Assembly (NCBI RefSeq): GCF_007827465.1
Contig: NZ_VISL01000001.1
Span: 191,001-255,000 of the forward strand
Source of the DNA: Dokdonia sp. Hel_I_53
GTDB lineage: Bacteria; Bacteroidota; Bacteroidia; Flavobacteriales; Flavobacteriaceae
Length of the DNA: 64,000 nucleotides
Direction of reading: 5' to 3'
The notes beneath the pieces are model-generated. The model did no database searches. It saw nothing but the letters and a program-made list of their open reading frames with translations, and had not been told where the DNA came from. Below are positions 1-64,000 of the stretch, in pieces. The position numbers and the translations under genes were made by a program. Each line of letters starts with the position of its first letter. Within the stretch, counting starts at the first letter, position 1.

Positions 1-821
1 TCGCTCGATTTTCTGCAAATGTGGCAAAGTCAAAACAAGCAACATCTCGTAAAAAGATGATCGACAAGCTAGATATAGAAACTATTAAGCCATCTAGCCG
101 TCGCTATCCAGGGATAATTTTTGATCGCGATAGAGAAGCAGGAGATCAAATATTTAGTTGTTCAGGTCTATCTGCTTCCTTAGATGGAGAAGTGTTATTT
201 AAGAATATTGATATCAACCTTAATAAAGGAGATAAAGCTGTAATCTTTTCTCGCGATAGCCGTGCTACACAAGCATTTTATGAAATCATTAATGGCAATC
301 AAAAGGCTGATGCTGGTACTTACGATTTTGGAGTAACTACCACTCAATCGTACTTACCTTTAGATAACTCTTCATTCTTTCAAGATGGAAGTTTAAACTT
401 GGTAGATTGGTTACGTCAATACGCACAGACTGAAGAGGAACGTGAAGAAGTGTTTTTGAGAGGCTTTTTAGGTAAAATGATTTTTAGTGGAGAGGAAGCT
501 CTTAAAAAATCAAATGTTTTATCAGGAGGAGAGAAGGTACGTTGTATGATTTCTCGTATGATGATGAAACGTGCTAATATCTTAATGGTAGACGAGCCTA
601 CAAACCACCTAGACTTAGAATCGATCACAGCCTTTAATAATGCACTCAAAAATTTTAAAGGCACGGTGATGTTGACAACGCACGATCATGAATTTGCTAG
701 CACCGTAGGAAACAGAGTAATCGAGCTCACACCCACAGGAGTCATAGATCGCTTTATAAACTTTGATGAGTATATGAGTGATAAAAAAATAAAGGAACAG
801 CGTGACGCGATGTATGTATAA
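1..821 (+). CDS. ABC-F family ATP-binding protein, C-terminal part (5' end cut by window)
   Basis: This is the second half of an ABC-F ATPase, a cytosolic ribosome-associated translation factor family with two nucleotide-binding domains and no membrane part. The frame is open from base 3 and reads ARFSANVAKSKQATSRKK before the first possible GTG at 21, so the gene continues to the left. Visible are the end of the inter-domain linker, a signature LSGGEKVR, Walker B with the ABC-F hallmark MVDEPTNHLDLE, and the H-switch LTTHDHEF. The second domain's Walker A position reads VIFSRDSRATQAFYEI and lacks the usual GxxGxGKS/T, so this site may not bind ATP normally. YbiT-like members are the nearest match I can name. 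A hairpin terminator follows the stop. Confidence 0.9.
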   Translation, partial: ARFSANVAKSKQATSRKKMIDKLDIETIKPSSRRYPGIIFDRDREAGDQIFSCSGLSASLDGEVLFKNIDINLNKGDKAVIFSRDSRATQAFYEIINGNQKADAGTYDFGVTTTQSYLPLDNSSFFQDGSLNLVDWLRQYAQTEEEREEVFLRGFLGKMIFSGEEALKKSNVLSGGEKVRCMISRMMMKRANILMVDEPTNHLDLESITAFNNALKNFKGTVMLTTHDHEFASTVGNRVIELTPTGVIDRFINFDEYMSDKKIKEQRDAMYV

Positions 822-841
822 GTATTAATATATTTTACAAA

Positions 842-881
842 CTAAAAAAGCCCAAAACTCATATGTTTTGGGCTTTTTTAG
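842..881. terminator. Bidirectional rho-independent terminator
   Basis: A perfect inverted repeat with arms CTAAAAAAGCCCAAAAC and its complement surrounds a six-base loop and ends in T runs on both strands. It sits between the convergent ABC-F gene and the DUF2007-like gene and serves both. Confidence 0.9.
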
Positions 882-893
882 TTTACAATTAAT

Positions 894-1409
894 TTATTTT
901 TTAAAAAACTCTATTAATCTATATAGGCAAAAGATTATTAAGGCCCCACTTATCGCTATACGCCACATTGGTAATTCTTCACCCTCAAGAAGAGGGTACA
1001 GTCTCCACAAGGAATATGCTATAAATGAAAAATAGAAGAAAGCAAGTCCCTTAGAGATTTTTTTAGCTTCTGAAGGAGCAGACGCTTTTTTGCTTGTATA
1101 TGTGATTTTAGGTTCAGCTTTTGTATTTTGGGCTAAATTTTCTAACTCTGATGCAGAAATAGCATTATTCTCAAAGTCCTGGAGTGTTGACGCAACAATA
1201 CGTTTAGCCTTTATAATATCTTGTTTTCCTACTAATAATCTTGTGTTGTCGGGAGAACCTAGTGCGTACCCGCCTAATTTTGCACTCTCGTTATCGTCAC
1301 GCACGATGCTTGAAATTTCATGTTCCTCTAAAATAGATTGTAACCTTTTAGTTTCAATAGCAGATCCTGTGTGAATTTTCTCATATTGAGAGTCAGAAAG
1401 TATACTCAT
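894..1409 (-). CDS. DUF2007-like protein with two C-terminal membrane helices
   Basis: A 171-residue protein. Residues about 8-75 (KIHTGSAIETKRLQSILEEH followed by SSIVRDD and a GSPDNTRLLVGKQD stretch) resemble the DUF2007 putative signal-transducing domain common in Bacteroidota. A polar linker of about 40 residues follows, then two hydrophobic segments (about 120-138 and 147-165), so the domain is probably tethered to the inner membrane. Its ATG lies three bases after the stop of the upstream gene at 1413, so the two form an operon ending at the terminator near 842-881. The exact function is unknown, and the family call rests on remembered sequence pattern only. Confidence 0.65.
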   Translation of the reverse strand: MSILSDSQYEKIHTGSAIETKRLQSILEEHEISSIVRDDNESAKLGGYALGSPDNTRLLVGKQDIIKAKRIVASTLQDFENNAISASELENLAQNTKAEPKITYTSKKASAPSEAKKISKGLAFFYFSFIAYSLWRLYPLLEGEELPMWRIAISGALIIFCLYRLIEFFKK

Positions 1410-1412
1410 ATA

Positions 1413-2135
1413 TTATTTTGTTTTGTCATATTTACTATTCCATATAGCTTTATTGAAGTTCTTTCCTAGTGCAAAGCCATAAAAAAGAACCACCGCAGCA
1501 ATGGATTTAAACATAAAGAAAAAAACCATTACATCCTGTGATGTATCTTGATTTTTCGTAAAAAGGCCATCTGGAACGAACCAAGTTGCAAAAAGGCTCA
1601 AAACAATCATTGTTATAATAAGATTTTCAAAAGATTTAAATGACCAGGCCCAGCACTTACGTAACGGGCTTAAATCATTACCCCATTTGTGAATCAAATA
1701 ATAATACCCATTACCTATAGGAGCAAAAAGTAGCGGATCATCTGATTTTTCTAGCACAAACATTTTTGAAGGGGCTATTATCTTATAGCCATTTAGTTCA
1801 GTAGCGTGTTTGTTTTCTAAGTATTTAATTTCATCCAGAACACCTTGAGGGTACTTACCTTTAAAGTATTTTGTGTCTAAAAAACGAAGCCTATAATCCA
1901 CACAAATCTTTTTAATTTGGTTAATGTGGAAGATTCGATCGGTAGCAAGCAAGTCAAAATTAAATACATTATAACCGATAGTTGATGAATCTTTTAATGT
2001 GTTTAAAATTCCACTTTCGCGAAAGCGGTCATTTTCAAAAACCTGAAGTACTTGGTCTAGAATATTTTGTTCTGTTTCGCTCTTACGACGTTCATGAAGT
2101 AGTTTTTCATGAATGTTTGTTCTAGATAATAGCAT
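1413..2135 (-). CDS. Uncharacterised protein with two C-terminal membrane helices
   Basis: I do not recognise a family. From the ATG at 2135 the protein has about 240 residues: a polar, mostly helical N-terminal region of about 160 residues, then two hydrophobic segments near the end (ENLIITMIVLSLFATWF and a second around VVLFYGFALG). The frame stays open to an earlier ATG at 2165, but that adds only the low-information stretch MFCIVYLKQK; the later ATG has the A-rich upstream sequence usual here. It is the first gene of a two-gene operon with the DUF2007-like gene. One copy of the dispersed palindrome lies inside it and encodes RFRESGI. Confidence 0.55.
   Translation of the reverse strand: MLLSRTNIHEKLLHERRKSETEQNILDQVLQVFENDRFRESGILNTLKDSSTIGYNVFNFDLLATDRIFHINQIKKICVDYRLRFLDTKYFKGKYPQGVLDEIKYLENKHATELNGYKIIAPSKMFVLEKSDDPLLFAPIGNGYYYLIHKWGNDLSPLRKCWAWSFKSFENLIITMIVLSLFATWFVPDGLFTKNQDTSQDVMVFFFMFKSIAAVVLFYGFALGKNFNKAIWNSKYDKTK
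2012..2027. repeat. Dispersed palindrome copy (one outer mismatch)
   Basis: CACTTTCGCGAAAGCG differs from the perfect 16-mer CGCTTTCGCGAAAGCG at one outer base. It is inside the uncharacterised gene and is read as RFRES on the minus strand. Confidence 0.85.
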
Positions 2136-2267
2136 TTTTTGTTTTAAATATACAATACAAAACATTGAGAGTCAACGTGCAACTTTCAATTTTTATGAAT
2201 ACTTACTAGATGAAAAGTGTTAGAATAGCATAATAATGGGCAGAAATAAAACAATGTGCTTTAAAAC

Positions 2268-2306
2268 ATAACATCCCAATGTTCAATATGAACATTGGGA
2301 TGTTAT
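2268..2306 (-). terminator. Long hairpin downstream of pheT
   Basis: A perfect 18-bp inverted repeat with a three-base ATA loop begins 15 bases beyond the pheT stop. On the minus strand it is followed only by a short, interrupted T run, so it may be a terminator or a 3' stabilising hairpin. The neighbouring gene at 1413-2135 lies further downstream on the same strand. Confidence 0.7.
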
Positions 2307-2320
2307 GGAAAATCTAATGT

Positions 2321-4747
2321 TTAACGTAGCGTAGCGCCGAGTTCTCTCTCAAAACGTTGCTGTAATTTACTCATTGTTTTATCGATTTGCTTATCGGTAA
2401 GTGTGCTTTTTTCATCTTGCAATAAAAAACTTACCGCATAGCTTTTTTTGCCATCAGGAAGATTTGCACCTTCATAAACGTCAAAAAGATTTACCTCTTT
2501 TAGTAATTTTTTCTCAGTTTGATTTGCAATGTTTGTAATCTCTTCAAAATTCACTTTTTTGTCTAAAAGCAAAGCAAAATCACGACGTACAGAAGGATAT
2601 TTTGGGATCTCTTTAAATTTAATATCAGTTCGAGCAGCGATTTCCAAAACGTAATCCCAGTTAAAATCAGCAAAATAAACGTCTTGCGTTAGATCAAATT
2701 TCTTGAGAACAGCTTTACTTACTTTACCATAAGTAACTAATTGTTTTTTACCTAAGGAAAGGCCCATAGCATCTGAGTACATGTCATTTATTGCTACAGA
2801 TGATTTTAATTTGTTTATTCCTAATTTTTCAAAAATAGAACTGACGATACCTTTTAAATAAAAGAAATTAGTGCTTTCATTATTGCTTGACCAAGTTTCT
2901 TCTGTTTTGTGACCCGTAACAAATAACGTCAAGTGTTTGTCCTCTTGATACCCATCACTATAATTATGATACGTTTTCCCAAATTCAAATAGCTTAACAT
3001 TGCTTCTGCGTCTGTTTACATTATATGAAATAGCCTCTAGTCCGGAGAATAACATAGACTGTCTTAAGACACTTAATTCTTTTCCAAGCGGGTTTAGCAT
3101 TTCAACGTGATGATGCTCATTTATATTTGTTGATAGAGTACTGTAGCTCGGAGTTGTAAGACTATTTGCCATCATCTCATAAAAACCGAGTGAAGCAAGT
3201 TGATTACCTATTACATTAGTTATTTTATGATCTTCAAACCTTGATGAGGTTGAGACCGTAGCATTGAGTTTATTTCCAAAGTTGATATTATTATATCCAT
3301 ATACACGCAAAATTTCTTCAATAACATCTGCTTCTCTGGTAACGTCATTTCGAAACGCTGGAATTGTCATACCGATCCCACTTTCTGTAACGTTATTTAT
3401 TTTAATGTCAAGTGACATTAAAATACTTTTTATAACCTCTCTTGGAAGTTCTTCTCCAATAAGCTTAGTAGCATTATCAAAGTTGAGAAAAACCTGTTGG
3501 TCCTCTATTTTCTTAGGGTAAATGTCTACAATCTCACTAGTAATTTCTCCACCGGCAACTTCCATCATTAAGATAGCCGCACGAGTAAGTGCGTATTCTG
3601 TTATATTAGGATCAATGCCTCGTTCAAAACGAAAAGATGCATCTGTATTGAGACCATGTCGTTTTGCTGTTTTGCGTATAGAAACAGGGTTAAAGTAAGC
3701 GCTTTCTAAGAAAATTGACTGTGTTGCTTCAGTCACACCGCTATCTGCTCCTCCAAAAACTCCAGCAATACACATGGGTTTCTCTCCATCACAAATCATA
3801 AGATCTTCTTCGTGAAGTTCTCTTTCTATTCCGTCCAGTGTGGTAAATTTAGTACCTGCCTCGAGCGTTTTTACTTCAATTTTATTTTCTGCAATTTTAT
3901 TCAAATCGAAGGCGTGCAATGGCTGTCCTAATTCGTGCAAAACATAGTTTGTAACATCTACAATATTATTTATGGGAGACAACCCTATCGCTTTTAATTT
4001 ATGCTGTAACCATTCTGGTGAATCTGTGACCTTAAGGCCACTAATGACTACGCCAGCATACCTAGGCGCTTTCTCGCCATCTAGTACTTCTACATCTATT
4101 TTATTAAGACGTTTTTCGATTTTAAAAGAAGAGGTAGAGGGAGTAATAAGTGCTTTGTTTATTTCATGCTGTAATAAACCTGCTTTTAGATCTCTAGCAA
4201 CACCCCAGTGGCTCATAGCATCTGCTCGGTTGGGTGTTAGGCCTATTTCAAAAACTTGGTCATTTTCGATGTCAAACACAGCTGCAGCTGCAGTTCCCGG
4301 AATAAGTGCATCATCAAGAACCATAATACCATCATGGCTGTTTCCGAGACCAAGCTCATCTTCTGCGCATATCATACCATGAGACTCTTCTCCTCTAATT
4401 TTTCCTTTTTTTATTGTCCAAGCCTCACCTTCTTGAGTATATAACGTAGTTCCTATAGTAGCTACAGGTACTTTTTGACCTGCAGCAACATTCTTAGCTC
4501 CACAAACAATCTGTACAGGAGCATCTCCTCCTATATCTACAGTTGTAACCTTTAGTCTATCTGCATTGCTATGTTGCTCACATGTAAGAATATGTCCTAT
4601 GACAATACCTTCAAGTCCACCTTTGACACTATGGTAGGCTTGTATCCCTTCGATCTCTAGTCCTAAATCTGTGAGCAGCTCTCCAGTCTTTTCAGCAGAC
4701 CAGTCTATATCAATAAATTGTTTGAGCCAGTTGTAAGAAATTTTCAT
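2321..4747 (-). CDS. pheT: Phenylalanine-tRNA ligase beta subunit
   Basis: An 808-residue cytosolic protein that pairs with PheS in an alpha2beta2 enzyme charging tRNA-Phe. Domain order fits the bacterial subunit: an EMAP-like tRNA-binding fold at about 43-155 (GIVIGHILTCEQHSNADRLK), the B3/B4 editing domain at about 213-390 (ENKIEVKTLEAGTKFTTLDG lies within it), B5 at about 405-475, a catalytic-like core, and a C-terminal FDX-ACB anticodon-binding domain starting near KYPSVRRDFALLL. Length is normal for the family. pheS is not adjacent. A well-formed promoter lies 26-56 bases upstream, and a strong hairpin follows the stop. Confidence 0.97.
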   Translation of the reverse strand: MKISYNWLKQFIDIDWSAEKTGELLTDLGLEIEGIQAYHSVKGGLEGIVIGHILTCEQHSNADRLKVTTVDIGGDAPVQIVCGAKNVAAGQKVPVATIGTTLYTQEGEAWTIKKGKIRGEESHGMICAEDELGLGNSHDGIMVLDDALIPGTAAAAVFDIENDQVFEIGLTPNRADAMSHWGVARDLKAGLLQHEINKALITPSTSSFKIEKRLNKIDVEVLDGEKAPRYAGVVISGLKVTDSPEWLQHKLKAIGLSPINNIVDVTNYVLHELGQPLHAFDLNKIAENKIEVKTLEAGTKFTTLDGIERELHEEDLMICDGEKPMCIAGVFGGADSGVTEATQSIFLESAYFNPVSIRKTAKRHGLNTDASFRFERGIDPNITEYALTRAAILMMEVAGGEITSEIVDIYPKKIEDQQVFLNFDNATKLIGEELPREVIKSILMSLDIKINNVTESGIGMTIPAFRNDVTREADVIEEILRVYGYNNINFGNKLNATVSTSSRFEDHKITNVIGNQLASLGFYEMMANSLTTPSYSTLSTNINEHHHVEMLNPLGKELSVLRQSMLFSGLEAISYNVNRRRSNVKLFEFGKTYHNYSDGYQEDKHLTLFVTGHKTEETWSSNNESTNFFYLKGIVSSIFEKLGINKLKSSVAINDMYSDAMGLSLGKKQLVTYGKVSKAVLKKFDLTQDVYFADFNWDYVLEIAARTDIKFKEIPKYPSVRRDFALLLDKKVNFEEITNIANQTEKKLLKEVNLFDVYEGANLPDGKKSYAVSFLLQDEKSTLTDKQIDKTMSKLQQRFERELGATLR

Positions 4748-5058
4748 AAATGCGTTGCAATTTTTGAGGTGTCAAAGATAGAACAAGATCACTAGTAGGC
4801 AAAGCGTGTAGTGTGTTATCTCATCGTTAATTTATGCCTTTCGGCGAAAATTTGATACTCATTCAGAATGGCCTTTTTTTCTTTAACCTAAGCTTTCTTA
4901 ACATTATGTAAAAAAAATATCTTAAACATAACATTAAAGTAATATACAATTTTACAAACTGGAATATATTGACCTGAATATGATGAAAATCTCATCTATC
5001 TAAACAACAAATGGTTATCCTTTTTTAAGGTGTAATAAGCATTAAATTAAGTTCAGTT
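4748..5058. other. Intergenic region between pheT and the endonuclease
   Basis: This 311-base divergent region holds the pheT promoter at 4773-4803 and an AT-rich stretch before the nuclease gene. I find no exact TAnnTTTG box for the plus-strand gene and no open frame of interest. A loose palindrome-like TTTCGGCGAAA lies near 4849. Confidence 0.6.
4773..4803 (-). promoter_or_regulatory. Promoter of pheT
   Basis: On the minus strand TTTG (4803-4800), a 19-base spacer and TATCTTTG (4780-4773) match the Bacteroidota -33/-7 consensus exactly. The -7 box lies 25 bases before the ATG. Confidence 0.75.
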
Positions 5059-7095
5059 ATGAAGAAACAATTACTTTTTTTATGTTACGTTTTTGTAACA
5101 ACATTAATTTTCGCGCAAGCGCCACCCTACTATAATGATGTTGATATATCATTGAGTGGCCAAAACCTTAAAAATGAACTGGCGACTAAAGTTACAAATA
5201 CTCATACTACTTTTTTGAGTTATACTCCAGGAGTTTGGGAAGCCTTAAAGGCGGCAGATCTTGATCCTCAGAATAGTAATAATGTATTGCTTATCTACGG
5301 TTCTAATGATACAGATGGAAATAGTAAGACAGATCGTTCAAGAAGTAAAAACAATAATGGCGGTAGTGCAGGACAATGGAATCGTGAGCACGTATACCCT
5401 AAATCGTTAGGAAACCCTAATCTAGGCACAACAGGTGCTGGGGCAGATGCCCATCACATAAGACCTGCAGACATTGAATTAAATTCTTCTCGCAGTAATA
5501 GAAGATTTGCAGATGGATCTGGAGTGGCTGGGATTACTCCACAGGGCTATTTTTATCCTGGAGATGAGTGGAAAGGAGATGTGGCTCGTATGGTGCTCTT
5601 TATGTATGTGCGTTATGGAAACAGATGCTTACCATCTGTGGTAGGCGTAGGTAATTCTATTTCAGGCGATACAGGTATGATTGATCTTTTTCTACAATGG
5701 AATGCAGAGGATCCAGTAAGTGATTTTGAAGACAACCGTAATAGTATCTTAGCGGGTATTCAAGGTAATAGAAATCCCTTTATCGATAATCCTGCATTTG
5801 CAACATCTATTTGGGGTGGAGTGCAGGCAGAAGATCGTTTTGGAAATACTACCGGCGGTGACGGTGGTGTTGATGTCGTAGATTCTTTGTTTATTTCTGA
5901 ATATGTGGAGGGTTCTTCTTATAACAAAGCTATTGAGATTGCAAACTTTACAAGTGCTAACGTAAATTTAGATGGATATGAGCTACGTAAGCAAACTAAC
6001 GGAGCAGGCAGTTGGAGTACTGGTTATAGCCTTTCTGGAATCGTAGCTAATACTTCTGTATTTGTTATTGCAAACAGCAGTGCATCTAGTGGGATTATAA
6101 ATAATGCAGACGTAAGCACCTCAAACAGTGCTTTAAGTTTTAATGGAAACGACGCTATAGGTCTTTTTAAAAATGGAATACTTATAGATGTTGTAGGTGT
6201 ATTTAATGGAGGAAGTGCAAACTTCGGGAAGGATAAAACGCTTAGAAGGAAAAGCACTGTAGCTGCACCTAATACTACATACACAATAGCAGAATGGGAT
6301 TCGTTTGTATCAAATACATTTTCTGATCTAGGTGCACATACCTTTGATGGAAACTCATCAACACCTATACCAGATCCAGAACCTCTAGTGTATTGTAATG
6401 CTAGTGGATCAAACGCAAGTTATGAGTTTATTGATTTAGTGAGTTTAGGGGGGATGACCAATTCATCAGGATCTAATGGTGGTTATGGTGATTTTATGTC
6501 TCAAACAGCTACACTTGGATATGGATCTAATACAATTATATTAAGTGTAGGTTTTTCTGGACAATCATACACAGAAAACTGGGCAGTTTGGATTGATTTT
6601 AATCAGGATGCCACTTTTGAAACTGGTGAGAAGGTTGTAATGGGATCAACGTCTAGCTCTGGAAATTTATCTTATAATTTTAATATTCCTTCATCTGCTA
6701 TGACAGGGATGACAAGAATGCGTGTTGCAATGAAATGGAATGGAAATCCAACAGCATGTGAAGCATTTAGTTACGGAGAGGTAGAGGATTATACCATTAA
6801 TATTTCAGCAAGTAGAGCATCAGCTACATCACAAACTGGTGTTAAAGCAGAGGGAACTCTAAGCTCAGAAAAAGCTGTGTTTGATTTACAGGTCAAAGAG
6901 CAAGCATCTGTTTTAGTTTTGCAGCTAGCAGATAAACGTGTAGTAGATTATAGTTTATTTAACATGCTAGGACAGCAAGTGTCAACTGGTCGTTTCCAGA
7001 ACAGAAAAGAGTTTCCTTCTCTAGAGTCAGGTCTATACATCGTTAAAATATCTGATGGACAGCGTACAATACAAAAGAAATTTATTAAACAATAA
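5059..7095 (+). CDS. Secreted endonuclease I-family protein with LTD, GEVED and T9SS sorting domains
   Basis: A 678-residue exported nuclease. A signal peptide (residues 1-19, ending IFAQA) is followed by an endonuclease I domain with NREHVYPKS (candidate catalytic His111) and DAHHIRP (130-136). Next come a lamin-tail-like domain starting near residue 275 (LFISEYVEGSSYNKAIEIAN), a GEVED domain at about 500-592 (WAVWIDFNQD, then YGEVEDYTINIS), and a type A C-terminal sorting domain from about 625 (LFNMLGQQVSTG, GLYIVKISDG, KKFIKQ). The last domain directs export through the type IX system and usually anchoring at the cell surface. It probably degrades external DNA or RNA for nutrients. It stands alone and ends in a strong terminator. 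Confidence 0.92.
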   Translation: MKKQLLFLCYVFVTTLIFAQAPPYYNDVDISLSGQNLKNELATKVTNTHTTFLSYTPGVWEALKAADLDPQNSNNVLLIYGSNDTDGNSKTDRSRSKNNNGGSAGQWNREHVYPKSLGNPNLGTTGAGADAHHIRPADIELNSSRSNRRFADGSGVAGITPQGYFYPGDEWKGDVARMVLFMYVRYGNRCLPSVVGVGNSISGDTGMIDLFLQWNAEDPVSDFEDNRNSILAGIQGNRNPFIDNPAFATSIWGGVQAEDRFGNTTGGDGGVDVVDSLFISEYVEGSSYNKAIEIANFTSANVNLDGYELRKQTNGAGSWSTGYSLSGIVANTSVFVIANSSASSGIINNADVSTSNSALSFNGNDAIGLFKNGILIDVVGVFNGGSANFGKDKTLRRKSTVAAPNTTYTIAEWDSFVSNTFSDLGAHTFDGNSSTPIPDPEPLVYCNASGSNASYEFIDLVSLGGMTNSSGSNGGYGDFMSQTATLGYGSNTIILSVGFSGQSYTENWAVWIDFNQDATFETGEKVVMGSTSSSGNLSYNFNIPSSAMTGMTRMRVAMKWNGNPTACEAFSYGEVEDYTINISASRASATSQTGVKAEGTLSSEKAVFDLQVKEQASVLVLQLADKRVVDYSLFNMLGQQVSTGRFQNRKEFPSLESGLYIVKISDGQRTIQKKFIKQ

Positions 7096-7115
7096 TGTTC
7101 AATTTTTATGATAGT

Positions 7116-7149
7116 AAAAAGGCCCGCAATTAAATTGCGGGCCTTTTTT
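7116..7149. terminator. Bidirectional rho-independent terminator
   Basis: The arms AAAAAGGCCCGCAAT and its complement enclose a three-base loop and end in a T run. It separates the convergent nuclease gene and recG. Confidence 0.92.
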
Positions 7150-7163
7150 CACAAAACAATTTA

Positions 7164-9266
7164 TTAAGATATATAACTCCAAATATTCTTGAACTTCATC
7201 ATCTGTGCATACATAAAGCGAATAATTTGATTTTCTTCTTTTTGAAATTTGGGATCATCCTTTACGACTGACCAGGCATAACTTCTTGCAATCTTTAAGA
7301 TGTCATTATCTTTAATGATATCAGCTATTTTCAAGTTAAGGACTCCACTTTGTTGCGTTCCTGTAATGTCTCCCGGACCTCTAAGTTTTAAATCTACCTC
7401 TGCTATTTCAAAGCCATCATTAGTACGAGTCATAGTTTCCAGTCTCACCTTACTATCACTTGATAATTTGTGGCTAGTCATTAAAATACAATAGCTTTGC
7501 TCAGCTCCACGCCCCACGCGGCCACGTAACTGATGTAGCTGGCTTAAACCAAAGCGTTCTGCACTTTCAATAATCATAACGGATGCATTAGGAACATTTA
7601 CTCCTACCTCAATAACGGTTGTGGCAACCATAATTTGAGTTTCACCTTTGATAAATCGGTTCATTTCAATATCCTTATCATCAGGTTTCATTTTACCGTG
7701 AACAATAGAAATTTGATATTGAGGTTTTGGAAATTCTCGGGAGATACTCTCATAACCATCCATTAAATCTTTATAGTCCATAGCCTCACTTTCTTGAATT
7801 AATGGATAAACTATATAAACCTGTCTCCCTAATTCAATTTCATCTTTAATGAATCTAAACACCTTTAGTCTATTTGCATCATAGCGATGTACTGTTTTTA
7901 TAGTTTTTCTCCCTGGCGGTAACTCATCAATTATACTTACGTCTAAATCTCCATAAACGGTCATGGCAAGTGTACGGGGTATAGGTGTAGCAGTCATGAC
8001 GAGCACATGAGGAGGAAACTCATTTTTGTGCCATAATTTACTACGTTGCTTAACACCAAAACGATGTTGTTCATCTATTACAGCGAGCCCAAGATTTTTA
8101 AATTTTACTTTATCTTCTAATAGCGCATGCGTACCAACTAATATATTTAGCTCCCCATTTTCTAATTGTTCATGTATTTTCTTGCGTTCTGAAGTTTTTG
8201 TAGAACCTTGTAGTAATGCGATTGTGATATTCAAGTCTTTACATAAATCAACTAGTCCCGTATAGTGTTGTACAGCTAGTATGGCTGTGGGCGCCATTAA
8301 ACAAGCTTGATAATTATTATCTAAAGCAATAATCATAGACAAAAGTGCGACTATGGTTTTACCTGACCCTACATCTCCTTGTAAAAGTCTATTCATCTGT
8401 GCATTTGTACCCAGATCATAGCGTATTTCTTTGACTACTCTTTTTTGAGCATTAGTTAGCTCAAAAGGAAGGTGGTTATTATAAAATGTTGTAAAAAGTG
8501 ATCCTACTTTCTCAAATGGATACCCTTTTATTTTAGACCGATGATTTATATTCTTAAAGGCTAGTTGTAATTGTATATAAAAAAATTCTTCAAATTTTAA
8601 ACGGTACTGTGCACGGGCTAGATGTTCTTGAGATTGAGGGAAATGAATGTTTAATAACGCATCTCGTTTTGACATGAGTTTAAGCTCAGAGAGAATAGGC
8701 TTTGATAAACTTTCATATAGGTGATTGTTTGCCTCTTTAAAAAGTGATTGCATGATAGAATTTACAACCTTATTAGTGATTCCTCTTCCAGCAAGTTTTT
8801 CAGTAGAGGGATATACAGGTTGCATCGCAGAACGTATATTTTGCTCATGTTCTTTAAGCAATTCTATTTCTGGATGTGGCATAGAAAAGGTGCCATTGTA
8901 ATAATTGAGCTTTCCAAAAATCACATATGGAGTATTTAATTTCAAACTTTCTCTAATCCACTTATGACCCCGGAACCATACTAAATCCATTTTCCCTCCA
9001 TCATCTTTAAATGTAGCAACAAGTCTCCGTCCTTTACCTTCCACCATTTTTATACTTGTGATTTTTCCTATAATCTGAACATCTGCGCTATTGCGTTCAA
9101 GTTGTGATATGGTATAGTAGGTTGTTTTATCAATGTATCTGTTTGGAAAAAAATGCATCAAATCTTGATAGGTCTGAATTCCCAATTCAGATCGTAGTAA
9201 ATCTGCCCGGTTAGGACCTACTCCTTTGAGATAGTCAATAGGTTTTTGAAGAAATGTGGGATTCAT
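7164..9266 (-). CDS. recG: ATP-dependent DNA helicase RecG
   Basis: A 700-residue monomeric helicase that remodels stalled forks and Holliday junctions. It has an N-terminal wedge with an OB fold (about 60-150), then superfamily 2 motor domains: Walker A LLQGDVGSGKT near residue 300, motif II AVIDEQHRFG, motif III VMTATPIPRT, and motifs V-VI TTVIEVGVNVPNA and QLHQLRGRVGRG. The VGRG region leads into the RecG-specific C-terminal part. Length is normal. The gene is divergent from the M1 peptidase, 76 bases away, with no exact -7 box seen on this strand. Confidence 0.97.
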   Translation of the reverse strand: MNPTFLQKPIDYLKGVGPNRADLLRSELGIQTYQDLMHFFPNRYIDKTTYYTISQLERNSADVQIIGKITSIKMVEGKGRRLVATFKDDGGKMDLVWFRGHKWIRESLKLNTPYVIFGKLNYYNGTFSMPHPEIELLKEHEQNIRSAMQPVYPSTEKLAGRGITNKVVNSIMQSLFKEANNHLYESLSKPILSELKLMSKRDALLNIHFPQSQEHLARAQYRLKFEEFFYIQLQLAFKNINHRSKIKGYPFEKVGSLFTTFYNNHLPFELTNAQKRVVKEIRYDLGTNAQMNRLLQGDVGSGKTIVALLSMIIALDNNYQACLMAPTAILAVQHYTGLVDLCKDLNITIALLQGSTKTSERKKIHEQLENGELNILVGTHALLEDKVKFKNLGLAVIDEQHRFGVKQRSKLWHKNEFPPHVLVMTATPIPRTLAMTVYGDLDVSIIDELPPGRKTIKTVHRYDANRLKVFRFIKDEIELGRQVYIVYPLIQESEAMDYKDLMDGYESISREFPKPQYQISIVHGKMKPDDKDIEMNRFIKGETQIMVATTVIEVGVNVPNASVMIIESAERFGLSQLHQLRGRVGRGAEQSYCILMTSHKLSSDSKVRLETMTRTNDGFEIAEVDLKLRGPGDITGTQQSGVLNLKIADIIKDNDILKIARSYAWSVVKDDPKFQKEENQIIRFMYAQMMKFKNIWSYIS

Positions 9267-9330
9267 AACTGCTAAGTTACTTCCTTTAATTCAAAATTTA
9301 CAATTAAGAATAGCGTGGCTTAAAAGTTGT

Positions 9331-9338
9331 TATTTTTG
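9331..9338 (+). promoter_or_regulatory. -7 box of the M1 aminopeptidase gene
   Basis: TATTTTTG matches TAnnTTTG and ends only four bases before the ATG at 9343, so the transcript could be nearly leaderless. No clear -33 TTTG is present. Confidence 0.45.
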
Positions 9339-9342
9339 AAAT

Positions 9343-11445
9343 ATGAAACACAGCTGGTTATTTATTGTTTTAGTATTCGCTTTCGCGAAAGCGTATTCTC
9401 AAGAAATCTCTCCACAGACAAGTATTGTGGATGTGCAAAAGATCGCAGCAACTTTGGAGCTAAACGTAGAAAATGAAACTATTTCTGGTAAAGTAAACAT
9501 GGTTTTTAAAATGCTAGAAAACGCAAATGAGGTTTCCCTAGACGCTAAAAATATGCAATTGAAGGGGAAAACAGCACCTTCACAAATACGAGTAACAGCA
9601 ACTAAAGACAATATTACATTCTTTGATAATTTTAAAAAAGGAAAGAGATATGAAGTGTTCTTCTCTTACGAAGCCACTCCTAGGCAAGCGGCTTATTTTG
9701 TAAAGAATGAAACTAAAACTCAATTTTGGACACAAGGTCAAGGAAAGTACACCTCTCACTGGTTGCCCAGTATAGATGATATGAATGATAAAATAGAATT
9801 TGATATTTCGCTTCGTCATTCCACTGAAGAAGTAGCAGTTTCTAATGGTAGATTTAGTCAAGAGCGCGGGCCTAATGGAAGTATACTCTCTACTTTTGAT
9901 ATGGAAAAACCTATCTCTAGTTATCTGGTTGGACTCGTACTAGGGGAGTACTTACACGAGAGTGAAATAAGTAGTTCTGGAATTCCTTTAGAGTATTATT
10001 ATTACCCAGAAGATTCTCTAAAAGTCGCCTCTACTTACAAGTATTCGAAACAAATTTTCAATTTTTTAGAATCTGAAATAGGAGTGCCATTTCCATTTGC
10101 TACTTATAAACAAGTACCGGTCAAGGATTTCCTATATGCGGGAATGGAGAACGCAAGTTGTACCATCTTTTCAGATAATTTTATGGTCGATTCTATTGGG
10201 TTTACAGATCGCAACTACGTGAATGTGAATGCTCACGAGCTAGCCCATCAATGGTTTGGAGATTTAGTAACAGAAACAAAAAGTGAGCATCATTGGTTAC
10301 AAGAGGGGTTTGCTACTTACTATGCCTTGCTGGCAGAAAGAGAAATTTTTGGGGATGACTATTTTTATTTCAAGCTTTTTGAGACTGCAGAACAGTTACG
10401 TGAATTAAGCGATCAAGGAAAAGGTGAAAAGTTATTGTCTGCAGGTGGTAGTAGTTTGACATATTATCAAAAAGGGGCTTGGGCCTTACATATCTTAAAA
10501 GAAAAGGTAGGGGAGGACGCTTTCGCGAAAGCGGTTCAGTCTTATTTAAAAAAATATGCATATCAAAACGTTACTACTACAGAGTTTATGGCTGAGGTAG
10601 CTTCCTTTACAGAAATAGACCTTTCAGATTTTAAAAAAAATTGGCTTAATCAATCTGCATTTCAATCAGAAGACGCTTTGCAAGCCCTTAAAAAAAGCAA
10701 ATTTATGCAGCAGTATTTTGAATTACAATCTGCTAGGATGAGACCGCTTTCTTCAAAATATATTCAACTTATGGATGCGATAGAAAGTTGTAATGATTAT
10801 TTAGGTCAAGAAGCTATTTATCAAATTTCAGACGAGTCCACACAGTCCGTATTGCCCATTTATAAAAAAGCAATAGAAAGCTCAAACATTTATATACGTC
10901 AGGGAATCGCTACCTCTTTGAATGAGGTTCCTGAACAATTAGAAAAGGATTTTCATAAATTACTTAGTGATTCTAGTTACGTTACAAAGGAACAAGCCTT
11001 TTTTAAACTTTGGGTTTATTATAAGCAACGTAACAATGTCAAAGCGCAACATAAACTTCTTGATTTTATGGGTGCAACCTATGGTTTTGCAGATGGAAAT
11101 ATTAGAACTCTGTGGCTTACGTTATCACTAGCTACGCCTAACTTTAAACCCCATGAATCTGTTACCCGTTATCAAGAATTAATAGATTACACTGACCCAG
11201 CAAAGCCTTATCAATTAAGAGAAAATGCATTTAGATACTTAAATCAATTACAGTCTTTTGAAAAACAGAGCCTCAAGAATCTTGTAGAAGCAAGCGTTCA
11301 TCATGTATGGCGGTTTAGAGAAAATTCAAGAAAACTATTGAGTAGTGTTCTAAGCAATACAGAAAATCAGCATTTGCTTGAAAGTATAAAAAAGGATCTT
11401 ACAGGGAAAGAACTCGATTATTTACAGAAAATCAAAGCATTGTGA
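9343..11445 (+). CDS. M1 family zinc aminopeptidase, exported
   Basis: A 700-residue peptidase of the gluzincin M1 family, which removes N-terminal residues from peptides. A signal peptide (MKHSWLFIVLVFAFAKAYS) points to the periplasm or outside. The zinc site is HELAH at 298-302 with the third ligand Glu321 in LQEGFATYY, and the substrate-anchoring exopeptidase motif appears as AGMENA. The C-terminal 280 residues are helical as in the family. Two perfect copies of the dispersed palindrome lie in the gene: one inside the signal peptide (AFAKA) and one at AFAKAVQ. It is monocistronic and converges with the gene at 11467. The substrate is unknown. Confidence 0.93.
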   Translation: MKHSWLFIVLVFAFAKAYSQEISPQTSIVDVQKIAATLELNVENETISGKVNMVFKMLENANEVSLDAKNMQLKGKTAPSQIRVTATKDNITFFDNFKKGKRYEVFFSYEATPRQAAYFVKNETKTQFWTQGQGKYTSHWLPSIDDMNDKIEFDISLRHSTEEVAVSNGRFSQERGPNGSILSTFDMEKPISSYLVGLVLGEYLHESEISSSGIPLEYYYYPEDSLKVASTYKYSKQIFNFLESEIGVPFPFATYKQVPVKDFLYAGMENASCTIFSDNFMVDSIGFTDRNYVNVNAHELAHQWFGDLVTETKSEHHWLQEGFATYYALLAEREIFGDDYFYFKLFETAEQLRELSDQGKGEKLLSAGGSSLTYYQKGAWALHILKEKVGEDAFAKAVQSYLKKYAYQNVTTTEFMAEVASFTEIDLSDFKKNWLNQSAFQSEDALQALKKSKFMQQYFELQSARMRPLSSKYIQLMDAIESCNDYLGQEAIYQISDESTQSVLPIYKKAIESSNIYIRQGIATSLNEVPEQLEKDFHKLLSDSSYVTKEQAFFKLWVYYKQRNNVKAQHKLLDFMGATYGFADGNIRTLWLTLSLATPNFKPHESVTRYQELIDYTDPAKPYQLRENAFRYLNQLQSFEKQSLKNLVEASVHHVWRFRENSRKLLSSVLSNTENQHLLESIKKDLTGKELDYLQKIKAL
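9378..9393. repeat. Dispersed palindrome, perfect 16-mer
   Basis: CGCTTTCGCGAAAGCG lies in the signal-peptide codons of the M1 peptidase and is read as AFAKA. Confidence 0.95.
10518..10533. repeat. Dispersed palindrome, perfect 16-mer
   Basis: This is the second copy in the M1 peptidase gene, read as AFAKA within the C-terminal helical region. Confidence 0.95.
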
Positions 11446-11466
11446 TTTGACTTAACTCAGAGTAGA

Positions 11467-11985
11467 TTAAATTATTTCACTCACCTCTTGCTTAATGAAT
11501 TCTAGGCCTAACTCGCTAGGAGCTGCTTTATCAATAAGGTCACGTAAAAGCGTTTCTCTTAACTGGTCACTAGTAGTTATTTTTGAGCTCATATTTGTTT
11601 TTCTAATGATAGCTGCTGTAGTGCTCTTGGAGGTGCGAATAACATTCCAACACTCTTGAGTTACATAAATTTGCTGTGCGAGATTATGATCAAACTCTTC
11701 CTCTATAGTACGTAACAGTAATGATTCATAATCATTAGGATCTTCATTATAAGGTTTTACACGTGTTAATAGCTTTCCTGGGGAGATGCGTTCTAGAAAT
11801 AATGTGAGACGCTCATATGCTTGTAACCTTTGTGGTAACGCAGCTTTCTGATTGTTTTGATGTAATAAAAACCTGCGGCGACCCTCCTGCTCTTTTGTGT
11901 ATTGATTAAAGAAGTAGTACGATACTAAAGCTACAATGATAGCGGGTAGTAAATTAAATGCAAGGTTCACTATATCTTGTGTCAT
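11467..11985 (-). CDS. Membrane-anchored uncharacterised protein
   Basis: From the ATG at 11985 this is a 172-residue protein with one N-terminal transmembrane helix (NLLPAIIVALVSYYFF) and a cytoplasmic, charged helical domain (RLQAYERLTLFLERISP, then a long C-terminal helix rich in Glu, Leu and Lys). Similar small anchored proteins are common in Flavobacteriaceae, but I cannot assign a function. The open frame reaches back to 12027, but a consensus -7 box overlaps that upstream ATG, so the inner start is preferred. Confidence 0.7.
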   Translation of the reverse strand: MTQDIVNLAFNLLPAIIVALVSYYFFNQYTKEQEGRRRFLLHQNNQKAALPQRLQAYERLTLFLERISPGKLLTRVKPYNEDPNDYESLLLRTIEEEFDHNLAQQIYVTQECWNVIRTSKSTTAAIIRKTNMSSKITTSDQLRETLLRDLIDKAAPSELGLEFIKQEVSEII

Positions 11986-12024
11986 AGGAGAAGTAGATTT
12001 TGGGTTATCTAAACTAGGATGTAA

Positions 12025-12056
12025 CAAACATAACGGGTTTTACCTTTACTGGCAAA
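12025..12056 (-). promoter_or_regulatory. Promoter of the membrane-anchored protein gene
   Basis: On the minus strand TTTG (12056-12053), a 20-base spacer and TATGTTTG (12032-12025) match the Bacteroidota consensus. This places transcription start near 12020 and rules out the upstream ATG at 12027. Confidence 0.7.
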
Positions 12057-12087
12057 TACTTTTGAAAGAGGTATTTTATTTTAGTTG

Positions 12088-12122
12088 TTTGGCATCAGTT
12101 GAAATTGAAGTAGTTACTTTTG
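12088..12122 (+). promoter_or_regulatory. Promoter of the flavin oxidoreductase gene
   Basis: TTTG at 12088-12091 and TACTTTTG at 12115-12122 are separated by 23 bases, slightly longer than ideal. The -7 box ends 16 bases before the ATG. Confidence 0.5.
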
Positions 12123-12138
12123 CGCAAAATTAAAAAAA

Positions 12139-13182
12139 ATGATGTTTGATTATGTAGTAATTGGGGGGGCGCAAGCTGGCTTATCAATAGCATACCATCT
12201 TAAAAAACTAGGGAGGAAATTTATAGTTATTGATAGTAAGAAGGAAGTGGGTGCATCTTGGATTAATAGATGGGATTCTCTAAAATTATTCACACCAACT
12301 GAATTTAACCATTTACCCGGTTTAAATTTTGATGCTCCAAAAGGACATTATCCATCAAAATATGAAGTAGCAGCCTATTTTAAAAAATATGTTGAGGAGT
12401 ATGAAATTCCAATTAAATTGAATACACTCGTCACATCGGTTAGTAAAAAGAAAGATAAATTTTACATTAAATTTAATGACGGTATTTATGAGAGTAAGAA
12501 CGTTGTTGTAGCAACAGGTCCTTTTCATATACCCTACACACCTCCATGCAATACTAAAATTTCAAAAAACGTACTTCAATTTCACAGTAATTACTATAAA
12601 GGCGTTCACCAATTAAAAGACGGTGATGCTTTAGTTGTAGGTGGAGGTGACTCTGGATATCAAATTCTGGATGAGATTTCTAGAGATTCATCTAGAACTG
12701 TATACTTTTCTGGTGACACTAAAGTAAAAACGTTGCCGCAACAATTTTTGGGTAAAACATTATGGTGGTGGTTTACTAGAATTGGGTTTTTACGCTACAA
12801 TAAATACAGCTGGGTAGGAAGAGTTCTAAGTGGAGTTACCCAACCCGTGATAGGAGTAGATGTCAAAGGTATCTTATCTAGAAACAATGTGATACCAGTG
12901 GGAAGGACAAAAGATGCAGAGGGTAAAAAAATACGTTTTACGAATACTACCGTATCATCTATTCAAAATATAGTTTGGGCAACAGGGTATCGCCCTAATT
13001 TTACTTGGATTGATGGATTGGCACTGGACCACCATGGATATCCAGAAAACTATAGAGGTGTAAGTTCTATTGAAGGTCTATATTTTATAGGACTTCCTTG
13101 GCTATATACTAGAGGATCTGCAACCTTGGGGGGTGTTTCAAAAGACGCTAGATATCTCGCTGATTTTTTTGATAAAAAATAG
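12139..13182 (+). CDS. FAD-dependent oxidoreductase, flavin monooxygenase-like (CzcO type)
   Basis: A 347-residue soluble protein with two dinucleotide-binding sites: an FAD site at the N-terminus (YVVIGGAQAGLSIAYHLKKLG) and an NAD(P) site in the middle (ALVVGGGDSGYQI), followed by the ATG-type motif IVWATGYRPNF. This layout is that of flavin monooxygenase and CzcO-like proteins, often annotated as putative potassium or metal transport flavoproteins. The substrate cannot be inferred. The FAD loop reads GGAQAG instead of GAGxxG, a common variant in this group. ATG codons occur in tandem at the start (12139 and 12142). It converges with the glutamate-synthase-like gene, only 13 bases apart. Confidence 0.85.
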   Translation: MMFDYVVIGGAQAGLSIAYHLKKLGRKFIVIDSKKEVGASWINRWDSLKLFTPTEFNHLPGLNFDAPKGHYPSKYEVAAYFKKYVEEYEIPIKLNTLVTSVSKKKDKFYIKFNDGIYESKNVVVATGPFHIPYTPPCNTKISKNVLQFHSNYYKGVHQLKDGDALVVGGGDSGYQILDEISRDSSRTVYFSGDTKVKTLPQQFLGKTLWWWFTRIGFLRYNKYSWVGRVLSGVTQPVIGVDVKGILSRNNVIPVGRTKDAEGKKIRFTNTTVSSIQNIVWATGYRPNFTWIDGLALDHHGYPENYRGVSSIEGLYFIGLPWLYTRGSATLGGVSKDARYLADFFDKK

Positions 13183-13195
13183 GATTCTATTTATT

Positions 13196-14797
13196 TTAAT
13201 ATCTTACATCATCTTGATCTATTGACTTTGCGACCTCTTTACGATTATAATTACCACCTAGGTCAGGACATTTCATCAACGTTTTGGTGTTTTTAAATGG
13301 GACTGGAACTTTATGGTATGAATAAACATCAGCTAGTGTTTGTGTAAGACTTTTATCTCCTAAATTGATATCCACATCATCCATTGTTAATTGGCAAGGA
13401 TGCTCATACCCACAAGCGCGTGTAATCTCTAATAATTCCTTTTTAAAATTCTTGAAATAATAGTGTGTGCGCTCTGCCTTATCTGGAATATTAATTCCTC
13501 TTTGTAACCATTTACTTTGTGTAGCTATACCTGTAGGACACGTATTATTATGGCAAACTTTAGCTTGTATACAACCTACTGCAAGCATAGCCTCGCGAGC
13601 TACATTAATACAATCAACTCCCATAGCAAATGCCATAGCAGCTTTTGCAGGAAAGCCAAGTTTACCAGAGCCTATAAAAACAATCCGTTCTGTAAGTTGA
13701 CGTTCTTTAAATATTTTATAGATGTCTGAAAATCCATATACCCAAGGTAAAGCAACATGATCTGCAAAGCTTGGCGGAGCTGCACCCGTTCCTCCTTCGC
13801 CGCCATCTATAGTGATAAAATCTGGTCCCTTACCTGTCGTTTTCATGATATCTGCGAGCTCTTTCCAAGATTCTAGCTTTCCTATAGCAGCCTTTATACC
13901 CACAGGCAATCCAGTTTCTGAAGCAATTTCCTCAACAAACTGTATGAGTTCTGGAACATTATTAAACGCCTTGTGGTTAGGTGGAGAAAGAACATCTTCT
14001 CCTACTTTTACACCCCGTATTTCTGCAATTTCTTCTGTGATTTTTGACCCAGGTAGTACTCCTCCTTTTCCAGGCTTGGCTCCTTGCGAGAGTTTAACCT
14101 CTATGGCTCTGATTTGTGGGTTTTTTGCAACCAAATTTTTCATTTTTTCCATGGAGAAATTGCCATCTTCAGCACGTACTCCAAAATATCCTGTTCCAAA
14201 ATGAAAAACAACATCACTGCCTGTTTTGTGATAAGATGAGAGACCTCCTTCTCCTGTATTGTGATAAGCATAAGCCTTTGAACAGCCACGATTAAGAGAT
14301 TCTACTGCCTTTGCAGATAGGCTTCCATAACTCATCGCACTTACATTTATGACAGAGCTCGGTCTGTAAGGGCGGTCACGTCTACCTGCACCCATAACCT
14401 TTGCGCAAGCTAAAAAATAGGGATCCTTAGCATTAGGGTGATTGTCTTCCACTTTAAAGGGCATCATGGCATTATTTATAAAAATATATTGCGATTGAGT
14501 GATGTCACGATCTGTCCCAAAACCTTCATAATTATTTTCATTTTTTGCACTTGCGTAGATCCAACCGCGCTCTATACGATTAAAAGGTAGTTCTTCACGG
14601 TTATTTGCCACGATATATTGACGCAGTTCTGGACCAATACTTTCTAGCAGATATCGGAAGTGGCCCACAATTGGAAAATTGCGTAATATAATGTGTCTTT
14701 TTTGAACAAAAGCATCGTAAATCCCCAGTATAATTAGAAATAATATCACCCAAACCCACCATTTTATATTTCCAATAAACTCTAAAAACACTTCCAT
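13196..14797 (-). CDS. FMN-binding glutamate synthase-family protein with membrane anchor
   Basis: A 533-residue protein made of the synthase domain of glutamate synthase without the glutaminase (amidotransferase) part. An N-terminal transmembrane helix (WWVWVILFLIILGIYDAF) precedes it. FMN-site signatures include DGGEGGTGAAPPSFADH and the region FIGSGKLGFPAKAAMAFAMG. The 3Fe-4S cysteines are present in CIQAKVCHNNTCPTG. Family members oxidise or reduce 2-oxoglutarate/glutamate-related substrates with an electron carrier, but the physiological reaction of these short membrane-linked forms is not known. No gltD partner is adjacent; the flavin oxidoreductase at 12139 is a neighbour but is transcribed convergently. 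Confidence 0.88.
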   Translation of the reverse strand: MEVFLEFIGNIKWWVWVILFLIILGIYDAFVQKRHIILRNFPIVGHFRYLLESIGPELRQYIVANNREELPFNRIERGWIYASAKNENNYEGFGTDRDITQSQYIFINNAMMPFKVEDNHPNAKDPYFLACAKVMGAGRRDRPYRPSSVINVSAMSYGSLSAKAVESLNRGCSKAYAYHNTGEGGLSSYHKTGSDVVFHFGTGYFGVRAEDGNFSMEKMKNLVAKNPQIRAIEVKLSQGAKPGKGGVLPGSKITEEIAEIRGVKVGEDVLSPPNHKAFNNVPELIQFVEEIASETGLPVGIKAAIGKLESWKELADIMKTTGKGPDFITIDGGEGGTGAAPPSFADHVALPWVYGFSDIYKIFKERQLTERIVFIGSGKLGFPAKAAMAFAMGVDCINVAREAMLAVGCIQAKVCHNNTCPTGIATQSKWLQRGINIPDKAERTHYYFKNFKKELLEITRACGYEHPCQLTMDDVDINLGDKSLTQTLADVYSYHKVPVPFKNTKTLMKCPDLGGNYNRKEVAKSIDQDDVRY

Positions 14798-14872
14798 TCT
14801 TTAATTTTTTACTAAAATACAATTCGAAAATAACTGTTTAATAAAATTTAAAGTAACATTGTGACATAAATC

Positions 14873-14880
14873 TACTTTTG
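14873..14880 (+). promoter_or_regulatory. Possible -7 box overlapping the DUF3810 start codon
   Basis: TACTTTTG matches the consensus but contains the proposed TTG start (14878-14880). Either the match is chance, or the gene starts further downstream. Confidence 0.3.
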
Positions 14881-15969
14881 AAAAAGAACCGCACCTATAT
14901 TATTATTGCTTTAGCACTGCCATTACAGATGCTTCTCGTTCGCTTACTAGCAAAATATCCTACATTAATAGAAGAATGGTATAGTAATGGATTATACCCG
15001 ATACTTTCAAAAGGGTTTAGGTATGCCCTTGGCTGGCTTCCATTTTCTTTTGGAGATCTGTTATACTTTGCAGTTATTCTTTTCGCTTTAAGCGAAATAA
15101 TAAAACTTGTAACGCACAGGTTCAAAACCTATAAGTCATTTTTAATTAAAGGATGTGCCGTGCTCTCTGTGATCTATTTTGCATTTCACTTGTTATGGGG
15201 GATGAATTATTATAGGCAGCCTTTACACAAAGCTATTGGTGTTGAGAATGAATATACTACAGAGGAGTTAGTAGCAGTTACAGTAAAACTGATTGAACGA
15301 AGTAATATACTTCATAGAAAACTTTCTGTAAGTGATAGTCTTAAAGTTAGTTTTGGGAAGGGTGATTTAGAAGCTTACCGTAGGGAAGTTTTTAAACAAA
15401 CCTTATACGGATATAAGTCACTACAAGAAAAATTCCCAAAACTAAATTATCCTCCACCGAGTATTAAAAATTCTTTATGGAGATATCCACTTTCTATTAT
15501 GGGATATAGCGGTTACTTGAATCCTATTACAAACGAAGCTCAAATTAACGGAATGATTCCTCCTCACCGTTGGCCTGTAGTTTCTTGCCACGAGCAAGCG
15601 CATCAACTAGGTTTTGCAAAAGAAAATGAAGCAAACTTTATTGCAGTAATGGCTACACTACATAATGAAGATCTTTATTTCCAGTATTCGGGTAGCATAT
15701 TTGCATTACGCTATTGTATAAATGATGTATATAGTAGAGATGCAGAGCTAGGAGAAGAACTTAAGAGTTGTATGAATTTAGGTATTCTCGCAAATTATCA
15801 AGACTCGCGTGCTTTTTGGGATGAGATGGATAACCCATTAGAACCTATTTTTGACTTATTATATGGTAATTATTTAAAAGCAAACAATCAACCTGCAGGA
15901 CTTTTAAGTTACAGCTATATGGTAGCGTTGCTTGTAAATTATGACAAGCAATTTCCAAATACGTTTTGA
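14878..15969 (+). CDS. DUF3810 family membrane protein with HEXXH motif
   Basis: A 363-residue membrane protein. Three hydrophobic segments occupy the first 115 residues (YIIIALALPLQMLLVRLLA, then LPFSFGDLLYFAVILFAL, then GCAVLSVIYFAFHLLWG). The soluble remainder carries CHEQAHQLGFAKENEANF, a zinc-metalloprotease motif (His238, Glu239, His242 and candidate Glu249 or Glu251). This pattern is typical of DUF3810 proteins of Bacteroidota, whose substrate is unknown. Only TTG is available as an early start; the first ATG is at 14929 and would remove most of the first helix. The gene runs alone, 70-90 bases before the amidohydrolase operon. Confidence 0.82.
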   Translation: MKKNRTYIIIALALPLQMLLVRLLAKYPTLIEEWYSNGLYPILSKGFRYALGWLPFSFGDLLYFAVILFALSEIIKLVTHRFKTYKSFLIKGCAVLSVIYFAFHLLWGMNYYRQPLHKAIGVENEYTTEELVAVTVKLIERSNILHRKLSVSDSLKVSFGKGDLEAYRREVFKQTLYGYKSLQEKFPKLNYPPPSIKNSLWRYPLSIMGYSGYLNPITNEAQINGMIPPHRWPVVSCHEQAHQLGFAKENEANFIAVMATLHNEDLYFQYSGSIFALRYCINDVYSRDAELGEELKSCMNLGILANYQDSRAFWDEMDNPLEPIFDLLYGNYLKANNQPAGLLSYSYMVALLVNYDKQFPNTF

Positions 15970-16024
15970 TGTTAAAGTCTCTTAAAATTTTCCTAAAGCC
16001 TCTCGCTTGCTAGCAACGCTCTTT

Positions 16025-16032
16025 ATCTTTAG
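16025..16032 (+). promoter_or_regulatory. Candidate -7 box of the amidohydrolase operon
   Basis: TATCTTTA, one base off TAnnTTTG, lies 21 bases before the ATG. A TTG sits 15 bases upstream of it (16007-16009), which is closer than usual. Confidence 0.35.
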
Positions 16033-16053
16033 TAGCTAATCAATTTAATAAAC

Positions 16054-19011
16054 ATGTTCTTTAAAAAACTACTCTTTTTTGGATTAGTCTCTTGTTCGTT
16101 ATCAGTCTTTGGTCAAGAGTACTTTCCTGCTAACGGTGGTGTAAAATCTACAAATGAAAATTTCACGGTTTTTACAAACGCCACCATTCACACATCACCA
16201 TCAGAAATTATTAAAAAAGGCACCCTTGTGGTTCAAGACGGAAAGGTAACCGCTGTTGGGAGATCAGTTGAGATTCCGGACAATGCGTTACGTATAGATC
16301 TTAATGGTAAACACATATACTCTTCATTTATAGACATCTATACAGACTTCGGTATTAAAGCACCAAAAAGAGAATCTGGAGGTGGCCGTGGATCTCAATA
16401 CGATAATACCCGCGAAGGCCATTATTGGAATGACCATATACGTGCAGAGCAGAATGGGTACGATGATTTTAAGTATGATACAAAAAAAGCAAGTGAGTTT
16501 CTCGAGGCTGGATTTGGAGTGGTAGCAACGCATCAACACGATGGTATTGCACGTGGTACAGGTGCTTTAATAGCACTTAATAACGATGGTACAAAAGCGC
16601 AACGCATTTTAGAAGATCAATTTGGTCAATATTTTTCGTTTGATAAAAGTAATACCTCTAACCAGTCATACCCTACTTCAAAAATGGGAGCAACGGCTTT
16701 ATTACGTCAGGTACAGCATGATTTAGACTGGTATGAGAAAGGAAATATAGAGACGAAAGATCTTTCTTTAGAAGCGCTTTCGCGAAATAAAGCACTCCCT
16801 CAATTCTTTGAAGGCGAAGGGCTTTATGATGACTTACGAATTGATCGCATTGGAGATGAATTTGATATCAATTACGTAATCGTGGCTGGAGGAGATGAAT
16901 ATAAAAGAATAGGTGAAGTTAAAGAAATGAATAGAACTTTGATTTTACCACTCAAATTTCCTGATGCCTTCGATATGGAAAATCCATATGCAGCAGAGTA
17001 TGTAGCACTCTCAGACATGAAGCATTGGAATCAAGCACCTACAAACCCAAAAGCGTTGCAGGACGCTGGAGTAACTTTTGCGCTTACTACCTTTTCACAC
17101 AAATCTCCAAAAGATTTTAAAAAGCATTTAATGAAAGCCATAAAATATGGTCTATCAAAAGAAAAAGCTCTCGAAGCGCTTACTACAATTCCTGCCAGAC
17201 TAATTGGACAATCCGGAAAAGTAGGAACGTTGACGAAAGGTGCTTGGGCTAATTTTATGATAACTTCAGATGAAATTTTCGAAGAGGATACAAAACTTTA
17301 CGAGCATTGGATTCAAGGGAAAAAGAAGGTTTTTAAAGATATGACCACAGTTGATATTGATGGCTCTTATGCTATTGAAATAGATGGCATGTCCTATACC
17401 TTAGAAATTGAAAATTCTACAGAAAAACCTAAGGCAACTCTCAAAAAAGGATCAGAAAAAATTGCTAGTGAGTTTTCTTATAAAGATGATTGGATGACGC
17501 TTGTTTTTGCGAAAGCAGAAGGAAAATTTGTAAGGCTTATTGCTCGTGCCGCTGCAGAGGGACTTAATGGGAAAGCTGTACTAGCAGATGGAAGTGAAAA
17601 ATCATTTTCTTCAACAAAAACAGCACTAAAAAGTAAAGAAGATAAGAAAGGCAAAGAGGATAAAGAAACAGTAGACATTATGCCATTAACTTTCCCTAAC
17701 ATGGCATTTGGGTACCAGTCACAACCTACTTCTCAAACTATTTTAATTACAAACGCGACCGTTTGGACTAATGAAGCAGAAGGCATTTTAAAAAATACAG
17801 ATGTACTTATTAAAAACGGAAAAATAAGCGCGATAGGTAAAGGCCTAAAAGCAAATGGTGCGATGCAAGTAGATGGTACTGGAAAGCACCTCACTTCTGG
17901 AATTGTAGATGAGCATTCACATATTGCAGCTTTTGCCATAAATGAAGCGGGACATAATTCTACGGCAGAGGTACGCATGTATGATGTTGTAAATCCAGAT
18001 GATTCTGATATTTATAGAAATCTTGCGGGAGGTGTAACTTCAATACAATTGTTGCATGGATCTGCAAATCCTATTGGAGGGCAATCTGCTGTGATGAAAC
18101 TTAAATGGGGAGCAGCTATAGACGAAATGGTTCTTAAAGATAAAAAACGTATCAAATTTGCACTAGGTGAGAACGTTAAACAAGCTAACTGGAATAGTTA
18201 TTCTCGATTCCCACAAACAAGAATGGGAGTGGAGCAGGTATTTGTAGATTATTTTACGAGAGCTCGTGAATATGAGAAGAAGAAAAATAGTGGACAGCCT
18301 TATCGTATTGATGAGGAAATGGAAACTATAGTAGAAATTTTGAATATGGATCGCTTAATTTCATGCCACTCTTATGTTCAGAGTGAGATAAATATGACGA
18401 TGAAAGTTGCAGAGCAATTTGGCTTCAACGTTGATACGTTTACACATATTCTTGAAGGATATAAAGTAGCCGATAAAATGGCAGCTCATGGAGCCGGTGG
18501 TTCTACCTTCTCAGATTGGTGGGCTTATAAGTATGAGGTAAATGATGCAATACCTTACAATGCTGCAATAATGCATAATGCTGGAGTTACGGTAGCTATA
18601 AATTCTGATGATGGGGAAATGTCAAGACGTTTGAATCAAGAAGCCGCTAAAATCCATAAATATGGAGGAGTATCAGAAGAAGATGTTTGGAAAATGGTCA
18701 CTTTAAATCCTGCAAAACTTTTAAAAATGGATGATAAAGTAGGAAGTATTAAAGTTGGGAAAGATGGTGATGTAGTTGTTTGGTCAGACCATCCTTTAAG
18801 TATTAAAGCAAGGGCAGAAAAAACAATCATAGAAGGAGCAGTATACTTTGATATAGAAAAGGATAAATCACTACGCAAAACAGTTGCACAAGAGAAAGCT
18901 CAACTTACTGCAATGATGATTGCAGCAAAGAATAAAGGCTTGAAAACAACTCCAGCAAAAAAGAAAGAAAAGCAACGTATGCATTGTGATACAGAAAAAA
19001 CACTATACTAA
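16054..19011 (+). CDS. Double-domain exported amidohydrolase
   Basis: A 985-residue exported protein (signal peptide ending SVFGQ) with two amidohydrolase-like halves. The C-terminal half (about 560-970) has the usual metal site: His621 and His623 in DEHSH, His772 in SCHSYV, His798 in FTHIL and Asp852 in NSDDGE, so it is probably a working imidazolonepropionase/dipeptidase-like hydrolase. The N-terminal half (about 25-440) keeps the composite domain and the closing PARLIGQSGKVGTLTKG motif, but has IDIYTDFG where HxH should be, so it is probably inactive. The substrate is unknown. A partial palindrome copy lies at 16775. The following gene starts two bases after this stop and belongs to the same family. 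Confidence 0.88.
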   Translation: MFFKKLLFFGLVSCSLSVFGQEYFPANGGVKSTNENFTVFTNATIHTSPSEIIKKGTLVVQDGKVTAVGRSVEIPDNALRIDLNGKHIYSSFIDIYTDFGIKAPKRESGGGRGSQYDNTREGHYWNDHIRAEQNGYDDFKYDTKKASEFLEAGFGVVATHQHDGIARGTGALIALNNDGTKAQRILEDQFGQYFSFDKSNTSNQSYPTSKMGATALLRQVQHDLDWYEKGNIETKDLSLEALSRNKALPQFFEGEGLYDDLRIDRIGDEFDINYVIVAGGDEYKRIGEVKEMNRTLILPLKFPDAFDMENPYAAEYVALSDMKHWNQAPTNPKALQDAGVTFALTTFSHKSPKDFKKHLMKAIKYGLSKEKALEALTTIPARLIGQSGKVGTLTKGAWANFMITSDEIFEEDTKLYEHWIQGKKKVFKDMTTVDIDGSYAIEIDGMSYTLEIENSTEKPKATLKKGSEKIASEFSYKDDWMTLVFAKAEGKFVRLIARAAAEGLNGKAVLADGSEKSFSSTKTALKSKEDKKGKEDKETVDIMPLTFPNMAFGYQSQPTSQTILITNATVWTNEAEGILKNTDVLIKNGKISAIGKGLKANGAMQVDGTGKHLTSGIVDEHSHIAAFAINEAGHNSTAEVRMYDVVNPDDSDIYRNLAGGVTSIQLLHGSANPIGGQSAVMKLKWGAAIDEMVLKDKKRIKFALGENVKQANWNSYSRFPQTRMGVEQVFVDYFTRAREYEKKKNSGQPYRIDEEMETIVEILNMDRLISCHSYVQSEINMTMKVAEQFGFNVDTFTHILEGYKVADKMAAHGAGGSTFSDWWAYKYEVNDAIPYNAAIMHNAGVTVAINSDDGEMSRRLNQEAAKIHKYGGVSEEDVWKMVTLNPAKLLKMDDKVGSIKVGKDGDVVVWSDHPLSIKARAEKTIIEGAVYFDIEKDKSLRKTVAQEKAQLTAMMIAAKNKGLKTTPAKKKEKQRMHCDTEKTLY
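16775..16787. repeat. Partial palindrome copy
   Basis: CGCTTTCGCGAAA keeps the left arm and centre and has lost the right arm. It lies in the amidohydrolase gene, in the third reading frame (LSRNK). Confidence 0.6.
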
Positions 19012-19012
19012 T

Positions 19013-20299
19013 ATGAAAGCATTATATAGAATACTCGTAGCTGTAGTTTTCATTTTTGGAACAACAGCTTATGGACAACAAACCCCTGCAGATACCCAAG
19101 CTACTGCTTACACTATAACAGGGGCCACAGCACACTTAGGTAACGGTGATGTTATCAAAAATGCAACAATTATTTTTGAAAATGGAAAAATCACTTCTGT
19201 AGAAAGTAATAGTACTGCTACAAAAGGAGAGGTGATCAACGCGCAAGGAAAGCATGTTTACCCTGGATTTATCGCGACAAACACTACATTAGGCCTCGTA
19301 GAGGTAGGTGCTGTAAGGCAATCTAATGATGATGATGAGATAGGAGATTTTATACCTCACGTAAGAGGTATCATTGCGTATAACGCAGAGTCAAAAGTTG
19401 TAGAAAGTATGCGCCCTAACGGAGTTCTATTAGCGCAAATACGTCCAGTTGGAGGTATGATTTCAGGATCTTCATCTGTCGTGCAACTTGATGCTTGGAA
19501 TTGGGAAGACGCTGCTTATAAAACAGACGAAGGTATATTTCTTGACTGGCCTAATACAATGACAAGAGGGCGCTGGTGGCTAGGCGAGGAGCCCGGTTTT
19601 AAGCCTAGCAAGAAATATGCAGAAGAGGTACAAACTGTAAAAAATTTCTTTTCAAATGCTAAGGCATACCAAGGAGGCAGTAGGATTACAAACTTACCTT
19701 ATCAGGCTATGAAAGGCGTTTTTGATGGTACTCAAAAGGTATATATTTCTGCAAATGATCAACGACAGATTTTAGATGTTATCGCTTTCGCGAAAGCGTA
19801 TGATCTTAAAAACATTGTATTAGTTGGTGGGTATCAAGCTTATAAAGTAGCCAGCGAACTCGTAGCTGCAAATATTCCAGTGATTTTACAAAGAGTTCAG
19901 GGACTACCATCCATGGAAGATCATGACTATGATTTACCTTATAGAATGCCAAAGTTACTTATGGACGCAGGTGTCACTGTAGCTTTAGGTTATGATGCCG
20001 AATACTGGCAGGTACGTAACCTTCCTTTTTATGCGGGACAAGTAACGCAATTTGGAATGAGTGATGAAGATGCCCTTAAAATGATTACAGAGAATCCAGC
20101 AAAAATTATGGGAATTTCTAATACAACAGGAACTTTAGAAGTAGGCAAAGATGCAACACTTTTTATAAGTGATGGGAATGCATTAGACATGCGTACAAAC
20201 CAACTTTCCAGAGCTTTTATACAAGGACGCGATATTAGCCTAGAGTCTCATCAGACAAGACTTTGGAAACGATATGCAGAGAAATACAATAATGATTAA
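19013..20299 (+). CDS. Exported amidohydrolase-like protein lacking the HxH metal motif
   Basis: A 428-residue exported protein from the ATG at 19013, which follows the previous stop by one base; the 27 bases upstream in frame overlap the preceding gene. A signal peptide (ending TTAYGQ) is followed by a composite domain and barrel typical of amidohydrolases, ending in NPAKIMGISNTTGTLEVGKD. At the first metal motif it reads GFIATNTTLG instead of a HxH, like the inactive half of the upstream protein. It may be a non-catalytic partner forming a complex with the 985-residue enzyme; this is inference from operon structure and missing ligands. One perfect palindrome copy is read as AFAKAYD. Confidence 0.85.
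   Translation: MKALYRILVAVVFIFGTTAYGQQTPADTQATAYTITGATAHLGNGDVIKNATIIFENGKITSVESNSTATKGEVINAQGKHVYPGFIATNTTLGLVEVGAVRQSNDDDEIGDFIPHVRGIIAYNAESKVVESMRPNGVLLAQIRPVGGMISGSSSVVQLDAWNWEDAAYKTDEGIFLDWPNTMTRGRWWLGEEPGFKPSKKYAEEVQTVKNFFSNAKAYQGGSRITNLPYQAMKGVFDGTQKVYISANDQRQILDVIAFAKAYDLKNIVLVGGYQAYKVASELVAANIPVILQRVQGLPSMEDHDYDLPYRMPKLLMDAGVTVALGYDAEYWQVRNLPFYAGQVTQFGMSDEDALKMITENPAKIMGISNTTGTLEVGKDATLFISDGNALDMRTNQLSRAFIQGRDISLESHQTRLWKRYAEKYNND
19783..19798. repeat. Dispersed palindrome, perfect 16-mer
   Basis: CGCTTTCGCGAAAGCG lies inside the second amidohydrolase gene, read as AFAKA. Confidence 0.95.
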
Positions 20300-20324
20300 C
20301 TTCTTTATTTATTAATAAATTTTG

Positions 20325-20356
20325 AAAAACCCGAATCTAAACATTCGGGTTTTTTT
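20325..20356 (+). terminator. Rho-independent terminator of the amidohydrolase operon
   Basis: The arms AAAAACCCGAAT and complement enclose a six-base loop and a run of seven T follows the G's. It ends the operon 26 bases after the stop. Confidence 0.9.
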
Positions 20357-20501
20357 ATAGAAGTAAATATCTTTTAGTAACTATAAATTTTAATTAAAAA
20401 ATCACAAACTGATAAATTAATTAGATGAGACATAATAGGGCAGATATTTATTGATTCGCTAATTTTCGTCTAAAGTATTCTCCTAACAGCCTTAAGTACT
20501 A

Positions 20502-20509
20502 TAATTTTG
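20502..20509 (+). promoter_or_regulatory. -7 box of nnr
   Basis: TAATTTTG is an exact TAnnTTTG match 86 bases before the nnr ATG. The region 20357-20595 otherwise shows no gene. Confidence 0.45.
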
Positions 20510-20595
20510 CATATGTGGTTAACTAAAGGTTTTCTTTAAAAACGCCTAACTTTTTTTCATTTTGATATCAAAATGGATTCATTCAAAATTTATTT

Positions 20596-22122
20596 ATGAA
20601 AATTTATACTCCAGAACAAATTTACGCTGCAGATAAAGCAACTATAGCAAAGGAAGGAATTCCATCCTATAATTTAATGGAACGCGCTGGTGGATATGTG
20701 TATGAGTGGATACATCAGAGATTACAAGGGCAACCAGTACCTATTAAAGTTTTTTGCGGTATAGGAAATAATGGCGGAGATGGTCTTGTTATAGCGAGAT
20801 TACTACTTAAGAATGGTTATAACGTAGATACTTATATTGTAAACTGCAGTGAAAAGCGTTCACCAGATTTCTTGCTTGCTTACGATGAACTTAAAAGCGA
20901 AGTAAAAAAATGGCCAGAACTCATCAAAGATAAAAATGATTTTCCTGAGATAAGCCCGCAAGATATCGTGGTAGATGCCATTTTTGGGATAGGATTAAAT
21001 CGATGTCCTGATGATTGGGTCAAAGAGTTGTTTGTAAAGATTAATCAATCTAAAGCATACACCCTCTCTATAGATATGCCATCAGGAATGTACGCACATA
21101 AGGGGCTTGATCAAGATGATGTAGTTATTAATGCAACATTTGTGTTAAGTTTCATGTCACCAAAACTTGCTTTCTTTTTACCAGATACTGGTAAATATGT
21201 GCAGATGTGGGATACTATAGATATTGGGTTGGATCCTGAGTTTTTATCAAATTTGAATACAGATGCCGTACTCGTAGGTAAACAAGATATACAGAAACTC
21301 TATCGTGGCAGATCTCAATTCTCACACAAGGGAATGTTTGGTCATAGTATGATTATAGGTGGAAGTTTTGGTAAAATGGGAGCAGTAACGCTTGCTTGTA
21401 AAGCTGCATCCAGAGCAGGAAGTGGTTTAGTCACCGCTTATGTTCCTCAAATAGGGGTGTCTATATTGCAAACAGCACTTCCAGAAATTATGGTTGAGAC
21501 AGATAATTTTAATGGTAAAGTGTTTGAAGAAATTGATTTTCAAACGGAAGCAACCGCAATAGGTATTGGTCCTGGAATGGGAACTGACGAGAAAACTATA
21601 AGTGCAATGCAAGCATTCCTTAAAACTCAAAAATCCCCTATTATAATTGATGCAGATGCGATTAATTGTATTTCAAGAAGACCAGACTTGATGGATGAAG
21701 TTCCAGAACTTTCGATATTTACACCGCATCCAGGAGAGTTAGAGCGACTAGTAGGGAAGTGGAAAGATGATTTTGATAAACTTGAAAAAACTGCAAAATT
21801 TGCTAAGAAATACAATGTGATTTTAGCAATAAAAGGAGCACATACAATAACTATTTATGAAGGAAACTACCATATAAACACAACGGGTAACCCAGGCCTG
21901 TCTACAGCCGGTACAGGTGATGTGCTCACTGGAGCAATTACAGGGTTACTTGCTCAAAATTACAAACCATTGGAAGCGACTATAATGGGAGTTTATTTGC
22001 ATGGACTAGCTGCAGATATTGCCGTAAATCAATACGGTGTTGAGGGTCTCATAGCTGGCGATGTAGTGGAGTTTTTAGGTAGAGCAGTGATGGATCTTTT
22101 TGCAAAGCCAGAAAAAGAATAA
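20596..22122 (+). CDS. nnr: Bifunctional NAD(P)H-hydrate repair enzyme (epimerase and dehydratase)
   Basis: A 508-residue cytosolic enzyme that repairs hydrated NADH and NADPH. The N-terminal epimerase domain (about 1-215) shows GNNGGDGLVIARLL and SIDMPSGM. The C-terminal ADP-dependent dehydratase domain (about 225-500) shows FGHSMIIGGSFGKMGA, GIGPGMGTD, TPHPGELERL and the nucleotide-site motif GNPGLSTAGTGDVLTG. Both halves look intact and full length. It is a single gene between two terminators. Confidence 0.96.
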   Translation: MKIYTPEQIYAADKATIAKEGIPSYNLMERAGGYVYEWIHQRLQGQPVPIKVFCGIGNNGGDGLVIARLLLKNGYNVDTYIVNCSEKRSPDFLLAYDELKSEVKKWPELIKDKNDFPEISPQDIVVDAIFGIGLNRCPDDWVKELFVKINQSKAYTLSIDMPSGMYAHKGLDQDDVVINATFVLSFMSPKLAFFLPDTGKYVQMWDTIDIGLDPEFLSNLNTDAVLVGKQDIQKLYRGRSQFSHKGMFGHSMIIGGSFGKMGAVTLACKAASRAGSGLVTAYVPQIGVSILQTALPEIMVETDNFNGKVFEEIDFQTEATAIGIGPGMGTDEKTISAMQAFLKTQKSPIIIDADAINCISRRPDLMDEVPELSIFTPHPGELERLVGKWKDDFDKLEKTAKFAKKYNVILAIKGAHTITIYEGNYHINTTGNPGLSTAGTGDVLTGAITGLLAQNYKPLEATIMGVYLHGLAADIAVNQYGVEGLIAGDVVEFLGRAVMDLFAKPEKE

Positions 22123-22152
22123 CACAACACTTTTGTGAATTCTAACTTAAAG

Positions 22153-22193
22153 AAAAAGTCCTATTAGCTTCATTGGAGCTAATAGGACTTTTT
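22153..22193. terminator. Bidirectional rho-independent terminator
   Basis: A perfect 17-bp inverted repeat (AAAAAGTCCTATTAGCT and complement) with a seven-base loop lies between the convergent nnr and the lipoprotein gene. Confidence 0.92.
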
Positions 22194-22212
22194 ATTGATT
22201 TATAGAAATTTC

Positions 22213-22779
22213 TTATTCTATAATTACTGGGAACACAACTTGCGCATCTGTTTCTCCTCCAGCACCGTTTAAGGTACCATCATTTGGTTTTGAAGGTTCA
22301 TGGCGCAAGGTTACTGTTATATTTCCTGCACTAGGGTTACCTGTAACTAGAGCTATTTCAGTTCCTAACGGATTTCCATTTGAATCAAAATTACTATAAG
22401 TAATATTCGTATCTAAAGAGGTTTGAACTGTAAAAATAATTTGATGCTCGAGAGCTTCTTCTTCAACCTCTTCAGTTATATTCTCTGCTGGAGATACGGT
22501 TTCGTTTAAAAATTGAATTCTAGATGTATAATTTGTATTTGCATCAAGATTATCAGAAACGGTAATTACAGGTTCATCTCCACCTTCACCATCAGTATCT
22601 ACAGATCTCAAGACAATAACCTCTCCATCTACAGTATTTGTGAGAGTAATTTGTACTGTTGATATAACCTCTTCTTCATTAATAACTTGAGGTATTAAAC
22701 CATCATCATCATTATCTATACAAGAAAATATTGTAAGTGATATAAAAAGAACTGTAGTAAAATAAATTATTTTTTTCAT
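22213..22779 (-). CDS. Lipoprotein associated with a TonB receptor
   Basis: A 188-residue lipoprotein: signal peptide with lipobox IFSC, cysteine at about residue 20, followed by an acidic stretch DNDDDG, which could act as a surface-export signal. The rest is beta-rich, and the C-terminus has HEPSKPNDGTLNGAGGETD and ends VVFPVII. Similar proteins next to TonB receptors in Flavobacteriaceae carry the label type 1 periplasmic-binding-fold protein, from memory. It lies 73 bases after the receptor gene, on the same strand, with a palindrome copy between them. It may be a surface or periplasmic ligand binder for the receptor. Confidence 0.72.
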   Translation of the reverse strand: MKKIIYFTTVLFISLTIFSCIDNDDDGLIPQVINEEEVISTVQITLTNTVDGEVIVLRSVDTDGEGGDEPVITVSDNLDANTNYTSRIQFLNETVSPAENITEEVEEEALEHQIIFTVQTSLDTNITYSNFDSNGNPLGTEIALVTGNPSAGNITVTLRHEPSKPNDGTLNGAGGETDAQVVFPVIIE

Positions 22780-22831
22780 GATATGTTATTTTTTGTTTTA
22801 TAATATTAGGATTAATTGTTGTTGGTGCTTC

Positions 22832-22847
22832 CGCTTTCGCGAAAGCG
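22832..22847. repeat. Dispersed palindrome, perfect 16-mer
   Basis: This copy lies between the TonB receptor stop and the lipoprotein start, so in the polycistronic mRNA it could form a small hairpin between the two genes. Confidence 0.95.
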
Positions 22848-22852
22848 AAATT

Positions 22853-25252
22853 TTAAAAATCAAAACGTATTTGTAGTAAAATATTTCTTCCTATATCATC
22901 TGCATAGTAACGTTGTCTATTCAGATACTCTCTGTAAGAAGTGTTAAAAATATTATTAACCATCAGGCCTAAGTTTAGTGTAGATTTTTCAGTTAATTTT
23001 AAGTCTATATCACCTCTAAAATTTAGGAGGTGATAGCCATCTGGTGGAGTACTAACATCTACAATTTCAAAAGTTTCTGTTTGAGGTAAAAAGACCTGAA
23101 AATTATTGTTAGGGAATTCATTTTGCCTAAAAACATAATTGCTTTCTAGTTTAATTTTTAAATTATTAGCTTTAGGAATTTCATAACTTATAGCGTTACG
23201 AGTACTTGCAGCTGGGATATCAATAAGAGGCCTATCTAGTGATATATCTTTACCTTTAACTAGCGAAAATTGATTAGTTATCATAAGATTGTCACGCAAT
23301 TGTATGCGATTATCTATGTCAAAACCTAGTAGCCTTGCTTGTGTTTGTCTATAGGTCCCAACTTGAAAGCTACCTCGTATGGTTCTTTGAACAGCGGTAG
23401 GTTCAATTAGTATAAAATCTTCAATAAAATTAGCAAAGGGAGCTACAGTAAAAGTCCAATTATCTGTGTCATGGGTAAAGTTTATAGAAAATTTATGAGC
23501 AACTTCTTTATCAAATCTTAAATCTCCAATTTCTATTCTTGCTGCACTTTGATGTAAACCGTCGCTAAAAAGCTCTGAAATATTAGGTGATCTTGAAGCG
23601 ATTGCATAGTTAATTGCAATATTATCTTTATCATTCAGTTCATAAGCACCTCCTAGAGTTCCTGAAAAATTAAGGTAGGTAAAATCTGGTTTTGTAAAAA
23701 TTTGTTCTCCTATTTCTTGGCGTTCAAATTCTGTAAAATCTATATCGTATCCCCTCTCTTCCCAAAGAGATTTTGTATAAAATTTTTCAGCAAGGATTCG
23801 ATTATAGTCCAATCGTACCCCTCCTTCTATTGTAAGATTATCAAACTGCTTTGAGCCCAAAAGATACATCCCAAAATCCTGAGCTTGATAGTCAGGAATT
23901 AATCGTCTCACACCCGTATTAGGATTAGGGAAATGCTTTGCATAGCTACCAGATATTCCAACTTTTGCAGTAACTGTATTGTCTGCCGTATACTCAAAAT
24001 CTACTTGAGCGCTTACTGTTTCTAATTGTAAATCAATAGATGGTCTAGTGTCATCACTATCACGCCTCACATCAAATTCTAATCTATCATTACGTTGATA
24101 ATCGTATTGCGCTTTTAGCTTTCCAAAACTCTCAAAGCGGTAAAATCCATTTACTTTTGCGATTTGATGTTTTACATCTTGATAAGGAGAATTTATATTA
24201 TAGGTAAAATCTCTTACAACAAATGGTTCTTCTCTGTTAATTGCAATTACAAGATCTTCTGCGCCGCCTAGGTGTGAGGAGCGTAAAATCCCAGAGGTTT
24301 TATCAAAAATAGAGTAGCTTCCTTCAAGACCAAATCTATATTTATTAAATCCTATTCGTGCTGCAAAATTTTCTTCGGAGGCTGCTGTGTTACTCAAAAC
24401 ATAATCCGGAGCTTCAAAATCACCAAAACGTTTGACGCTGCTATTTACGCTAGCGTACCAACCATTGTTAAAAGATTTTGTGAGGGCAGTTGCTAATGAG
24501 CCACCACGACCATTAGAAGCGCCAGTAAGAAGTATGCGACCGTACAATGTATCTTTAACTGGAATAGTTTCAGGTTCTATAATTATGGTGCCTCCTACAG
24601 CATCACCACCGTACTGTAATCCAGCTGCGCCCTTAATAACAGTAACCTCTCCAGCAGCATTCACATCAATATTTGGTGCATGTTCTACACCCCATTCTTG
24701 ATCCTCCAATCTGGTACCGCTAGTAATCATAACTACGCGGCTACTGTGTAAACCTTGTATCACTGGCTTTACAACAGTGTTACCCGTATTTAGAGATGAT
24801 ATGCCACTCAATTGACTTAACGCATCCCCCAGCGAAGCTGCACTATTAGCTTGTAACACATCATGAGAAATTACTTGTTCTGTTGCAGTCTTACTTTTTG
24901 ATTTGTGCGCGTGCGCTATAAGTTCTACACCACCTAAAGTTTCTAGATGGTGTTCCATATTTATATTACGTGTGGTGTTACCGTTTACCGCAACCTTAAC
25001 AGCTTGAGTTTCACATTCTGGATGTGACACCTGTAGATTATAGGTTGCTTTGCACAAGCCAGAAATCATATATTTACCTTCTGCATTTGTGGTTGCAGAT
25101 TCTTCAGATCCCGCAACAATTACAGTTGCGTTTTCTAAAACCGTATTATCATGTAAGTCTATGATATATCCAGATAATGTGTAAGTGCAGTTTTGTGCAA
25201 ATACAGTTGTAGTACCTAGCACAAAGAGGCATAGGCATATTTTAAATTTCAT
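22853..25252 (-). CDS. TonB-dependent outer-membrane receptor (metal uptake type)
   Basis: A 799-residue outer-membrane receptor. A signal peptide (ending VFAQ) leads into a carboxypeptidase-regulatory-like domain (about 22-95, GYIIDLHDNTVLENATVIVA). The plug (about 115-230) contains SLGDALSQLSGISSLNTG, QGLHSSRVVM and AAGLQYGGDAVGGTIII. The remaining 570 residues form the beta barrel, ending in the aromatic signature LQIRFDF. Plug wording and the HAHKSKSK stretch before it resemble ZnuD/CirA-like metal receptors, so zinc or another metal is the likely cargo; this is inference. It follows a His-rich exported peptide gene and precedes a lipoprotein gene. Confidence 0.88.
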   Translation of the reverse strand: MKFKICLCLFVLGTTTVFAQNCTYTLSGYIIDLHDNTVLENATVIVAGSEESATTNAEGKYMISGLCKATYNLQVSHPECETQAVKVAVNGNTTRNINMEHHLETLGGVELIAHAHKSKSKTATEQVISHDVLQANSAASLGDALSQLSGISSLNTGNTVVKPVIQGLHSSRVVMITSGTRLEDQEWGVEHAPNIDVNAAGEVTVIKGAAGLQYGGDAVGGTIIIEPETIPVKDTLYGRILLTGASNGRGGSLATALTKSFNNGWYASVNSSVKRFGDFEAPDYVLSNTAASEENFAARIGFNKYRFGLEGSYSIFDKTSGILRSSHLGGAEDLVIAINREEPFVVRDFTYNINSPYQDVKHQIAKVNGFYRFESFGKLKAQYDYQRNDRLEFDVRRDSDDTRPSIDLQLETVSAQVDFEYTADNTVTAKVGISGSYAKHFPNPNTGVRRLIPDYQAQDFGMYLLGSKQFDNLTIEGGVRLDYNRILAEKFYTKSLWEERGYDIDFTEFERQEIGEQIFTKPDFTYLNFSGTLGGAYELNDKDNIAINYAIASRSPNISELFSDGLHQSAARIEIGDLRFDKEVAHKFSINFTHDTDNWTFTVAPFANFIEDFILIEPTAVQRTIRGSFQVGTYRQTQARLLGFDIDNRIQLRDNLMITNQFSLVKGKDISLDRPLIDIPAASTRNAISYEIPKANNLKIKLESNYVFRQNEFPNNNFQVFLPQTETFEIVDVSTPPDGYHLLNFRGDIDLKLTEKSTLNLGLMVNNIFNTSYREYLNRQRYYADDIGRNILLQIRFDF

Positions 25253-25291
25253 AATAAATTATTTTGTTAATGATTGAGTTTTCTTCAATAA

Positions 25292-25618
25292 TTAACAAAA
25301 TGGAGGGCCTCGGTTAGTTGTAGATGTAGGTATTTCTATGTAACCTTTTGTTGGAAGGTAAAGAGTTGCTCTGAAGAACTGTTGCGGTAAAAGTGATTCC
25401 GTTTTCGCGAAAGCGTATACCCCTACTTTTACCATCTGCATGTCACCAAGGTCACAATCTAATGAAGAGGCATGTACATGTGTATCTGAGGTAGCACATG
25501 TTTCATAGTGTTGATGGTCACTAACTGCATGTGCAAAATTTACTACAGCAGGTAACAAAAAGGCAATTAGCACGAAAAGTGCTATACATCTATTAATTAT
25601 ATGCTTGCTGTTATTCAA
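25292..25618 (-). CDS. Small His/Cys-rich exported protein
   Basis: A 108-residue protein with an N-terminal export helix (CIALFVLIAFLLPAVVNFAHA). The mature part has a cluster of possible metal ligands (SDHQHYETC, DTHVHASSLDC) and ends NRGPPFC. It begins with TTG at 25618, two bases after the stop of the preceding gene, so it is probably co-transcribed with it. The TonB receptor follows 39 bases later. Such peptides are regular companions of metal receptors in Flavobacteriaceae; a metal-binding or sensing role is inferred. A near-perfect palindrome copy near the 3' part is read as AFAKT. Confidence 0.7.
   Translation of the reverse strand: MNNSKHIINRCIALFVLIAFLLPAVVNFAHAVSDHQHYETCATSDTHVHASSLDCDLGDMQMVKVGVYAFAKTESLLPQQFFRATLYLPTKGYIEIPTSTTNRGPPFC
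25400..25415. repeat. Dispersed palindrome copy (one mismatch)
   Basis: CGTTTTCGCGAAAGCG differs at one base from the perfect form. It lies in the His-rich peptide gene. Confidence 0.85.
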
Positions 25619-25620
25619 AA

Positions 25621-26139
25621 TTATGTTGAAAATAAAAAGCCTAAACCTATTCTAGATACCATTTTTATTGCAAATGCTTTAAAAAATGCAAACTGTCCAA
25701 AAATCCATCCGAAAAATACCAAAAGCACTTGATAAATGGGGAAGATTAACAGAATTCTAACAGGCCAGTATATCCATCCACTCACAACTGTTTTATCTAA
25801 GCCTACAAGCTCCATGAGTGGGTCAGATAGTTTACCAGCTGTAGAGCCAGTAATTGCAAATACTAGAAACATCGCAATGAGTTCCCAACGGTACGTAACG
25901 CCCCACCTCTTATAAAGTTTAGAAAATAGCCAAAGTGTGAGCTTTATTATTAAAAATGAAATAATTAAAATGCCCAAGATTAAAACAAAAAAATAGGGAA
26001 TTGAATTTTGTTCAAAAAAATTATTGATGATGACTCGACTTATAAGATAAGCCGAAAAAAGAGTAGCGATTAGACCGAGGATAATGTGGATGAATTGCCA
26101 GTTTTGAGTTATCTCCCAGCGCTTTTTAAAGTTTTTCAT
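25621..26139 (-). CDS. Four-helix membrane protein, probably DUF6787 family
   Basis: From the ATG at 26139 it has 172 residues and about four transmembrane helices. Two similar modules are visible: KKRWEITQNWQFIHIILGL near the start and YKRWGVTYRWELIAMFLVF near residue 82, suggesting an internal duplication. This matches my memory of DUF6787 in Flavobacteriaceae; the function is unknown. A consensus -7 box overlaps the longer frame start at 26157, supporting the inner ATG. It lies 18 bases after the upstream gene stop and two bases before the His-rich peptide start. Confidence 0.68.
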   Translation of the reverse strand: MKNFKKRWEITQNWQFIHIILGLIATLFSAYLISRVIINNFFEQNSIPYFFVLILGILIISFLIIKLTLWLFSKLYKRWGVTYRWELIAMFLVFAITGSTAGKLSDPLMELVGLDKTVVSGWIYWPVRILLIFPIYQVLLVFFGWIFGQFAFFKAFAIKMVSRIGLGFLFST

Positions 26140-26146
26140 AGCGCTG

Positions 26147-26154
26147 CAAAAATA
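26147..26154 (-). promoter_or_regulatory. -7 box before the DUF6787-like gene
   Basis: TATTTTTG on the minus strand ends seven bases before the ATG at 26139, between two same-strand genes, so an internal operon promoter is possible. Confidence 0.4.
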
Positions 26155-26157
26155 CAA

Positions 26158-26565
26158 TTATCGGAGTTTCTGATTATATCGTTCTTGAAAAAATTCAAAC
26201 CAATTAAATAATAGATAATTTACTTCGTATCCATAATCTGTAAAATTATCATAGTTGATCTGTTGGATATATAAGTTAGGATCATAAATAGAAGGTTGTA
26301 AAACACGATTATTGAAGTTAGTAACCGTAATTTTATTACGTGTTTCTAGATATTGTTGCCCGTAAAACCCTCTGGGCGGTTGAGTAACAAGCCAGTTGTT
26401 AAAACCAGGTTCTATAATCAATATTTCGTATTCTAAGCTATCGTTTACAATACGGATGGTGTCATTCACGTTTTTAGAATTGCTAGCACTATCTATCTTA
26501 GTATTTGTAGTTGCACAACCTATGACCATTACTGTAAGAAGTAGTATGAAGAGTATCTTTCTCAT
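26158..26565 (-). CDS. Lipoprotein, probably DUF6146 family
   Basis: A 135-residue lipoprotein from the ATG at 26565; the frame is open to 26616 but the inner start gives a proper lipoprotein signal MRKILFILLLTVMVIGCATT. The mature domain has YEILIIEPGFNNWLVTQPPR and YGYEVNYLLFNWFEFFQERY, wording I associate with DUF6146, a Bacteroidota family of unknown function. It is the first gene of the minus-strand series leading toward the TonB receptor. Confidence 0.7.
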   Translation of the reverse strand: MRKILFILLLTVMVIGCATTNTKIDSASNSKNVNDTIRIVNDSLEYEILIIEPGFNNWLVTQPPRGFYGQQYLETRNKITVTNFNNRVLQPSIYDPNLYIQQINYDNFTDYGYEVNYLLFNWFEFFQERYNQKLR

Positions 26566-26713
26566 AATTTTAAAAATAGGAATAAAAAATAGAGATAATA
26601 GATACTTTGTCTTCATATTAACGAATACAAGAGGCTTTGTGTCAATTTGATATGAGTAAAATCTAGAAGAATTAGCTTATTTAGATTCTTATAAACCAAG
26701 TATATAATACCAA

Positions 26714-26742
26714 AAAAGGCACTCTTATCAAGAGTGCCTTTT
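26714..26742 (-). terminator. Rho-independent terminator of the DUF937 gene
   Basis: The arms AAAAGGCACTCT and complement enclose a short loop, 27 bases after the DUF937 stop. T runs are present on both sides. Confidence 0.85.
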
Positions 26743-26768
26743 AGTAATACTTATAAAATGTGAAGTTT

Positions 26769-27404
26769 TTATTTTCCAAACAGTCCTCCTAAAAGACCTC
26801 CTAATCCTCCTTTTTTCTTGTTACTACCTAGTACCATACCTGCAACATCATCAAGTATGCTTCCGTCTCCGTCTGAATCTAGAAGGGTGGTAATTAAACT
26901 TTGGTTTTCCTTTGGTTGTCCTCCAAGCATACTTCCTAAAAGAGCATTCATGCCATTTCCATCATTAATATTGGAATCTTTAGTTTGTTTTCCTAATACT
27001 CCCATAAGAATAGGCGCGGCTACTTTTAATATTTGAGCAATAGAGTTTGGGTCAACCCCAGACTTTGCGCTTAAAGCATTTTCAACATTTGATTGCTTAC
27101 CGCCTAAAAGATGTTTTAGAATACCTGCACCATCAGACATAAGGCCTTCATCTGGACCCCCATTACCCATAATATCTCCTATACTTTCTAAAATACCTCC
27201 ATTATGCTTATTAGACAACGCGCCCATTAGACCAGCTGCTCCTTGGGGTGTTTGCACATTTTTTTTCATAGCACCCATGAGTACTGGTAATGCCATGCTC
27301 AATACATCTGCTGTTTTTTGCTCTGAAGTATTTGATTTTGCACTTGCACCACTTATAAGGCTTTTGCCTAAGTCACTATTCAAAAGATCTAGTAATCCTG
27401 CCAT
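26769..27404 (-). CDS. DUF937 family protein
   Basis: A 211-residue soluble protein made of two similar DUF937-type halves: LLDLLNSDLGKSLISG with LSMALPVLMGAMKKN in the first, and VAAPILMGVLGKQ with MNALLGSMLGG in the second. Short acidic loops (LDSDGDGS) separate Gly/Leu/Met-rich helices and the tail is GGLGGLLGGLFGK. The family function is not known. It is monocistronic, with a terminator downstream and the serA terminator upstream. Confidence 0.85.
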   Translation of the reverse strand: MAGLLDLLNSDLGKSLISGASAKSNTSEQKTADVLSMALPVLMGAMKKNVQTPQGAAGLMGALSNKHNGGILESIGDIMGNGGPDEGLMSDGAGILKHLLGGKQSNVENALSAKSGVDPNSIAQILKVAAPILMGVLGKQTKDSNINDGNGMNALLGSMLGGQPKENQSLITTLLDSDGDGSILDDVAGMVLGSNKKKGGLGGLLGGLFGK

Positions 27405-27468
27405 TATTGATTGTATTTAGTTAAATAATGGTAAAAGGTACAAATTAAATACCACATTAGATGCTATC

Positions 27469-27493
27469 AAAAACCGCCACGCGGGCGGTTTTT
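27469..27493. terminator. Rho-independent terminator after serA
   Basis: AAAAACCGCC and GGCGGTTTTT form a stem with a five-base loop 23 bases beyond the serA stop. A T run lies on each strand. Confidence 0.85.
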
Positions 27494-27515
27494 AAAATAT
27501 AATAGTTCAATTTTT

Positions 27516-28466
27516 TTAATTTAAAATTGCTATAATCTGCTCAGCAAGTTCAGTGCCTATTCTATCTTGAGCACCACTTGTAGCAGCACCTATATGTGGT
27601 GTAAGACTAACTTTAGGATGCATTAAAACTTGAACTGCTGGTGTAGGTTCATTTTCAAAAACGTCTAAACCTGCAAAAGAAATTTTACCAGAGTCTAATG
27701 AGGCTAGAAGCGCTACTTCATCTAAAACACCACCTCTGGCGGCATTTACGATGCCCGCTCCATCTTTCATTAATTCCAGCTCTTTTTTTCCAATAACGTA
27801 TTCCTTTTGCGCTGGAATATGGAGTGATATAAAGTCTGATTCTTTTAAGAGTTCTTCCTTTGAAATGGAAGAAAAATGACATGTAACCGATTGTCCATCA
27901 AAAAAAGGAACGGTCACAGAGGCTTTATCCATGAATGGGTCACTGTAAATAACTTTCATGCCTACTCCTAAAGCAATCTTTGCAGTCTCTTGACCTATGC
28001 GCCCAAAACCAATGATACCTATCGTTTTACCTCTAAGCTCTATACCTTTTGCGTACGCTTTTTTAAGGTTCTTAAATTTTGTATCTCCATCAAGAGGCAT
28101 ATTTCTATTTGAATCATACAAAAAACGGACTCCTGTATACAAATGAGCAAAAACAAGCTCAGCTACAGAAGCAGAAGATGCTGCCGGTGTATTAATTACG
28201 TCTAGCCCTTTATCTCTAGCATATTGCACATCAATATTATCCATGCCAACACCACCACGACCTACTACTTTAATGGAAGGGCATGCATCAATAAGCTCTT
28301 TACGTACCGTCGTTGCACTACGTACAAGAATAACATCTATTGCATTGCTATTGATGAAATTTTCAAGTTGATCTTGGGCAACATTTGTCGTGATAACTTC
28401 GAAGCCTGCAGCTTCAAGTGAATCTATCCCTGTTTGTGATATACCGTCGTTAGCTAATACTTTCAT
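27516..28466 (-). CDS. serA: D-3-phosphoglycerate dehydrogenase (short form)
   Basis: A 316-residue cytosolic NAD-dependent enzyme that makes 3-phosphohydroxypyruvate, the first step of serine synthesis. It shows the NAD site GIIGFGRIGQETAKIALG, RGGVLDE with its catalytic-region Arg, and the His-containing LTPHIGAATSGAQDRIG. It lacks the C-terminal ACT regulatory domain of longer forms. It follows serC by 70 bases, so phosphoserine production is encoded as a unit. Confidence 0.93.
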   Translation of the reverse strand: MKVLANDGISQTGIDSLEAAGFEVITTNVAQDQLENFINSNAIDVILVRSATTVRKELIDACPSIKVVGRGGVGMDNIDVQYARDKGLDVINTPAASSASVAELVFAHLYTGVRFLYDSNRNMPLDGDTKFKNLKKAYAKGIELRGKTIGIIGFGRIGQETAKIALGVGMKVIYSDPFMDKASVTVPFFDGQSVTCHFSSISKEELLKESDFISLHIPAQKEYVIGKKELELMKDGAGIVNAARGGVLDEVALLASLDSGKISFAGLDVFENEPTPAVQVLMHPKVSLTPHIGAATSGAQDRIGTELAEQIIAILN

Positions 28467-28536
28467 AAAAATTTTATTATATCTCTTTTATAAAAAGAGA
28501 AGTTCAGTATTTATTTATATTAGAGGATACTTACTA

Positions 28537-29601
28537 TTAAGCCTTTCTTTCTAGCTCACTCATGACGTCAACAAGTACTCCTACGCTATCCATTGAGAGG
28601 GCATTGTACATAGAAGCTCTATAACCTCCTACACTTCTGTGACCGTTAAGACCGTTAATTCCTGCTTCTTTCCACATTGCGTCAAAGGTTTCTTTTAAGT
28701 CACCGTCCGTTAGAGAAAATGTAGCATTCATGGTAGAGCGATCCTCTTCTGCAGCAAAACCTTTAAAAAGAGGGTTCAGATCTATCTCACTGTATAGGAG
28801 TGTAGCTTTGCGATCATTAATTTCTTCTATAGCGCTAATACCTCCTAGTTTCTTAAGCCACCTCATGGTAAGCATTGACACATATACCGCATATACTGGA
28901 GGTGTATTGAACATACTTCCTTTGCTTATATGTGTCTGGTAATTGAGCATTGAAGGGATTTGTCTGGTAACTTTCCCTAAAATGTCCTCCCTTAGTACGA
29001 CAAGTGTTGTACCTGCTGGGCCCATATTTTTTTGAGCTCCTGCATAAATTAAATCAAACTGGCCAAAGTCAATATCTCTAGAGAAAATATCACTACTCAT
29101 ATCGCATATGAGTGGACAGTCTACTTTAGGAAAATGTTTAATTTGTGTACCAAATATCGTATTGTTGCTAGTAAGGTGTAGGTAGTCTAGATCTTCAGGT
29201 AGCATAAAACCTTTTGGGATATAGTTATAGTTTGCATCCTTACTTGAGGCAACTTGAGCAACTTCACCAAATAGTTTTGCTTCCTTAATGGCTTTATCAC
29301 TCCATGTACCTGTGTTAATATATCCCGCTTTGTTTTGAAGAATATTGTAGGCCACCATTAAGAATTGGGTACTTGCACCACCTTGTAGGAATAACGCTTT
29401 ATAGCCTTTTCCTTCTAAATTAAGTAACTCTAAAGCAAGGTTTCTAGCCTCATCCATAACGTCAACAAAGTCCTTACTTCTATGTGAAATTTCTAGAATA
29501 GAAAGACCAGAGTTGTTAAAATTTAATATCGCTTCTGAGGCTTCTTGAAAAACTTCTTGAGGTAATATACAAGGTCCTGCGCTAAAATTGTGCTTTTTCA
29601 T
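28537..29601 (-). CDS. serC: Phosphoserine aminotransferase
   Basis: A 354-residue PLP enzyme converting phosphohydroxypyruvate to phosphoserine. It starts with the family signature HNFSAGPCILP; the PLP lysine lies in YAGAQKNMGPAG; the end has NGHRSVGGYRASMYNA. Length is normal. A near-consensus -7 box (CATCTTTG) lies at 29622-29629 on this strand. It is upstream of serA in the same operon. Confidence 0.96.
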   Translation of the reverse strand: MKKHNFSAGPCILPQEVFQEASEAILNFNNSGLSILEISHRSKDFVDVMDEARNLALELLNLEGKGYKALFLQGGASTQFLMVAYNILQNKAGYINTGTWSDKAIKEAKLFGEVAQVASSKDANYNYIPKGFMLPEDLDYLHLTSNNTIFGTQIKHFPKVDCPLICDMSSDIFSRDIDFGQFDLIYAGAQKNMGPAGTTLVVLREDILGKVTRQIPSMLNYQTHISKGSMFNTPPVYAVYVSMLTMRWLKKLGGISAIEEINDRKATLLYSEIDLNPLFKGFAAEEDRSTMNATFSLTDGDLKETFDAMWKEAGINGLNGHRSVGGYRASMYNALSMDSVGVLVDVMSELERKA

Positions 29602-29674
29602 TTGGTACTTTTTTTACATTACAAAGATGCCCAAAAGTGGAGAAATACCAAGAGGCAAATTGATAATTTATTGG

Positions 29675-31170
<1,496 letters not shown>

Positions 31171-31192
31171 ATGCCTAACTTAAAGAAGGATA

Positions 31193-31218
31193 TATAAATA
31201 AAACTCTTTTTATTTATA
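31193..31218. terminator. AT-only hairpin between convergent genes
   Basis: TATAAATAAAA and TTTTATTTATA flank a CTCT loop between the ferredoxin gene and the membrane protein at 31231. With no G/C in the stem it is a weak terminator at best. Confidence 0.4.
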
Positions 31219-31230
31219 AACACCAAAACT

Positions 31231-31803
31231 CTATTCTTTGAATTCTTCATTATCATGAACTTCTGGTAGATCCAAATTTGAATCTGCTGGAATTTTTACA
31301 ATTTTACCATTCCATTTTACGCGTTTAAATTCTTGGCTTAAATCTACACCGTAAATGCGATCAAATATGTTAATTCTAATCGTATACGATAAAGTAGCAA
31401 TTAGAGCTATGATAGGTATGATAAAGATAATTTCCTTACTGTCTGTAAATTGTAAATCATCATTTAAAGTCACCACTATTTGAACAATGTACATGCTCAT
31501 AGGTATAAGAATAACATGATACCACCAGTGTTTGCAAGTAAAAAACCATATAACTAGCAACATAAAAGGAGCTAGCTTACCAAATAATACCCAAAATAAT
31601 ACTTGAACATCTTGATAGTAATTACTTTGAATCGTTCCTAGAAATGTTTTATAAGAAACCTCTGATGGAATGATTAAGTAGGAGTAAAAAAACAAAGGAG
31701 ACAATGCTATTATAAGGGCTATTATTGTACCTGTAGCTAAAATTCTTGATTTTGACTTATGTTTTTTTTTGAGATGATCGATTACTGACTGTTTATCCTG
31801 CAT
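31231..31803 (-). CDS. Four-helix membrane protein of unknown function
   Basis: A 190-residue protein with a charged N-terminus (IDHLKKKHKSKSR), about four transmembrane helices (ILATGTIIALIIALSPLFFY, VLFWVLFGKLAPFMLLVIW, YHVILIPMSMYIVQIVV, IIFIIPIIALIATLSY) and a polar C-terminal tail of about 40 residues. No motif suggests a function. Sequence 31804-31974 upstream of it contains no gene. Confidence 0.65.
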   Translation of the reverse strand: MQDKQSVIDHLKKKHKSKSRILATGTIIALIIALSPLFFYSYLIIPSEVSYKTFLGTIQSNYYQDVQVLFWVLFGKLAPFMLLVIWFFTCKHWWYHVILIPMSMYIVQIVVTLNDDLQFTDSKEIIFIIPIIALIATLSYTIRINIFDRIYGVDLSQEFKRVKWNGKIVKIPADSNLDLPEVHDNEEFKE

Positions 31804-31974
31804 CCTTTACTGTTTAGGTATAAAGAAATATTTTTTAGCGAGTTACTTATTAAATTTCACGATGAAAATTAAAAGCAAGTGTCAGTATACTGATATTCTG
31901 TTTAAAGTAATGTTAAAATGAATAAAAAGATTAACAACACATTAAGATACTAATTTTTAATTTGCTGCTAGTCT

Positions 31975-32382
31975 TTAATTTAATTCAAACGCCCTCTCTC
32001 TTTCATTTATAGACATCATTGAAACAGATTGAGAATCTTTTGGAATGTAGTTTCTTATTTTTTCTGGCCATTCTATGAATATCCAATCTCCTTGATAAAT
32101 ATACTCTTCAAAACCAATATCTAATGCCTCCTCTTCTTGTTTAATACGGTAGAAATCAAAATGATATATTTGCTCACCTGTATTAGAAACATGTTCATTT
32201 ACAATTGAAAAAGTGGGACTGCTCGAAGAAGCTTCCACCCCTAATTGTTTTAAGATTGATTTTATAAGCGTGGTTTTTCCAGCTCCCATTTCTCCATAAA
32301 ACAATAAAGTTTTACTTTTTGATTTCGTAATAATCTCTTTGGCAACTTGATCTATTTGAGAAAGTGTATACGTAGTTTGCAT
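31975..32382 (-). CDS. tsaE: tRNA threonylcarbamoyladenosine biosynthesis ATPase TsaE
   Basis: A 135-residue P-loop protein needed with TsaB and TsaD for the t6A modification at position 37 of ANN-decoding tRNAs. Walker A is GEMGAGKTT (30-38), then the family motif SSPTFSIVNEH, the FDFYRIK motif and IEWPEKI. Length is slightly short but normal for the family. It lies downstream of porX on the same strand, 83 bases apart. Confidence 0.95.
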   Translation of the reverse strand: MQTTYTLSQIDQVAKEIITKSKSKTLLFYGEMGAGKTTLIKSILKQLGVEASSSSPTFSIVNEHVSNTGEQIYHFDFYRIKQEEEALDIGFEEYIYQGDWIFIEWPEKIRNYIPKDSQSVSMMSINERERAFELN

Positions 32383-32465
32383 TAATTATTATTATAAAAG
32401 GTCTACATTGTAATTGGTTAAAAGGGGCATATATGTTAAGTAGGAGGTTGGGACTTAATAGTATA

Positions 32466-34013
32466 TTATTTTGGTTCCATCACTACGAATGGTATAATCA
32501 TCTCCTCTAAACTTACGCCCCCGTGTTGATATGTGTTTCGATAATAACCTACATAATGATTAAAATTATTAGGGTAAGCAAAAAATAGATCCCCTTTTGC
32601 AAATATGAAAGAACTACTCATATTTATTGTGGGTAAATGAATAGTTCTTGGGTCTTCTGCAGCAAAAACCTCTTTATTTTCATAAGTTAAACTCTTTCCG
32701 GTTTTATAACGTAAATTAAGGCTAGTATTCTTATCTCCAATCACTTTTGAAGGATTCTTGACATTAATAGTTCCATGGTCTGTGGTAATAATTAATTTCA
32801 TTCCCATTTCTTGAGCCTGTTGTATCATCTCAAGTAAAGGGGAGTTTTTAAACCAACTTTCTGTAAGAGATCTGTACGATTTATCATTACTAGCAAGTTC
32901 TTTAATCACTTCCATTTCTGTTTTTGAGTGAGAGAGCATATCCACAAAATTATATACGACCACAGTCAGATCATTTTCTTTTTGTGACTTAAAATTATCT
33001 GCTAGTTTTTTTCCTTTTTTAAGATTGGTAATTTTATGATATTCCCATTTTACATCCAGCGATAGTCTTTTGAGTTGCGCTTCTAAAAAGTCTGCTTCGT
33101 GCATGTTCTTACCGCCTTCATCTGTATCATCCAGCCATAAATCTGGATGCTTTTTTTTCATATCTGCCGGCATGAGTCCAGAAAATATTGAATTACGTGC
33201 ATATTGTGTTGCTGTTGGTAAAATACTATAGTAAGGGGTTTCGTATGTTTTCTTATAGTAGGATTGTAAATGTGGCTCAAATGCTTTCCATTGATCGTAC
33301 CTTAAATTATCTATTACCACAAATAGCGTAGGCTTCCCAGTTTTTATGTGAGGAGCTACCTTATTTTTAAATAGCGTATGAGACATTGTAGGAGCGTCGT
33401 GACCATCAAACCAATCTCTATAGTTTTTATCTACAAATTTGCAGAACTGATTATTTGCCTCAACCTTTTGTGACTCAAGAATTTCAAACATACCTGTATC
33501 TTCAATGCCTTCTAGCTCCATTTCCCAATAAATAAGCTTTTGATAGAGCTCTGCCCACTCTTCAAAGCTATTCACCATAGAAAGATCCATCGCAATTTTA
33601 CGAAACTCTTGTTGGTAAGATGAAGTGGTTTTCTGGCTAATCAGTCTACTGTGATCTAAGTTTTTCTTGAGACTTAAAAGAATTTGATTTGGATTAACAG
33701 GCTTTATAAGGTAATCAACAATTTTGGAACCGATAGCTTCTTCCATAATGTATTCTTCTTCACTCTTAGTGATCATTACTATAGGTACGCTTTCTCTTTT
33801 GTTTTTAATTTCGCTGAGCGTTTCTAATCCCGTCAATCCAGGCATATTTTCATCTAAGAAAATGATATCAAAATTCTTTTCGTCTATCATTTCCACTGCT
33901 TCTGCACCATTATCACAAGTAGTAACGCTGTAATTTTTCTTCTCAAGAAATAAAATATGTGGTTTTAGTAAATCAATTTCATCATCTACCCAAAGTATTT
34001 GTATGTTGCTCAT
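32466..34013 (-). CDS. porX: Response regulator PorX with PglZ domain (T9SS regulator)
   Basis: A 515-residue protein: a receiver domain at about 1-125 (acidic pair Asp10 and Asp11, phosphoacceptor Asp54 in FLDENMPG, Lys in LIKP), a helical linker, then a PglZ alkaline-phosphatase-like domain from about 220 (FVVIDNLRYDQWKAF, ILPTATQYARNSIFSGLMP, IITTDHGTI). This architecture is diagnostic of PorX, which works with PorY to control genes of the type IX secretion system. The T9SS-tagged nuclease at 5059 would be a client of that system. No histidine kinase is adjacent. Confidence 0.95.
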   Translation of the reverse strand: MSNIQILWVDDEIDLLKPHILFLEKKNYSVTTCDNGAEAVEMIDEKNFDIIFLDENMPGLTGLETLSEIKNKRESVPIVMITKSEEEYIMEEAIGSKIVDYLIKPVNPNQILLSLKKNLDHSRLISQKTTSSYQQEFRKIAMDLSMVNSFEEWAELYQKLIYWEMELEGIEDTGMFEILESQKVEANNQFCKFVDKNYRDWFDGHDAPTMSHTLFKNKVAPHIKTGKPTLFVVIDNLRYDQWKAFEPHLQSYYKKTYETPYYSILPTATQYARNSIFSGLMPADMKKKHPDLWLDDTDEGGKNMHEADFLEAQLKRLSLDVKWEYHKITNLKKGKKLADNFKSQKENDLTVVVYNFVDMLSHSKTEMEVIKELASNDKSYRSLTESWFKNSPLLEMIQQAQEMGMKLIITTDHGTINVKNPSKVIGDKNTSLNLRYKTGKSLTYENKEVFAAEDPRTIHLPTINMSSSFIFAKGDLFFAYPNNFNHYVGYYRNTYQHGGVSLEEMIIPFVVMEPK

Positions 34014-34125
34014 ATGTGATTATATCTTTTTAATAAAATGTAATTATTTGTGTATGCCTAATTAGTTCAGTTTCCTAACCATCGTGAATGTAAAACAGGT
34101 AAGGTGTAAGTAGCATTTTAAGGCT

Positions 34126-34133
34126 TATCTTTG
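34126..34133 (+). promoter_or_regulatory. -7 box of the HD-domain gene
   Basis: TATCTTTG is an exact consensus match 46 bases before the TTG start, and it places the palindrome at 34143 in the 5' untranslated region. Confidence 0.5.
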
Positions 34134-34142
34134 AAGTAATCA

Positions 34143-34158
34143 AGCTTTCGCGAAAGCG
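34143..34158. repeat. Dispersed palindrome copy (one outer mismatch)
   Basis: AGCTTTCGCGAAAGCG lies in the leader of the HD-domain gene, 21 bases before the start codon; as RNA it would form a short hairpin. Confidence 0.9.
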
Positions 34159-34179
34159 GAATTAAAAAACCACAACAAA

Positions 34180-35415
34180 TTGGCATCAGTTTCCAGTTCT
34201 AACAAAACTACAATAATTAACGACCCTATTTACGGGTTTATTACTATCCCAAATGGGGTCATATTTGATCTTATCCAGCACAAGTATTTTCAACGATTGA
34301 GACGTATCTCTCAAATGGGGCTCTCGTATCTAGTTTATCCAGGAGCGCACCACACTCGATTTCAACATGCCATAGGTTGTTTAGGAGTTATGCAAAAAGC
34401 CTTAAAAGTGCTTGTAGATAAGGGAGTTACTATTTCTGAGGAAGAAAAAAATGGTGTTCTAATCGCTATATTACTACATGATATTGGGCATGGTCCATTC
34501 TCACATGCTATGGAACATAGTATTGTAGAAGGAGTCAATCATGAGCATATTTCCCTCCTTTTTATGGAGTCTTTAAATGAAGAGTTTAACGGAAGTTTAA
34601 CGCTGGCTATTCAAATTTTTAAAGGCACGTACCATCGTGCCTTCTTAAATCAACTAGTATCTGGACAACTTGATATGGATAGAACAGACTATCTTAAACG
34701 AGATAGCTTTTACACGGGTATGGCCGAAGGTAATATAAATACTGAGCGCATTGTCGCAATGCTTAATGTAAAAGATGATGAACTCGTTGTAGAAGAAAAA
34801 GGTATTTACACCGTAGAAAAATTTCTAGTAGCCCGTAGGCTCATGTACTGGCAGGTTTATTTACATAAAACAGGTATTGTTGCAGAGCAATTAATTACTA
34901 GAGTATTAAAAAGAGCAAAGGAGTTGTCTCATAGTGGAGTGCAATTACATTCTAGTGCTGCCTTATCCCATTTTTTAAATTATAGGATAGGCGTTGAGAA
35001 TATTGAAAAAAGCCTGGATATTTTTTCTCAATTAGACGACTATGATATTATTTCGGCTATGAAAGAATGGTGTAGTCATGAAGATTTTGTGCTTTCTGAA
35101 TTGTCCAAGTGTGTGATTGAAAGAGATTTGCTAAAGGTGAAAATCCGAAAAAAACCTTTTAAAAAATCAAAAATAGCACTCCACAAAGCAATGCTTATGG
35201 ATACGTATAGAATTTCAGAAGATGAAGCATCTTATTTTGTATTTGCTGGAACCATTTCAAATCAAGCTTATAATTATAAAAAGGGAGGAATCAATATTCT
35301 TCTCAATAATGGAAAAATAATTGATGTTGTAAAAGCTAGTGACCAGCTTAGTTTAAAGTCACTTACTAAGGAGGTCGTAAAAAACTATCTCTGTTACCCA
35401 AAAGTCAAAGGTTAA
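34180..35415 (+). CDS. HD-domain phosphohydrolase
   Basis: A 411-residue protein with an HD domain: HTRFQHAIGC near residue 50, LLHDIGHGPFSHAME near 97 and the third metal-binding region LDMDRTDYLKRD near 168. It resembles the dGTPase-like YdhJ group, so nucleotide triphosphate or phosphate ester hydrolysis is likely. A TTG start (34180) is used: no ATG precedes it in frame and conserved sequence (NDPIYGFITIP) begins at about residue 14. It leads a plus-strand run and precedes lpxD by 21 bases. Confidence 0.88.
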   Translation: MASVSSSNKTTIINDPIYGFITIPNGVIFDLIQHKYFQRLRRISQMGLSYLVYPGAHHTRFQHAIGCLGVMQKALKVLVDKGVTISEEEKNGVLIAILLHDIGHGPFSHAMEHSIVEGVNHEHISLLFMESLNEEFNGSLTLAIQIFKGTYHRAFLNQLVSGQLDMDRTDYLKRDSFYTGMAEGNINTERIVAMLNVKDDELVVEEKGIYTVEKFLVARRLMYWQVYLHKTGIVAEQLITRVLKRAKELSHSGVQLHSSAALSHFLNYRIGVENIEKSLDIFSQLDDYDIISAMKEWCSHEDFVLSELSKCVIERDLLKVKIRKKPFKKSKIALHKAMLMDTYRISEDEASYFVFAGTISNQAYNYKKGGINILLNNGKIIDVVKASDQLSLKSLTKEVVKNYLCYPKVKG

Positions 35416-35422
35416 TTTTTCC

Positions 35423-35430
35423 TATTTTTG
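35423..35430 (+). promoter_or_regulatory. -7 box of lpxD
   Basis: TATTTTTG is an exact match that ends six bases before the lpxD ATG, so its transcript would be almost leaderless. No -33 TTTG is clear. Confidence 0.45.
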
Positions 35431-35436
35431 TGAGTA

Positions 35437-36459
35437 ATGAAATTCACCGCCGCTCAAATTGCAGGAATTCTCGAAGGCACCGTAGAAGGTGACCCTGAAG
35501 TAGAAGTTTCCAAACTCGCCAAAATAGAAGAAGGAGTACCAGGTTCTCTAACTTTTCTAGCAAACCCTAAGTATGCATCATTCATTTATTCTACAAATGC
35601 AAGTATCACTATCGTTAATAGTGACTTCGTGGCAGAGAGTGATATTAAAACAACTCTCATAAGAGTTGAGGATGCCTATAAGTCCTTTTCTAAATTGCTA
35701 GAATATTATAACCAAGTAAAGCTTAATAAAACGGGTATTGAACAGCCCTGCTTTATTTCGGATACAGCTAAATATGGTGACTCATTATATCTTGGTGCTT
35801 TCTCCTACATAGGAGAGAATGTAATAATAGGAAATAATGTAAAAATTTATCCGAATGTGTATGTGGGTGATAATGTAACGATAGGGGATAATTGTGTGCT
35901 TTTTGCAGGATCTAAGGTATACTCTGATAGTGTGATAGGTAATACTGTGTATATACATAGTGGTGCTATTGTAGGGGCAGATGGTTTTGGTTTTACTCCA
36001 AATGATAAAGGAGAGTATTCAAAAGTTCCACAAACGGGAAATGTGATAATAGCAGATCACGTTGATATAGGGGCTGGAACAACTATAGATCGAGCGACAT
36101 TAGGTTCTACTGTTATACATGAAGGTGTCAAATTAGATAATCAAATTCAAATCGCTCACAATGTTGAAATAGGAGCGCATACAGCAATCGCAGCGCAGAC
36201 AGGAGTTGCTGGCTCAACAAAAATTGGAAAACACTGCCTTATAGGTGGTCAAGTAGGAATCGCTGGTCATTTAACCATTGGTGATCGTGTGCGTATTCAA
36301 GCTCAATCTGGAATAGGTCGTAACATAAAAGATGACGAAACATTACAAGGTTCTCCTTCTTTCAACTATGCAGATTGGAATAGATCCTATGTATACTTTA
36401 AAAACTTACCTAAGATTGCTAAGGCAGTCAATAAATTAGAAAAACAAATCAAAAAATGA
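35437..36459 (+). CDS. lpxD: UDP-3-O-(3-hydroxyacyl)glucosamine N-acyltransferase
   Basis: A 340-residue enzyme that adds the second 3-hydroxyacyl chain in lipid A synthesis. An N-terminal LpxD-specific domain (about 1-100) is followed by left-handed beta-helix hexapeptide repeats (IGNNVKIYPNVYVGDNVTIG and so on). The catalytic His region is DNQIQIAHNVEIG, and the C-terminal part reads QAQSGIGRNIKD. It overlaps the next gene by four bases (ATGA), so translation is coupled. Confidence 0.96.
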   Translation: MKFTAAQIAGILEGTVEGDPEVEVSKLAKIEEGVPGSLTFLANPKYASFIYSTNASITIVNSDFVAESDIKTTLIRVEDAYKSFSKLLEYYNQVKLNKTGIEQPCFISDTAKYGDSLYLGAFSYIGENVIIGNNVKIYPNVYVGDNVTIGDNCVLFAGSKVYSDSVIGNTVYIHSGAIVGADGFGFTPNDKGEYSKVPQTGNVIIADHVDIGAGTTIDRATLGSTVIHEGVKLDNQIQIAHNVEIGAHTAIAAQTGVAGSTKIGKHCLIGGQVGIAGHLTIGDRVRIQAQSGIGRNIKDDETLQGSPSFNYADWNRSYVYFKNLPKIAKAVNKLEKQIKK

Positions 36460-37862
36460 GTGAAGCTTTAGCAAAACAAAAAACAATCGCTAAGGATGTG
36501 AGTCTAAAAGGAGTGGGACTGCACACAGGTGCAGAAGTTACAATGACTTTTAAACCTGCACCAGAAAATCACGGCTACCAGTTTAAAAGAGTTGATTTAG
36601 AAGGTATGCCAGTTATTGCTGCCGATGCTTCTTTAGTGACTAACACACAGCGGGGTACTAACTTAGAGAAAGGTGATGTATCTATCCAAACAACGGAGCA
36701 TGTCCTAGCTGCTTGTGTAGGTTTAGAAGTAGATAACTTAATTATAGAGCTTAATGCTTCAGAACCTCCTATAATGGATGGGTCTTCTAAGTTTTTTGTA
36801 GAAGCACTTGAAAATGCAGGAATAATTGAGCAAGAAGCAGAAAGGGATGAGTATGTTGTAAAAGAAATTATAACGTACCGAGATGAAGAAACAGGAAGTG
36901 AGATTATATTGATGCCAGCAGATGAGTATCAAGTTACAACCATGGTTGATTTTGGAACAAAGGTTTTAGGAACACAGAATGCTAGTATCTCAAACCTTTC
37001 AGAATTCAAATCAGAAATTTCTGATAGTAGAACTTTTAGCTTCTTACATGAGATTGAAATGCTCCTTGAACATGGTCTCATTAAAGGTGGAGACCTAAAT
37101 AATGCCATTGTATATGTAGATAAAGAGCTATCTCAAAGTACTATGGAAAAACTCAAGGTTGCATTTAATAAAGATAACATTTCAGTCAAACCTAATGGTA
37201 TATTAGATAATTTAACCTTGCACCATGCAAATGAAGCGGCCCGTCATAAACTGCTAGATGTTATCGGGGATCTTGCACTAGTAGGTACTCGCTTAAAGGG
37301 TAAAATTATAGCAAATAAGCCAGGCCACTTTGTGAATACTCAGTTTGCAAAAAAACTGCAAAAAATTATAAAGAATGAACGTAGAAACTACGTTCCAGAT
37401 GTGGATTTGCATGCTAAACCTGTTAAGGATATCAATCAAATAATGGAAATGCTTCCACATAGGCCTCCATTTTTATTAGTAGATAGAATTTTAGAGCTCA
37501 CTGAAAAGCATGTGATAGGTGTGAAAAATGTGACTATGAATGAGCCGTTTTTTGTAGGACATTTTCCAGGCTCACCAGTAATGCCAGGAGTTTTACAAAT
37601 TGAGGCAATGGCACAAACAGGAGGAATTCTGGTATTAAGCACAGTTCCTGATCCAGAGAATTATCTAACCTATTTATTAAAAATAGATAATGTGCGCTAC
37701 AAGCATCAAGTGGTACCTGGGGATACACTTATTTTTAAGCTTGATCTTATAGCACCAATTCGTAGAGGGATTTGTGTAATGCAGGCAAAAGCGTATGCAA
37801 ACGGAAAACTAGTGTCAGAAGCTGAGATCATGGCGCAAATCGTTAAAGTAAAAAATAACTAA
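36456..37862 (+). CDS. lpxC: Bifunctional UDP-3-O-acyl-GlcNAc deacetylase / 3-hydroxyacyl-ACP dehydratase (LpxC-FabZ)
   Basis: A 468-residue fusion typical of Bacteroidota. LpxC occupies about residues 1-305: the zinc-binding His in TTEHVLAACVGLEVDNL and the cluster HHANEAARHKLLDVIGDLAL. FabZ occupies about 320-468: MLPHRPPFLLVDRIL and the catalytic GHFPGSPVMPGVLQIEAMAQ. It links lipid A commitment with fatty acid elongation, which compete for the same hydroxyacyl-ACP. Overlap with lpxD and a one-base gap to lpxA show one transcript. An equally valid symbol is fabZ. Confidence 0.97.
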   Translation: MSEALAKQKTIAKDVSLKGVGLHTGAEVTMTFKPAPENHGYQFKRVDLEGMPVIAADASLVTNTQRGTNLEKGDVSIQTTEHVLAACVGLEVDNLIIELNASEPPIMDGSSKFFVEALENAGIIEQEAERDEYVVKEIITYRDEETGSEIILMPADEYQVTTMVDFGTKVLGTQNASISNLSEFKSEISDSRTFSFLHEIEMLLEHGLIKGGDLNNAIVYVDKELSQSTMEKLKVAFNKDNISVKPNGILDNLTLHHANEAARHKLLDVIGDLALVGTRLKGKIIANKPGHFVNTQFAKKLQKIIKNERRNYVPDVDLHAKPVKDINQIMEMLPHRPPFLLVDRILELTEKHVIGVKNVTMNEPFFVGHFPGSPVMPGVLQIEAMAQTGGILVLSTVPDPENYLTYLLKIDNVRYKHQVVPGDTLIFKLDLIAPIRRGICVMQAKAYANGKLVSEAEIMAQIVKVKNN

Positions 37863-37863
37863 T

Positions 37864-38646
37864 ATGAATCAACCGTTAGCATACGTTCATCCAGGTGCAA
37901 AAATTGCAAAGAATGTAGTAATAGAACCTTTTACCACTATTCATAATAATGTTGTGATAGGAGAAGGAAGTTGGATAGGATCTAATGTTACTATTATGGA
38001 AGGAGCGCGCATAGGTAAAAATGTGAGTATTTTTCCTGGAGCAGTAATATCTGCAGTTCCTCAAGATAAAAAGTTTAATGATGAAGATACGGTAACGATC
38101 ATAGGAGATAACACCACAATAAGAGAGTGCGTTACGATTAATAGAGGAACTTCAGATCGTATGAAAACTCAGGTAGGTAATAATTGTTGGATTATGGCGT
38201 ATTGTCATATCGCCCACGATTGTGTCGTTGGAGATAACTGTATTTTTTCAAACAATAGCACGCTTGCAGGTCATATAACCGTAGGTGATCATGTAGTACT
38301 TGCAGGTATGGCGGCAGTGCAACAATTTTGCACAATAGGTAGTCATGCTTTTGTAACGGGTGGCTCTTTAGTGCGTAAAGATGTACCTCCTTTTGTTAAG
38401 GCTGGACGTGAGCCTTTAAGTTACGTAGGAATTAACTCTATAGGATTACGTCGCAGAGGATTTTCTACAGAGAAAATACGTGAGATACAAGATATTTTTA
38501 GAATTTTATATCAAAAGAATTACAATAATACACAAGCAGTGGCTATTATTGAGGCAGAGATGGAAGCAACTGCAGAGCGAGATGAAATATTACAATTTAT
38601 TCGTAATTCCCAGCGCGGTATTATGAAGGGCTATTTTAGCTCATAG
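37864..38646 (+). CDS. lpxA: Acyl-ACP--UDP-N-acetylglucosamine O-acyltransferase
   Basis: A 260-residue first enzyme of lipid A synthesis. It starts with hexapeptide repeats (VHPGAKIAKNVVIEPFTTIH), has the catalytic His in YCHIAHDCVVGD, and a C-terminal helical domain (GLRRRGFSTEKIREIQDIFR) that distinguishes LpxA from LpxD. It ends the lpxD-lpxC/fabZ-lpxA unit. A palindrome copy follows its stop by nine bases. Confidence 0.97.
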   Translation: MNQPLAYVHPGAKIAKNVVIEPFTTIHNNVVIGEGSWIGSNVTIMEGARIGKNVSIFPGAVISAVPQDKKFNDEDTVTIIGDNTTIRECVTINRGTSDRMKTQVGNNCWIMAYCHIAHDCVVGDNCIFSNNSTLAGHITVGDHVVLAGMAAVQQFCTIGSHAFVTGGSLVRKDVPPFVKAGREPLSYVGINSIGLRRRGFSTEKIREIQDIFRILYQKNYNNTQAVAIIEAEMEATAERDEILQFIRNSQRGIMKGYFSS

Positions 38647-38654
38647 TACGAGTT

Positions 38655-38670
38655 CGCTTTCGCGAAAGTG
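38655..38670. repeat. Dispersed palindrome copy (one mismatch)
   Basis: CGCTTTCGCGAAAGTG lies just after lpxA; a more decayed relative (TTTCGCGCAAGCGC) lies at about 38751-38764. Confidence 0.85.
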
Positions 38671-38824
38671 TACATCTATACTTTTAATTTAAAGCTTGTT
38701 GTCATAAAAAGGATAGGACATCAAACTGCGAGAATAAAAAGTTTTCCTATTTTCGCGCAAGCGCAACATAATAATTGATAATCAACTTGGGACAATAATT
38801 TGATCCCAGAATTAATACCAAAAA

Positions 38825-39391
38825 ATGGCAACAACATCAGATATACGTAACGGACTTTGTATAAATTATAATCACGACATTTATAAAATTGTTGAATTTT
38901 TACACGTAAAACCTGGGAAAGGACCTGCTTTTGTACGTACTAAAATGAAAAGTGTAACTACTGGAAAAGTTTTAGATAACACATTTTCTGCAGGTCACAA
39001 AATTGATGAAGTAAGAGTAGAAACTCATAAATTTCAATTTTTGTATAATGATGCAGAGGGATATCATTTTATGAATACAGAGGATTATACGCAAATTGCA
39101 TTACAAGAAACCGCTCTTGATCGCTCTGATTTGTTAAAAGAAGGAGAAGTAGTTACTGTACTTATCAATACAGAAGATAATGCGCCTCTTTCTGTAGATA
39201 TGCCAGCTTCTGTCATACTTGAAGTAACACATACAGAACCTGGAGTAAAAGGTAATACTGCTACAAATGCGACAAAGCCAGCTACAGTAGAAACAGGAGC
39301 AGAGGTAAACGTACCACTTTTTATAAATGAGGGAGATAAAATTAAAGTAGAAACTGATAAAGGAACCTATAAAGAGCGTGTGAAAGAATAA
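38825..39391 (+). CDS. efp: Elongation factor P
   Basis: A 188-residue translation factor that relieves stalling at polyproline stretches. It has the three expected beta-barrel domains; the loop that inserts near the peptidyl transferase centre is VKPGKGPAFVRTK with the modifiable Lys32. The C-terminus EGDKIKVETDKGTYKERV is canonical. It lies 178 bases after lpxA with a palindrome in between, and its terminator follows at 39415. Confidence 0.97.
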   Translation: MATTSDIRNGLCINYNHDIYKIVEFLHVKPGKGPAFVRTKMKSVTTGKVLDNTFSAGHKIDEVRVETHKFQFLYNDAEGYHFMNTEDYTQIALQETALDRSDLLKEGEVVTVLINTEDNAPLSVDMPASVILEVTHTEPGVKGNTATNATKPATVETGAEVNVPLFINEGDKIKVETDKGTYKERVKE

Positions 39392-39414
39392 TTTTTCACA
39401 TTCATTCGAATCAT

Positions 39415-39442
39415 AAAATCCTGCAATTTTGCGGGATTTTTT
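39415..39442 (+). terminator. Rho-independent terminator of efp
   Basis: AAAATCCTGC pairs with GCGGGATTTT (one G-T pair) around a six-base loop and runs into TTTT. Confidence 0.82.
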
Positions 39443-39504
39443 ATTTTATAGGAATTGTTTTTTCATTGTTGTGACAACGATATATAGGTATTATATTCGT
39501 AGTC

Positions 39505-40440
39505 GTGAAATTTTCAAAAATATATACTCTTAAAGAGATTGCTAGTATAATAAATACTACCTACATAGGTGATGATTCTTTCCCTGTAAGTGGGATGAAT
39601 GAAATTCATGTGGTAGAGCCAGGAGATGTTGTTTTTGTGGATCATCCTAAATATTATGATAAAGCACTTCAGAGTGCAGCCACAATCATCCTTATAAACA
39701 AAAAAGTTACTTGTCCTGAAGGGAAAGCATTACTCATATCTGATGATCCTTTTAGGGATTTTAATAAACTTACAGATCATTTTAATTCTTTTATAAGCTC
39801 AGACAAGATGATTGCAGACTCTGCAAACATAGGCAGTGGTACTAGAATCCAGCCTAATGTTTTTGTGGGTAATAATGTCTCTATTGGAAGTGATTGTCTC
39901 ATTCACCCCAACGTAGTCTTGTACGATAATACGGTTATAGGCGATAACGTTGTAATTCATGCTGGAGCGATATTGGGTGCAGACGCTTTTTATTATAAAA
40001 ATCGACCAGAAGGATTTGATAAATTAAAATCTGGAGGCCGCGTGATTGTAAAAAACAATGTAGAAATAGGGGCTGGAGCAACAATTGACAAAGGAGTTAC
40101 TGGTGATACAACGATAGGGGAAGGGTCAAAACTAGACAATCAAGTTCATATAGGGCATGATACAGTTTTGGGCAAAAAAGTACTAATTGCCGCACAGACA
40201 ACCGTGGCTGGCTGCGTCGTAATTGAAGATGAGGTAACTTTGTGGGGACAAGTAGGCATCACGAGTGGAATTACCATCGGTAAAAAGGCAGTAATATCGG
40301 CACAAAGTGGCGTAAGCAAATCACTTGAAGGAGGTAAAAATTATTTTGGATCTCCAGCTGGTGAAATTAGAACAAAATATAAAGAACTGGCAGCATTACG
40401 TCAAGTTCAAGAAGTATTAGAAAAACTAAAGAGAGAGTAA
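39505..40440 (+). CDS. Second LpxD-like N-acyltransferase
   Basis: A 311-residue LpxD paralogue with GTG start. It has an N-terminal LpxD-type domain, hexapeptide repeats and the catalytic His region [13 protein letters not shown], so it is probably active. It differs from LpxD at 35437 by a shorter length, [12 protein letters not shown] insertion region and a C-terminal tail [20 protein letters not shown] that forms a helix. It may acylate a different UDP-sugar. It overlaps the following small gene by one base (TAATG). Confidence 0.85.
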
Positions 40441-40841
40441 TGGCTAAGAGTAATAAAAAAATTGTGGCAGAGTTCTATAATTCTGATTTTTTCAATGAAC
40501 CAGAAAATATAGACAAATTCTTACATCCAGAAATGAAACTTTTTTGGAATGCTAAGACAGGTTATAGCCATATGGATATAGAGGACATAAGAAATATGGC
40601 AGCAGAAGCTGGAAAATCTTTTGATTCTGTAAGGCCAGAGGTCACGCACCTCTTTTCTAAAGAAAACCAAGTAACTATTCGTTTTACTTATTTTGTAACT
40701 ACGATTGAGCAGCCTGAAATAGAATTACCAATTGCTCATTTTATGGCAATATGGGAGTTAACTGATGGTCTTTTGCATAGAGGGTATCAAATGAGTCAGC
40801 CCATAGAAGAATCTAAAGAGGCAATGAAGTCTTGGAAGTAA
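40440..40841 (+). CDS. NTF2-like (SnoaL-type) protein
   Basis: A 133-residue cone-shaped fold protein: KKIVAEFYNSDFFNEPENID, LHPEMKLFWNAKTGY and a C-terminal strand pattern HFMAIWELTDGLLHRGYQMS fit the NTF2-like superfamily, which has varied ligands. It is translationally coupled to the upstream LpxD-like gene and precedes sucD by 72 bases. No catalytic residues can be named. Confidence 0.78.
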   Translation: MAKSNKKIVAEFYNSDFFNEPENIDKFLHPEMKLFWNAKTGYSHMDIEDIRNMAAEAGKSFDSVRPEVTHLFSKENQVTIRFTYFVTTIEQPEIELPIAHFMAIWELTDGLLHRGYQMSQPIEESKEAMKSWK

Positions 40842-40881
40842 AAATCTCTCATTTTTACTTTAGAATACATATTCAAACTGC

Positions 40882-40889
40882 TATTTTTG
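40882..40889 (+). promoter_or_regulatory. -7 box of sucD
   Basis: TATTTTTG lies 24 bases before the sucD ATG, in the gap after the NTF2-like gene. No -33 TTTG is clear. Confidence 0.5.
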
Positions 40890-40913
40890 CAGTGCAAATT
40901 TTAAAACAAACTA

Positions 40914-41786
40914 ATGAGCGTTTTAGTCAATAAGGATTCAAAAATAATTGTTCAAGGATTTACTGGAAGTGAAGGTACTTTTCACGCAGGTCAAATGATC
41001 GAATATGGAACAAATGTAGTTGGTGGAGTTACTCCAGGTAAAGGAGGGCAAACTCATCTCGATAAGCCTGTTTTTAATACGGTGCAAGAAGCAGTAGATA
41101 AAGTAGGAGCTGATACTACAATTATTTTTGTACCGCCAGCATTTGCTGCCGATGCAATTATGGAAGCAGCAGACGCGGGAATAAAAGTAATTATTACCAT
41201 TACTGAAGGAATTCCAGTATCAGATATGATCAAAGCCTCAAATTATATAAGTACAAGAAACTGTCGTCTTATTGGACCTAACTGTCCTGGTGTAATTACT
41301 CCAGGTGAAGCAAAAGTAGGTATTATGCCAGGATTTGTTTTTAAGAAAGGAAAAGTTGGTATTGTTTCAAAATCTGGAACACTTACCTATGAAGCGGCAG
41401 ACCAAGTTGTAAAACAAGGGCTTGGTATTACTACAGCTATCGGTATTGGTGGAGATCCAATTATTGGAACTACCACTAAAGAGGCAGTAGAGCTTCTTAT
41501 TAATGACCCTGAAACTGAAGCTGTTGTAATGATAGGTGAAATAGGAGGGCAACTTGAAGGAGATGCTGCAAAATGGTATAAGGAAAGCGGAAGCAAAAAA
41601 CCAGTAATAGGTTTTATTGCAGGAGAAACAGCACCAGCGGGACGTACAATGGGTCATGCAGGAGCAATCGTAGGAGGATCTGATGATACAGCGCAAGCAA
41701 AGAAAGCAATAATGCGTGAGTGTGGAATTCATGTAGTAGATAGTCCAGCAGAAATAGGTAAAAAAGTTGCCGAAGTTCTAGGATAA
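40914..41786 (+). CDS. sucD: Succinate-CoA ligase (ADP-forming) alpha subunit
   Basis: A 290-residue TCA-cycle subunit. It shows the CoA-binding region [19 protein letters not shown] and GVTPGKGG, the segment [12 protein letters not shown], and the phosphorylated active-site His248 in GHAGAIVGG. sucC is not adjacent. A strong terminator follows. Confidence 0.97.
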
Positions 41787-41804
41787 TCTTAGTGACATAT
41801 TTTT

Positions 41805-41836
41805 AAAAAAACCTCTCAACTTCGAGAGGTTTTTTT
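41805..41836 (+). terminator. Rho-independent terminator of sucD
   Basis: AAAAAAACCTCTC and complement with a six-base loop, ending in TTTTTTT, lie 19 bases after the stop. Confidence 0.92.
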
Positions 41837-41860
41837 GTGCCCTATGCTTAGCGTAATTCT

Positions 41861-41868
41861 TATATTTG
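41861..41868 (+). promoter_or_regulatory. Candidate -7 box far upstream of fabG
   Basis: TATATTTG is an exact TAnnTTTG. A TTTG lies 23 bases upstream, inside the sucD terminator. It would give fabG a leader of about 190 bases; nothing else is seen in 41869-42062. Confidence 0.3.
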
Positions 41869-42062
41869 AGTATAGAATAAATGTGATTGTTTTTAAAAAT
41901 ATCTATTTGTAAAGTAAAAATATAATCACCAAGAGCTTTAGCGTCGAGTGCTTGAGTATTGAAAAGCTTCCACACATACTTTACAGATAGACTTAAGCAT
42001 ATTAAATTTAAGTCACAAAATGTATCTATTGAAATAATTTATAATTACTGACCAATTAATAT

Positions 42063-42809
42063 ATGAAATTACTAGAAGGAAAAACCGCGATCATTACTGG
42101 AGCAAGTAGAGGTATAGGTAAAGGAATAGCTCAAGTCTTTGCTCAACATGGAGCAAATGTAGCATTCACATATAGTTCTTCTGCGAGCGCAGCTGAAGAG
42201 CTAGAGAAGGAATTATCTAACAGCGGAGTAAAAGTGAAAGGGTATAAAAGTAATGCTGCAGATTTTGAACAAGCTCAAGACCTTGTGAAAAATGTTTTAG
42301 AAGACTTTGGAGCTATAGATATTCTAATCAATAATGCTGGTATTACTAAAGATAATCTCTTGATGCGTATGTCTGAAAAAGATTTTGATCAAGTTCTTGA
42401 AGTAAATTTAAAGTCTGTTTTCAATATGACGAAGGCAGTGCAGCGCACAATGCTCAAGCAACGTAAAGGAAGTATTGTTAATATGAGTTCTGTTGTAGGA
42501 GTAAAAGGAAATGCTGGTCAAGCAAATTATGCGGCATCTAAGGCAGGTATGATTGGTTTTTCAAAGTCAATGGCATTAGAACTAGGATCTCGTAATATCC
42601 GTACAAATGTCATTGCTCCTGGTTTTATTGAGACAGAGATGACAGCAAAGCTAGATGAGGCGACGGTTGCTGGATGGAGGCAAGAAATACCTCTTAAGCG
42701 AGGGGGCTCTCCAGAGGATATAGCAAATGCATGTGTATTTTTAGCTAGTGATCTTAGTGCCTATATCACGGGTCAAGTTATTAATGTAGACGGAGGTATG
42801 CTTACCTAA
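42063..42809 (+). CDS. fabG: 3-oxoacyl-ACP reductase
   Basis: A 248-residue short-chain dehydrogenase that reduces 3-oxoacyl-ACP with NADPH in fatty acid elongation. Visible: the cofactor site TGASRGIGKG, NNAGIT, catalytic Ser in SSVVG and the YAASK catalytic pair, and the FabG-type C-terminus ITGQVINVDGGM. Length is normal. The VWA-like gene begins 79 bases downstream. Confidence 0.95.
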   Translation: MKLLEGKTAIITGASRGIGKGIAQVFAQHGANVAFTYSSSASAAEELEKELSNSGVKVKGYKSNAADFEQAQDLVKNVLEDFGAIDILINNAGITKDNLLMRMSEKDFDQVLEVNLKSVFNMTKAVQRTMLKQRKGSIVNMSSVVGVKGNAGQANYAASKAGMIGFSKSMALELGSRNIRTNVIAPGFIETEMTAKLDEATVAGWRQEIPLKRGGSPEDIANACVFLASDLSAYITGQVINVDGGMLT

Positions 42810-42888
42810 AAAGTATTTGCACAATATAAAAAGTTATAATTTATATCTTTCTATACACCATTTTATATTAATAGTAAACAGAATAATA

Positions 42889-44922
42889 TTGCAAAAACAC
42901 ACACTACTTTTACTAATTGGCGCTGCTATACTGTCATTAGGAGTAGCTGGGTTTCAATATTTTTACAACACAAGATCTGTAACAAAACGCAATAAAGTGT
43001 ATGCTTTGTTGCGTTTTTTTTCAATTTTTTGCTTACTTACGTTACTTATAAATCCAAGTTATAAGCAGGTTTCTTATTTTACAGAAAAGCCTACACTTGC
43101 TATTGCAATTGACAATTCATCGAGTATTAAATATTTGGACTATGATCTTAAAGCGGTTCATGCGGTAGATCGCTTTCGCGAAAGCGAATCTCTTTCAAAA
43201 CTTTTTGATCTAGATTTTTATAGTTTTGGAGAAGAATTCAAAACTTTAGATTCATTAACTTTTAAGGATAGACAAACGAGTATATCTGCTTCCTTAAATG
43301 GTCTTGAGGCTATTTATGGAAATGCTATCGCACCTGTAGTTTTGATGACAGATGGCAATCAAACCTATGGAGAAGATTTTAAGTATACTACTCAAAACTA
43401 TAAGCAGCAAGTATATCCAATTATTTTAGGCGATACTTTGGTGTATGAAGATCTAAGAATAGGACAAGTAAATGTAAATCGCTACGCCTATATAAATAAT
43501 AAATTTCCCGTTGAGATATTTACAACGTATACAGGAAATAAAGATACAAGAACAAGGCTCTCCATTAAATCTGGATCAACAACTCTTTTTTCTAAAACTT
43601 TAAACTTTAATCAAGACAATACTTCTCAGGTAATAAACGCCCTTATTCCGGCTAGTACAGTGGGTGTAAAACAATTTAAGATTAGCTTATCACCCTTAAT
43701 AGAAGAAAAGAATACTAATAATAATTTTAAAAATTTTGCAGTAGAAATTATTGATCAAAAAACAAATATACTACTCATTAGTTCTATTGTACATCCCGAT
43801 ATAGGGATGCTTAAAAAAAGTATAGAAAGTAATAGATTACGCACTTTAGAAATCAATAAACCTAGTAAGAGTATTTCAAAAATTAACGATTATGAGCTAG
43901 TAATCCTCTATCAACCAGATGCAAGTTTTAAAAGAGTTTTTGAAGAACTTAAAAGCTTAAATAAAAATGCGATAACGATTACGGGAGCTGCTACAGACTG
44001 GAGGTCATTAAATAGTTTTCAGAGTACTGTAAAGCAAGAAATTACAGGCCAAGAGGAGGAAGTACAGGGGAAGCTGAACATCAATTTTTCCTCATTTGTA
44101 ATACCAGATTTAGATTTTTCAAACCTACCACCACTTACTACTGCATTTGGAGAAGTAACATTTACAACTAACATAGATGTTGCCGTGACCCAACAAATAG
44201 GATCTTTGCAAACAGCTAACCCACTTATTGTAACTACAGATCAGAATGGAAGGAGAGGTGTTTATGTGTTAGGAGAGGGGTTATGGAGGTGGCGCGCACA
44301 GAGTTTTATCGACCATAAAAGTTTTGAAAAGTTTGATGGTTTTATTGATAATTTAGTTCAGTATGCTGCCTCAAACACTAAAAAAAGTAGACTAACTTTA
44401 GAGTACGAACGCTTCTATTACGGTAATGGTGAAGTGAGATTATATGCCCAATATTTTGATAAAAACTATAATTTTAATGAAAGAGCACGCCTAACTATTA
44501 ATGTAGTTAATCAAGAGACTAAGGTGTCTTCAACTATACCATTACTTCTTAAGGGGAATACCTATCTTGCAGATCTAAATAACCTAAATGCTGGAGAATA
44601 TTCTTTTACAGTTTCTGTAGAAGGTCAAGGATTATCACGCTCAGGAACATTCACAATCATACCATTTGAAATTGAGCAACAATTTCTCAATGCAAATGTA
44701 ACATCGCTTAGTACTTTAGCGTCTAACACTAAGAGTACACTATATTCAATAGATGAAGTAGATCAATTAATAAGCGCGTTACTTAATGATAAGCGCTATA
44801 GGCCTGTCCAAAAAAGCGTTGAAAATATTGTACCTTTAATTGATTGGAGATGGCTGCTTGCATTACTAGCTATCTTTCTTACAGCAGAATGGCTTATGCG
44901 TAAGTATAATGGACTTACTTAA
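42889..44922 (+). CDS. Membrane protein with VWA-like domain
   Basis: About 677 residues from the TTG at 42889, which gives MQKHTLLLLIGAAILS, a typical start for this group; the frame also opens at a TTG 72 bases earlier. Two transmembrane helices at the N-terminus are followed by a von Willebrand A-like domain with DNSSS (metal-site DxSxS form) and TDGNQTYG. A large beta-rich extracytoplasmic part follows, and a last helix LLALLAIFLTAEWLMRK is at the end. Similar Bacteroidota proteins are known only as hypothetical. It precedes the SPFH gene by 22 bases. One perfect palindrome copy is read as RFRES. Confidence 0.72.
   Translation: MQKHTLLLLIGAAILSLGVAGFQYFYNTRSVTKRNKVYALLRFFSIFCLLTLLINPSYKQVSYFTEKPTLAIAIDNSSSIKYLDYDLKAVHAVDRFRESESLSKLFDLDFYSFGEEFKTLDSLTFKDRQTSISASLNGLEAIYGNAIAPVVLMTDGNQTYGEDFKYTTQNYKQQVYPIILGDTLVYEDLRIGQVNVNRYAYINNKFPVEIFTTYTGNKDTRTRLSIKSGSTTLFSKTLNFNQDNTSQVINALIPASTVGVKQFKISLSPLIEEKNTNNNFKNFAVEIIDQKTNILLISSIVHPDIGMLKKSIESNRLRTLEINKPSKSISKINDYELVILYQPDASFKRVFEELKSLNKNAITITGAATDWRSLNSFQSTVKQEITGQEEEVQGKLNINFSSFVIPDLDFSNLPPLTTAFGEVTFTTNIDVAVTQQIGSLQTANPLIVTTDQNGRRGVYVLGEGLWRWRAQSFIDHKSFEKFDGFIDNLVQYAASNTKKSRLTLEYERFYYGNGEVRLYAQYFDKNYNFNERARLTINVVNQETKVSSTIPLLLKGNTYLADLNNLNAGEYSFTVSVEGQGLSRSGTFTIIPFEIEQQFLNANVTSLSTLASNTKSTLYSIDEVDQLISALLNDKRYRPVQKSVENIVPLIDWRWLLALLAIFLTAEWLMRKYNGLT
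43171..43186. repeat. Dispersed palindrome, perfect 16-mer
   Basis: This copy lies in the VWA-like domain of the membrane protein gene, just after the DNSSS motif, read as RFRES. Confidence 0.95.
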
Positions 44923-44944
44923 CTAAAAATCAAAAAAAAAACTT

Positions 44945-45760
44945 ATGGAAAAATTACCTAAAATTGGAGTACCTATTATTATTGGAGTCATTCTTTTATT
45001 TGTAATCATTACTAAATCTGCCGTTACGATAGACTCTGGAGAAGCTGGAGTACTTTTTGAAACCTTTGGCGATGGAGTTGTGACAGATGAGCCTCCTATG
45101 GGTGAAGGTTTTCACTTAGTGGCACCATGGAACAAAGTTTTTGTATATGAAGTAAGACAACAAGAACTTTTTGAAAAAATGAAAGTTCTATCTTCCAATG
45201 GATTAGAAATTCAGATTGATGCTTCTGCATGGTATGAACCTGTTTATAATGAACTAGGTAACTTACATCAATCTCTTGGACAAGATTACTTACAGCGCGT
45301 TATACAACCAGCAATACGATCTGCAGCACGTAGTGTGGTGGGTAGATATACACCAGAACAGTTATATTCTAGTAAACGAGATGCAATTCAAGACGAAATA
45401 TTTGCCGAAACAAAAAAAATACTATCTAAGCAATATGTACAGCTTAATGAGGTATTGGTAAGAGATGTTACGTTACCAAATACAATAAAAGAGGCTATTG
45501 AGCGTAAATTACGACAAGAGCAAGAGTCGTTAGAATATGAGTTCCGACTTGTAACAGCCTCAAAAGAAGCAGAGAAAGTGCGTATTGAAGCTCAAGGTAA
45601 GGCAGATGCAAATAAGATATTAAGCGCCTCTCTAACTGACAAAATTTTGCAAGATAAAGGAATAGATGCGACTATAAAGCTATCACAATCTTCAAATTCT
45701 AAAGTGGTTGTAATTGGGTCAGGAGACTCTGGACTTCCATTAATTTTAGGAAACAATTAA
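44945..45760 (+). CDS. Prohibitin-type SPFH membrane protein
   Basis: A 271-residue protein with one N-terminal transmembrane helix (IGVPIIIGVILLFVIITKSA) and an SPFH/Band 7 domain (SGEAGVLFETFGDGV, then VYEVRQQELFEKMKVLS and APWNKVFVYE), followed by a coiled segment KLRQEQESLEYEF and RIEAQGKADANKILSAS. Prohibitin-like proteins form ring-shaped membrane assemblies that affect protease activity and membrane order. It follows the VWA-like gene by 22 bases and a hairpin terminator lies 57 bases after the stop. Confidence 0.93.
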   Translation: MEKLPKIGVPIIIGVILLFVIITKSAVTIDSGEAGVLFETFGDGVVTDEPPMGEGFHLVAPWNKVFVYEVRQQELFEKMKVLSSNGLEIQIDASAWYEPVYNELGNLHQSLGQDYLQRVIQPAIRSAARSVVGRYTPEQLYSSKRDAIQDEIFAETKKILSKQYVQLNEVLVRDVTLPNTIKEAIERKLRQEQESLEYEFRLVTASKEAEKVRIEAQGKADANKILSASLTDKILQDKGIDATIKLSQSSNSKVVVIGSGDSGLPLILGNN

Positions 45761-45797
45761 ATATTGTTAAGGAAACAATAGGAAATTGTTGTGACAA

Positions 45798-45813
45798 TGC
45801 TTTCGCGAAAGCG
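45798..45813. repeat. Dispersed palindrome copy (one outer mismatch)
   Basis: TGCTTTCGCGAAAGCG lies between the SPFH gene and the terminator hairpin. Confidence 0.9.
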
Positions 45814-45817
45814 TATA

Positions 45818-45867
45818 TCTTTATAGTCCAGTTGCGTTTAATTCAACTGGACTATAAAGATTTTTTT
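45818..45867 (+). terminator. Terminator hairpin abutting the PepSY-like start codon
   Basis: A perfect 17-bp inverted repeat (TCTTTATAGTCCAGTTG and complement, nine-base loop) is followed by TTTTTTT at 45861-45867, immediately before the ATG at 45868. The 5' arm also contains TATCTTTA (45816-45823), the -7 box variant seen elsewhere in the window. Confidence 0.85.
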
Positions 45868-46317
45868 ATGCATAGAATTAAAATAATGGCCATAGCTTTA
45901 ACCGTAGGGATTACTGTAAGTTGCGGGCAATACGTTGAAAGTCAAAATACAGACAAAGATGATGCTCCAAATGAAGTAAAAGCTACATTTCAAAATAAAT
46001 ATCCTGGAGAGAATGATCCAGACTGGCATATAGATTCAAATGGAAATTATGAATCACACTTTAAAATTGACGGTGTAAAGCATAGGGCAGATTTTAATCC
46101 CAATGGAGCTTGGATTGAGACCGAAGTGAGTATTGATAAGAATGAGTTACCAGAAGCTGTAATAAAGGTGATTAATGAGCAATTTCCAGATGAAAAGATA
46201 ACAGAGATTGAGCGTGTGCAAAGTGCTGAGAAGGGACTGTTTTATGATGTTGAGTTTAAAAGAAAAGGCAAAAACAAAGATGTAGAGATTAATAAATTTG
46301 GAAAAATTATTAATTAA
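45868..46317 (+). CDS. PepSY-like exported protein, possibly a lipoprotein
   Basis: A 149-residue protein from the ATG at 45868 (MHRIKIMAIALTVGITVSCG); the frame also opens at 45832 inside the terminator hairpin, which is unlikely to be a start. The Cys after ITVS is a loose lipobox. The rest has two PepSY-like repeats: VKATFQNKYPGENDPDWHID and VIKVINEQFPDEKITEIERV, each followed by a beta hairpin (for example LFYDVEFKRKGKNKDVEI). Members are small periplasmic inhibitors or binding proteins, but this one has no known target. The nearest promoter candidate lies within the upstream terminator. Confidence 0.75.
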   Translation: MHRIKIMAIALTVGITVSCGQYVESQNTDKDDAPNEVKATFQNKYPGENDPDWHIDSNGNYESHFKIDGVKHRADFNPNGAWIETEVSIDKNELPEAVIKVINEQFPDEKITEIERVQSAEKGLFYDVEFKRKGKNKDVEINKFGKIIN

Positions 46318-46339
46318 TTGAAAACAATTTATAAAGCAT

Positions 46340-46369
46340 AGAAGAGCCATCAAATAAGATGGCTCTTCT
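46340..46369. terminator. Hairpin between convergent genes
   Basis: AGAAGAGCCATC and complement surround a six-base loop, between the PepSY-like gene and sulP. No long T run follows on either strand, so strength is uncertain. Confidence 0.65.
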
Positions 46370-46489
46370 GTGTATAAAAACTCGTGGAAATTTCCCAGTT
46401 AATTTTATCAATAAATTATAGGAAGGACTTACTCAAATTCTCACATATAAGTAAAATCATAAACTCACCCTCTTAACTGATGAATTAAA

Positions 46490-48697
46490 TCAAACAAGAA
46501 CAGGCGTTCTTAATAATACCTTTTCTAATCTTTTAGAGTAATCTAGGAGTGCCTTAATTTCTTTAATGGTAGCTAAGCGTTCTTTACTGAAAATGAGAAT
46601 TTGGTTTCCTCTAGACTCAATGTGATAATAGGGATTGCTTTCTAGAAAGTGTATAAGATCAACGGAGAAAAAATCTCTAATCTCATCATCATTTTCACCT
46701 ATCAGGTAAAATCTATTTGAGAAATCTGAATGGCCAACAATATTTATATCTTTCCAGCCAGCAATCGCATAGAATTTTTCTAAGAATCCTTCCTTGTCTA
46801 TTGTGAAGGTAGGAATACTTATAGGTAAGTCTATAGTGATCATTGTAGATCTAATAGTTTCTTTTGCTATGAACTCTCCTTCAGAGTAAATAATGTCAAA
46901 AAGATGTAATTTATTTTTTAAATCTTTAAACTCATTATAAGAGTGTTGAATATGCTTGGTTTCAAAATATAAAAATCTATAAAGATCTTCTACATCATTA
47001 TTTTTATCTGGATGATATTCCAAGTCATAGTTAGACGCTACTTCTTCAAGAAGTAATTGTCTTTTTGTTTGACTCTTTGTAAATACTGTTGGGACTGGAA
47101 TTATTTTTCTCAACGCAAAAGGATGCTCTGTATCTGCTCCGTGCATATCAAGTCCTACAATTTCAAAATGACCCCCTTTTTTTGAAAAAGCTTCTTGGAA
47201 ATTATGCAGGTTTTCCATGACCGTATGGTCTACAAAATGGCATTTTGAAAAATCTACAATAACGTCTTGATTCTCAGGAATCGCTTCTAGTTGCTGTTTC
47301 AATTTGAAAAAATTTATAAAAGAACAAAAATGTTTTATGCTCACGTAATAATTTCCTTCTTTCTCTTGATAGACTAAGACATTTGGTTTAAAAATATTTC
47401 TAAAAAATAATCCTGCACTTTTATTTAATATGATATGGATAACTAGCGTAATAAGTATTCCAGCTAGTATACCAGAGATAAGATCTACAAAGAGGGTTGT
47501 AAGGAGAGTAGTAAAAAAAATAATCACTTGTTCTTTACCTATTGTAAACATATTCCGCACAACTTGTGGAGAAGCTAGTTTATATCCTGTGTACACTAAT
47601 ATAGCCATCAACGCAGGTAAAGGTATACGAGTAAGCTGTGTACTAAAGAGTCCTATGAAAATGACTAAAAATAGAGCATGAGCAAAATTAGCACTTCTAT
47701 TAGATCCTCCATTATTTACATTAACAGAGCTACGGGCAATAACAGTCACCACGTTAAGCCCTCCTAAAAAGCCACTTCCAATTGTAGCTAGACCTAAGGC
47801 TTTTAAATCTCTATTAATATTAGATCGTCTTTTAAGAGGATCTAATTTATCTACAGCTTTTATGCTTAATAATGATTCAATACTCGCAATGAGAGTGAGT
47901 GACACTACACTCATCCAAAATGTGAATGATCCTATTTTTGTAAAGTCAGGTGTGGGTATTTCAGAAACAATCTCGAAGAGTGCGGGAATTCCTGTAAGCA
48001 TATAAGCAGGGGAAATAGGATTGGGTTGATTTAAAAAAAGTTCATAATAATAACTAAATCCTATGGATATAATTACTATCCACATAGGTGCAGGAACTAG
48101 CTGAAAGTATTTATTACGAAGTTTATCATAAAACATCATAATGCATAAACTTAGAATTCCGAATGCTGCTGCAAATAGTAAGCCTTTGTCTTTATAAGAA
48201 AATACATTAATAATAGTATTTGGAATTTCCAATAAATAATCAACACTGCTGTCTCGATTAATTTTATTACCTAGCATGATATGAAACTGCTTTCCCAGGA
48301 TAATAAGACCTATGGCAGCTAGCATTCCTTGTATTGCAGAGGAAGGGAAAAAATCTGCAAGTTTTCCCATACGCAAAAATCCAAGGGTCATCAAGATGAT
48401 TCCTGAACATATAATTGCAGCATAGGTACTTTCTAAACCTAGTGCGGTAATGGCAATAAGTAAAACGCCTACTAATCCATTACCAGGTCCAGTGATTGTT
48501 ATATGACTTCCCCCTAGTATGGAGACTAAGACGCCTCCTATAACAGCTGTAATAATACCTGCTATAGGTGGGGCTTCACTTGCCATTGCGAGTCCAAGTC
48601 CTAATGGTAAGGCTATAAGGCTAACAACAAATCCAGAGAAAATATTACGCGGGAGCGTTTTTATAAAATTTTGTGTACGATTTTTTTTTGGGCTCAT
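46490..48697 (-). CDS. SulP-family anion transporter with STAS and an extra C-terminal domain
   Basis: A 735-residue inner-membrane protein. About 14 transmembrane segments (residues 15-420) carry SulP wording (SEAPPIAGIITAVIGGVLVS, ITGPGNGLVGVL). A STAS-like domain follows (about 450-545, VIVDFSKCHFVDHTVMENLH). Then comes a further module of about 160 residues (575-735) with KLHLFDIIYSEGEFIA and WKDINIVGHSDFSNRFYLIG, which is not usual for SulP and resembles a domain found alone in other membrane proteins. The substrate could be bicarbonate, as in BicA relatives, or sulfate; no decisive feature is visible. It overlaps uspA by four bases, so they are translationally coupled. Confidence 0.88.
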   Translation of the reverse strand: MSPKKNRTQNFIKTLPRNIFSGFVVSLIALPLGLGLAMASEAPPIAGIITAVIGGVLVSILGGSHITITGPGNGLVGVLLIAITALGLESTYAAIICSGIILMTLGFLRMGKLADFFPSSAIQGMLAAIGLIILGKQFHIMLGNKINRDSSVDYLLEIPNTIINVFSYKDKGLLFAAAFGILSLCIMMFYDKLRNKYFQLVPAPMWIVIISIGFSYYYELFLNQPNPISPAYMLTGIPALFEIVSEIPTPDFTKIGSFTFWMSVVSLTLIASIESLLSIKAVDKLDPLKRRSNINRDLKALGLATIGSGFLGGLNVVTVIARSSVNVNNGGSNRSANFAHALFLVIFIGLFSTQLTRIPLPALMAILVYTGYKLASPQVVRNMFTIGKEQVIIFFTTLLTTLFVDLISGILAGILITLVIHIILNKSAGLFFRNIFKPNVLVYQEKEGNYYVSIKHFCSFINFFKLKQQLEAIPENQDVIVDFSKCHFVDHTVMENLHNFQEAFSKKGGHFEIVGLDMHGADTEHPFALRKIIPVPTVFTKSQTKRQLLLEEVASNYDLEYHPDKNNDVEDLYRFLYFETKHIQHSYNEFKDLKNKLHLFDIIYSEGEFIAKETIRSTMITIDLPISIPTFTIDKEGFLEKFYAIAGWKDINIVGHSDFSNRFYLIGENDDEIRDFFSVDLIHFLESNPYYHIESRGNQILIFSKERLATIKEIKALLDYSKRLEKVLLRTPVLV

Positions 48698-49542
48698 CGT
48701 ATAATTAAAACGTCTGTAGGTAGTTCTGTGAGAATATGCTCTATATCATGTGGGAATAGTCGGTCCCAGAATTTTGTTTTATTTGGCGCATTCATGACGA
48801 GTAGATCTGCTCTCACAACCTCTGCATAATGTCCAATAGAATACCCTCTTTTGCCAAAAATAGGTTGTGATTCTATAGTGATGGCTTTTTTATCATCTGG
48901 AGCAACCTCTGCAACAATTTTTTGGACACGACTGTCTTCACGTTTTATGAGTTTTTCTTTAGCAATTGCTGCTTTGCGTAAGGAGTTATCGTCATCTATA
49001 TGAACATGTATTTCTTGCTCACGTATTTCTTCAACAACAGTAATTTTAGAAGCTCCTAGTTGATGAGCAACATAAAACGCATTTCTTACTGTTTTTTCGG
49101 TTTTAGGGTCTTCTAAGCCATTAACTACAATATGTTTACAGGGTATCCGGTCTACAGAAGGATTGATAAGTAATAAGACAGAGCACTTTGCTTTTCGAGT
49201 TATTTTACGAGCGATAGACCCTACATAATAGTTTACTAAATTTTCTCTTTGCAATGCGCCTATGATGAGCATGTCAATGCGTAATGAAGCAGATGCGCGC
49301 AATATTACTTCTGAAGGGTCACCTGGTGTAAAAACAGTTTCTGATACTAATCCATATTTTAAAAAAGGATCTAAAATTGTCTTGAAAGATTCTTTTTTAT
49401 CGAGGGATTCCTCCCCTACATGAATAATAACAAGCTTAGCTTTTAAAAGAAGGCATAGTCTAGCAGCCTCAAACAAGTTAGCCTTAAGATTAGGAGAAAA
49501 AGTGGCACCAATGCCTATAACTTTAAATGGGTTGGGGTCCAA
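48694..49542 (-). CDS. Tandem universal stress protein
   Basis: A 282-residue protein with two Usp-type domains. The first (about 5-140) has the nucleotide-loop region GALQRENLVNYYVGSIARKI and CSVLLLI; the second (about 152-282) has VVNGLEDPKTEKTVRNAFYV and ends DIEHILTELPTDVLIIR. Its stop overlaps the sulP start (ATGA), so it probably senses or signals to that transporter. It begins 40 bases from the palindrome-bearing gap 49543-49677. Confidence 0.88.
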   Translation of the reverse strand: MDPNPFKVIGIGATFSPNLKANLFEAARLCLLLKAKLVIIHVGEESLDKKESFKTILDPFLKYGLVSETVFTPGDPSEVILRASASLRIDMLIIGALQRENLVNYYVGSIARKITRKAKCSVLLLINPSVDRIPCKHIVVNGLEDPKTEKTVRNAFYVAHQLGASKITVVEEIREQEIHVHIDDDNSLRKAAIAKEKLIKREDSRVQKIVAEVAPDDKKAITIESQPIFGKRGYSIGHYAEVVRADLLVMNAPNKTKFWDRLFPHDIEHILTELPTDVLIIR

Positions 49543-49605
49543 AGTGTTGTATAATACAATATTATTGCTGGGAAGATACCTATTTTATGTGGATAGAAAA
49601 AAAAT

Positions 49606-49621
49606 TGCTTTCGCGAAAGCA
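49606..49621. repeat. Dispersed palindrome copy (14-bp core intact)
   Basis: The core GCTTTCGCGAAAGC (49607-49620) is perfect; the two outer bases differ. It lies upstream of uspA and downstream of the four-gene operon. Confidence 0.85.
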
Positions 49622-49677
49622 GTATATCAAAAGTCATATATATCTAATGGGATAAGAGTGTCTGCATAAAGAACTGT

Positions 49678-50013
49678 TTAGTAGTTGCTTTGCATTTCTT
49701 TATATTGTAAAAATTGTTTTGGTGTAAGGTAAGATTTAATATTTTTATCTATCTGTGCTTTAATTTTTTTACGCTTAGCCAGTTTTTTTGACTCACTAAT
49801 ATTTTCATCATTAACTGCTATAAGTGACTTTTCAAAGCTTACTATTGTTTTTGCGACATCACGTTTTTGAATAGGAGTCATATTGAGATTTTGCGCCATT
49901 ATATCTATCCTTTCATGCTGCTCTTCGGCAGAGAAAGACGATTTACTGTCTTGGGCTTGGATCGTTGCTATTCCAAGAGTAGAGAACATCAATACGGCTA
50001 TACTTTTTTTCAT
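49678..50013 (-). CDS. Small periplasmic LTXXQ-like protein
   Basis: A 111-residue exported protein: signal peptide ending IQAQD, then a short all-helical mature part with NLNMTPIQKRDVAKTI and a C-terminal SYLTPKQFLQYKEMQ. The double LTxxQ-type wording resembles CpxP/Spy-like periplasmic stress chaperones; similarity is only at pattern level. It is the last gene of a four-gene operon, 10 bases after arsC. Confidence 0.65.
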   Translation of the reverse strand: MKKSIAVLMFSTLGIATIQAQDSKSSFSAEEQHERIDIMAQNLNMTPIQKRDVAKTIVSFEKSLIAVNDENISESKKLAKRKKIKAQIDKNIKSYLTPKQFLQYKEMQSNY

Positions 50014-50023
50014 TTATTAAATT

Positions 50024-50371
50024 TTATTTGAGAAGTAAATCTGTAACTAATTGTGTCGGTCTTCCAATAACGGCATTTTTTCCATCAATCACAATGGGAC
50101 GTTCGATAAGTTTAGGATTTTCTATCATAGCTAAAATAATCTCATCATCAGAAAGGTTCTTCCCCTTATAAACATCTTTCCATACAGACTCATTTTTACG
50201 AGCAAGTTCTATAGGGATAATGTTAAGCTTTGCTAGGATAGCCTTTAACTCTTGCGTTGATAGTGGGTTTTCTAGATATTTAATAATTTCAAAATCTTTT
50301 CCTGATGCTTCAATTTCGGCTAAGGCTTGTCTGCTCTTAGAACAACGTGGGTTGTGATATATTTTTATCAT
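50024..50371 (-). CDS. arsC: ArsC/Spx-family glutaredoxin-like arsenate reductase
   Basis: A 115-residue thioredoxin-fold protein with the ArsC signature YHNPRCSKSRQAL (Cys10), Arg in IERPIVI and the closing VIGRPTQLV. It may reduce arsenate with glutaredoxin or thiol help, but several Spx-like relatives have other roles, and no arsenic transport gene lies in this operon. It is 12 bases after the HAD gene. Confidence 0.85.
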   Translation of the reverse strand: MIKIYHNPRCSKSRQALAEIEASGKDFEIIKYLENPLSTQELKAILAKLNIIPIELARKNESVWKDVYKGKNLSDDEIILAMIENPKLIERPIVIDGKNAVIGRPTQLVTDLLLK

Positions 50372-50383
50372 AGTATTTTTTAG

Positions 50384-51019
50384 TTAAGATATTGTACAGT
50401 TAATACCTAAGCTTCTCAATTGTACAGCTAGTGTTTTTGAATTTATAAAATGAACTCCTTTTATCCCAGAGGCTTCACACCCCATTACATTTTTTAAACT
50501 ATCGTCAATAAAAATAGCTTCTGAAGGGTTAATCTTATAACGCTCTAGCATAAGGTCATAAATATCTTTAAAAGGCTTTCTGGTTCCTTCATCTCCAGAG
50601 ACCAAAATACCTTCAAACCATTGTAGCCATGGGAACTTTTTAAGAGCAATAGGGAAAGTTTCTCCACTCCAATTTGTGAGCGCCAGTACTCTATATTCAG
50701 GATTGTCTACGAGCTCCTTAAGGATCTTTAGTGTCCCTTCGTGAGCAAATCCCAGCATTTCTTCCCACCTTCCATAATACATACGTATATAATCTTCATA
50801 TTCTGGAAACATAGCAATGCGCTCTTTTGTAGCTTTATCTAAGGAGTAGCCTGCATCTTGATTTACATTCCAATCCCAAGCACAAATATGATTTAAAAAC
50901 CAGTCCATGTACTGCCGATCACCGCGAAACTCCTTTAGATATACATATTCAGGATTCCAATCTATGAGTACTCCACCTAGATCAAAAATGATCGTATTTA
51001 TTTTTTTTTTTTTTGTCAT
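50384..51019 (-). CDS. HAD-family hydrolase (YihX-like)
   Basis: A 211-residue phosphatase of the HAD-IA type: motif I IIFDLGGVLIDWNPE, in which the second Asp is replaced by Gly as in YihX-like enzymes, motif II ALTNWSGE, motif III TRKPFKDIYDLM and motif IV IFIDDSLKNV. The substrate is probably a sugar phosphate. A 14-base A run (coding strand) spans codons 2-7 just after the start, so the start is prone to replication slippage. It lies 14 bases after the MFS gene. Confidence 0.86.
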   Translation of the reverse strand: MTKKKKINTIIFDLGGVLIDWNPEYVYLKEFRGDRQYMDWFLNHICAWDWNVNQDAGYSLDKATKERIAMFPEYEDYIRMYYGRWEEMLGFAHEGTLKILKELVDNPEYRVLALTNWSGETFPIALKKFPWLQWFEGILVSGDEGTRKPFKDIYDLMLERYKINPSEAIFIDDSLKNVMGCEASGIKGVHFINSKTLAVQLRSLGINCTIS

Positions 51020-51033
51020 AAGAGGGACATTAC

Positions 51034-52269
51034 TTATTTTAACCCTAAAGATACGGGTTGTTCATCTTTTTCTTTCTGTAACATTTGCTTTACAATAAAT
51101 AATAGCAACCAAGCAATTAAGGTAAGGACTAACAGCAAAAACCAAGTAGCATTAAAGCCAAATTTTTCTGTCATTTGCATACCACTATTATGACCAAAGA
51201 TATGTGCCACAGAGAAAGACATGCTATACCACCCCATAAAAGCACCTTGTCTACCTATTTTTGACCGATTGAGTGCAAATTTATTACTAAAGGGAAAGGA
51301 GATCATCTCACCAAAGGTGGCAATAATCATCCCAATAACGACCACACCTACCCAAGTTTCCCAGAGAAGTAATAAAAAGCTCATACCAGTCATCACTAAA
51401 CCTACTATAGTATTCTGGATATTTGAAAAATTTTTCCTTTCCATCCATGAAATTAACGGCATTTCAAAAATGACAATAATGGCACCATTAAGCGCAAGTA
51501 TAAGTCCTATTTGATCTTCACTTAAAGCATACACATTTTTATAAAAAATAGGAACTGTAGAAAAGTACTGAACAAAGATGATCCCAAATAACGAAAGTGC
51601 TATTAAAAATAATATGTAAGGAACGTCTTTAGCCGGTGAGATGGGATTTTTTAAAGGAATTTCTTTATCAAGTTCTTTCACTTTCTTGGGATTCAAAACT
51701 TGAGACATCAATACCGCTGCTAGTATACAAGTGATACCATCTGTATAAAATAGAGCGTCATAACTTACTGTTGCAATTAATAACCCGCCAATTGCTGGCC
51801 CTGCAGAAAATCCTAAATTTATAGCTAGCCTTAAAAGGGTGAGAGACCTCGTTTTATTCTCTGGCTTTGAGTATGCACTTAAAGCAACAAAGAAAGCAGG
51901 CCTTCCCATATCTGCAATACCAATAAGAATAAAAAACGATAGGCACATCATCCAGAAATCTTCTACGTGCATCACCCACATAAAATTTACGCCAGTAAGA
52001 ATTAGACTTACTAATATTACTTTATAGTAACCTATAATGTCACATAATTTTCCTCCAACCCAAGCCCCGCAAAAAGAACCTACGCCATAAGAAGTCATAA
52101 CCCAGCCTACATCGCCTAGAGTGAACTCTAAATTCTTATTAAGATAAATAGATAGAAATGGAATCACCATGGCACCACATCTATTAATGAAAGTAATAAG
52201 TGATAACCACCATATTTCTGGAGAAAGTCCTTTAAAAGTGTTTAAGTATGTATGTAACAATGCTTTCAT
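51034..52269 (-). CDS. Major facilitator superfamily transporter
   Basis: A 411-residue inner-membrane protein with about twelve helices. The N-terminal half has the MFS-type loop VGGKLCDIIGYYKVILVSL (motif A form, G-x-x-x-D) and the segment RLAINLGFSAGPAIGGLLI; the second half repeats the pattern. Similar to YdeE-like efflux or uptake carriers; substrate unknown. It is the first gene of a compact operon (MFS, HAD, arsC, small periplasmic protein) with a -7 box at 52313. Confidence 0.88.
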   Translation of the reverse strand: MKALLHTYLNTFKGLSPEIWWLSLITFINRCGAMVIPFLSIYLNKNLEFTLGDVGWVMTSYGVGSFCGAWVGGKLCDIIGYYKVILVSLILTGVNFMWVMHVEDFWMMCLSFFILIGIADMGRPAFFVALSAYSKPENKTRSLTLLRLAINLGFSAGPAIGGLLIATVSYDALFYTDGITCILAAVLMSQVLNPKKVKELDKEIPLKNPISPAKDVPYILFLIALSLFGIIFVQYFSTVPIFYKNVYALSEDQIGLILALNGAIIVIFEMPLISWMERKNFSNIQNTIVGLVMTGMSFLLLLWETWVGVVVIGMIIATFGEMISFPFSNKFALNRSKIGRQGAFMGWYSMSFSVAHIFGHNSGMQMTEKFGFNATWFLLLVLTLIAWLLLFIVKQMLQKEKDEQPVSLGLK

Positions 52270-52312
52270 ACGGAGCGTATATGATCGGTTTAGTCATTAT
52301 TCACTAGAGATA

Positions 52313-52320
52313 CAAAAATA
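52313..52320 (-). promoter_or_regulatory. -7 box of the MFS operon
   Basis: TATTTTTG on the minus strand is an exact match, 43 bases before the MFS ATG. The neighbouring inverted repeat starts at its edge. Confidence 0.55.
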
Positions 52321-52349
52321 AAATGTCCGACGCTGCGGTCGGACATTTT
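52320..52349. repeat. Inverted repeat in the MFS promoter region
   Basis: AAAATGTCCGAC and its complement flank a six-base GCTGCG loop. It is between divergent genes and directly upstream of the MFS -7 box. It could be a repressor operator or a terminator of an unannotated transcript; each strand has only a short T run. Confidence 0.7.
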
Positions 52350-52492
52350 CGTATTGATATAACTTATTTAAGAATAGTCATAATACCCAAGCCCTACCTA
52401 TACAAAAGGTACAATGCGAAGTGTATGTAATGACATAGTTCATTTGTTTAACTTTGATTTGATAAATCTAATAAAATTTAGATTAACAAATA

Positions 52493-52505
52493 CGCTTTCG
52501 CGAAA
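52493..52505. repeat. Partial palindrome copy
   Basis: CGCTTTCGCGAAA has lost its right outer arm, 145 bases before the GH3 start. Confidence 0.6.
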
Positions 52506-52649
52506 AATTTAAACATCTATTTTTCTAATTATTAAGAGTTTATGTGGCTTTTTTTCGAAATCGTTATCGGAAAAGACCTATAATAACATAGGATAGCATG
52601 CAGATTTCTAGTAATTTGCAATGTAGCATTTTATCAAACATCATAAATT

Positions 52650-54941
52650 ATGAAAAGATCATCAATAGCAGGTCAAGAGAGATTTATATTTCTAGTACTT
52701 TTTGTACTTGGTGTGTTTACTGTAGTGGGCCAAACTTCACAAACAGCATTGCAAAAAGACATCTCTGAAAAAGTTACTGCATTACTTTTAAAAATGACTT
52801 TAGAAGAGAAAATAGGTCAAATGAATCAGTACAATGGGTTTTACAATGTGACAGGACCCGCACCTAAGGATGGTGATGCTGCACGTAAATATGACTTATT
52901 GAGAAAAGGCTATGTGGGATCGATGCTTAATGTACGTGGGGTAGAAAATGTCAGAGCAGTGCAAAAAATTGCCGTAGAAGAAAGCAGGTTAGGTATACCC
53001 CTAATTATTGGGTTTGACGTAATACACGGGTATAAAACTATTGCACCCATTCCACTAGCCGAAGCCGCAAGCTGGGATATGGATGCCATACAAAAAAGCT
53101 CAGAAATTGCTGCAGCAGAGGCTGCAGCCTCTGGAATTAACTGGACATTTGCACCTATGGTAGATATTTCTCGAGATGCAAGATGGGGCCGCGTGATGGA
53201 AGGAGCAGGTGAAGACCCTTTTTTAGGAAGCGATATTGCGGCAGCTCGAGTGCGAGGCTTCCAAGGAGATGACTTAAGTGATCCACTTACTATTGCAGCT
53301 TGTGCAAAACACTGGGCAGCTTACGGATTTGCAGAAGCTGGAAGAGACTATAATAGGTCTGATGTAGGGACGAGTACATTGTTTAATGTTGTATTTCCAC
53401 CATTCCAAGCAGCCAAAGAAGCGGGTGTGAAAACTTTCATGAATTCTTTCAATACACTCAATGGTATACCTGCAACAGGAGATCAGTTTTTACAAAGAGA
53501 AATCCTAAAGGATAAATGGGGTTTTGATGGATTTGTTGTATCAGATTGGGGATCTATAAGAGAAATGATTGCACACGGTTTTGCAAAAGACGGAAAAGAA
53601 GCAGCCCGCAAAGCAGTAATTGCAGGTTCAGATATGGATATGGAGTCTGATTTGTATGTTACAAAACTGGCGATGCTCGTCCAAGAAGGAAAAGTTGATG
53701 AATCTTTAATTACAGATGCAGCACGTAGAATCTTAACAGTGAAATATGAATTAGGTTTATTTGATGATCCATACCGTTACTGTGATGAAACGCGAGAAAA
53801 AGAAATAATTTACAAAGAAGAGTATCAAGATGTTGTACTTGACATGGCTCGTAAATCTATTGTTCTTTTAAAGAATGAAAATAATTTACTTCCATTAAAA
53901 AAGAGTGGTCAAAAAATTGCGCTAATAGGAGCCTTAGCAGCCGATAAAAGTAGTCCACTCGGAGGCTGGAGAATCGCTTCAGATGATGGTACGGCGGTGT
54001 CTGTAAAAGAAGGAATGGAAGCATATACAGGGAACTCATTGATGTATGCTAAAGGTGCAGATGTAGTAATTGGAGACGCAACATTTATTAGAGAGCTTAC
54101 CATAAATGAAACAGATACGACCGCTTTCGCGAAAGCGGTATTTACCGCAAAAAATGCAGATGTGGTTGTGATGGTACTTGGAGAACATGGTTATATGTCT
54201 GGAGAGGGTAGAAGTAGGGCACAACTAGATTTGCCTGGCGTACAACAGGAATTATTAGAAGCTGTATATGCCGTAAATAAAAATATTGTGTTAGTATTAA
54301 ACAATGGAAGACCACTTGCCATTGATTGGGCCGCAGAACACATCCCATCCATCGTGGAAGGATGGCAGTTAGGGTCGCAAGCAGGTAACGCTATTGCAGA
54401 AGTACTATATGGCGATTACAACCCATCCGGAAAATTACCAATGTCTTTTCCAAGAAGTGTGGGGCAAGTGCCTATTTATTATAATCATAAAAGTACGGGT
54501 AGGCCTGAAGATGCTGGTGATAATCTTGTATTCTGGTCACATTATGGAGATGAGAGTAACGACCCGTTATACGTTTTTGGACACGGATTGAGTTATACTA
54601 CATTTGGTTACGATACCCTGAAGGTTGAAGCTAACGAAAATGGAGCAAATGTAACCGTTTGGGTTTCTAATGGTGGTGATGTAACTGGTAAAGAAGTAGT
54701 ACAACTTTATATTCAAGATCCTTTCGCCAGTGTCACTAGACCGGTGAGGGAACTTAAAGGTTATGAGCTTATTACCCTTGAGCCCAACGAGAGAAAAAAA
54801 ATAACCTTTAAACTTACGGGTAAGGAACTAGGATTTTACGACAATCAAGGAAATTGGTTAGTGGAGCCTGGAGATTACAATATTTTTGTAGGTAGTAGTT
54901 CTGCAACAAAGCTTAAAGGAAGTTTTGTGCTAGCTGAATAA
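52650..54941 (+). CDS. bglX: Glycoside hydrolase family 3 beta-glucosidase
   Basis: A 763-residue exported hydrolase (signal peptide, hydrophobic segment FIFLVLFVLGVFTVVGQ). The GH3 N-terminal barrel (about 50-390) has FAPMVDISRDARWGRVME and the nucleophile Asp299 in FVVSDWGSI; the C-terminal domain (about 410-640) has VLLKNENNLLPL and GEHGYMSGEGRSRAQL. A fibronectin III-like domain (about 675-755) closes the protein. This order matches BglX, a periplasmic beta-glucosidase releasing glucose from short glucans. A perfect palindrome copy is read as AFAKAVF. It is monocistronic and converges with cbpM. Confidence 0.93.
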   Translation: MKRSSIAGQERFIFLVLFVLGVFTVVGQTSQTALQKDISEKVTALLLKMTLEEKIGQMNQYNGFYNVTGPAPKDGDAARKYDLLRKGYVGSMLNVRGVENVRAVQKIAVEESRLGIPLIIGFDVIHGYKTIAPIPLAEAASWDMDAIQKSSEIAAAEAAASGINWTFAPMVDISRDARWGRVMEGAGEDPFLGSDIAAARVRGFQGDDLSDPLTIAACAKHWAAYGFAEAGRDYNRSDVGTSTLFNVVFPPFQAAKEAGVKTFMNSFNTLNGIPATGDQFLQREILKDKWGFDGFVVSDWGSIREMIAHGFAKDGKEAARKAVIAGSDMDMESDLYVTKLAMLVQEGKVDESLITDAARRILTVKYELGLFDDPYRYCDETREKEIIYKEEYQDVVLDMARKSIVLLKNENNLLPLKKSGQKIALIGALAADKSSPLGGWRIASDDGTAVSVKEGMEAYTGNSLMYAKGADVVIGDATFIRELTINETDTTAFAKAVFTAKNADVVVMVLGEHGYMSGEGRSRAQLDLPGVQQELLEAVYAVNKNIVLVLNNGRPLAIDWAAEHIPSIVEGWQLGSQAGNAIAEVLYGDYNPSGKLPMSFPRSVGQVPIYYNHKSTGRPEDAGDNLVFWSHYGDESNDPLYVFGHGLSYTTFGYDTLKVEANENGANVTVWVSNGGDVTGKEVVQLYIQDPFASVTRPVRELKGYELITLEPNERKKITFKLTGKELGFYDNQGNWLVEPGDYNIFVGSSSATKLKGSFVLAE
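54122..54137. repeat. Dispersed palindrome, perfect 16-mer (18-bp with flanks)
   Basis: This copy is perfect and extends to 18 bases (54121-54138). It lies in the GH3 gene and is read as AFAKAV. Confidence 0.95.
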
Positions 54942-54945
54942 ACGA

Positions 54946-55248
54946 TTACTGAGCAAGCTCTTCATACAATCTGAGTCTATTCTTGAGTTTTGTAACTTCA
55001 TCTTTTAAAGCTCTTTCTTTATCTAAAAGATTGAAAACAATATCAATGCTTTCAAGGTTCATATTAAACTCATTGCGTAACCTTAAAATTCTTTCTAAGT
55101 GACCTAAGTGTTCAACATGAATACAGTGATGATGATCTACTATTTCAAATTGGATGAGATCCATTCTACCAATCTCGTCCATAAATGATATCTCAATGTC
55201 ATATTTTGAACAAAGCGTAGTCGTGGGTATTAGTTTTGCGTTATCCAT
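54946..55248 (-). CDS. cbpM: Chaperone modulator CbpM
   Basis: A 100-residue MerR-like regulator of CbpA. It starts with a short basic/hydrophobic segment, has the conserved VDHHHCIHVEHLGHLERILRL region and the helical tail LLDKERALKDEVTKLKNRLRL. It binds the J domain of CbpA and inhibits its co-chaperone and DNA-binding activity. It overlaps the cbpA stop by one base and is in the same operon. Confidence 0.9.
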   Translation of the reverse strand: MDNAKLIPTTTLCSKYDIEISFMDEIGRMDLIQFEIVDHHHCIHVEHLGHLERILRLRNEFNMNLESIDIVFNLLDKERALKDEVTKLKNRLRLYEELAQ

Positions 55249-56135
55249 TATTTTCTAAGTTTTTGAAGTTCTTGAAATAACTCAATTTCTTTTTCACTGA
55301 GGTTTGTCGGGGTAATGATTTTATAAGTCACTATTAAATCTCCAAATTGACCGTCTTTTTTATAAACAGTAAATCCTTTTCCTTTCAATTTTACTTTAGA
55401 ATCATTCTGAGTCTCTGGTTTAATTTTGAGCTTTACTTTACCGCTCAAAGTATCTAATGTAATTTCTCCACCCAGCATAGCTGTATATAAATCTAAGTCT
55501 ACAGTTTGATAAAGATGCTTTCCATCACGCTTATAATCTGTATGATTATCTATAACAAACTTTATGTATAAATCCCCGTTAGGACCTCCATTATATCCCT
55601 CACTTCCTTTTCCACTTATTTTTATCACTTGGCCGTTCTCAACACCAGCTGGAATAGTAAGTCTTATTTTTTTACCATTAACTGTAAAAACTTGCTGCTG
55701 TGAAGTATAAGCATCTTTTAAACTTAATTTTAGTTCTGCATTAAAGTCCTCTCCCTTAAAAGAATTGAAACCTTGAGTTCTTGAAGAACCTGCTCCCCCA
55801 AACATGGACTCAAAGAAATCTGAATATTCAGCTCCTGAATACTGCTGTTGCCTTCCTTGCTGGCGATATTGTCTTTGCTGCTGCTGTTGGGCTTGTTCAT
55901 AAGCCTCTCCTTGTTTCCAGTTTTCACCATAAGTATCATATTTCTTACGATTTTCAGGATTACTTAAAACTTCGTTGGCTTCGTTAATCTGTTTAAATTT
56001 AAGCTCTGCTTCCTTGTTATCTGGATTAAGATCAGGATGGTATTTTCTGGCAAGTTTACGGTAAGCTTTTTTAATATCTTTTTCGGAAGCATTTTTTGGA
56101 ATGCCTAAAGTTTTATAATAATCTATGAATGACAT
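55248..56135 (-). CDS. cbpA: DnaJ-family co-chaperone CbpA
   Basis: A 295-residue J-domain protein that stimulates DnaK and can bind curved DNA. The J domain (about 3-70) has the HPD motif at 33-35. A Gln-rich linker follows ([20 protein letters not shown]), then two beta-rich client-binding domains ([40 protein letters not shown]). It lacks the Cys zinc-finger of DnaJ, consistent with CbpA. The genes cbpA and cbpM are coupled. Confidence 0.93.
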
Positions 56136-56509
56136 TTGAAGAAATAATTTTTCTATTAAATTATGATATACAGTATCTGTAGTTATCTAATTACTAAATT
56201 ATTAAAATAAGGCTGAATGTATAGAAATTTAGAAAAATTTACCATAGTGTTTAGTAAAACTTAGGAAGTAGTAAGGTGCTTTTATTATTGATAAATTTTC
56301 ACGAATAGAAAACTACTTTAGTTGATACTCTAAACGAAAGCTGACATCAAAAAACTGTCAAAACCTCTCGAAATTAAGCTGATAATGCATAAATTAAAAT
56401 ACAAAATACACTTACTTTATCATTTACAGATACAAAAGAAACTAAAACATGGGAGGTCTACTTTAAGTACATAAAAACGAAGTAATTGCTTGTAGCCACT
56501 GCGCCGTAT
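56136..56509. other. Intergenic region upstream of cbpA
   Basis: These 374 bases are AT-rich and hold no recognised gene, hairpin or consensus -7 box. I see nothing else in it. Confidence 0.6.
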
Positions 56510-56980
56510 TTATTCTATTGTGGTCATAGGTTTGTGTAAGATTGTGAAATTGCAAGAATTTGCGATAAAGCATAACTTGTTTGCTTCTATATGTAATTTA
56601 TTTGCTTTTTCGATCATAGCTCCATCTGTGATTTTAACTTTTGGATTGAGCGTAACTTTTGTGAATTTTCCACTTCCTTGGTCAGTTTCTTCCATAACTC
56701 CAGTTGCAGTGTCTAAATACTCTGTAACAATTATTTTATTTACAGAACATAAGTGTAAATAGAATAACATATGACAAGCGGACAATGAGGATAAAAAAAG
56801 ATCTTCAGGATTATACTTTGTTTGATCACCTAAAAATGATGGATCTGATGAGCCATTAATTTTATCATATTTTCCGTCGGCTATGATTTCATGACTTCTA
56901 TTATAAGCTTTATAATTTAAAGTTCCGCTACCTTCATTTCCTGTCCATTCAATATTTATTTTGTAATTGTGTTTTTTCAT
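56510..56980 (-). CDS. OsmC-family peroxiredoxin-like protein
   Basis: A 156-residue OsmC/Ohr-fold protein. The catalytic-type Cys69 is in LSSLSACHMLF and a second conserved region carries Cys137 and Cys143 in KLCFIANSCNF. Members reduce organic hydroperoxides. The N-terminal KKHNYKINIEWTGNEGSG is typical of the short OsmC group. It stands alone. Confidence 0.9.
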   Translation of the reverse strand: MKKHNYKINIEWTGNEGSGTLNYKAYNRSHEIIADGKYDKINGSSDPSFLGDQTKYNPEDLFLSSLSACHMLFYLHLCSVNKIIVTEYLDTATGVMEETDQGSGKFTKVTLNPKVKITDGAMIEKANKLHIEANKLCFIANSCNFTILHKPMTTIE

Positions 56981-57128
56981 TGTTAAAGTTTATTGCTGAA
57001 AGGTTTAGTTATTCCTTGCATTGATAAAGATACATTTATAGAGCATACTCGATTGTAATATATAAACTGATTATTATAGAATATAGATTTTAGTATTGAG
57101 TGTTTTTATTGTAGAATTAAGGCTTATA

Positions 57129-57142
57129 TTTCCGCGAAAGCG
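57129..57142. repeat. Decayed palindrome copy
   Basis: TTTCCGCGAAAGCG resembles the palindrome with two left-arm changes. It lies about 90 bases before the helicase start. Confidence 0.45.
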
Positions 57143-57227
57143 AACGTACTATTATTTTAAAAAAAGGAAAAATAATAGTAATCAAGCTCATAAATTTTGC
57201 ACTAAGTCCGTAATTTAGATCCCTGCT

Positions 57228-59567
57228 ATGGATTCAAAATTAGAAGTATATATTGAGGGGCTTAATGAAGCCCAGCGAGCGCCAACTTTGCATAAAGACG
57301 GAGCGCTTATTGTTATTGCTGGTGCTGGTTCTGGGAAGACACGCGTGCTTACAATGCGTATTGCATACCTAATGTCTCAAGGGGTTGATGCGTTTAATAT
57401 TTTATCACTCACCTTTACAAATAAGGCAGCACGCGAAATGAAAAAACGTATTGCAGGTATTGTAGGTAGTAGTGAGGCAAAAAATTTATGGATGGGAACT
57501 TTTCACTCCATCTTTGCAAAAATCTTACGCTTTGAAGCAGATAAACTTGGGTATCCTTCTAACTTTACTATCTATGACACCCAAGATTCTCAGCGACTTA
57601 TAAGTGCTATTATTAAGGAGATGCAATTGGATAAAGATGTGTATAAGTATAAACAAATTCAAAGTAGAATCTCCTCTTTTAAGAATAGCCTCATCACTGT
57701 TCGTGCTTACATGAACAACCCAGAACTCATAGAGGCAGATGCGATGGCAAAACGACCTAGGGTAGGAGAGATCTACGCAGAGTATGTTGATCGTTGTTTC
57801 AAAGCAGGAGCTATGGATTTTGACGATTTGTTATTACGCACCAATGAACTGCTCAATCGTTTTCCAGAGGTATTAAATAAATATCAAAATAGATTTAAAT
57901 ACATACTAGTTGATGAGTATCAAGATACTAACCATAGTCAGTATCTCATTGTCAAGGCACTCTCAGATAAATTTCAAAATATTTGTGTGGTAGGAGATGA
58001 CTCGCAGAGCATCTATGCCTTTAGAGGGGCAAACATTAATAACATTCTTAATTTCCAAAAAGATTATGAGAATGTGGCAATGTATCGTCTAGAGCAAAAT
58101 TACCGTTCTTCAAAAAATATTGTTGAAGCAGCAAATAGTGTCATAGAAAAAAATAAAACTCGACTCGATAAAACCGTATGGACAGAAAATGAAGATGGTG
58201 GGCAGATTATCGTGCATCGCTCTCCAACAGATGGAGAAGAAGGTCGCTATGTAGCAAGCTCTATTTTTGAAAATAGAATGAACCATCAAGCAAAAAATGG
58301 AGATTTTGCCATTCTATATCGTACAAATGCACAGTCTCGTGCAATGGAAGACGCCTTGCGTAAGCGAGATATTCCATACCGTATCTACGGAGGCCTCTCT
58401 TTTTATCAGCGTAAAGAAATAAAAGATGTTCTCGGTTATTTGAGAGTACTGGTTAACCCAAAAGATGAAGAAGCGCTCAAAAGAGTGATTAACTATCCTG
58501 CACGTGGAATTGGAGGTACTACGATAGATAAACTCACGGTGGCCGCAAAGCATTACAATCGCTCCATTTTTGAAGTCATGGAAAAAATTGAGCAGCTAGG
58601 CAGCTCGATGAACATTAATCGTGGCACACAGACAAAGCTCAAAAACTTTGTCACTATGATTCAAAGCTTCCAAATTCTTAATGAGGAGAACGATGCTTTT
58701 ACGGTAGCAGAGACGGTTGCCAAGAAGACAGGTCTTCTACAAGAGCTTAAAAAAGATGGTACCCCAGAAGGAATTGCACGTATAGAAAATATTGAAGAAC
58801 TACTCAACGGTATACGTGACTTTGTTGAGGAGCAAAAAGAACTAGCAGATACCACTGGGTCTCTAGCAGAGTTTCTGGAAGATGTTGCATTGGCTACCTC
58901 AATGGATAATGATACTGGAGATGATGATCGTGTTGCATTAATGACCATTCACCTAGCAAAAGGATTAGAATTTCCATTTGTATACATTGTGGGAATGGAA
59001 GAGGATCTTTTTCCTTCAGGTATGAGCATGAACACACGTAGTGAACTAGAAGAGGAGCGTCGCTTATTTTATGTTGCACTTACCAGAGCAGAGAAGCAGG
59101 CATATCTTACCTATACAGAATCACGTTACCGTTGGGGCAAACTAGTTGATGCAGAACCTAGCCGCTTTATAGAGGAGATAGACGATAAGTACTTAGACTA
59201 TCAAACGCCTATGAACAGTTATCGCTATAAACCGTTGATTGATGCAGATATTTTTGGCGATATAGATAAGAGTAAATTACGTCTCAAAAAGCCTATAAGC
59301 GGTACGCCGCCTAGAGTGGGCAACCCTACATCTGATCAACTTAAAAAATTGCGTAAAATAAGACCTTCAAATAGTGATGCTCCTATGCCTTCACTTGCTG
59401 GTGACCTAGCTTCTGGAACTGTTGTGGAGCATATAAGATTTGGAAAAGGAATCGTAGTAGGTCTAGAAGGTAAAGACCAAGATCAAAAAGCTGAAATTAA
59501 TTTTGAAAATGGCGGACTTAAAAAGTTGCTTCTCCGTTTTGCAAAGCTCAAGATTGTGGACTCGTAA
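57228..59567 (+). CDS. UvrD/PcrA-family ATP-dependent DNA helicase
   Basis: A 779-residue superfamily 1A 3'-5' helicase used in excision repair and in removing RecA. Motif I GAGSGKTRV (32-40), motif Ia LSLTFTNKAAREMKKR, motif II VDEYQDTN, motif III VGDDSQSIYAFRGA, motif V TIHLAKGLEFPFVYIVG, and motif VI FYVALTRAEK are all present. A C-terminal Tudor-like segment (EHIRFGKGIVVGLEG) is typical of PcrA. Flanked by palindrome relics. Confidence 0.95.
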   Translation: MDSKLEVYIEGLNEAQRAPTLHKDGALIVIAGAGSGKTRVLTMRIAYLMSQGVDAFNILSLTFTNKAAREMKKRIAGIVGSSEAKNLWMGTFHSIFAKILRFEADKLGYPSNFTIYDTQDSQRLISAIIKEMQLDKDVYKYKQIQSRISSFKNSLITVRAYMNNPELIEADAMAKRPRVGEIYAEYVDRCFKAGAMDFDDLLLRTNELLNRFPEVLNKYQNRFKYILVDEYQDTNHSQYLIVKALSDKFQNICVVGDDSQSIYAFRGANINNILNFQKDYENVAMYRLEQNYRSSKNIVEAANSVIEKNKTRLDKTVWTENEDGGQIIVHRSPTDGEEGRYVASSIFENRMNHQAKNGDFAILYRTNAQSRAMEDALRKRDIPYRIYGGLSFYQRKEIKDVLGYLRVLVNPKDEEALKRVINYPARGIGGTTIDKLTVAAKHYNRSIFEVMEKIEQLGSSMNINRGTQTKLKNFVTMIQSFQILNEENDAFTVAETVAKKTGLLQELKKDGTPEGIARIENIEELLNGIRDFVEEQKELADTTGSLAEFLEDVALATSMDNDTGDDDRVALMTIHLAKGLEFPFVYIVGMEEDLFPSGMSMNTRSELEEERRLFYVALTRAEKQAYLTYTESRYRWGKLVDAEPSRFIEEIDDKYLDYQTPMNSYRYKPLIDADIFGDIDKSKLRLKKPISGTPPRVGNPTSDQLKKLRKIRPSNSDAPMPSLAGDLASGTVVEHIRFGKGIVVGLEGKDQDQKAEINFENGGLKKLLLRFAKLKIVDS

Positions 59568-59576
59568 AAAGATTAT

Positions 59577-59588
59577 GCTTTCGCGAAA
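59577..59588. repeat. Partial palindrome copy
   Basis: GCTTTCGCGAAA lies nine bases after the helicase stop; the right outer arm is missing. Confidence 0.55.
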
Positions 59589-59757
59589 ATGATATTACCT
59601 TCAGTGTATGCTGCTATTTCAAGTAGCAACACAAACCAAAATTTATAGTAATTAATAAAATGTAACGAATAATTTCTTTGCACGTATCATACCTAACAGT
59701 CATTTCAAAAATAGCAAGATCACTTACAAATTAGTCATTGTCTTTTTTACTATGCGA

Positions 59758-60654
59758 TTAGTCAATCGCAAGATAGCTGTCAATGTAGATACCTAATTTT
59801 GTTTGGACATCCAAGTAACTCGCCGTACTCCAGTTACCATGACCTCCGTCATAAACAGTAAATATATGTTCCACTCCTGCATTACTTAAAGCTACATCCA
59901 GACGTTGACCATTTGTAAGAGGAACTAGTGCGTCTTGATTTCCGTAAAATAATAATGTAGGACTACTGGAAGCACTTGCTGCCCATGCTGGACTTAATAG
60001 TGTAGCAAGGTCAGCATTTGCTGGATACGCATTTGCATCTGAATACACCTCGGTTAGTTGTGATGTGTTAGGATTGTCTGCATAAAAAGGATCTGTAAAG
60101 TCTGATGGCCCAACTATGTTAGCAACAAGTTTTACTCGATCCGTTGTGTCATACGTATAGTCATACATCATAGCAAGATGTGCTCCTGCACTTACTCCTA
60201 GTAATCCAAATTCTTGAGAAATCCCCAGTGCTTCGTGTTCATTGATAAGCTTTGTAAGTACGACTTCAATATCTAGAAATTGGTTTGGAAAGGCCGGTAT
60301 AGAACCTGCTTGGGCTAATACATAATTCATATTTACAATGGCATGATCTGGATGTGTAGTATTTATTAGGGATATAAATCCAGTCATATCTGACTTATCA
60401 CCAGCAGTCCATCCTCCGCCATGTATAAGAACAATTGTTTTGGTCTGTGTACTGTTACGCCCTGCTGGCAAATACAAATCATAAACTTGTTGTGCATGAG
60501 TTCCATAAGAAACATTGAGTGCTGTTGTTGCTTCTAGGATTTCTATAGGAGTTTCAACCACGTCTTCGTTAGCAATATCATCAGAACTATTTTGACACGA
60601 AAGCAAACACATAGTTAAAAATGAAATACTTAAAAATGACAGAATCGATCTCAT
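59758..60654 (-). CDS. Alpha/beta hydrolase lipoprotein (carbohydrate or feruloyl esterase-like)
   Basis: A 298-residue outer lipoprotein: signal peptide with lipobox LLSC. The hydrolase core shows the oxyanion motif VLIHGGGWTAGDKS, nucleophile elbow GVSAGAHL, acid Asp near NQDALVPLTN and catalytic His in YDGGHGNW. The sequence LNVSYGTHAQQVYDLYLP before it is typical of the BD-FAE esterase type. It might remove acyl groups from polysaccharides. It is alone on the minus strand. Confidence 0.87.
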   Translation of the reverse strand: MRSILSFLSISFLTMCLLSCQNSSDDIANEDVVETPIEILEATTALNVSYGTHAQQVYDLYLPAGRNSTQTKTIVLIHGGGWTAGDKSDMTGFISLINTTHPDHAIVNMNYVLAQAGSIPAFPNQFLDIEVVLTKLINEHEALGISQEFGLLGVSAGAHLAMMYDYTYDTTDRVKLVANIVGPSDFTDPFYADNPNTSQLTEVYSDANAYPANADLATLLSPAWAASASSSPTLLFYGNQDALVPLTNGQRLDVALSNAGVEHIFTVYDGGHGNWSTASYLDVQTKLGIYIDSYLAID

Positions 60655-60737
60655 ATGAATTGTTTTTTTAGTTAACGCAGCATTTATGATTTTATGTTAA
60701 GTTTCCGTTATTCTATTTATTTTTTCAAATAACAACT

Positions 60738-60745
60738 TATCTTTA
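60738..60745 (+). promoter_or_regulatory. Candidate -7 box of the Tudor-like protein gene
   Basis: TATCTTTA, one base off consensus, lies 11 bases before the ATG. Confidence 0.35.
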
Positions 60746-60756
60746 AAAGAAAAACT

Positions 60757-60969
60757 ATGATTAAAGAAGGTACAAAGGTCAAATGGAGTTGGGGAAACGG
60801 CTCTGCCACAGGGAAAGTAAAATCTACGTTTACAAAAACTGTAATCCGCTCAATTAAGGGTAATGAAGTTACACGCAAGGGAGAAGAAGGCAATAAAGCG
60901 CTTTATATAGAGCAGGAAGATGGGGATAATGTGCTAAAACTTGAGAGTGAAGTAGAGCGCGTAGATTAA
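60757..60969 (+). CDS. DUF2945 / HVA1-type Tudor-like small protein
   Basis: A 70-residue protein with KEGTKVKWSWGNGSATGKV and ALYIEQEDGDNVLKLESEV, the pattern of DUF2945 (hypervirulence-associated Tudor-like domain). It forms a small beta barrel of unknown binding partner. It lies 79 bases upstream of the YrdC-family gene; a decayed palindrome lies in between. Confidence 0.85.
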   Translation: MIKEGTKVKWSWGNGSATGKVKSTFTKTVIRSIKGNEVTRKGEEGNKALYIEQEDGDNVLKLESEVERVD

Positions 60970-61048
60970 AGCATCTGACTTATAGTAAATTACTATGCTT
61001 TTAAGAAAGCGTAGAAGAAATACCTATTAAACATTTAAAAAATGTAGC

Positions 61049-61666
61049 ATGGCAGAATTCATCAAACTTTACGAAGAGAACCCAAATCCAAGAGAACTAA
61101 AGAAAATAGTTAAAATTTTAAAAGCGGGTGGACTTATTATTTATCCCAGTGATACTGTGTATGCACTGGGTTGTGATATTACTAATACAAAAGCTTTGGA
61201 AAGGGTTGCTCAAATAAAAGGTGTAAAATTAGAAAAAGCTAATTTTTCATTTGTATGTGAAGATTTAAGTAATCTTTCTGATTATGTGAGGCAAATAGAC
61301 ACCAAAACTTTTAAACTTCTTAAAAGAGCCTTACCAGGCCCATACACCTTTATACTGCCCAGTAGTAATAATTTGCCATCTGTTTTTAAGAAGAAAAAAG
61401 AAGTGGGTATACGTGTTCCAGATAATGCAATTACAAAGGCAATAGTTCATGCACTAGGAAACCCTATTGTCTCAACTTCTATTTACGATGAAGATGAGGT
61501 GATTGAATATACTACAGATCCTGAACTTATTTTTGAAAAGTGGCAGTCAAGAGTAGATATTGTAGTAGATGGAGGATATGGGGATAACATTCCTTCTACA
61601 ATTATAAATCTTACAGGAGACGAGCCTATTTTAGTAAGAGAAGGAAAAGGAAGTCCAGAAATCTAA
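61049..61666 (+). CDS. YrdC/YciO-family Sua5-like protein
   Basis: A 205-residue protein with the YrdC fold that makes threonylcarbamoyl-AMP in t6A formation or is a paralogue of that enzyme. It has GGLIIYPSDTVYALGCD, FSFVCEDLSNLSDYV, GPYTFILPSSNNLP and GIRVPDNAITKAI. The wording in the middle is closer to YciO than to YrdC/TsaC from memory, so the t6A activity is not certain. tsaE is at 31975. Confidence 0.86.
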   Translation: MAEFIKLYEENPNPRELKKIVKILKAGGLIIYPSDTVYALGCDITNTKALERVAQIKGVKLEKANFSFVCEDLSNLSDYVRQIDTKTFKLLKRALPGPYTFILPSSNNLPSVFKKKKEVGIRVPDNAITKAIVHALGNPIVSTSIYDEDEVIEYTTDPELIFEKWQSRVDIVVDGGYGDNIPSTIINLTGDEPILVREGKGSPEI

Positions 61667-61754
61667 GGCCTACCGAGCAGGGCTTTAAAATCATATTTTT
61701 ATTCTAAGCTAAGGGTTATTTTTAACTGACAATAATTTTCTACTCACTTTTTAA

Positions 61755-61784
61755 AATTAAAAAACCTCTCCGGGCTAGGAGAGG
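61755..61784 (-). terminator. Rho-independent terminator of the LRR gene
   Basis: CCTCTCC and GGAGAGG around a six-base loop are followed on the minus strand by a T run (61764-61759). It lies 56 bases after the LRR stop. Confidence 0.72.
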
Positions 61785-61839
61785 CTCTTAACTAAATCTA
61801 ATAAAGATTTGGGGTTTTACTATGTAATTACATAGTAAG

Positions 61840-62601
61840 TTATTCACCGGCCAAAGCGGTATTAAGTTGTATCGTTGTAAAGTTATTTTTATGATAGGTA
61901 AGTTCATCTAAGTTTAAGTTGTTAAGCTCATAAGGGAAAATACCTTCAAATTGATTATCAAATATGCATAATCGCTTTAGCTTAGGAAGTGTTAAGATTC
62001 CTCTTGGGATCTCACCAGTGAATGAATTACTACTTAATTGTAATTCGTTTAAGTTTTTTAAATCTGCAATAGAGCTTGGGATTTTACCTTTCATAAAATT
62101 CCCATAAACACTCAACCTCTTAAGGTTTGTGAGATGGCTTAAGTCGTTTGGTAACTCTCCACTTAGTTGATTAAAAAATACATCTAAGTATTCAAGACTC
62201 TTCATTTTAAATACTTCTGCAGGAATTGAGCCTATTATTTTATTAATTGATAGATTCAAAATCTTCAGTCCTTTAATTTCAGCCACACCTGGGGGGATGT
62301 GACCTATTAAATTATTTTTATGGAGGTTAAGAACTTTTAAAAATTTTAAATTCTTTATGCTATTAGGTAAAGTACCACTTAAGTTATTGTCCTTTAAACC
62401 AAGGGCAAGTACATGATCATTCAAAATAGTCACACCCTTCCAATCTGAAGGTTCTTTATTCAGGTCCCAAGAATTAGTCCAGTTATCTCCATTAGTAGCA
62501 TTGTAAAGATCAATTAGTGCTTGTTTTTCGCTTTGTGGAATAGCAGCAAAAATAAGTGAAGTAGTAAGTACTAAAATTAAAGTAAGAGTAATTTTCTTCA
62601 T
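61840..62601 (-). CDS. Exported leucine-rich repeat protein
   Basis: A 253-residue exported protein (signal peptide ending IFAAIP) with about eight leucine-rich repeats of the plant/extracellular type: LNLHKNNLIGHIPPGVAEIK, LNLSINKIIGSIPAEVFKMK, then further units ending in IP. The N-terminal region (LIDLYNATNGDNWTNSW) is the usual cap. It is probably secreted or periplasmic and binds a ligand; no anchor is visible. A terminator follows. The 62602-62845 gap upstream holds the OmpA terminator. Confidence 0.83.
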   Translation of the reverse strand: MKKITLTLILVLTTSLIFAAIPQSEKQALIDLYNATNGDNWTNSWDLNKEPSDWKGVTILNDHVLALGLKDNNLSGTLPNSIKNLKFLKVLNLHKNNLIGHIPPGVAEIKGLKILNLSINKIIGSIPAEVFKMKSLEYLDVFFNQLSGELPNDLSHLTNLKRLSVYGNFMKGKIPSSIADLKNLNELQLSSNSFTGEIPRGILTLPKLKRLCIFDNQFEGIFPYELNNLNLDELTYHKNNFTTIQLNTALAGE

Positions 62602-62783
62602 TTGATGGTTGATTATAATTTCATTGCTACTAATGTAGTATCAAAATCAAACCTGACAATAGTTTTATGATATTTATCGACAAAATACATTAAAAATTAA
62701 CATTTAAACGTCTAAATTGTGTATTTCGTCGATGATTTTTAGCTTTCTTGAGTCAAATATTAATTTCAAACAATTTTAAAAAT

Positions 62784-62817
62784 AAAAAAACCGCCTAAAG
62801 AAATCTAGACGGTTTTT
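62784..62817 (-). terminator. Rho-independent terminator of the OmpA-family gene
   Basis: AAAAACCG...CGGTTTTT forms an imperfect stem with one mismatch and is read into T runs on the minus strand, 28 bases after the stop. Confidence 0.72.
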
Positions 62818-62845
62818 GAACAATTGTATGTAAAAAAAAATAATA

Positions 62846-63718
62846 TTATTCTTTTTCTTCTGTTTCAAGATTTTTCATCTCTTCTTCGATCATTGTATAA
62901 AACTGATCAATCTTAGGAAGGACATAAATTTTTGTTCTCCTATTGATAGATCTATTTTCTGCGGTACTGTTATCTACAAGCGGTACAAACTCACTACGAC
63001 CGGCTGCAATAAGCTGTGAAGGATTTGCTCCTAACTTTACCAACTCTCTTACAATAGCTGTACTACGCTTCGCACTTAAATCCCAGTTATCTAATAATAT
63101 ACCACCACTATTATAAGGTACGTTATCTGTATGACCTTCTACTAGTGCTTCAAAATTAGGTTTGCTATTAATTACTTTAGAAACCTTACCTAAAATCTCT
63201 GTTGCTCTCGGAGTAATATTGTAGCTACCACTCTTAAAGAGCATCTTATCAGAAAGTGAAATAAATACAACACCTTTTTCTACATTTATTTCTATATCCT
63301 CATCATTAAGACCTACTTCTTTCTTTAAGCTAGTGACTAATGCTAAAGTTACGCTATCCTTTTTTGTAAGTGCATCTTGAAGTCTATTAATTTTAAGATC
63401 TTTTTCTTTTAAACTCTCTAAAGATTTTTCAAGATTAGTAGCACCTTGCTGTGTCAATACAGTTAAGTCTTTAGAACTTTCAATTAAACTATTCTTATCT
63501 TTCTTGAGTTCGGCTAGTCTTTCTTCTAATGACATTACTCTAGTAGTAGCACTTGCTTTTTCTTCTAAACAAGCATTTAGTTTTACGGTAGCAGAGTTGA
63601 GTAAATCCTGTGTTTCTTGTTGTCTCGCCTCAAGTGCTGCATATTCTTTTTTAGAAACGCAAGAGGTTAGAAGTAGGGTGCCGGCGATGCCTGCGATCAA
63701 AAATCGTTTCATATTCAT
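62846..63718 (-). CDS. OmpA-family peptidoglycan-associated lipoprotein
   Basis: A 290-residue lipoprotein from the ATG at 63718 (another ATG at 63712). The signal ends in LLLTSC; a coiled-coil region of about 120 residues follows (ALEARQQETQDLLNSA, MSLEERLAELKKDKNSLIES); then an OmpA-C domain (about 150-270) with the peptidoglycan-binding NWDLSAKRSTAIVRELVKLG and GHTDNVPY, and RSINRRTKIYVLP. The frame is open back to 63841 but that overlaps the next gene, so the inner start is correct. It probably tethers the outer membrane to the cell wall. Confidence 0.9.
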   Translation of the reverse strand: MNMKRFLIAGIAGTLLLTSCVSKKEYAALEARQQETQDLLNSATVKLNACLEEKASATTRVMSLEERLAELKKDKNSLIESSKDLTVLTQQGATNLEKSLESLKEKDLKINRLQDALTKKDSVTLALVTSLKKEVGLNDEDIEINVEKGVVFISLSDKMLFKSGSYNITPRATEILGKVSKVINSKPNFEALVEGHTDNVPYNSGGILLDNWDLSAKRSTAIVRELVKLGANPSQLIAAGRSEFVPLVDNSTAENRSINRRTKIYVLPKIDQFYTMIEEEMKNLETEEKE

Positions 63719-63792
63719 TGTTAATTTTGAATTAAAAAGTAAATGTATAAAAAAGCAGGACGGACCTTTTGAACTTAACACTAATTTAGGTT

Positions 63793-64000
63793 TTAAAGAA
63801 AGTCTTTGTACGTGCGCTTTTGCGAAATAAAATAGCTCCACACAATTGAAAAAATAGTGGCATACTTCATTTTGTGTTTTAGATTCACTCTATCTACCAT
63901 AAAGCTAGGTAAATAATAATAAAAACTAAGATGTGCTCTAAGAATTGCTATCATATGTTTTGGTTTGCCTTCTATTAAAAATTTAAAACCAGCTATGCCA
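63793..64000 (-). CDS. Glycosyltransferase family 2, C-terminal fragment (gene continues to the right)
   Basis: Read on the minus strand from the window edge, 68 residues stay open to the TAA at 63793-63795. They include GKPKHMIAILRAHLSFYYYL, then MKYATIFSIVWSYFISQKRT. The amphipathic/aromatic helix wording matches the C-terminal tails of family 2 glycosyltransferases in Flavobacteriaceae; the catalytic domain lies outside the window. The stop codon overlaps the upstream extension of the OmpA-family open frame. A decayed palindrome (about 63815-63827) lies in the last codons. Confidence 0.6.
   Translation of the reverse strand, partial: GIAGFKFLIEGKPKHMIAILRAHLSFYYYLPSFMVDRVNLKHKMKYATIFSIVWSYFISQKRTYKDFL

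Follow-up and report, generated by a model that had tools for sequence, protein, structure and literature searches.

What is the meaning of a 16-bp palindrome that recurs across the window analysed here, a 64-kb stretch of the genome of Dokdonia sp. Hel_I_53? A sequence-only reading of this DNA claimed at least 13 copies, and the phenomenon turns out to be larger: 16 sites lie within three mismatches of the 16-mer, 7 of them exact, where 0.06 are expected, and none of 100 dinucleotide shuffles of the window contains more than one such site. The 10-bp core TTTCGCGAAA is present in all 16. Nine sites fall within mechanically called open reading frames (ORFs), one of these ORFs being doubtful, and seven lie between ORFs, in agreement with the originally described mixture of genic, intergenic and leader copies.

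Sites in the window

All seven exact copies were found where they had been reported. Six are inside ORFs, namely 9378..9393 and 10518..10533 in ORF 9343-11445(+), 19783..19798 in 18986-20299(+), 29773..29788 in 29675-30754(-), 43171..43186 in 42817-44922(+) and 54122..54137 in 52650-54941(+); the seventh, 22832..22847, lies between genes, 5 bp beyond the stop codon of ORF 22853-25252(-). The 9378..9393 copy, which reads AFAKA near the N-terminus, has a counterpart at the corresponding coordinates in the Dokdonia loci L009, L010 and L012 and, approximately, in L013. In genera that do not carry the label, the place of the 10518..10533 copy is occupied by, for example, GCTTTTAAAAAAGC.

Among the six copies described as near-exact, five differ from the 16-mer by one mismatch: 2012..2027 inside ORF 1413-2165(-), 25400..25415 in the short, doubtful ORF 25292-25618(-), 34143..34158 between divergent genes, 38655..38670 located 8 bp downstream of the stop codon of ORF 37864-38646(+), and 45798..45813 between tandem genes. 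The sixth, the intergenic 49606..49621, has two, symmetric mismatches (TGC...GCA). The four partial copies fared less uniformly. Those at 16775..16790, inside ORF 16054-19011(+), and at 52493..52508, between divergent genes, consist of the core and one arm, with three mismatches each; the one placed at 59577 actually spans 59576..59591, 8 bp downstream of the stop codon of ORF 57228-59567(+), and combines the core with weak arms, again with three mismatches; the last, at 57129, is no copy, given that the sequence there, TTTCCGCGAAAGCGAA, carries an additional C and does not contain the core.

Abundance in the genome and spread across taxa

The count across the complete genome, set beforehand as a refuting test, gave 452 exact copies in 2.93 Mb and none for the reversed pattern, and the comparison with a Markov expectation likewise left the claim intact, with 130 occurrences of the core against approximately 0.5 expected by base composition or by Markov models of order 1-2 in a 459-kb unmasked sample of the same genome. 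Each of the 20 sampled 20-kb stretches of this genome contains the core (2-10 occurrences), and no ori/ter pattern was apparent in the sampled stretches, in which ori and ter were not located. Of another ten stretches of this genome, six were picked for lacking exact 16-mers; these enter the own-genome set for the after-stop profile, the runs of shared positions and the flank and information profile, and are kept out of the core count, the genic and intergenic densities, the gaps below 1 kb and 500 bp for this genome and g210, the mismatch counts and the coefficient of variation (CV) of the spacing.

In the samples searched, the motif is restricted to three genera. Exact copies number 138-711 per genome in all 17 Dokdonia genomes searched; all 23 genomes of genus g11, which is probably Nonlabens, are loaded with the motif, as is the one genome of genus g210, with 46% GC. 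The remaining family genomes (391 of 397) contain 0-21 copies of a 12-mer, and the samples of the order and the phylum at most 6 copies of a 14-mer. Larger genomes do not have more copies (rho 0.00, n=12).

Architecture of the signal

The core is embedded in a longer symmetric signal, with CGC/GCG arms and, 5' of the site on each strand, approximately 20 bp that are C-poor and T/G-rich; this flank composition is common to the three genera, albeit weak in g210, and the information content of the signal is 27-41 bits. There are 130 perfect and 29 one-mismatch cores (19 control palindromes average 16.7), and 61 perfect and 42 single-mismatch copies of the whole 16-mer, with the variation at the outermost position in 34 of these 42. 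An extended hairpin formed from the two flanks was considered and rejected, there being no covariation in four sets. The T periodicity of the flanks in g11 is about as strong at 3 bp as at 10.5 bp and is not decisive.

Origin, maintenance and spacing of the sites

At the aligned positions in unlabelled genera, the core is present in 0 of 233 alignments, of which 171 are gap-free and 62 have a gap near the site, these counts being non-independent, with the 40 printed examples coming from two sites. The gap-free alignments indicate that the sites mostly arise by mutation, that is, by substitution. Once present, the motif is apparently maintained by selection: of 313 comparisons among labelled genomes with an identity of 85% or less, 190 retain the core, and from genome G016 to genome G008 it is retained in 8 of 8 cases at 75% flank identity, with 0.75 expected.

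The sites also keep their distance from each other. Gaps below 1 kb are rarer than chance, with 12 against 30.1 expected in the Dokdonia genome and 2 against 27.4 in G281, a genome of g11; in the latter, the spacing is over-regular, with a CV of 0.45 compared to a random mean of 0.94. The variance-to-mean ratio of 20-kb counts is 0.19. For g210, the deficit of gaps below 500 bp (1 against 3.4 expected) is not significant. The density of sites between genes exceeds that within genes in two of the three genera (1.26 against 0.16 per kb in the Dokdonia genome, 1.41 against 0.165 in G281), with little enrichment in g210 (0.29 against 0.20 per kb, 4 of 42 sites being intergenic).

An uptake label?

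So what kind of function could account for a signal with these properties? By analogy with known systems, we give approximately one chance in two to the possibility that the palindrome is the core of a symmetric 'self-DNA' label of about 50 bp that works like the USS and DUS uptake sequences, an explanation that was absent from the three candidates of the sequence-only reading, which itself settled on no mechanism, and that fits more of the measured properties. Under this scenario, a putative DNA receptor belonging to the uptake machinery at the cell surface would bind TTTCGCGAAA along with the CGC/GCG arms and the T/G-rich flanks, either as a symmetric dimer or via two half-site contacts; label-bearing DNA would be preferentially taken up and recombined in natural transformation, so that site-bearing alleles would spread and about one site per few kilobases would be maintained.

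This reading is supported, in the first place, by the great excess of perfect over one-mismatch cores, as in USS and DUS, for which the cited part of PMC1626085 states as an oddity that perfect copies are many more than singly mismatched ones. Further support comes from the substitution origin, the conservation, the over-regular spacing, the intergenic enrichment and the shared flanks, and may come from the copy number, whose independence of genome size would suit the depletion in newly acquired DNA and the bias towards core over accessory genes that typify uptake sequences. In the cited portions of the literature, USS of Pasteurellaceae resemble the motif in copy number, strong consensus, the paucity of single mismatches, compositional flank tracts, origin by mutation (PMC1626085), over-regular spacing, noncoding preference, clade-wide sharing and accumulation by most prophages (PMC1626085, PMC6776037). 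However, the core of USS has 9 bp, is not palindromic and is accompanied by AT-rich tracts on one side, whereas the motif described here is palindromic over 10-16 bp and has C-poor, T/G-rich sequence to either side. The printed USS and DUS are non-palindromic and occur near once per kb (PMC1626085, as cited), which counts against the uptake reading, in contrast to the 0.20-0.29 cores per kb in hosts from Bacteroidota; for a label of the USS/DUS kind, both the palindromic form and the host phylum are unusual. The resemblance to DUS of Neisseriaceae lies in high conservation, spacing linked to fragment length and the marking of horizontally acquired islands (PMC2397512 and PMC7371117, in the parts cited), but DUS are non-palindromic and lack flanking motifs. 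Moreover, many recent DUS copies are argued, in the cited part of PMC2397512, to derive from recombination rather than point mutation, another point against the uptake reading.

The mobile elements also bear on this question. The motif is present in two phage contigs with structural-gene matches, the phage densities being biased upward by the choice of stretches for containing a copy, but two isolated Nonlabens phages have no cores within their first 20 kb; this difference supports an uptake label by comparison with Pasteurellaceae, in which, according to the relevant portion of PMC6776037, almost all prophages accumulate USS whereas large, likely lytic phages are USS-poor. Labelled gene clusters for metal resistance occur in otherwise unlabelled genera, resembling the donor-dialect DUS of neisserial islands (PMC7371117, as excerpted), and this, too, favours an uptake label. 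The motif-flagged phages and the metal-resistance clusters probably came from labelled hosts, although the direction of transfer of the clusters is one that we infer. A search with the consensus returned no match in plasmid records and four phage records at E about 5.

Some observations point the other way. The uptake reading is weakened by g210, with its little intergenic enrichment, weak flanks and spacing deficit short of significance. Riemerella columbina, treated in PMC7965970 as a member of Flavobacteriaceae, favours its own DNA in transformation, which is in line with an uptake label, but, according to the same paper, its frequent k-mers are A/T-rich only and Flavobacterium johnsoniae was not transformed. 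Among the proteins of the uptake machinery, the DUS receptor ComP is known in Neisseriaceae (PMC3868556, portion cited); ComEC had to be discarded as a discriminator of labelled genomes, being present in all 28 genomes, labelled or not.

Other explanations

The main rival, less likely but still live among the candidates of the sequence-only reading, is a chromosome-organising or nucleoid-occlusion-like site. Here, a dimeric intracellular protein would occupy evenly spaced sites in their hundreds and thereby fold, bridge or protect the chromosome, with resident prophages keeping their sites. The palindrome is of the dimer type and dispersed on the chromosome, as are sites of the Noc/SlmA/MatP type, and its half-sites would be read independently, in keeping with the lack of positive flank covariation; the very regular spacing and the occurrence in every sampled stretch of the genome are what such a protein would entail. 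Noc/SlmA/MatP-type sites, however, come in tens of copies rather than hundreds and are biased with respect to ori and ter, and neither an ori/ter pattern nor a concentration along the chromosome is seen in the sampled stretches. The information content exceeds the approximately 12 bits that would suffice to single out several hundred sites in 3 Mb, and single-mismatch sites are few. Nor was there an extra ParB-like protein: 14 of 15 loaded genomes have one ParB_N match and G010 has two, compared to 1-3 in 13 other genomes that are not loaded, so a ParB/Noc-like paralogue specific to the loaded genomes can be dismissed.

Much less probable is a palindrome of the cyanobacterial HIP1 type, produced by a DNA methyltransferase together with biased mismatch repair, with no binding function under selection. 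The form of the comparison drawn in the sequence-only reading stands, the motif being abundant, palindromic, dispersed in and between genes and mostly made by substitution; furthermore, HIP1 and the alternate HIPs are highly iterated palindromes with mismatches at the edges (PMC4390886, in the part cited), like the variation at the outermost position seen here. HIP1, whose function is unsettled, has several properties of the motif in common, and this weighs against the uptake reading. The link to methylation, also proposed from the CGCG in the motif, has found no support so far. The methyltransferase search comprised two families only, the C5 (PF00145) and the N6/N4 methyltransferases (PF01555), and both are missing from the window genome. 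Of the 15 loaded genomes, 9 lack PF00145, 2 have PF01555 above the cut-off and 8 have neither above it. HIP1, moreover, is 8 bp long and tied to resident methyltransferases, whereas the motif spans 16 bp and has flanks in addition; a methyltransferase target would not be expected to come with 20 conserved bp on either side. Outside the core, TCGCGA shows no enrichment (24 against 28-31).

More improbable still is a Chi-like recombination or repair signal, a palindrome that would act from both directions. The C-depleted, T/G-enriched 5' flank of each strand and the presence of the motif in phage contigs are compatible with this idea, but a length of 16-50 bp is unusual and known Chi sites are short and non-palindromic. 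A transcription terminator or regulator site is very improbable. Of the 83 intergenic or edge sites in the window genome, 30 follow a stop codon by no more than 30 bp, and a CGCTTT-CGCG-AAAGCG hairpin is possible; however, the profile of the 30 after-stop sites lacks a T-run following the hairpin, and the terminator reading of these sites was rejected. About half of the sites (68 of 130) are inside genes, and other samples show less of a preference for the position after a stop: 3 of 33 sites for the RecG regions of nine other Dokdonia and 6 of 26 for G281. A mobile, REP/MITE-like palindromic repeat that inserts its own copies has the least going for it, hundreds of near-identical copies, clusters common to several genera and the alignments with a gap near the site notwithstanding, given that the gap-free majority of alignments largely contradicts insertion and marks most copies as in-place substitutions, that beyond flank composition no sequence is conserved and that close pairs are rarer than chance.

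A possible dialect shared between genera

The 16-mer was not found in the open-licence literature; the string TTTCGCGAAA does occur there, in papers none of which is on flavobacteria by title, and the motif appears unreported in this literature, judged by the titles and abstract openings of the papers listed. If the palindrome is an uptake label, it would represent, as far as this literature shows, an unreported, palindromic uptake dialect in Bacteroidota, and the origin and upkeep of uptake specificity could then be put to the test in marine bacteria that grow in culture; for a chromosome-organising site, hundreds of sites would make up an unusually regular genome ruler. Returning to the uptake label, we tentatively propose, as a scenario with somewhat less than even odds, a dialect of two identical T/G-armed half-sites, spaced near-regularly at about 4 kb, in genera that are not all nearest relatives; either the recognition machinery itself or a common dialect would have passed among marine flavobacteria, leaving its watermark in their phages and in the metal-resistance clusters handed to unlabelled genera. 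On either reading, the motif can readily serve to trace gene flow. Site positions in common with Dokdonia number 2 of 9 in g11, a small sample for weighing common descent against independent gain, and 8 of 13 in g210, with one control match each; in a smaller run, the numbers are 1 of 3 and 7 of 11, and two of the positions shared by g210 in that run belong to the metal cluster, a region that may itself have been transferred from host to host.

The palindrome and its flanks

All seven exact copies of CGCTTTCGCGAAAGCG located in the window by the sequence-only reading are indeed present, and the palindrome is a genome-wide feature, with 452 exact copies on the single 2.93 Mb contig, of which the window occupies 191001-255000, and none of the reversed pattern. 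When up to three mismatches are allowed, the window contains 16 sites (a mean of 0.06 in dinucleotide shuffles), every one of which includes the 10-mer core TTTCGCGAAA; the copy claimed at 57129 has to be dropped because of an extra base. Core matches comprise 130 perfect and 29 one-mismatch instances, against averages of 0.5 and 16.7 for 19 control palindromes.

Flank profiles draw on 172 sites in the window genome, 103 in nine other Dokdonia, 148 in G281 (genus g11) and 49 in G230 (genus g210). Outward from the core, C, G and C (frequencies 0.99, 0.98 and 0.91 in g11) are followed by T-rich positions, and C is depleted over about 20 bp 5' on each strand (about 0.08 versus 0.18 in Dokdonia, similarly in g11, more weakly in g210), such that the whole signal carries 27-41 bits of information. 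Pairing between left and right flanks shows no positive covariation in the window genome (658 pairs versus 672 in shuffles, sd 20), other Dokdonia (240 versus 266, sd 14), G281 (302 versus 329, sd 12) or G230 (188 versus 183, sd 11), so we read the flanks as independent half-sites. The same result in these four sets speaks against an extended hairpin across the flanks.

Placement relative to genes

In a 464 kb sample of the window genome, 68 sites are genic (0.16 per kb) and 62 intergenic (1.26 per kb); the corresponding figures are 30 (0.165) and 26 (1.41) in G281, and 38 (0.20) and 4 (0.29) in G230. In the window-genome sample, the reading phase that yields AFAKA is preferred (39 of the 68 genic sites). 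In several proteins (window 9378; L200, L202, L205, L209, L210) AFAKA is encoded near the N-terminus, at what looks from the sequence like the end of a signal peptide. In the window genome, 30 out of 83 intergenic or edge sites are found no more than 30 bp downstream of a stop codon, and the profile of these 30 shows no T-run after the site; this preference is weaker in other Dokdonia regions and in G281. Over the window and L130-L149, which make up the sample of the window genome, the distance separating an intergenic site from the 3' end of an adjacent gene is 2-16 bp in 27 of 58 cases. At 5059-7095 the window also encodes a T9SS-sorted protein whose match to the extracellular exonuclease ExeM is partial and below the model cut-off.

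Distribution and descent

Exact copies were counted in 59 genomes of the same genus, family and order, the window genome included. Every one of the 17 same-genus genomes has between 138 and 711; among 18 same-family genomes, G027 (genus g11) has 495, G029 has 4 and the other 16 have none, as do all 23 same-order genomes. Across 397 family genomes, a 12-mer is matched at least once in 104, and six are loaded: the window genome (G000, 734), G011 (917), three of g11 (586, 685 and 627) and G230 (445), the rest having 0-21 matches (reversed control, 0-3). All 23 genomes listed for the genus of G027 are loaded, with 297-879 copies. A 14-mer was matched in 22 of 395 genomes of a phylum sample and 20 of 296 of an order sample, none except the window genome exceeding six; since these sets are samples, loaded genera may exist elsewhere. 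Five genomes (G116 and G326 of g96, G091 of g71, G184 of g164, and G082, the RecG of which is identical to that of Planktosalinus lacus) have 11-21 12-mer copies, above background and far below loaded genomes, perhaps as transferred islands. The complete Dokdonia genomes G013 and G017 have fewer exact copies (230 and 248), and in the G017 region L013 the outer arms are altered in seven of ten cores (e.g. TGC...GCA, AGC...GCA), perhaps a drifting variant.

The window RecG shares 85-88% identity with the five loci that bear a Dokdonia title; for the remaining 75 among the matches listed, identity does not exceed 78%. In the RecG tree the window falls inside Dokdonia. There, g210 clusters with Dokdonia at weak support (0.35), and g11 is distant, on a long branch beside G231, which has no 12-mer copies. 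The g11 proteorhodopsin matches PDB chains 9jou/9jov over its full length, and from the organism we infer for these entries g11 is probably Nonlabens. The G008 rhodopsin likewise matches in full the solved sodium pump 4xtl, which we take to be that of D. eikasta.

At aligned orthologous positions (identity at most 85%), the core is kept in 190 of 313 comparisons between genomes that both carry the palindrome with its flanks (the label) and in 0 of 233 with unlabelled genera, 171 of the latter alignments being gap-free and 62 gapped; these comparisons are not independent, the 40 examples inspected all deriving from two sites. Pairwise retention ranges from 8/8 (G016 to G008, 0.75 expected) and 7/8 (G016 to G005) through 2/5 (G000 to G016, 0.27 expected) to 0/3 (G010 to G016; G017 to G003). 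Of 13 genic sites of G230 that could be tested, 8 have a counterpart at the matching position of Dokdonia orthologues (control windows, 1 of 13), which makes it plausible that g210 and Dokdonia share the label by descent, although some of the shared sites lie in a metal cluster that may have been transferred. For G281 the figures are 2 of 9 (control, 1 of 9), and for G281 versus G230 1 of 4 (control, 0); on these small numbers, g11 may have gained the label separately.

Spacing and possible function

Gaps below 1 kb are scarce in the window genome (12 versus 30.1 expected), G281 (2 versus 11.8 in a first sample, 2 versus 27.4 in a 600 kb sample), G230 (2 versus 6.5) and regions around RecG (8 versus 23.8); below 500 bp, the G230 deficit (1 versus 3.4) is not significant. 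In G281, spacing is strikingly regular and surpasses the window genome in this respect. The coefficient of variation of its intervals is 0.45 at a mean of 3.9 kb (random placement, mean 0.94, minimum 0.71 in 2000 runs), compared with 0.64 in the window genome and 0.81 in G1030 (one contig, among the matches listed); for site counts per 20 kb, variance/mean is 0.19 in G281 versus 0.70 in the window genome (random placement of G281 sites, mean 1.00, minimum 0.26 in 5000 runs).

By analogy with the uptake sequences of Pasteurellaceae and Neisseriaceae (USS/DUS), we put at about one half the probability that the palindrome is a DNA-uptake label. The testable features of USS/DUS named in passages from PMC1626085, PMC2397512, PMC6776037 and PMC7371117 are found here, g210 being the weakest case. 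ComEC is present in 28 of 28 genomes, labelled and unlabelled alike, and so does not discriminate. The label differs from USS/DUS in its palindromic form, flanks on two sides, lower density and taxonomic home. The main rival, a chromosome-organising site, accounts equally well for the symmetry and the regular spacing; against it, no extra ParB-like protein was seen, ParB_N matching once in 14 of 15 loaded genomes. A methylation palindrome of the HIP1 type, as in cyanobacteria, is a weakened candidate, PF00145 being found neither in the window genome nor in 9 of 15 loaded genomes and PF01555 scoring above cut-off in 2 of the 15.

Phages and metal-resistance clusters

Exact copies occur in 41 IMG/VR stretches; the seven with GC above 0.5 appear to be chance matches. 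Seven cores lie within the 27.9 kb examined of one viral contig, which has matches to portal, terminase, sheath and baseplate-hub proteins, and four lie within 18.5 kb of a second, where the matches are to portal, major head and tape-measure proteins. Densities across 11 viral contigs run from 0.10 to 0.27 per kb and are inflated by the choice of stretches that contain a copy. At 60 viral sites with GC below 0.5, duplicates kept, C is scarce in the flanks (0.10 versus 0.20). The Nonlabens phages P12024S and P12024L, the host of which may or may not be labelled, have no cores in their first 20 kb.

Runs of copies occur in seven otherwise unlabelled genomes (G118, G254, G127, G376, G029, G141, G142). 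In three of these genomes ten proteins were scanned, and most belong to metal transport or copper functions: P-type ATPases, an RND efflux system together with its outer-membrane and membrane-fusion partners, a multicopper oxidase and an ArsP-like permease. The two exceptions are a TonB receptor and a protein with a carboxypeptidase regulatory domain. Two G230 sites located in such metal genes are matched by sites of the window genome at L133. Palindrome-bearing copper and heavy-metal resistance clusters (L200-L212) are seen in genomes otherwise nearly free of the palindrome. A site pair exactly 933 bp apart, inside an outer-membrane efflux gene, is common to G118, G254, G127 and G141, and a pair at the same distance occurs in G200.
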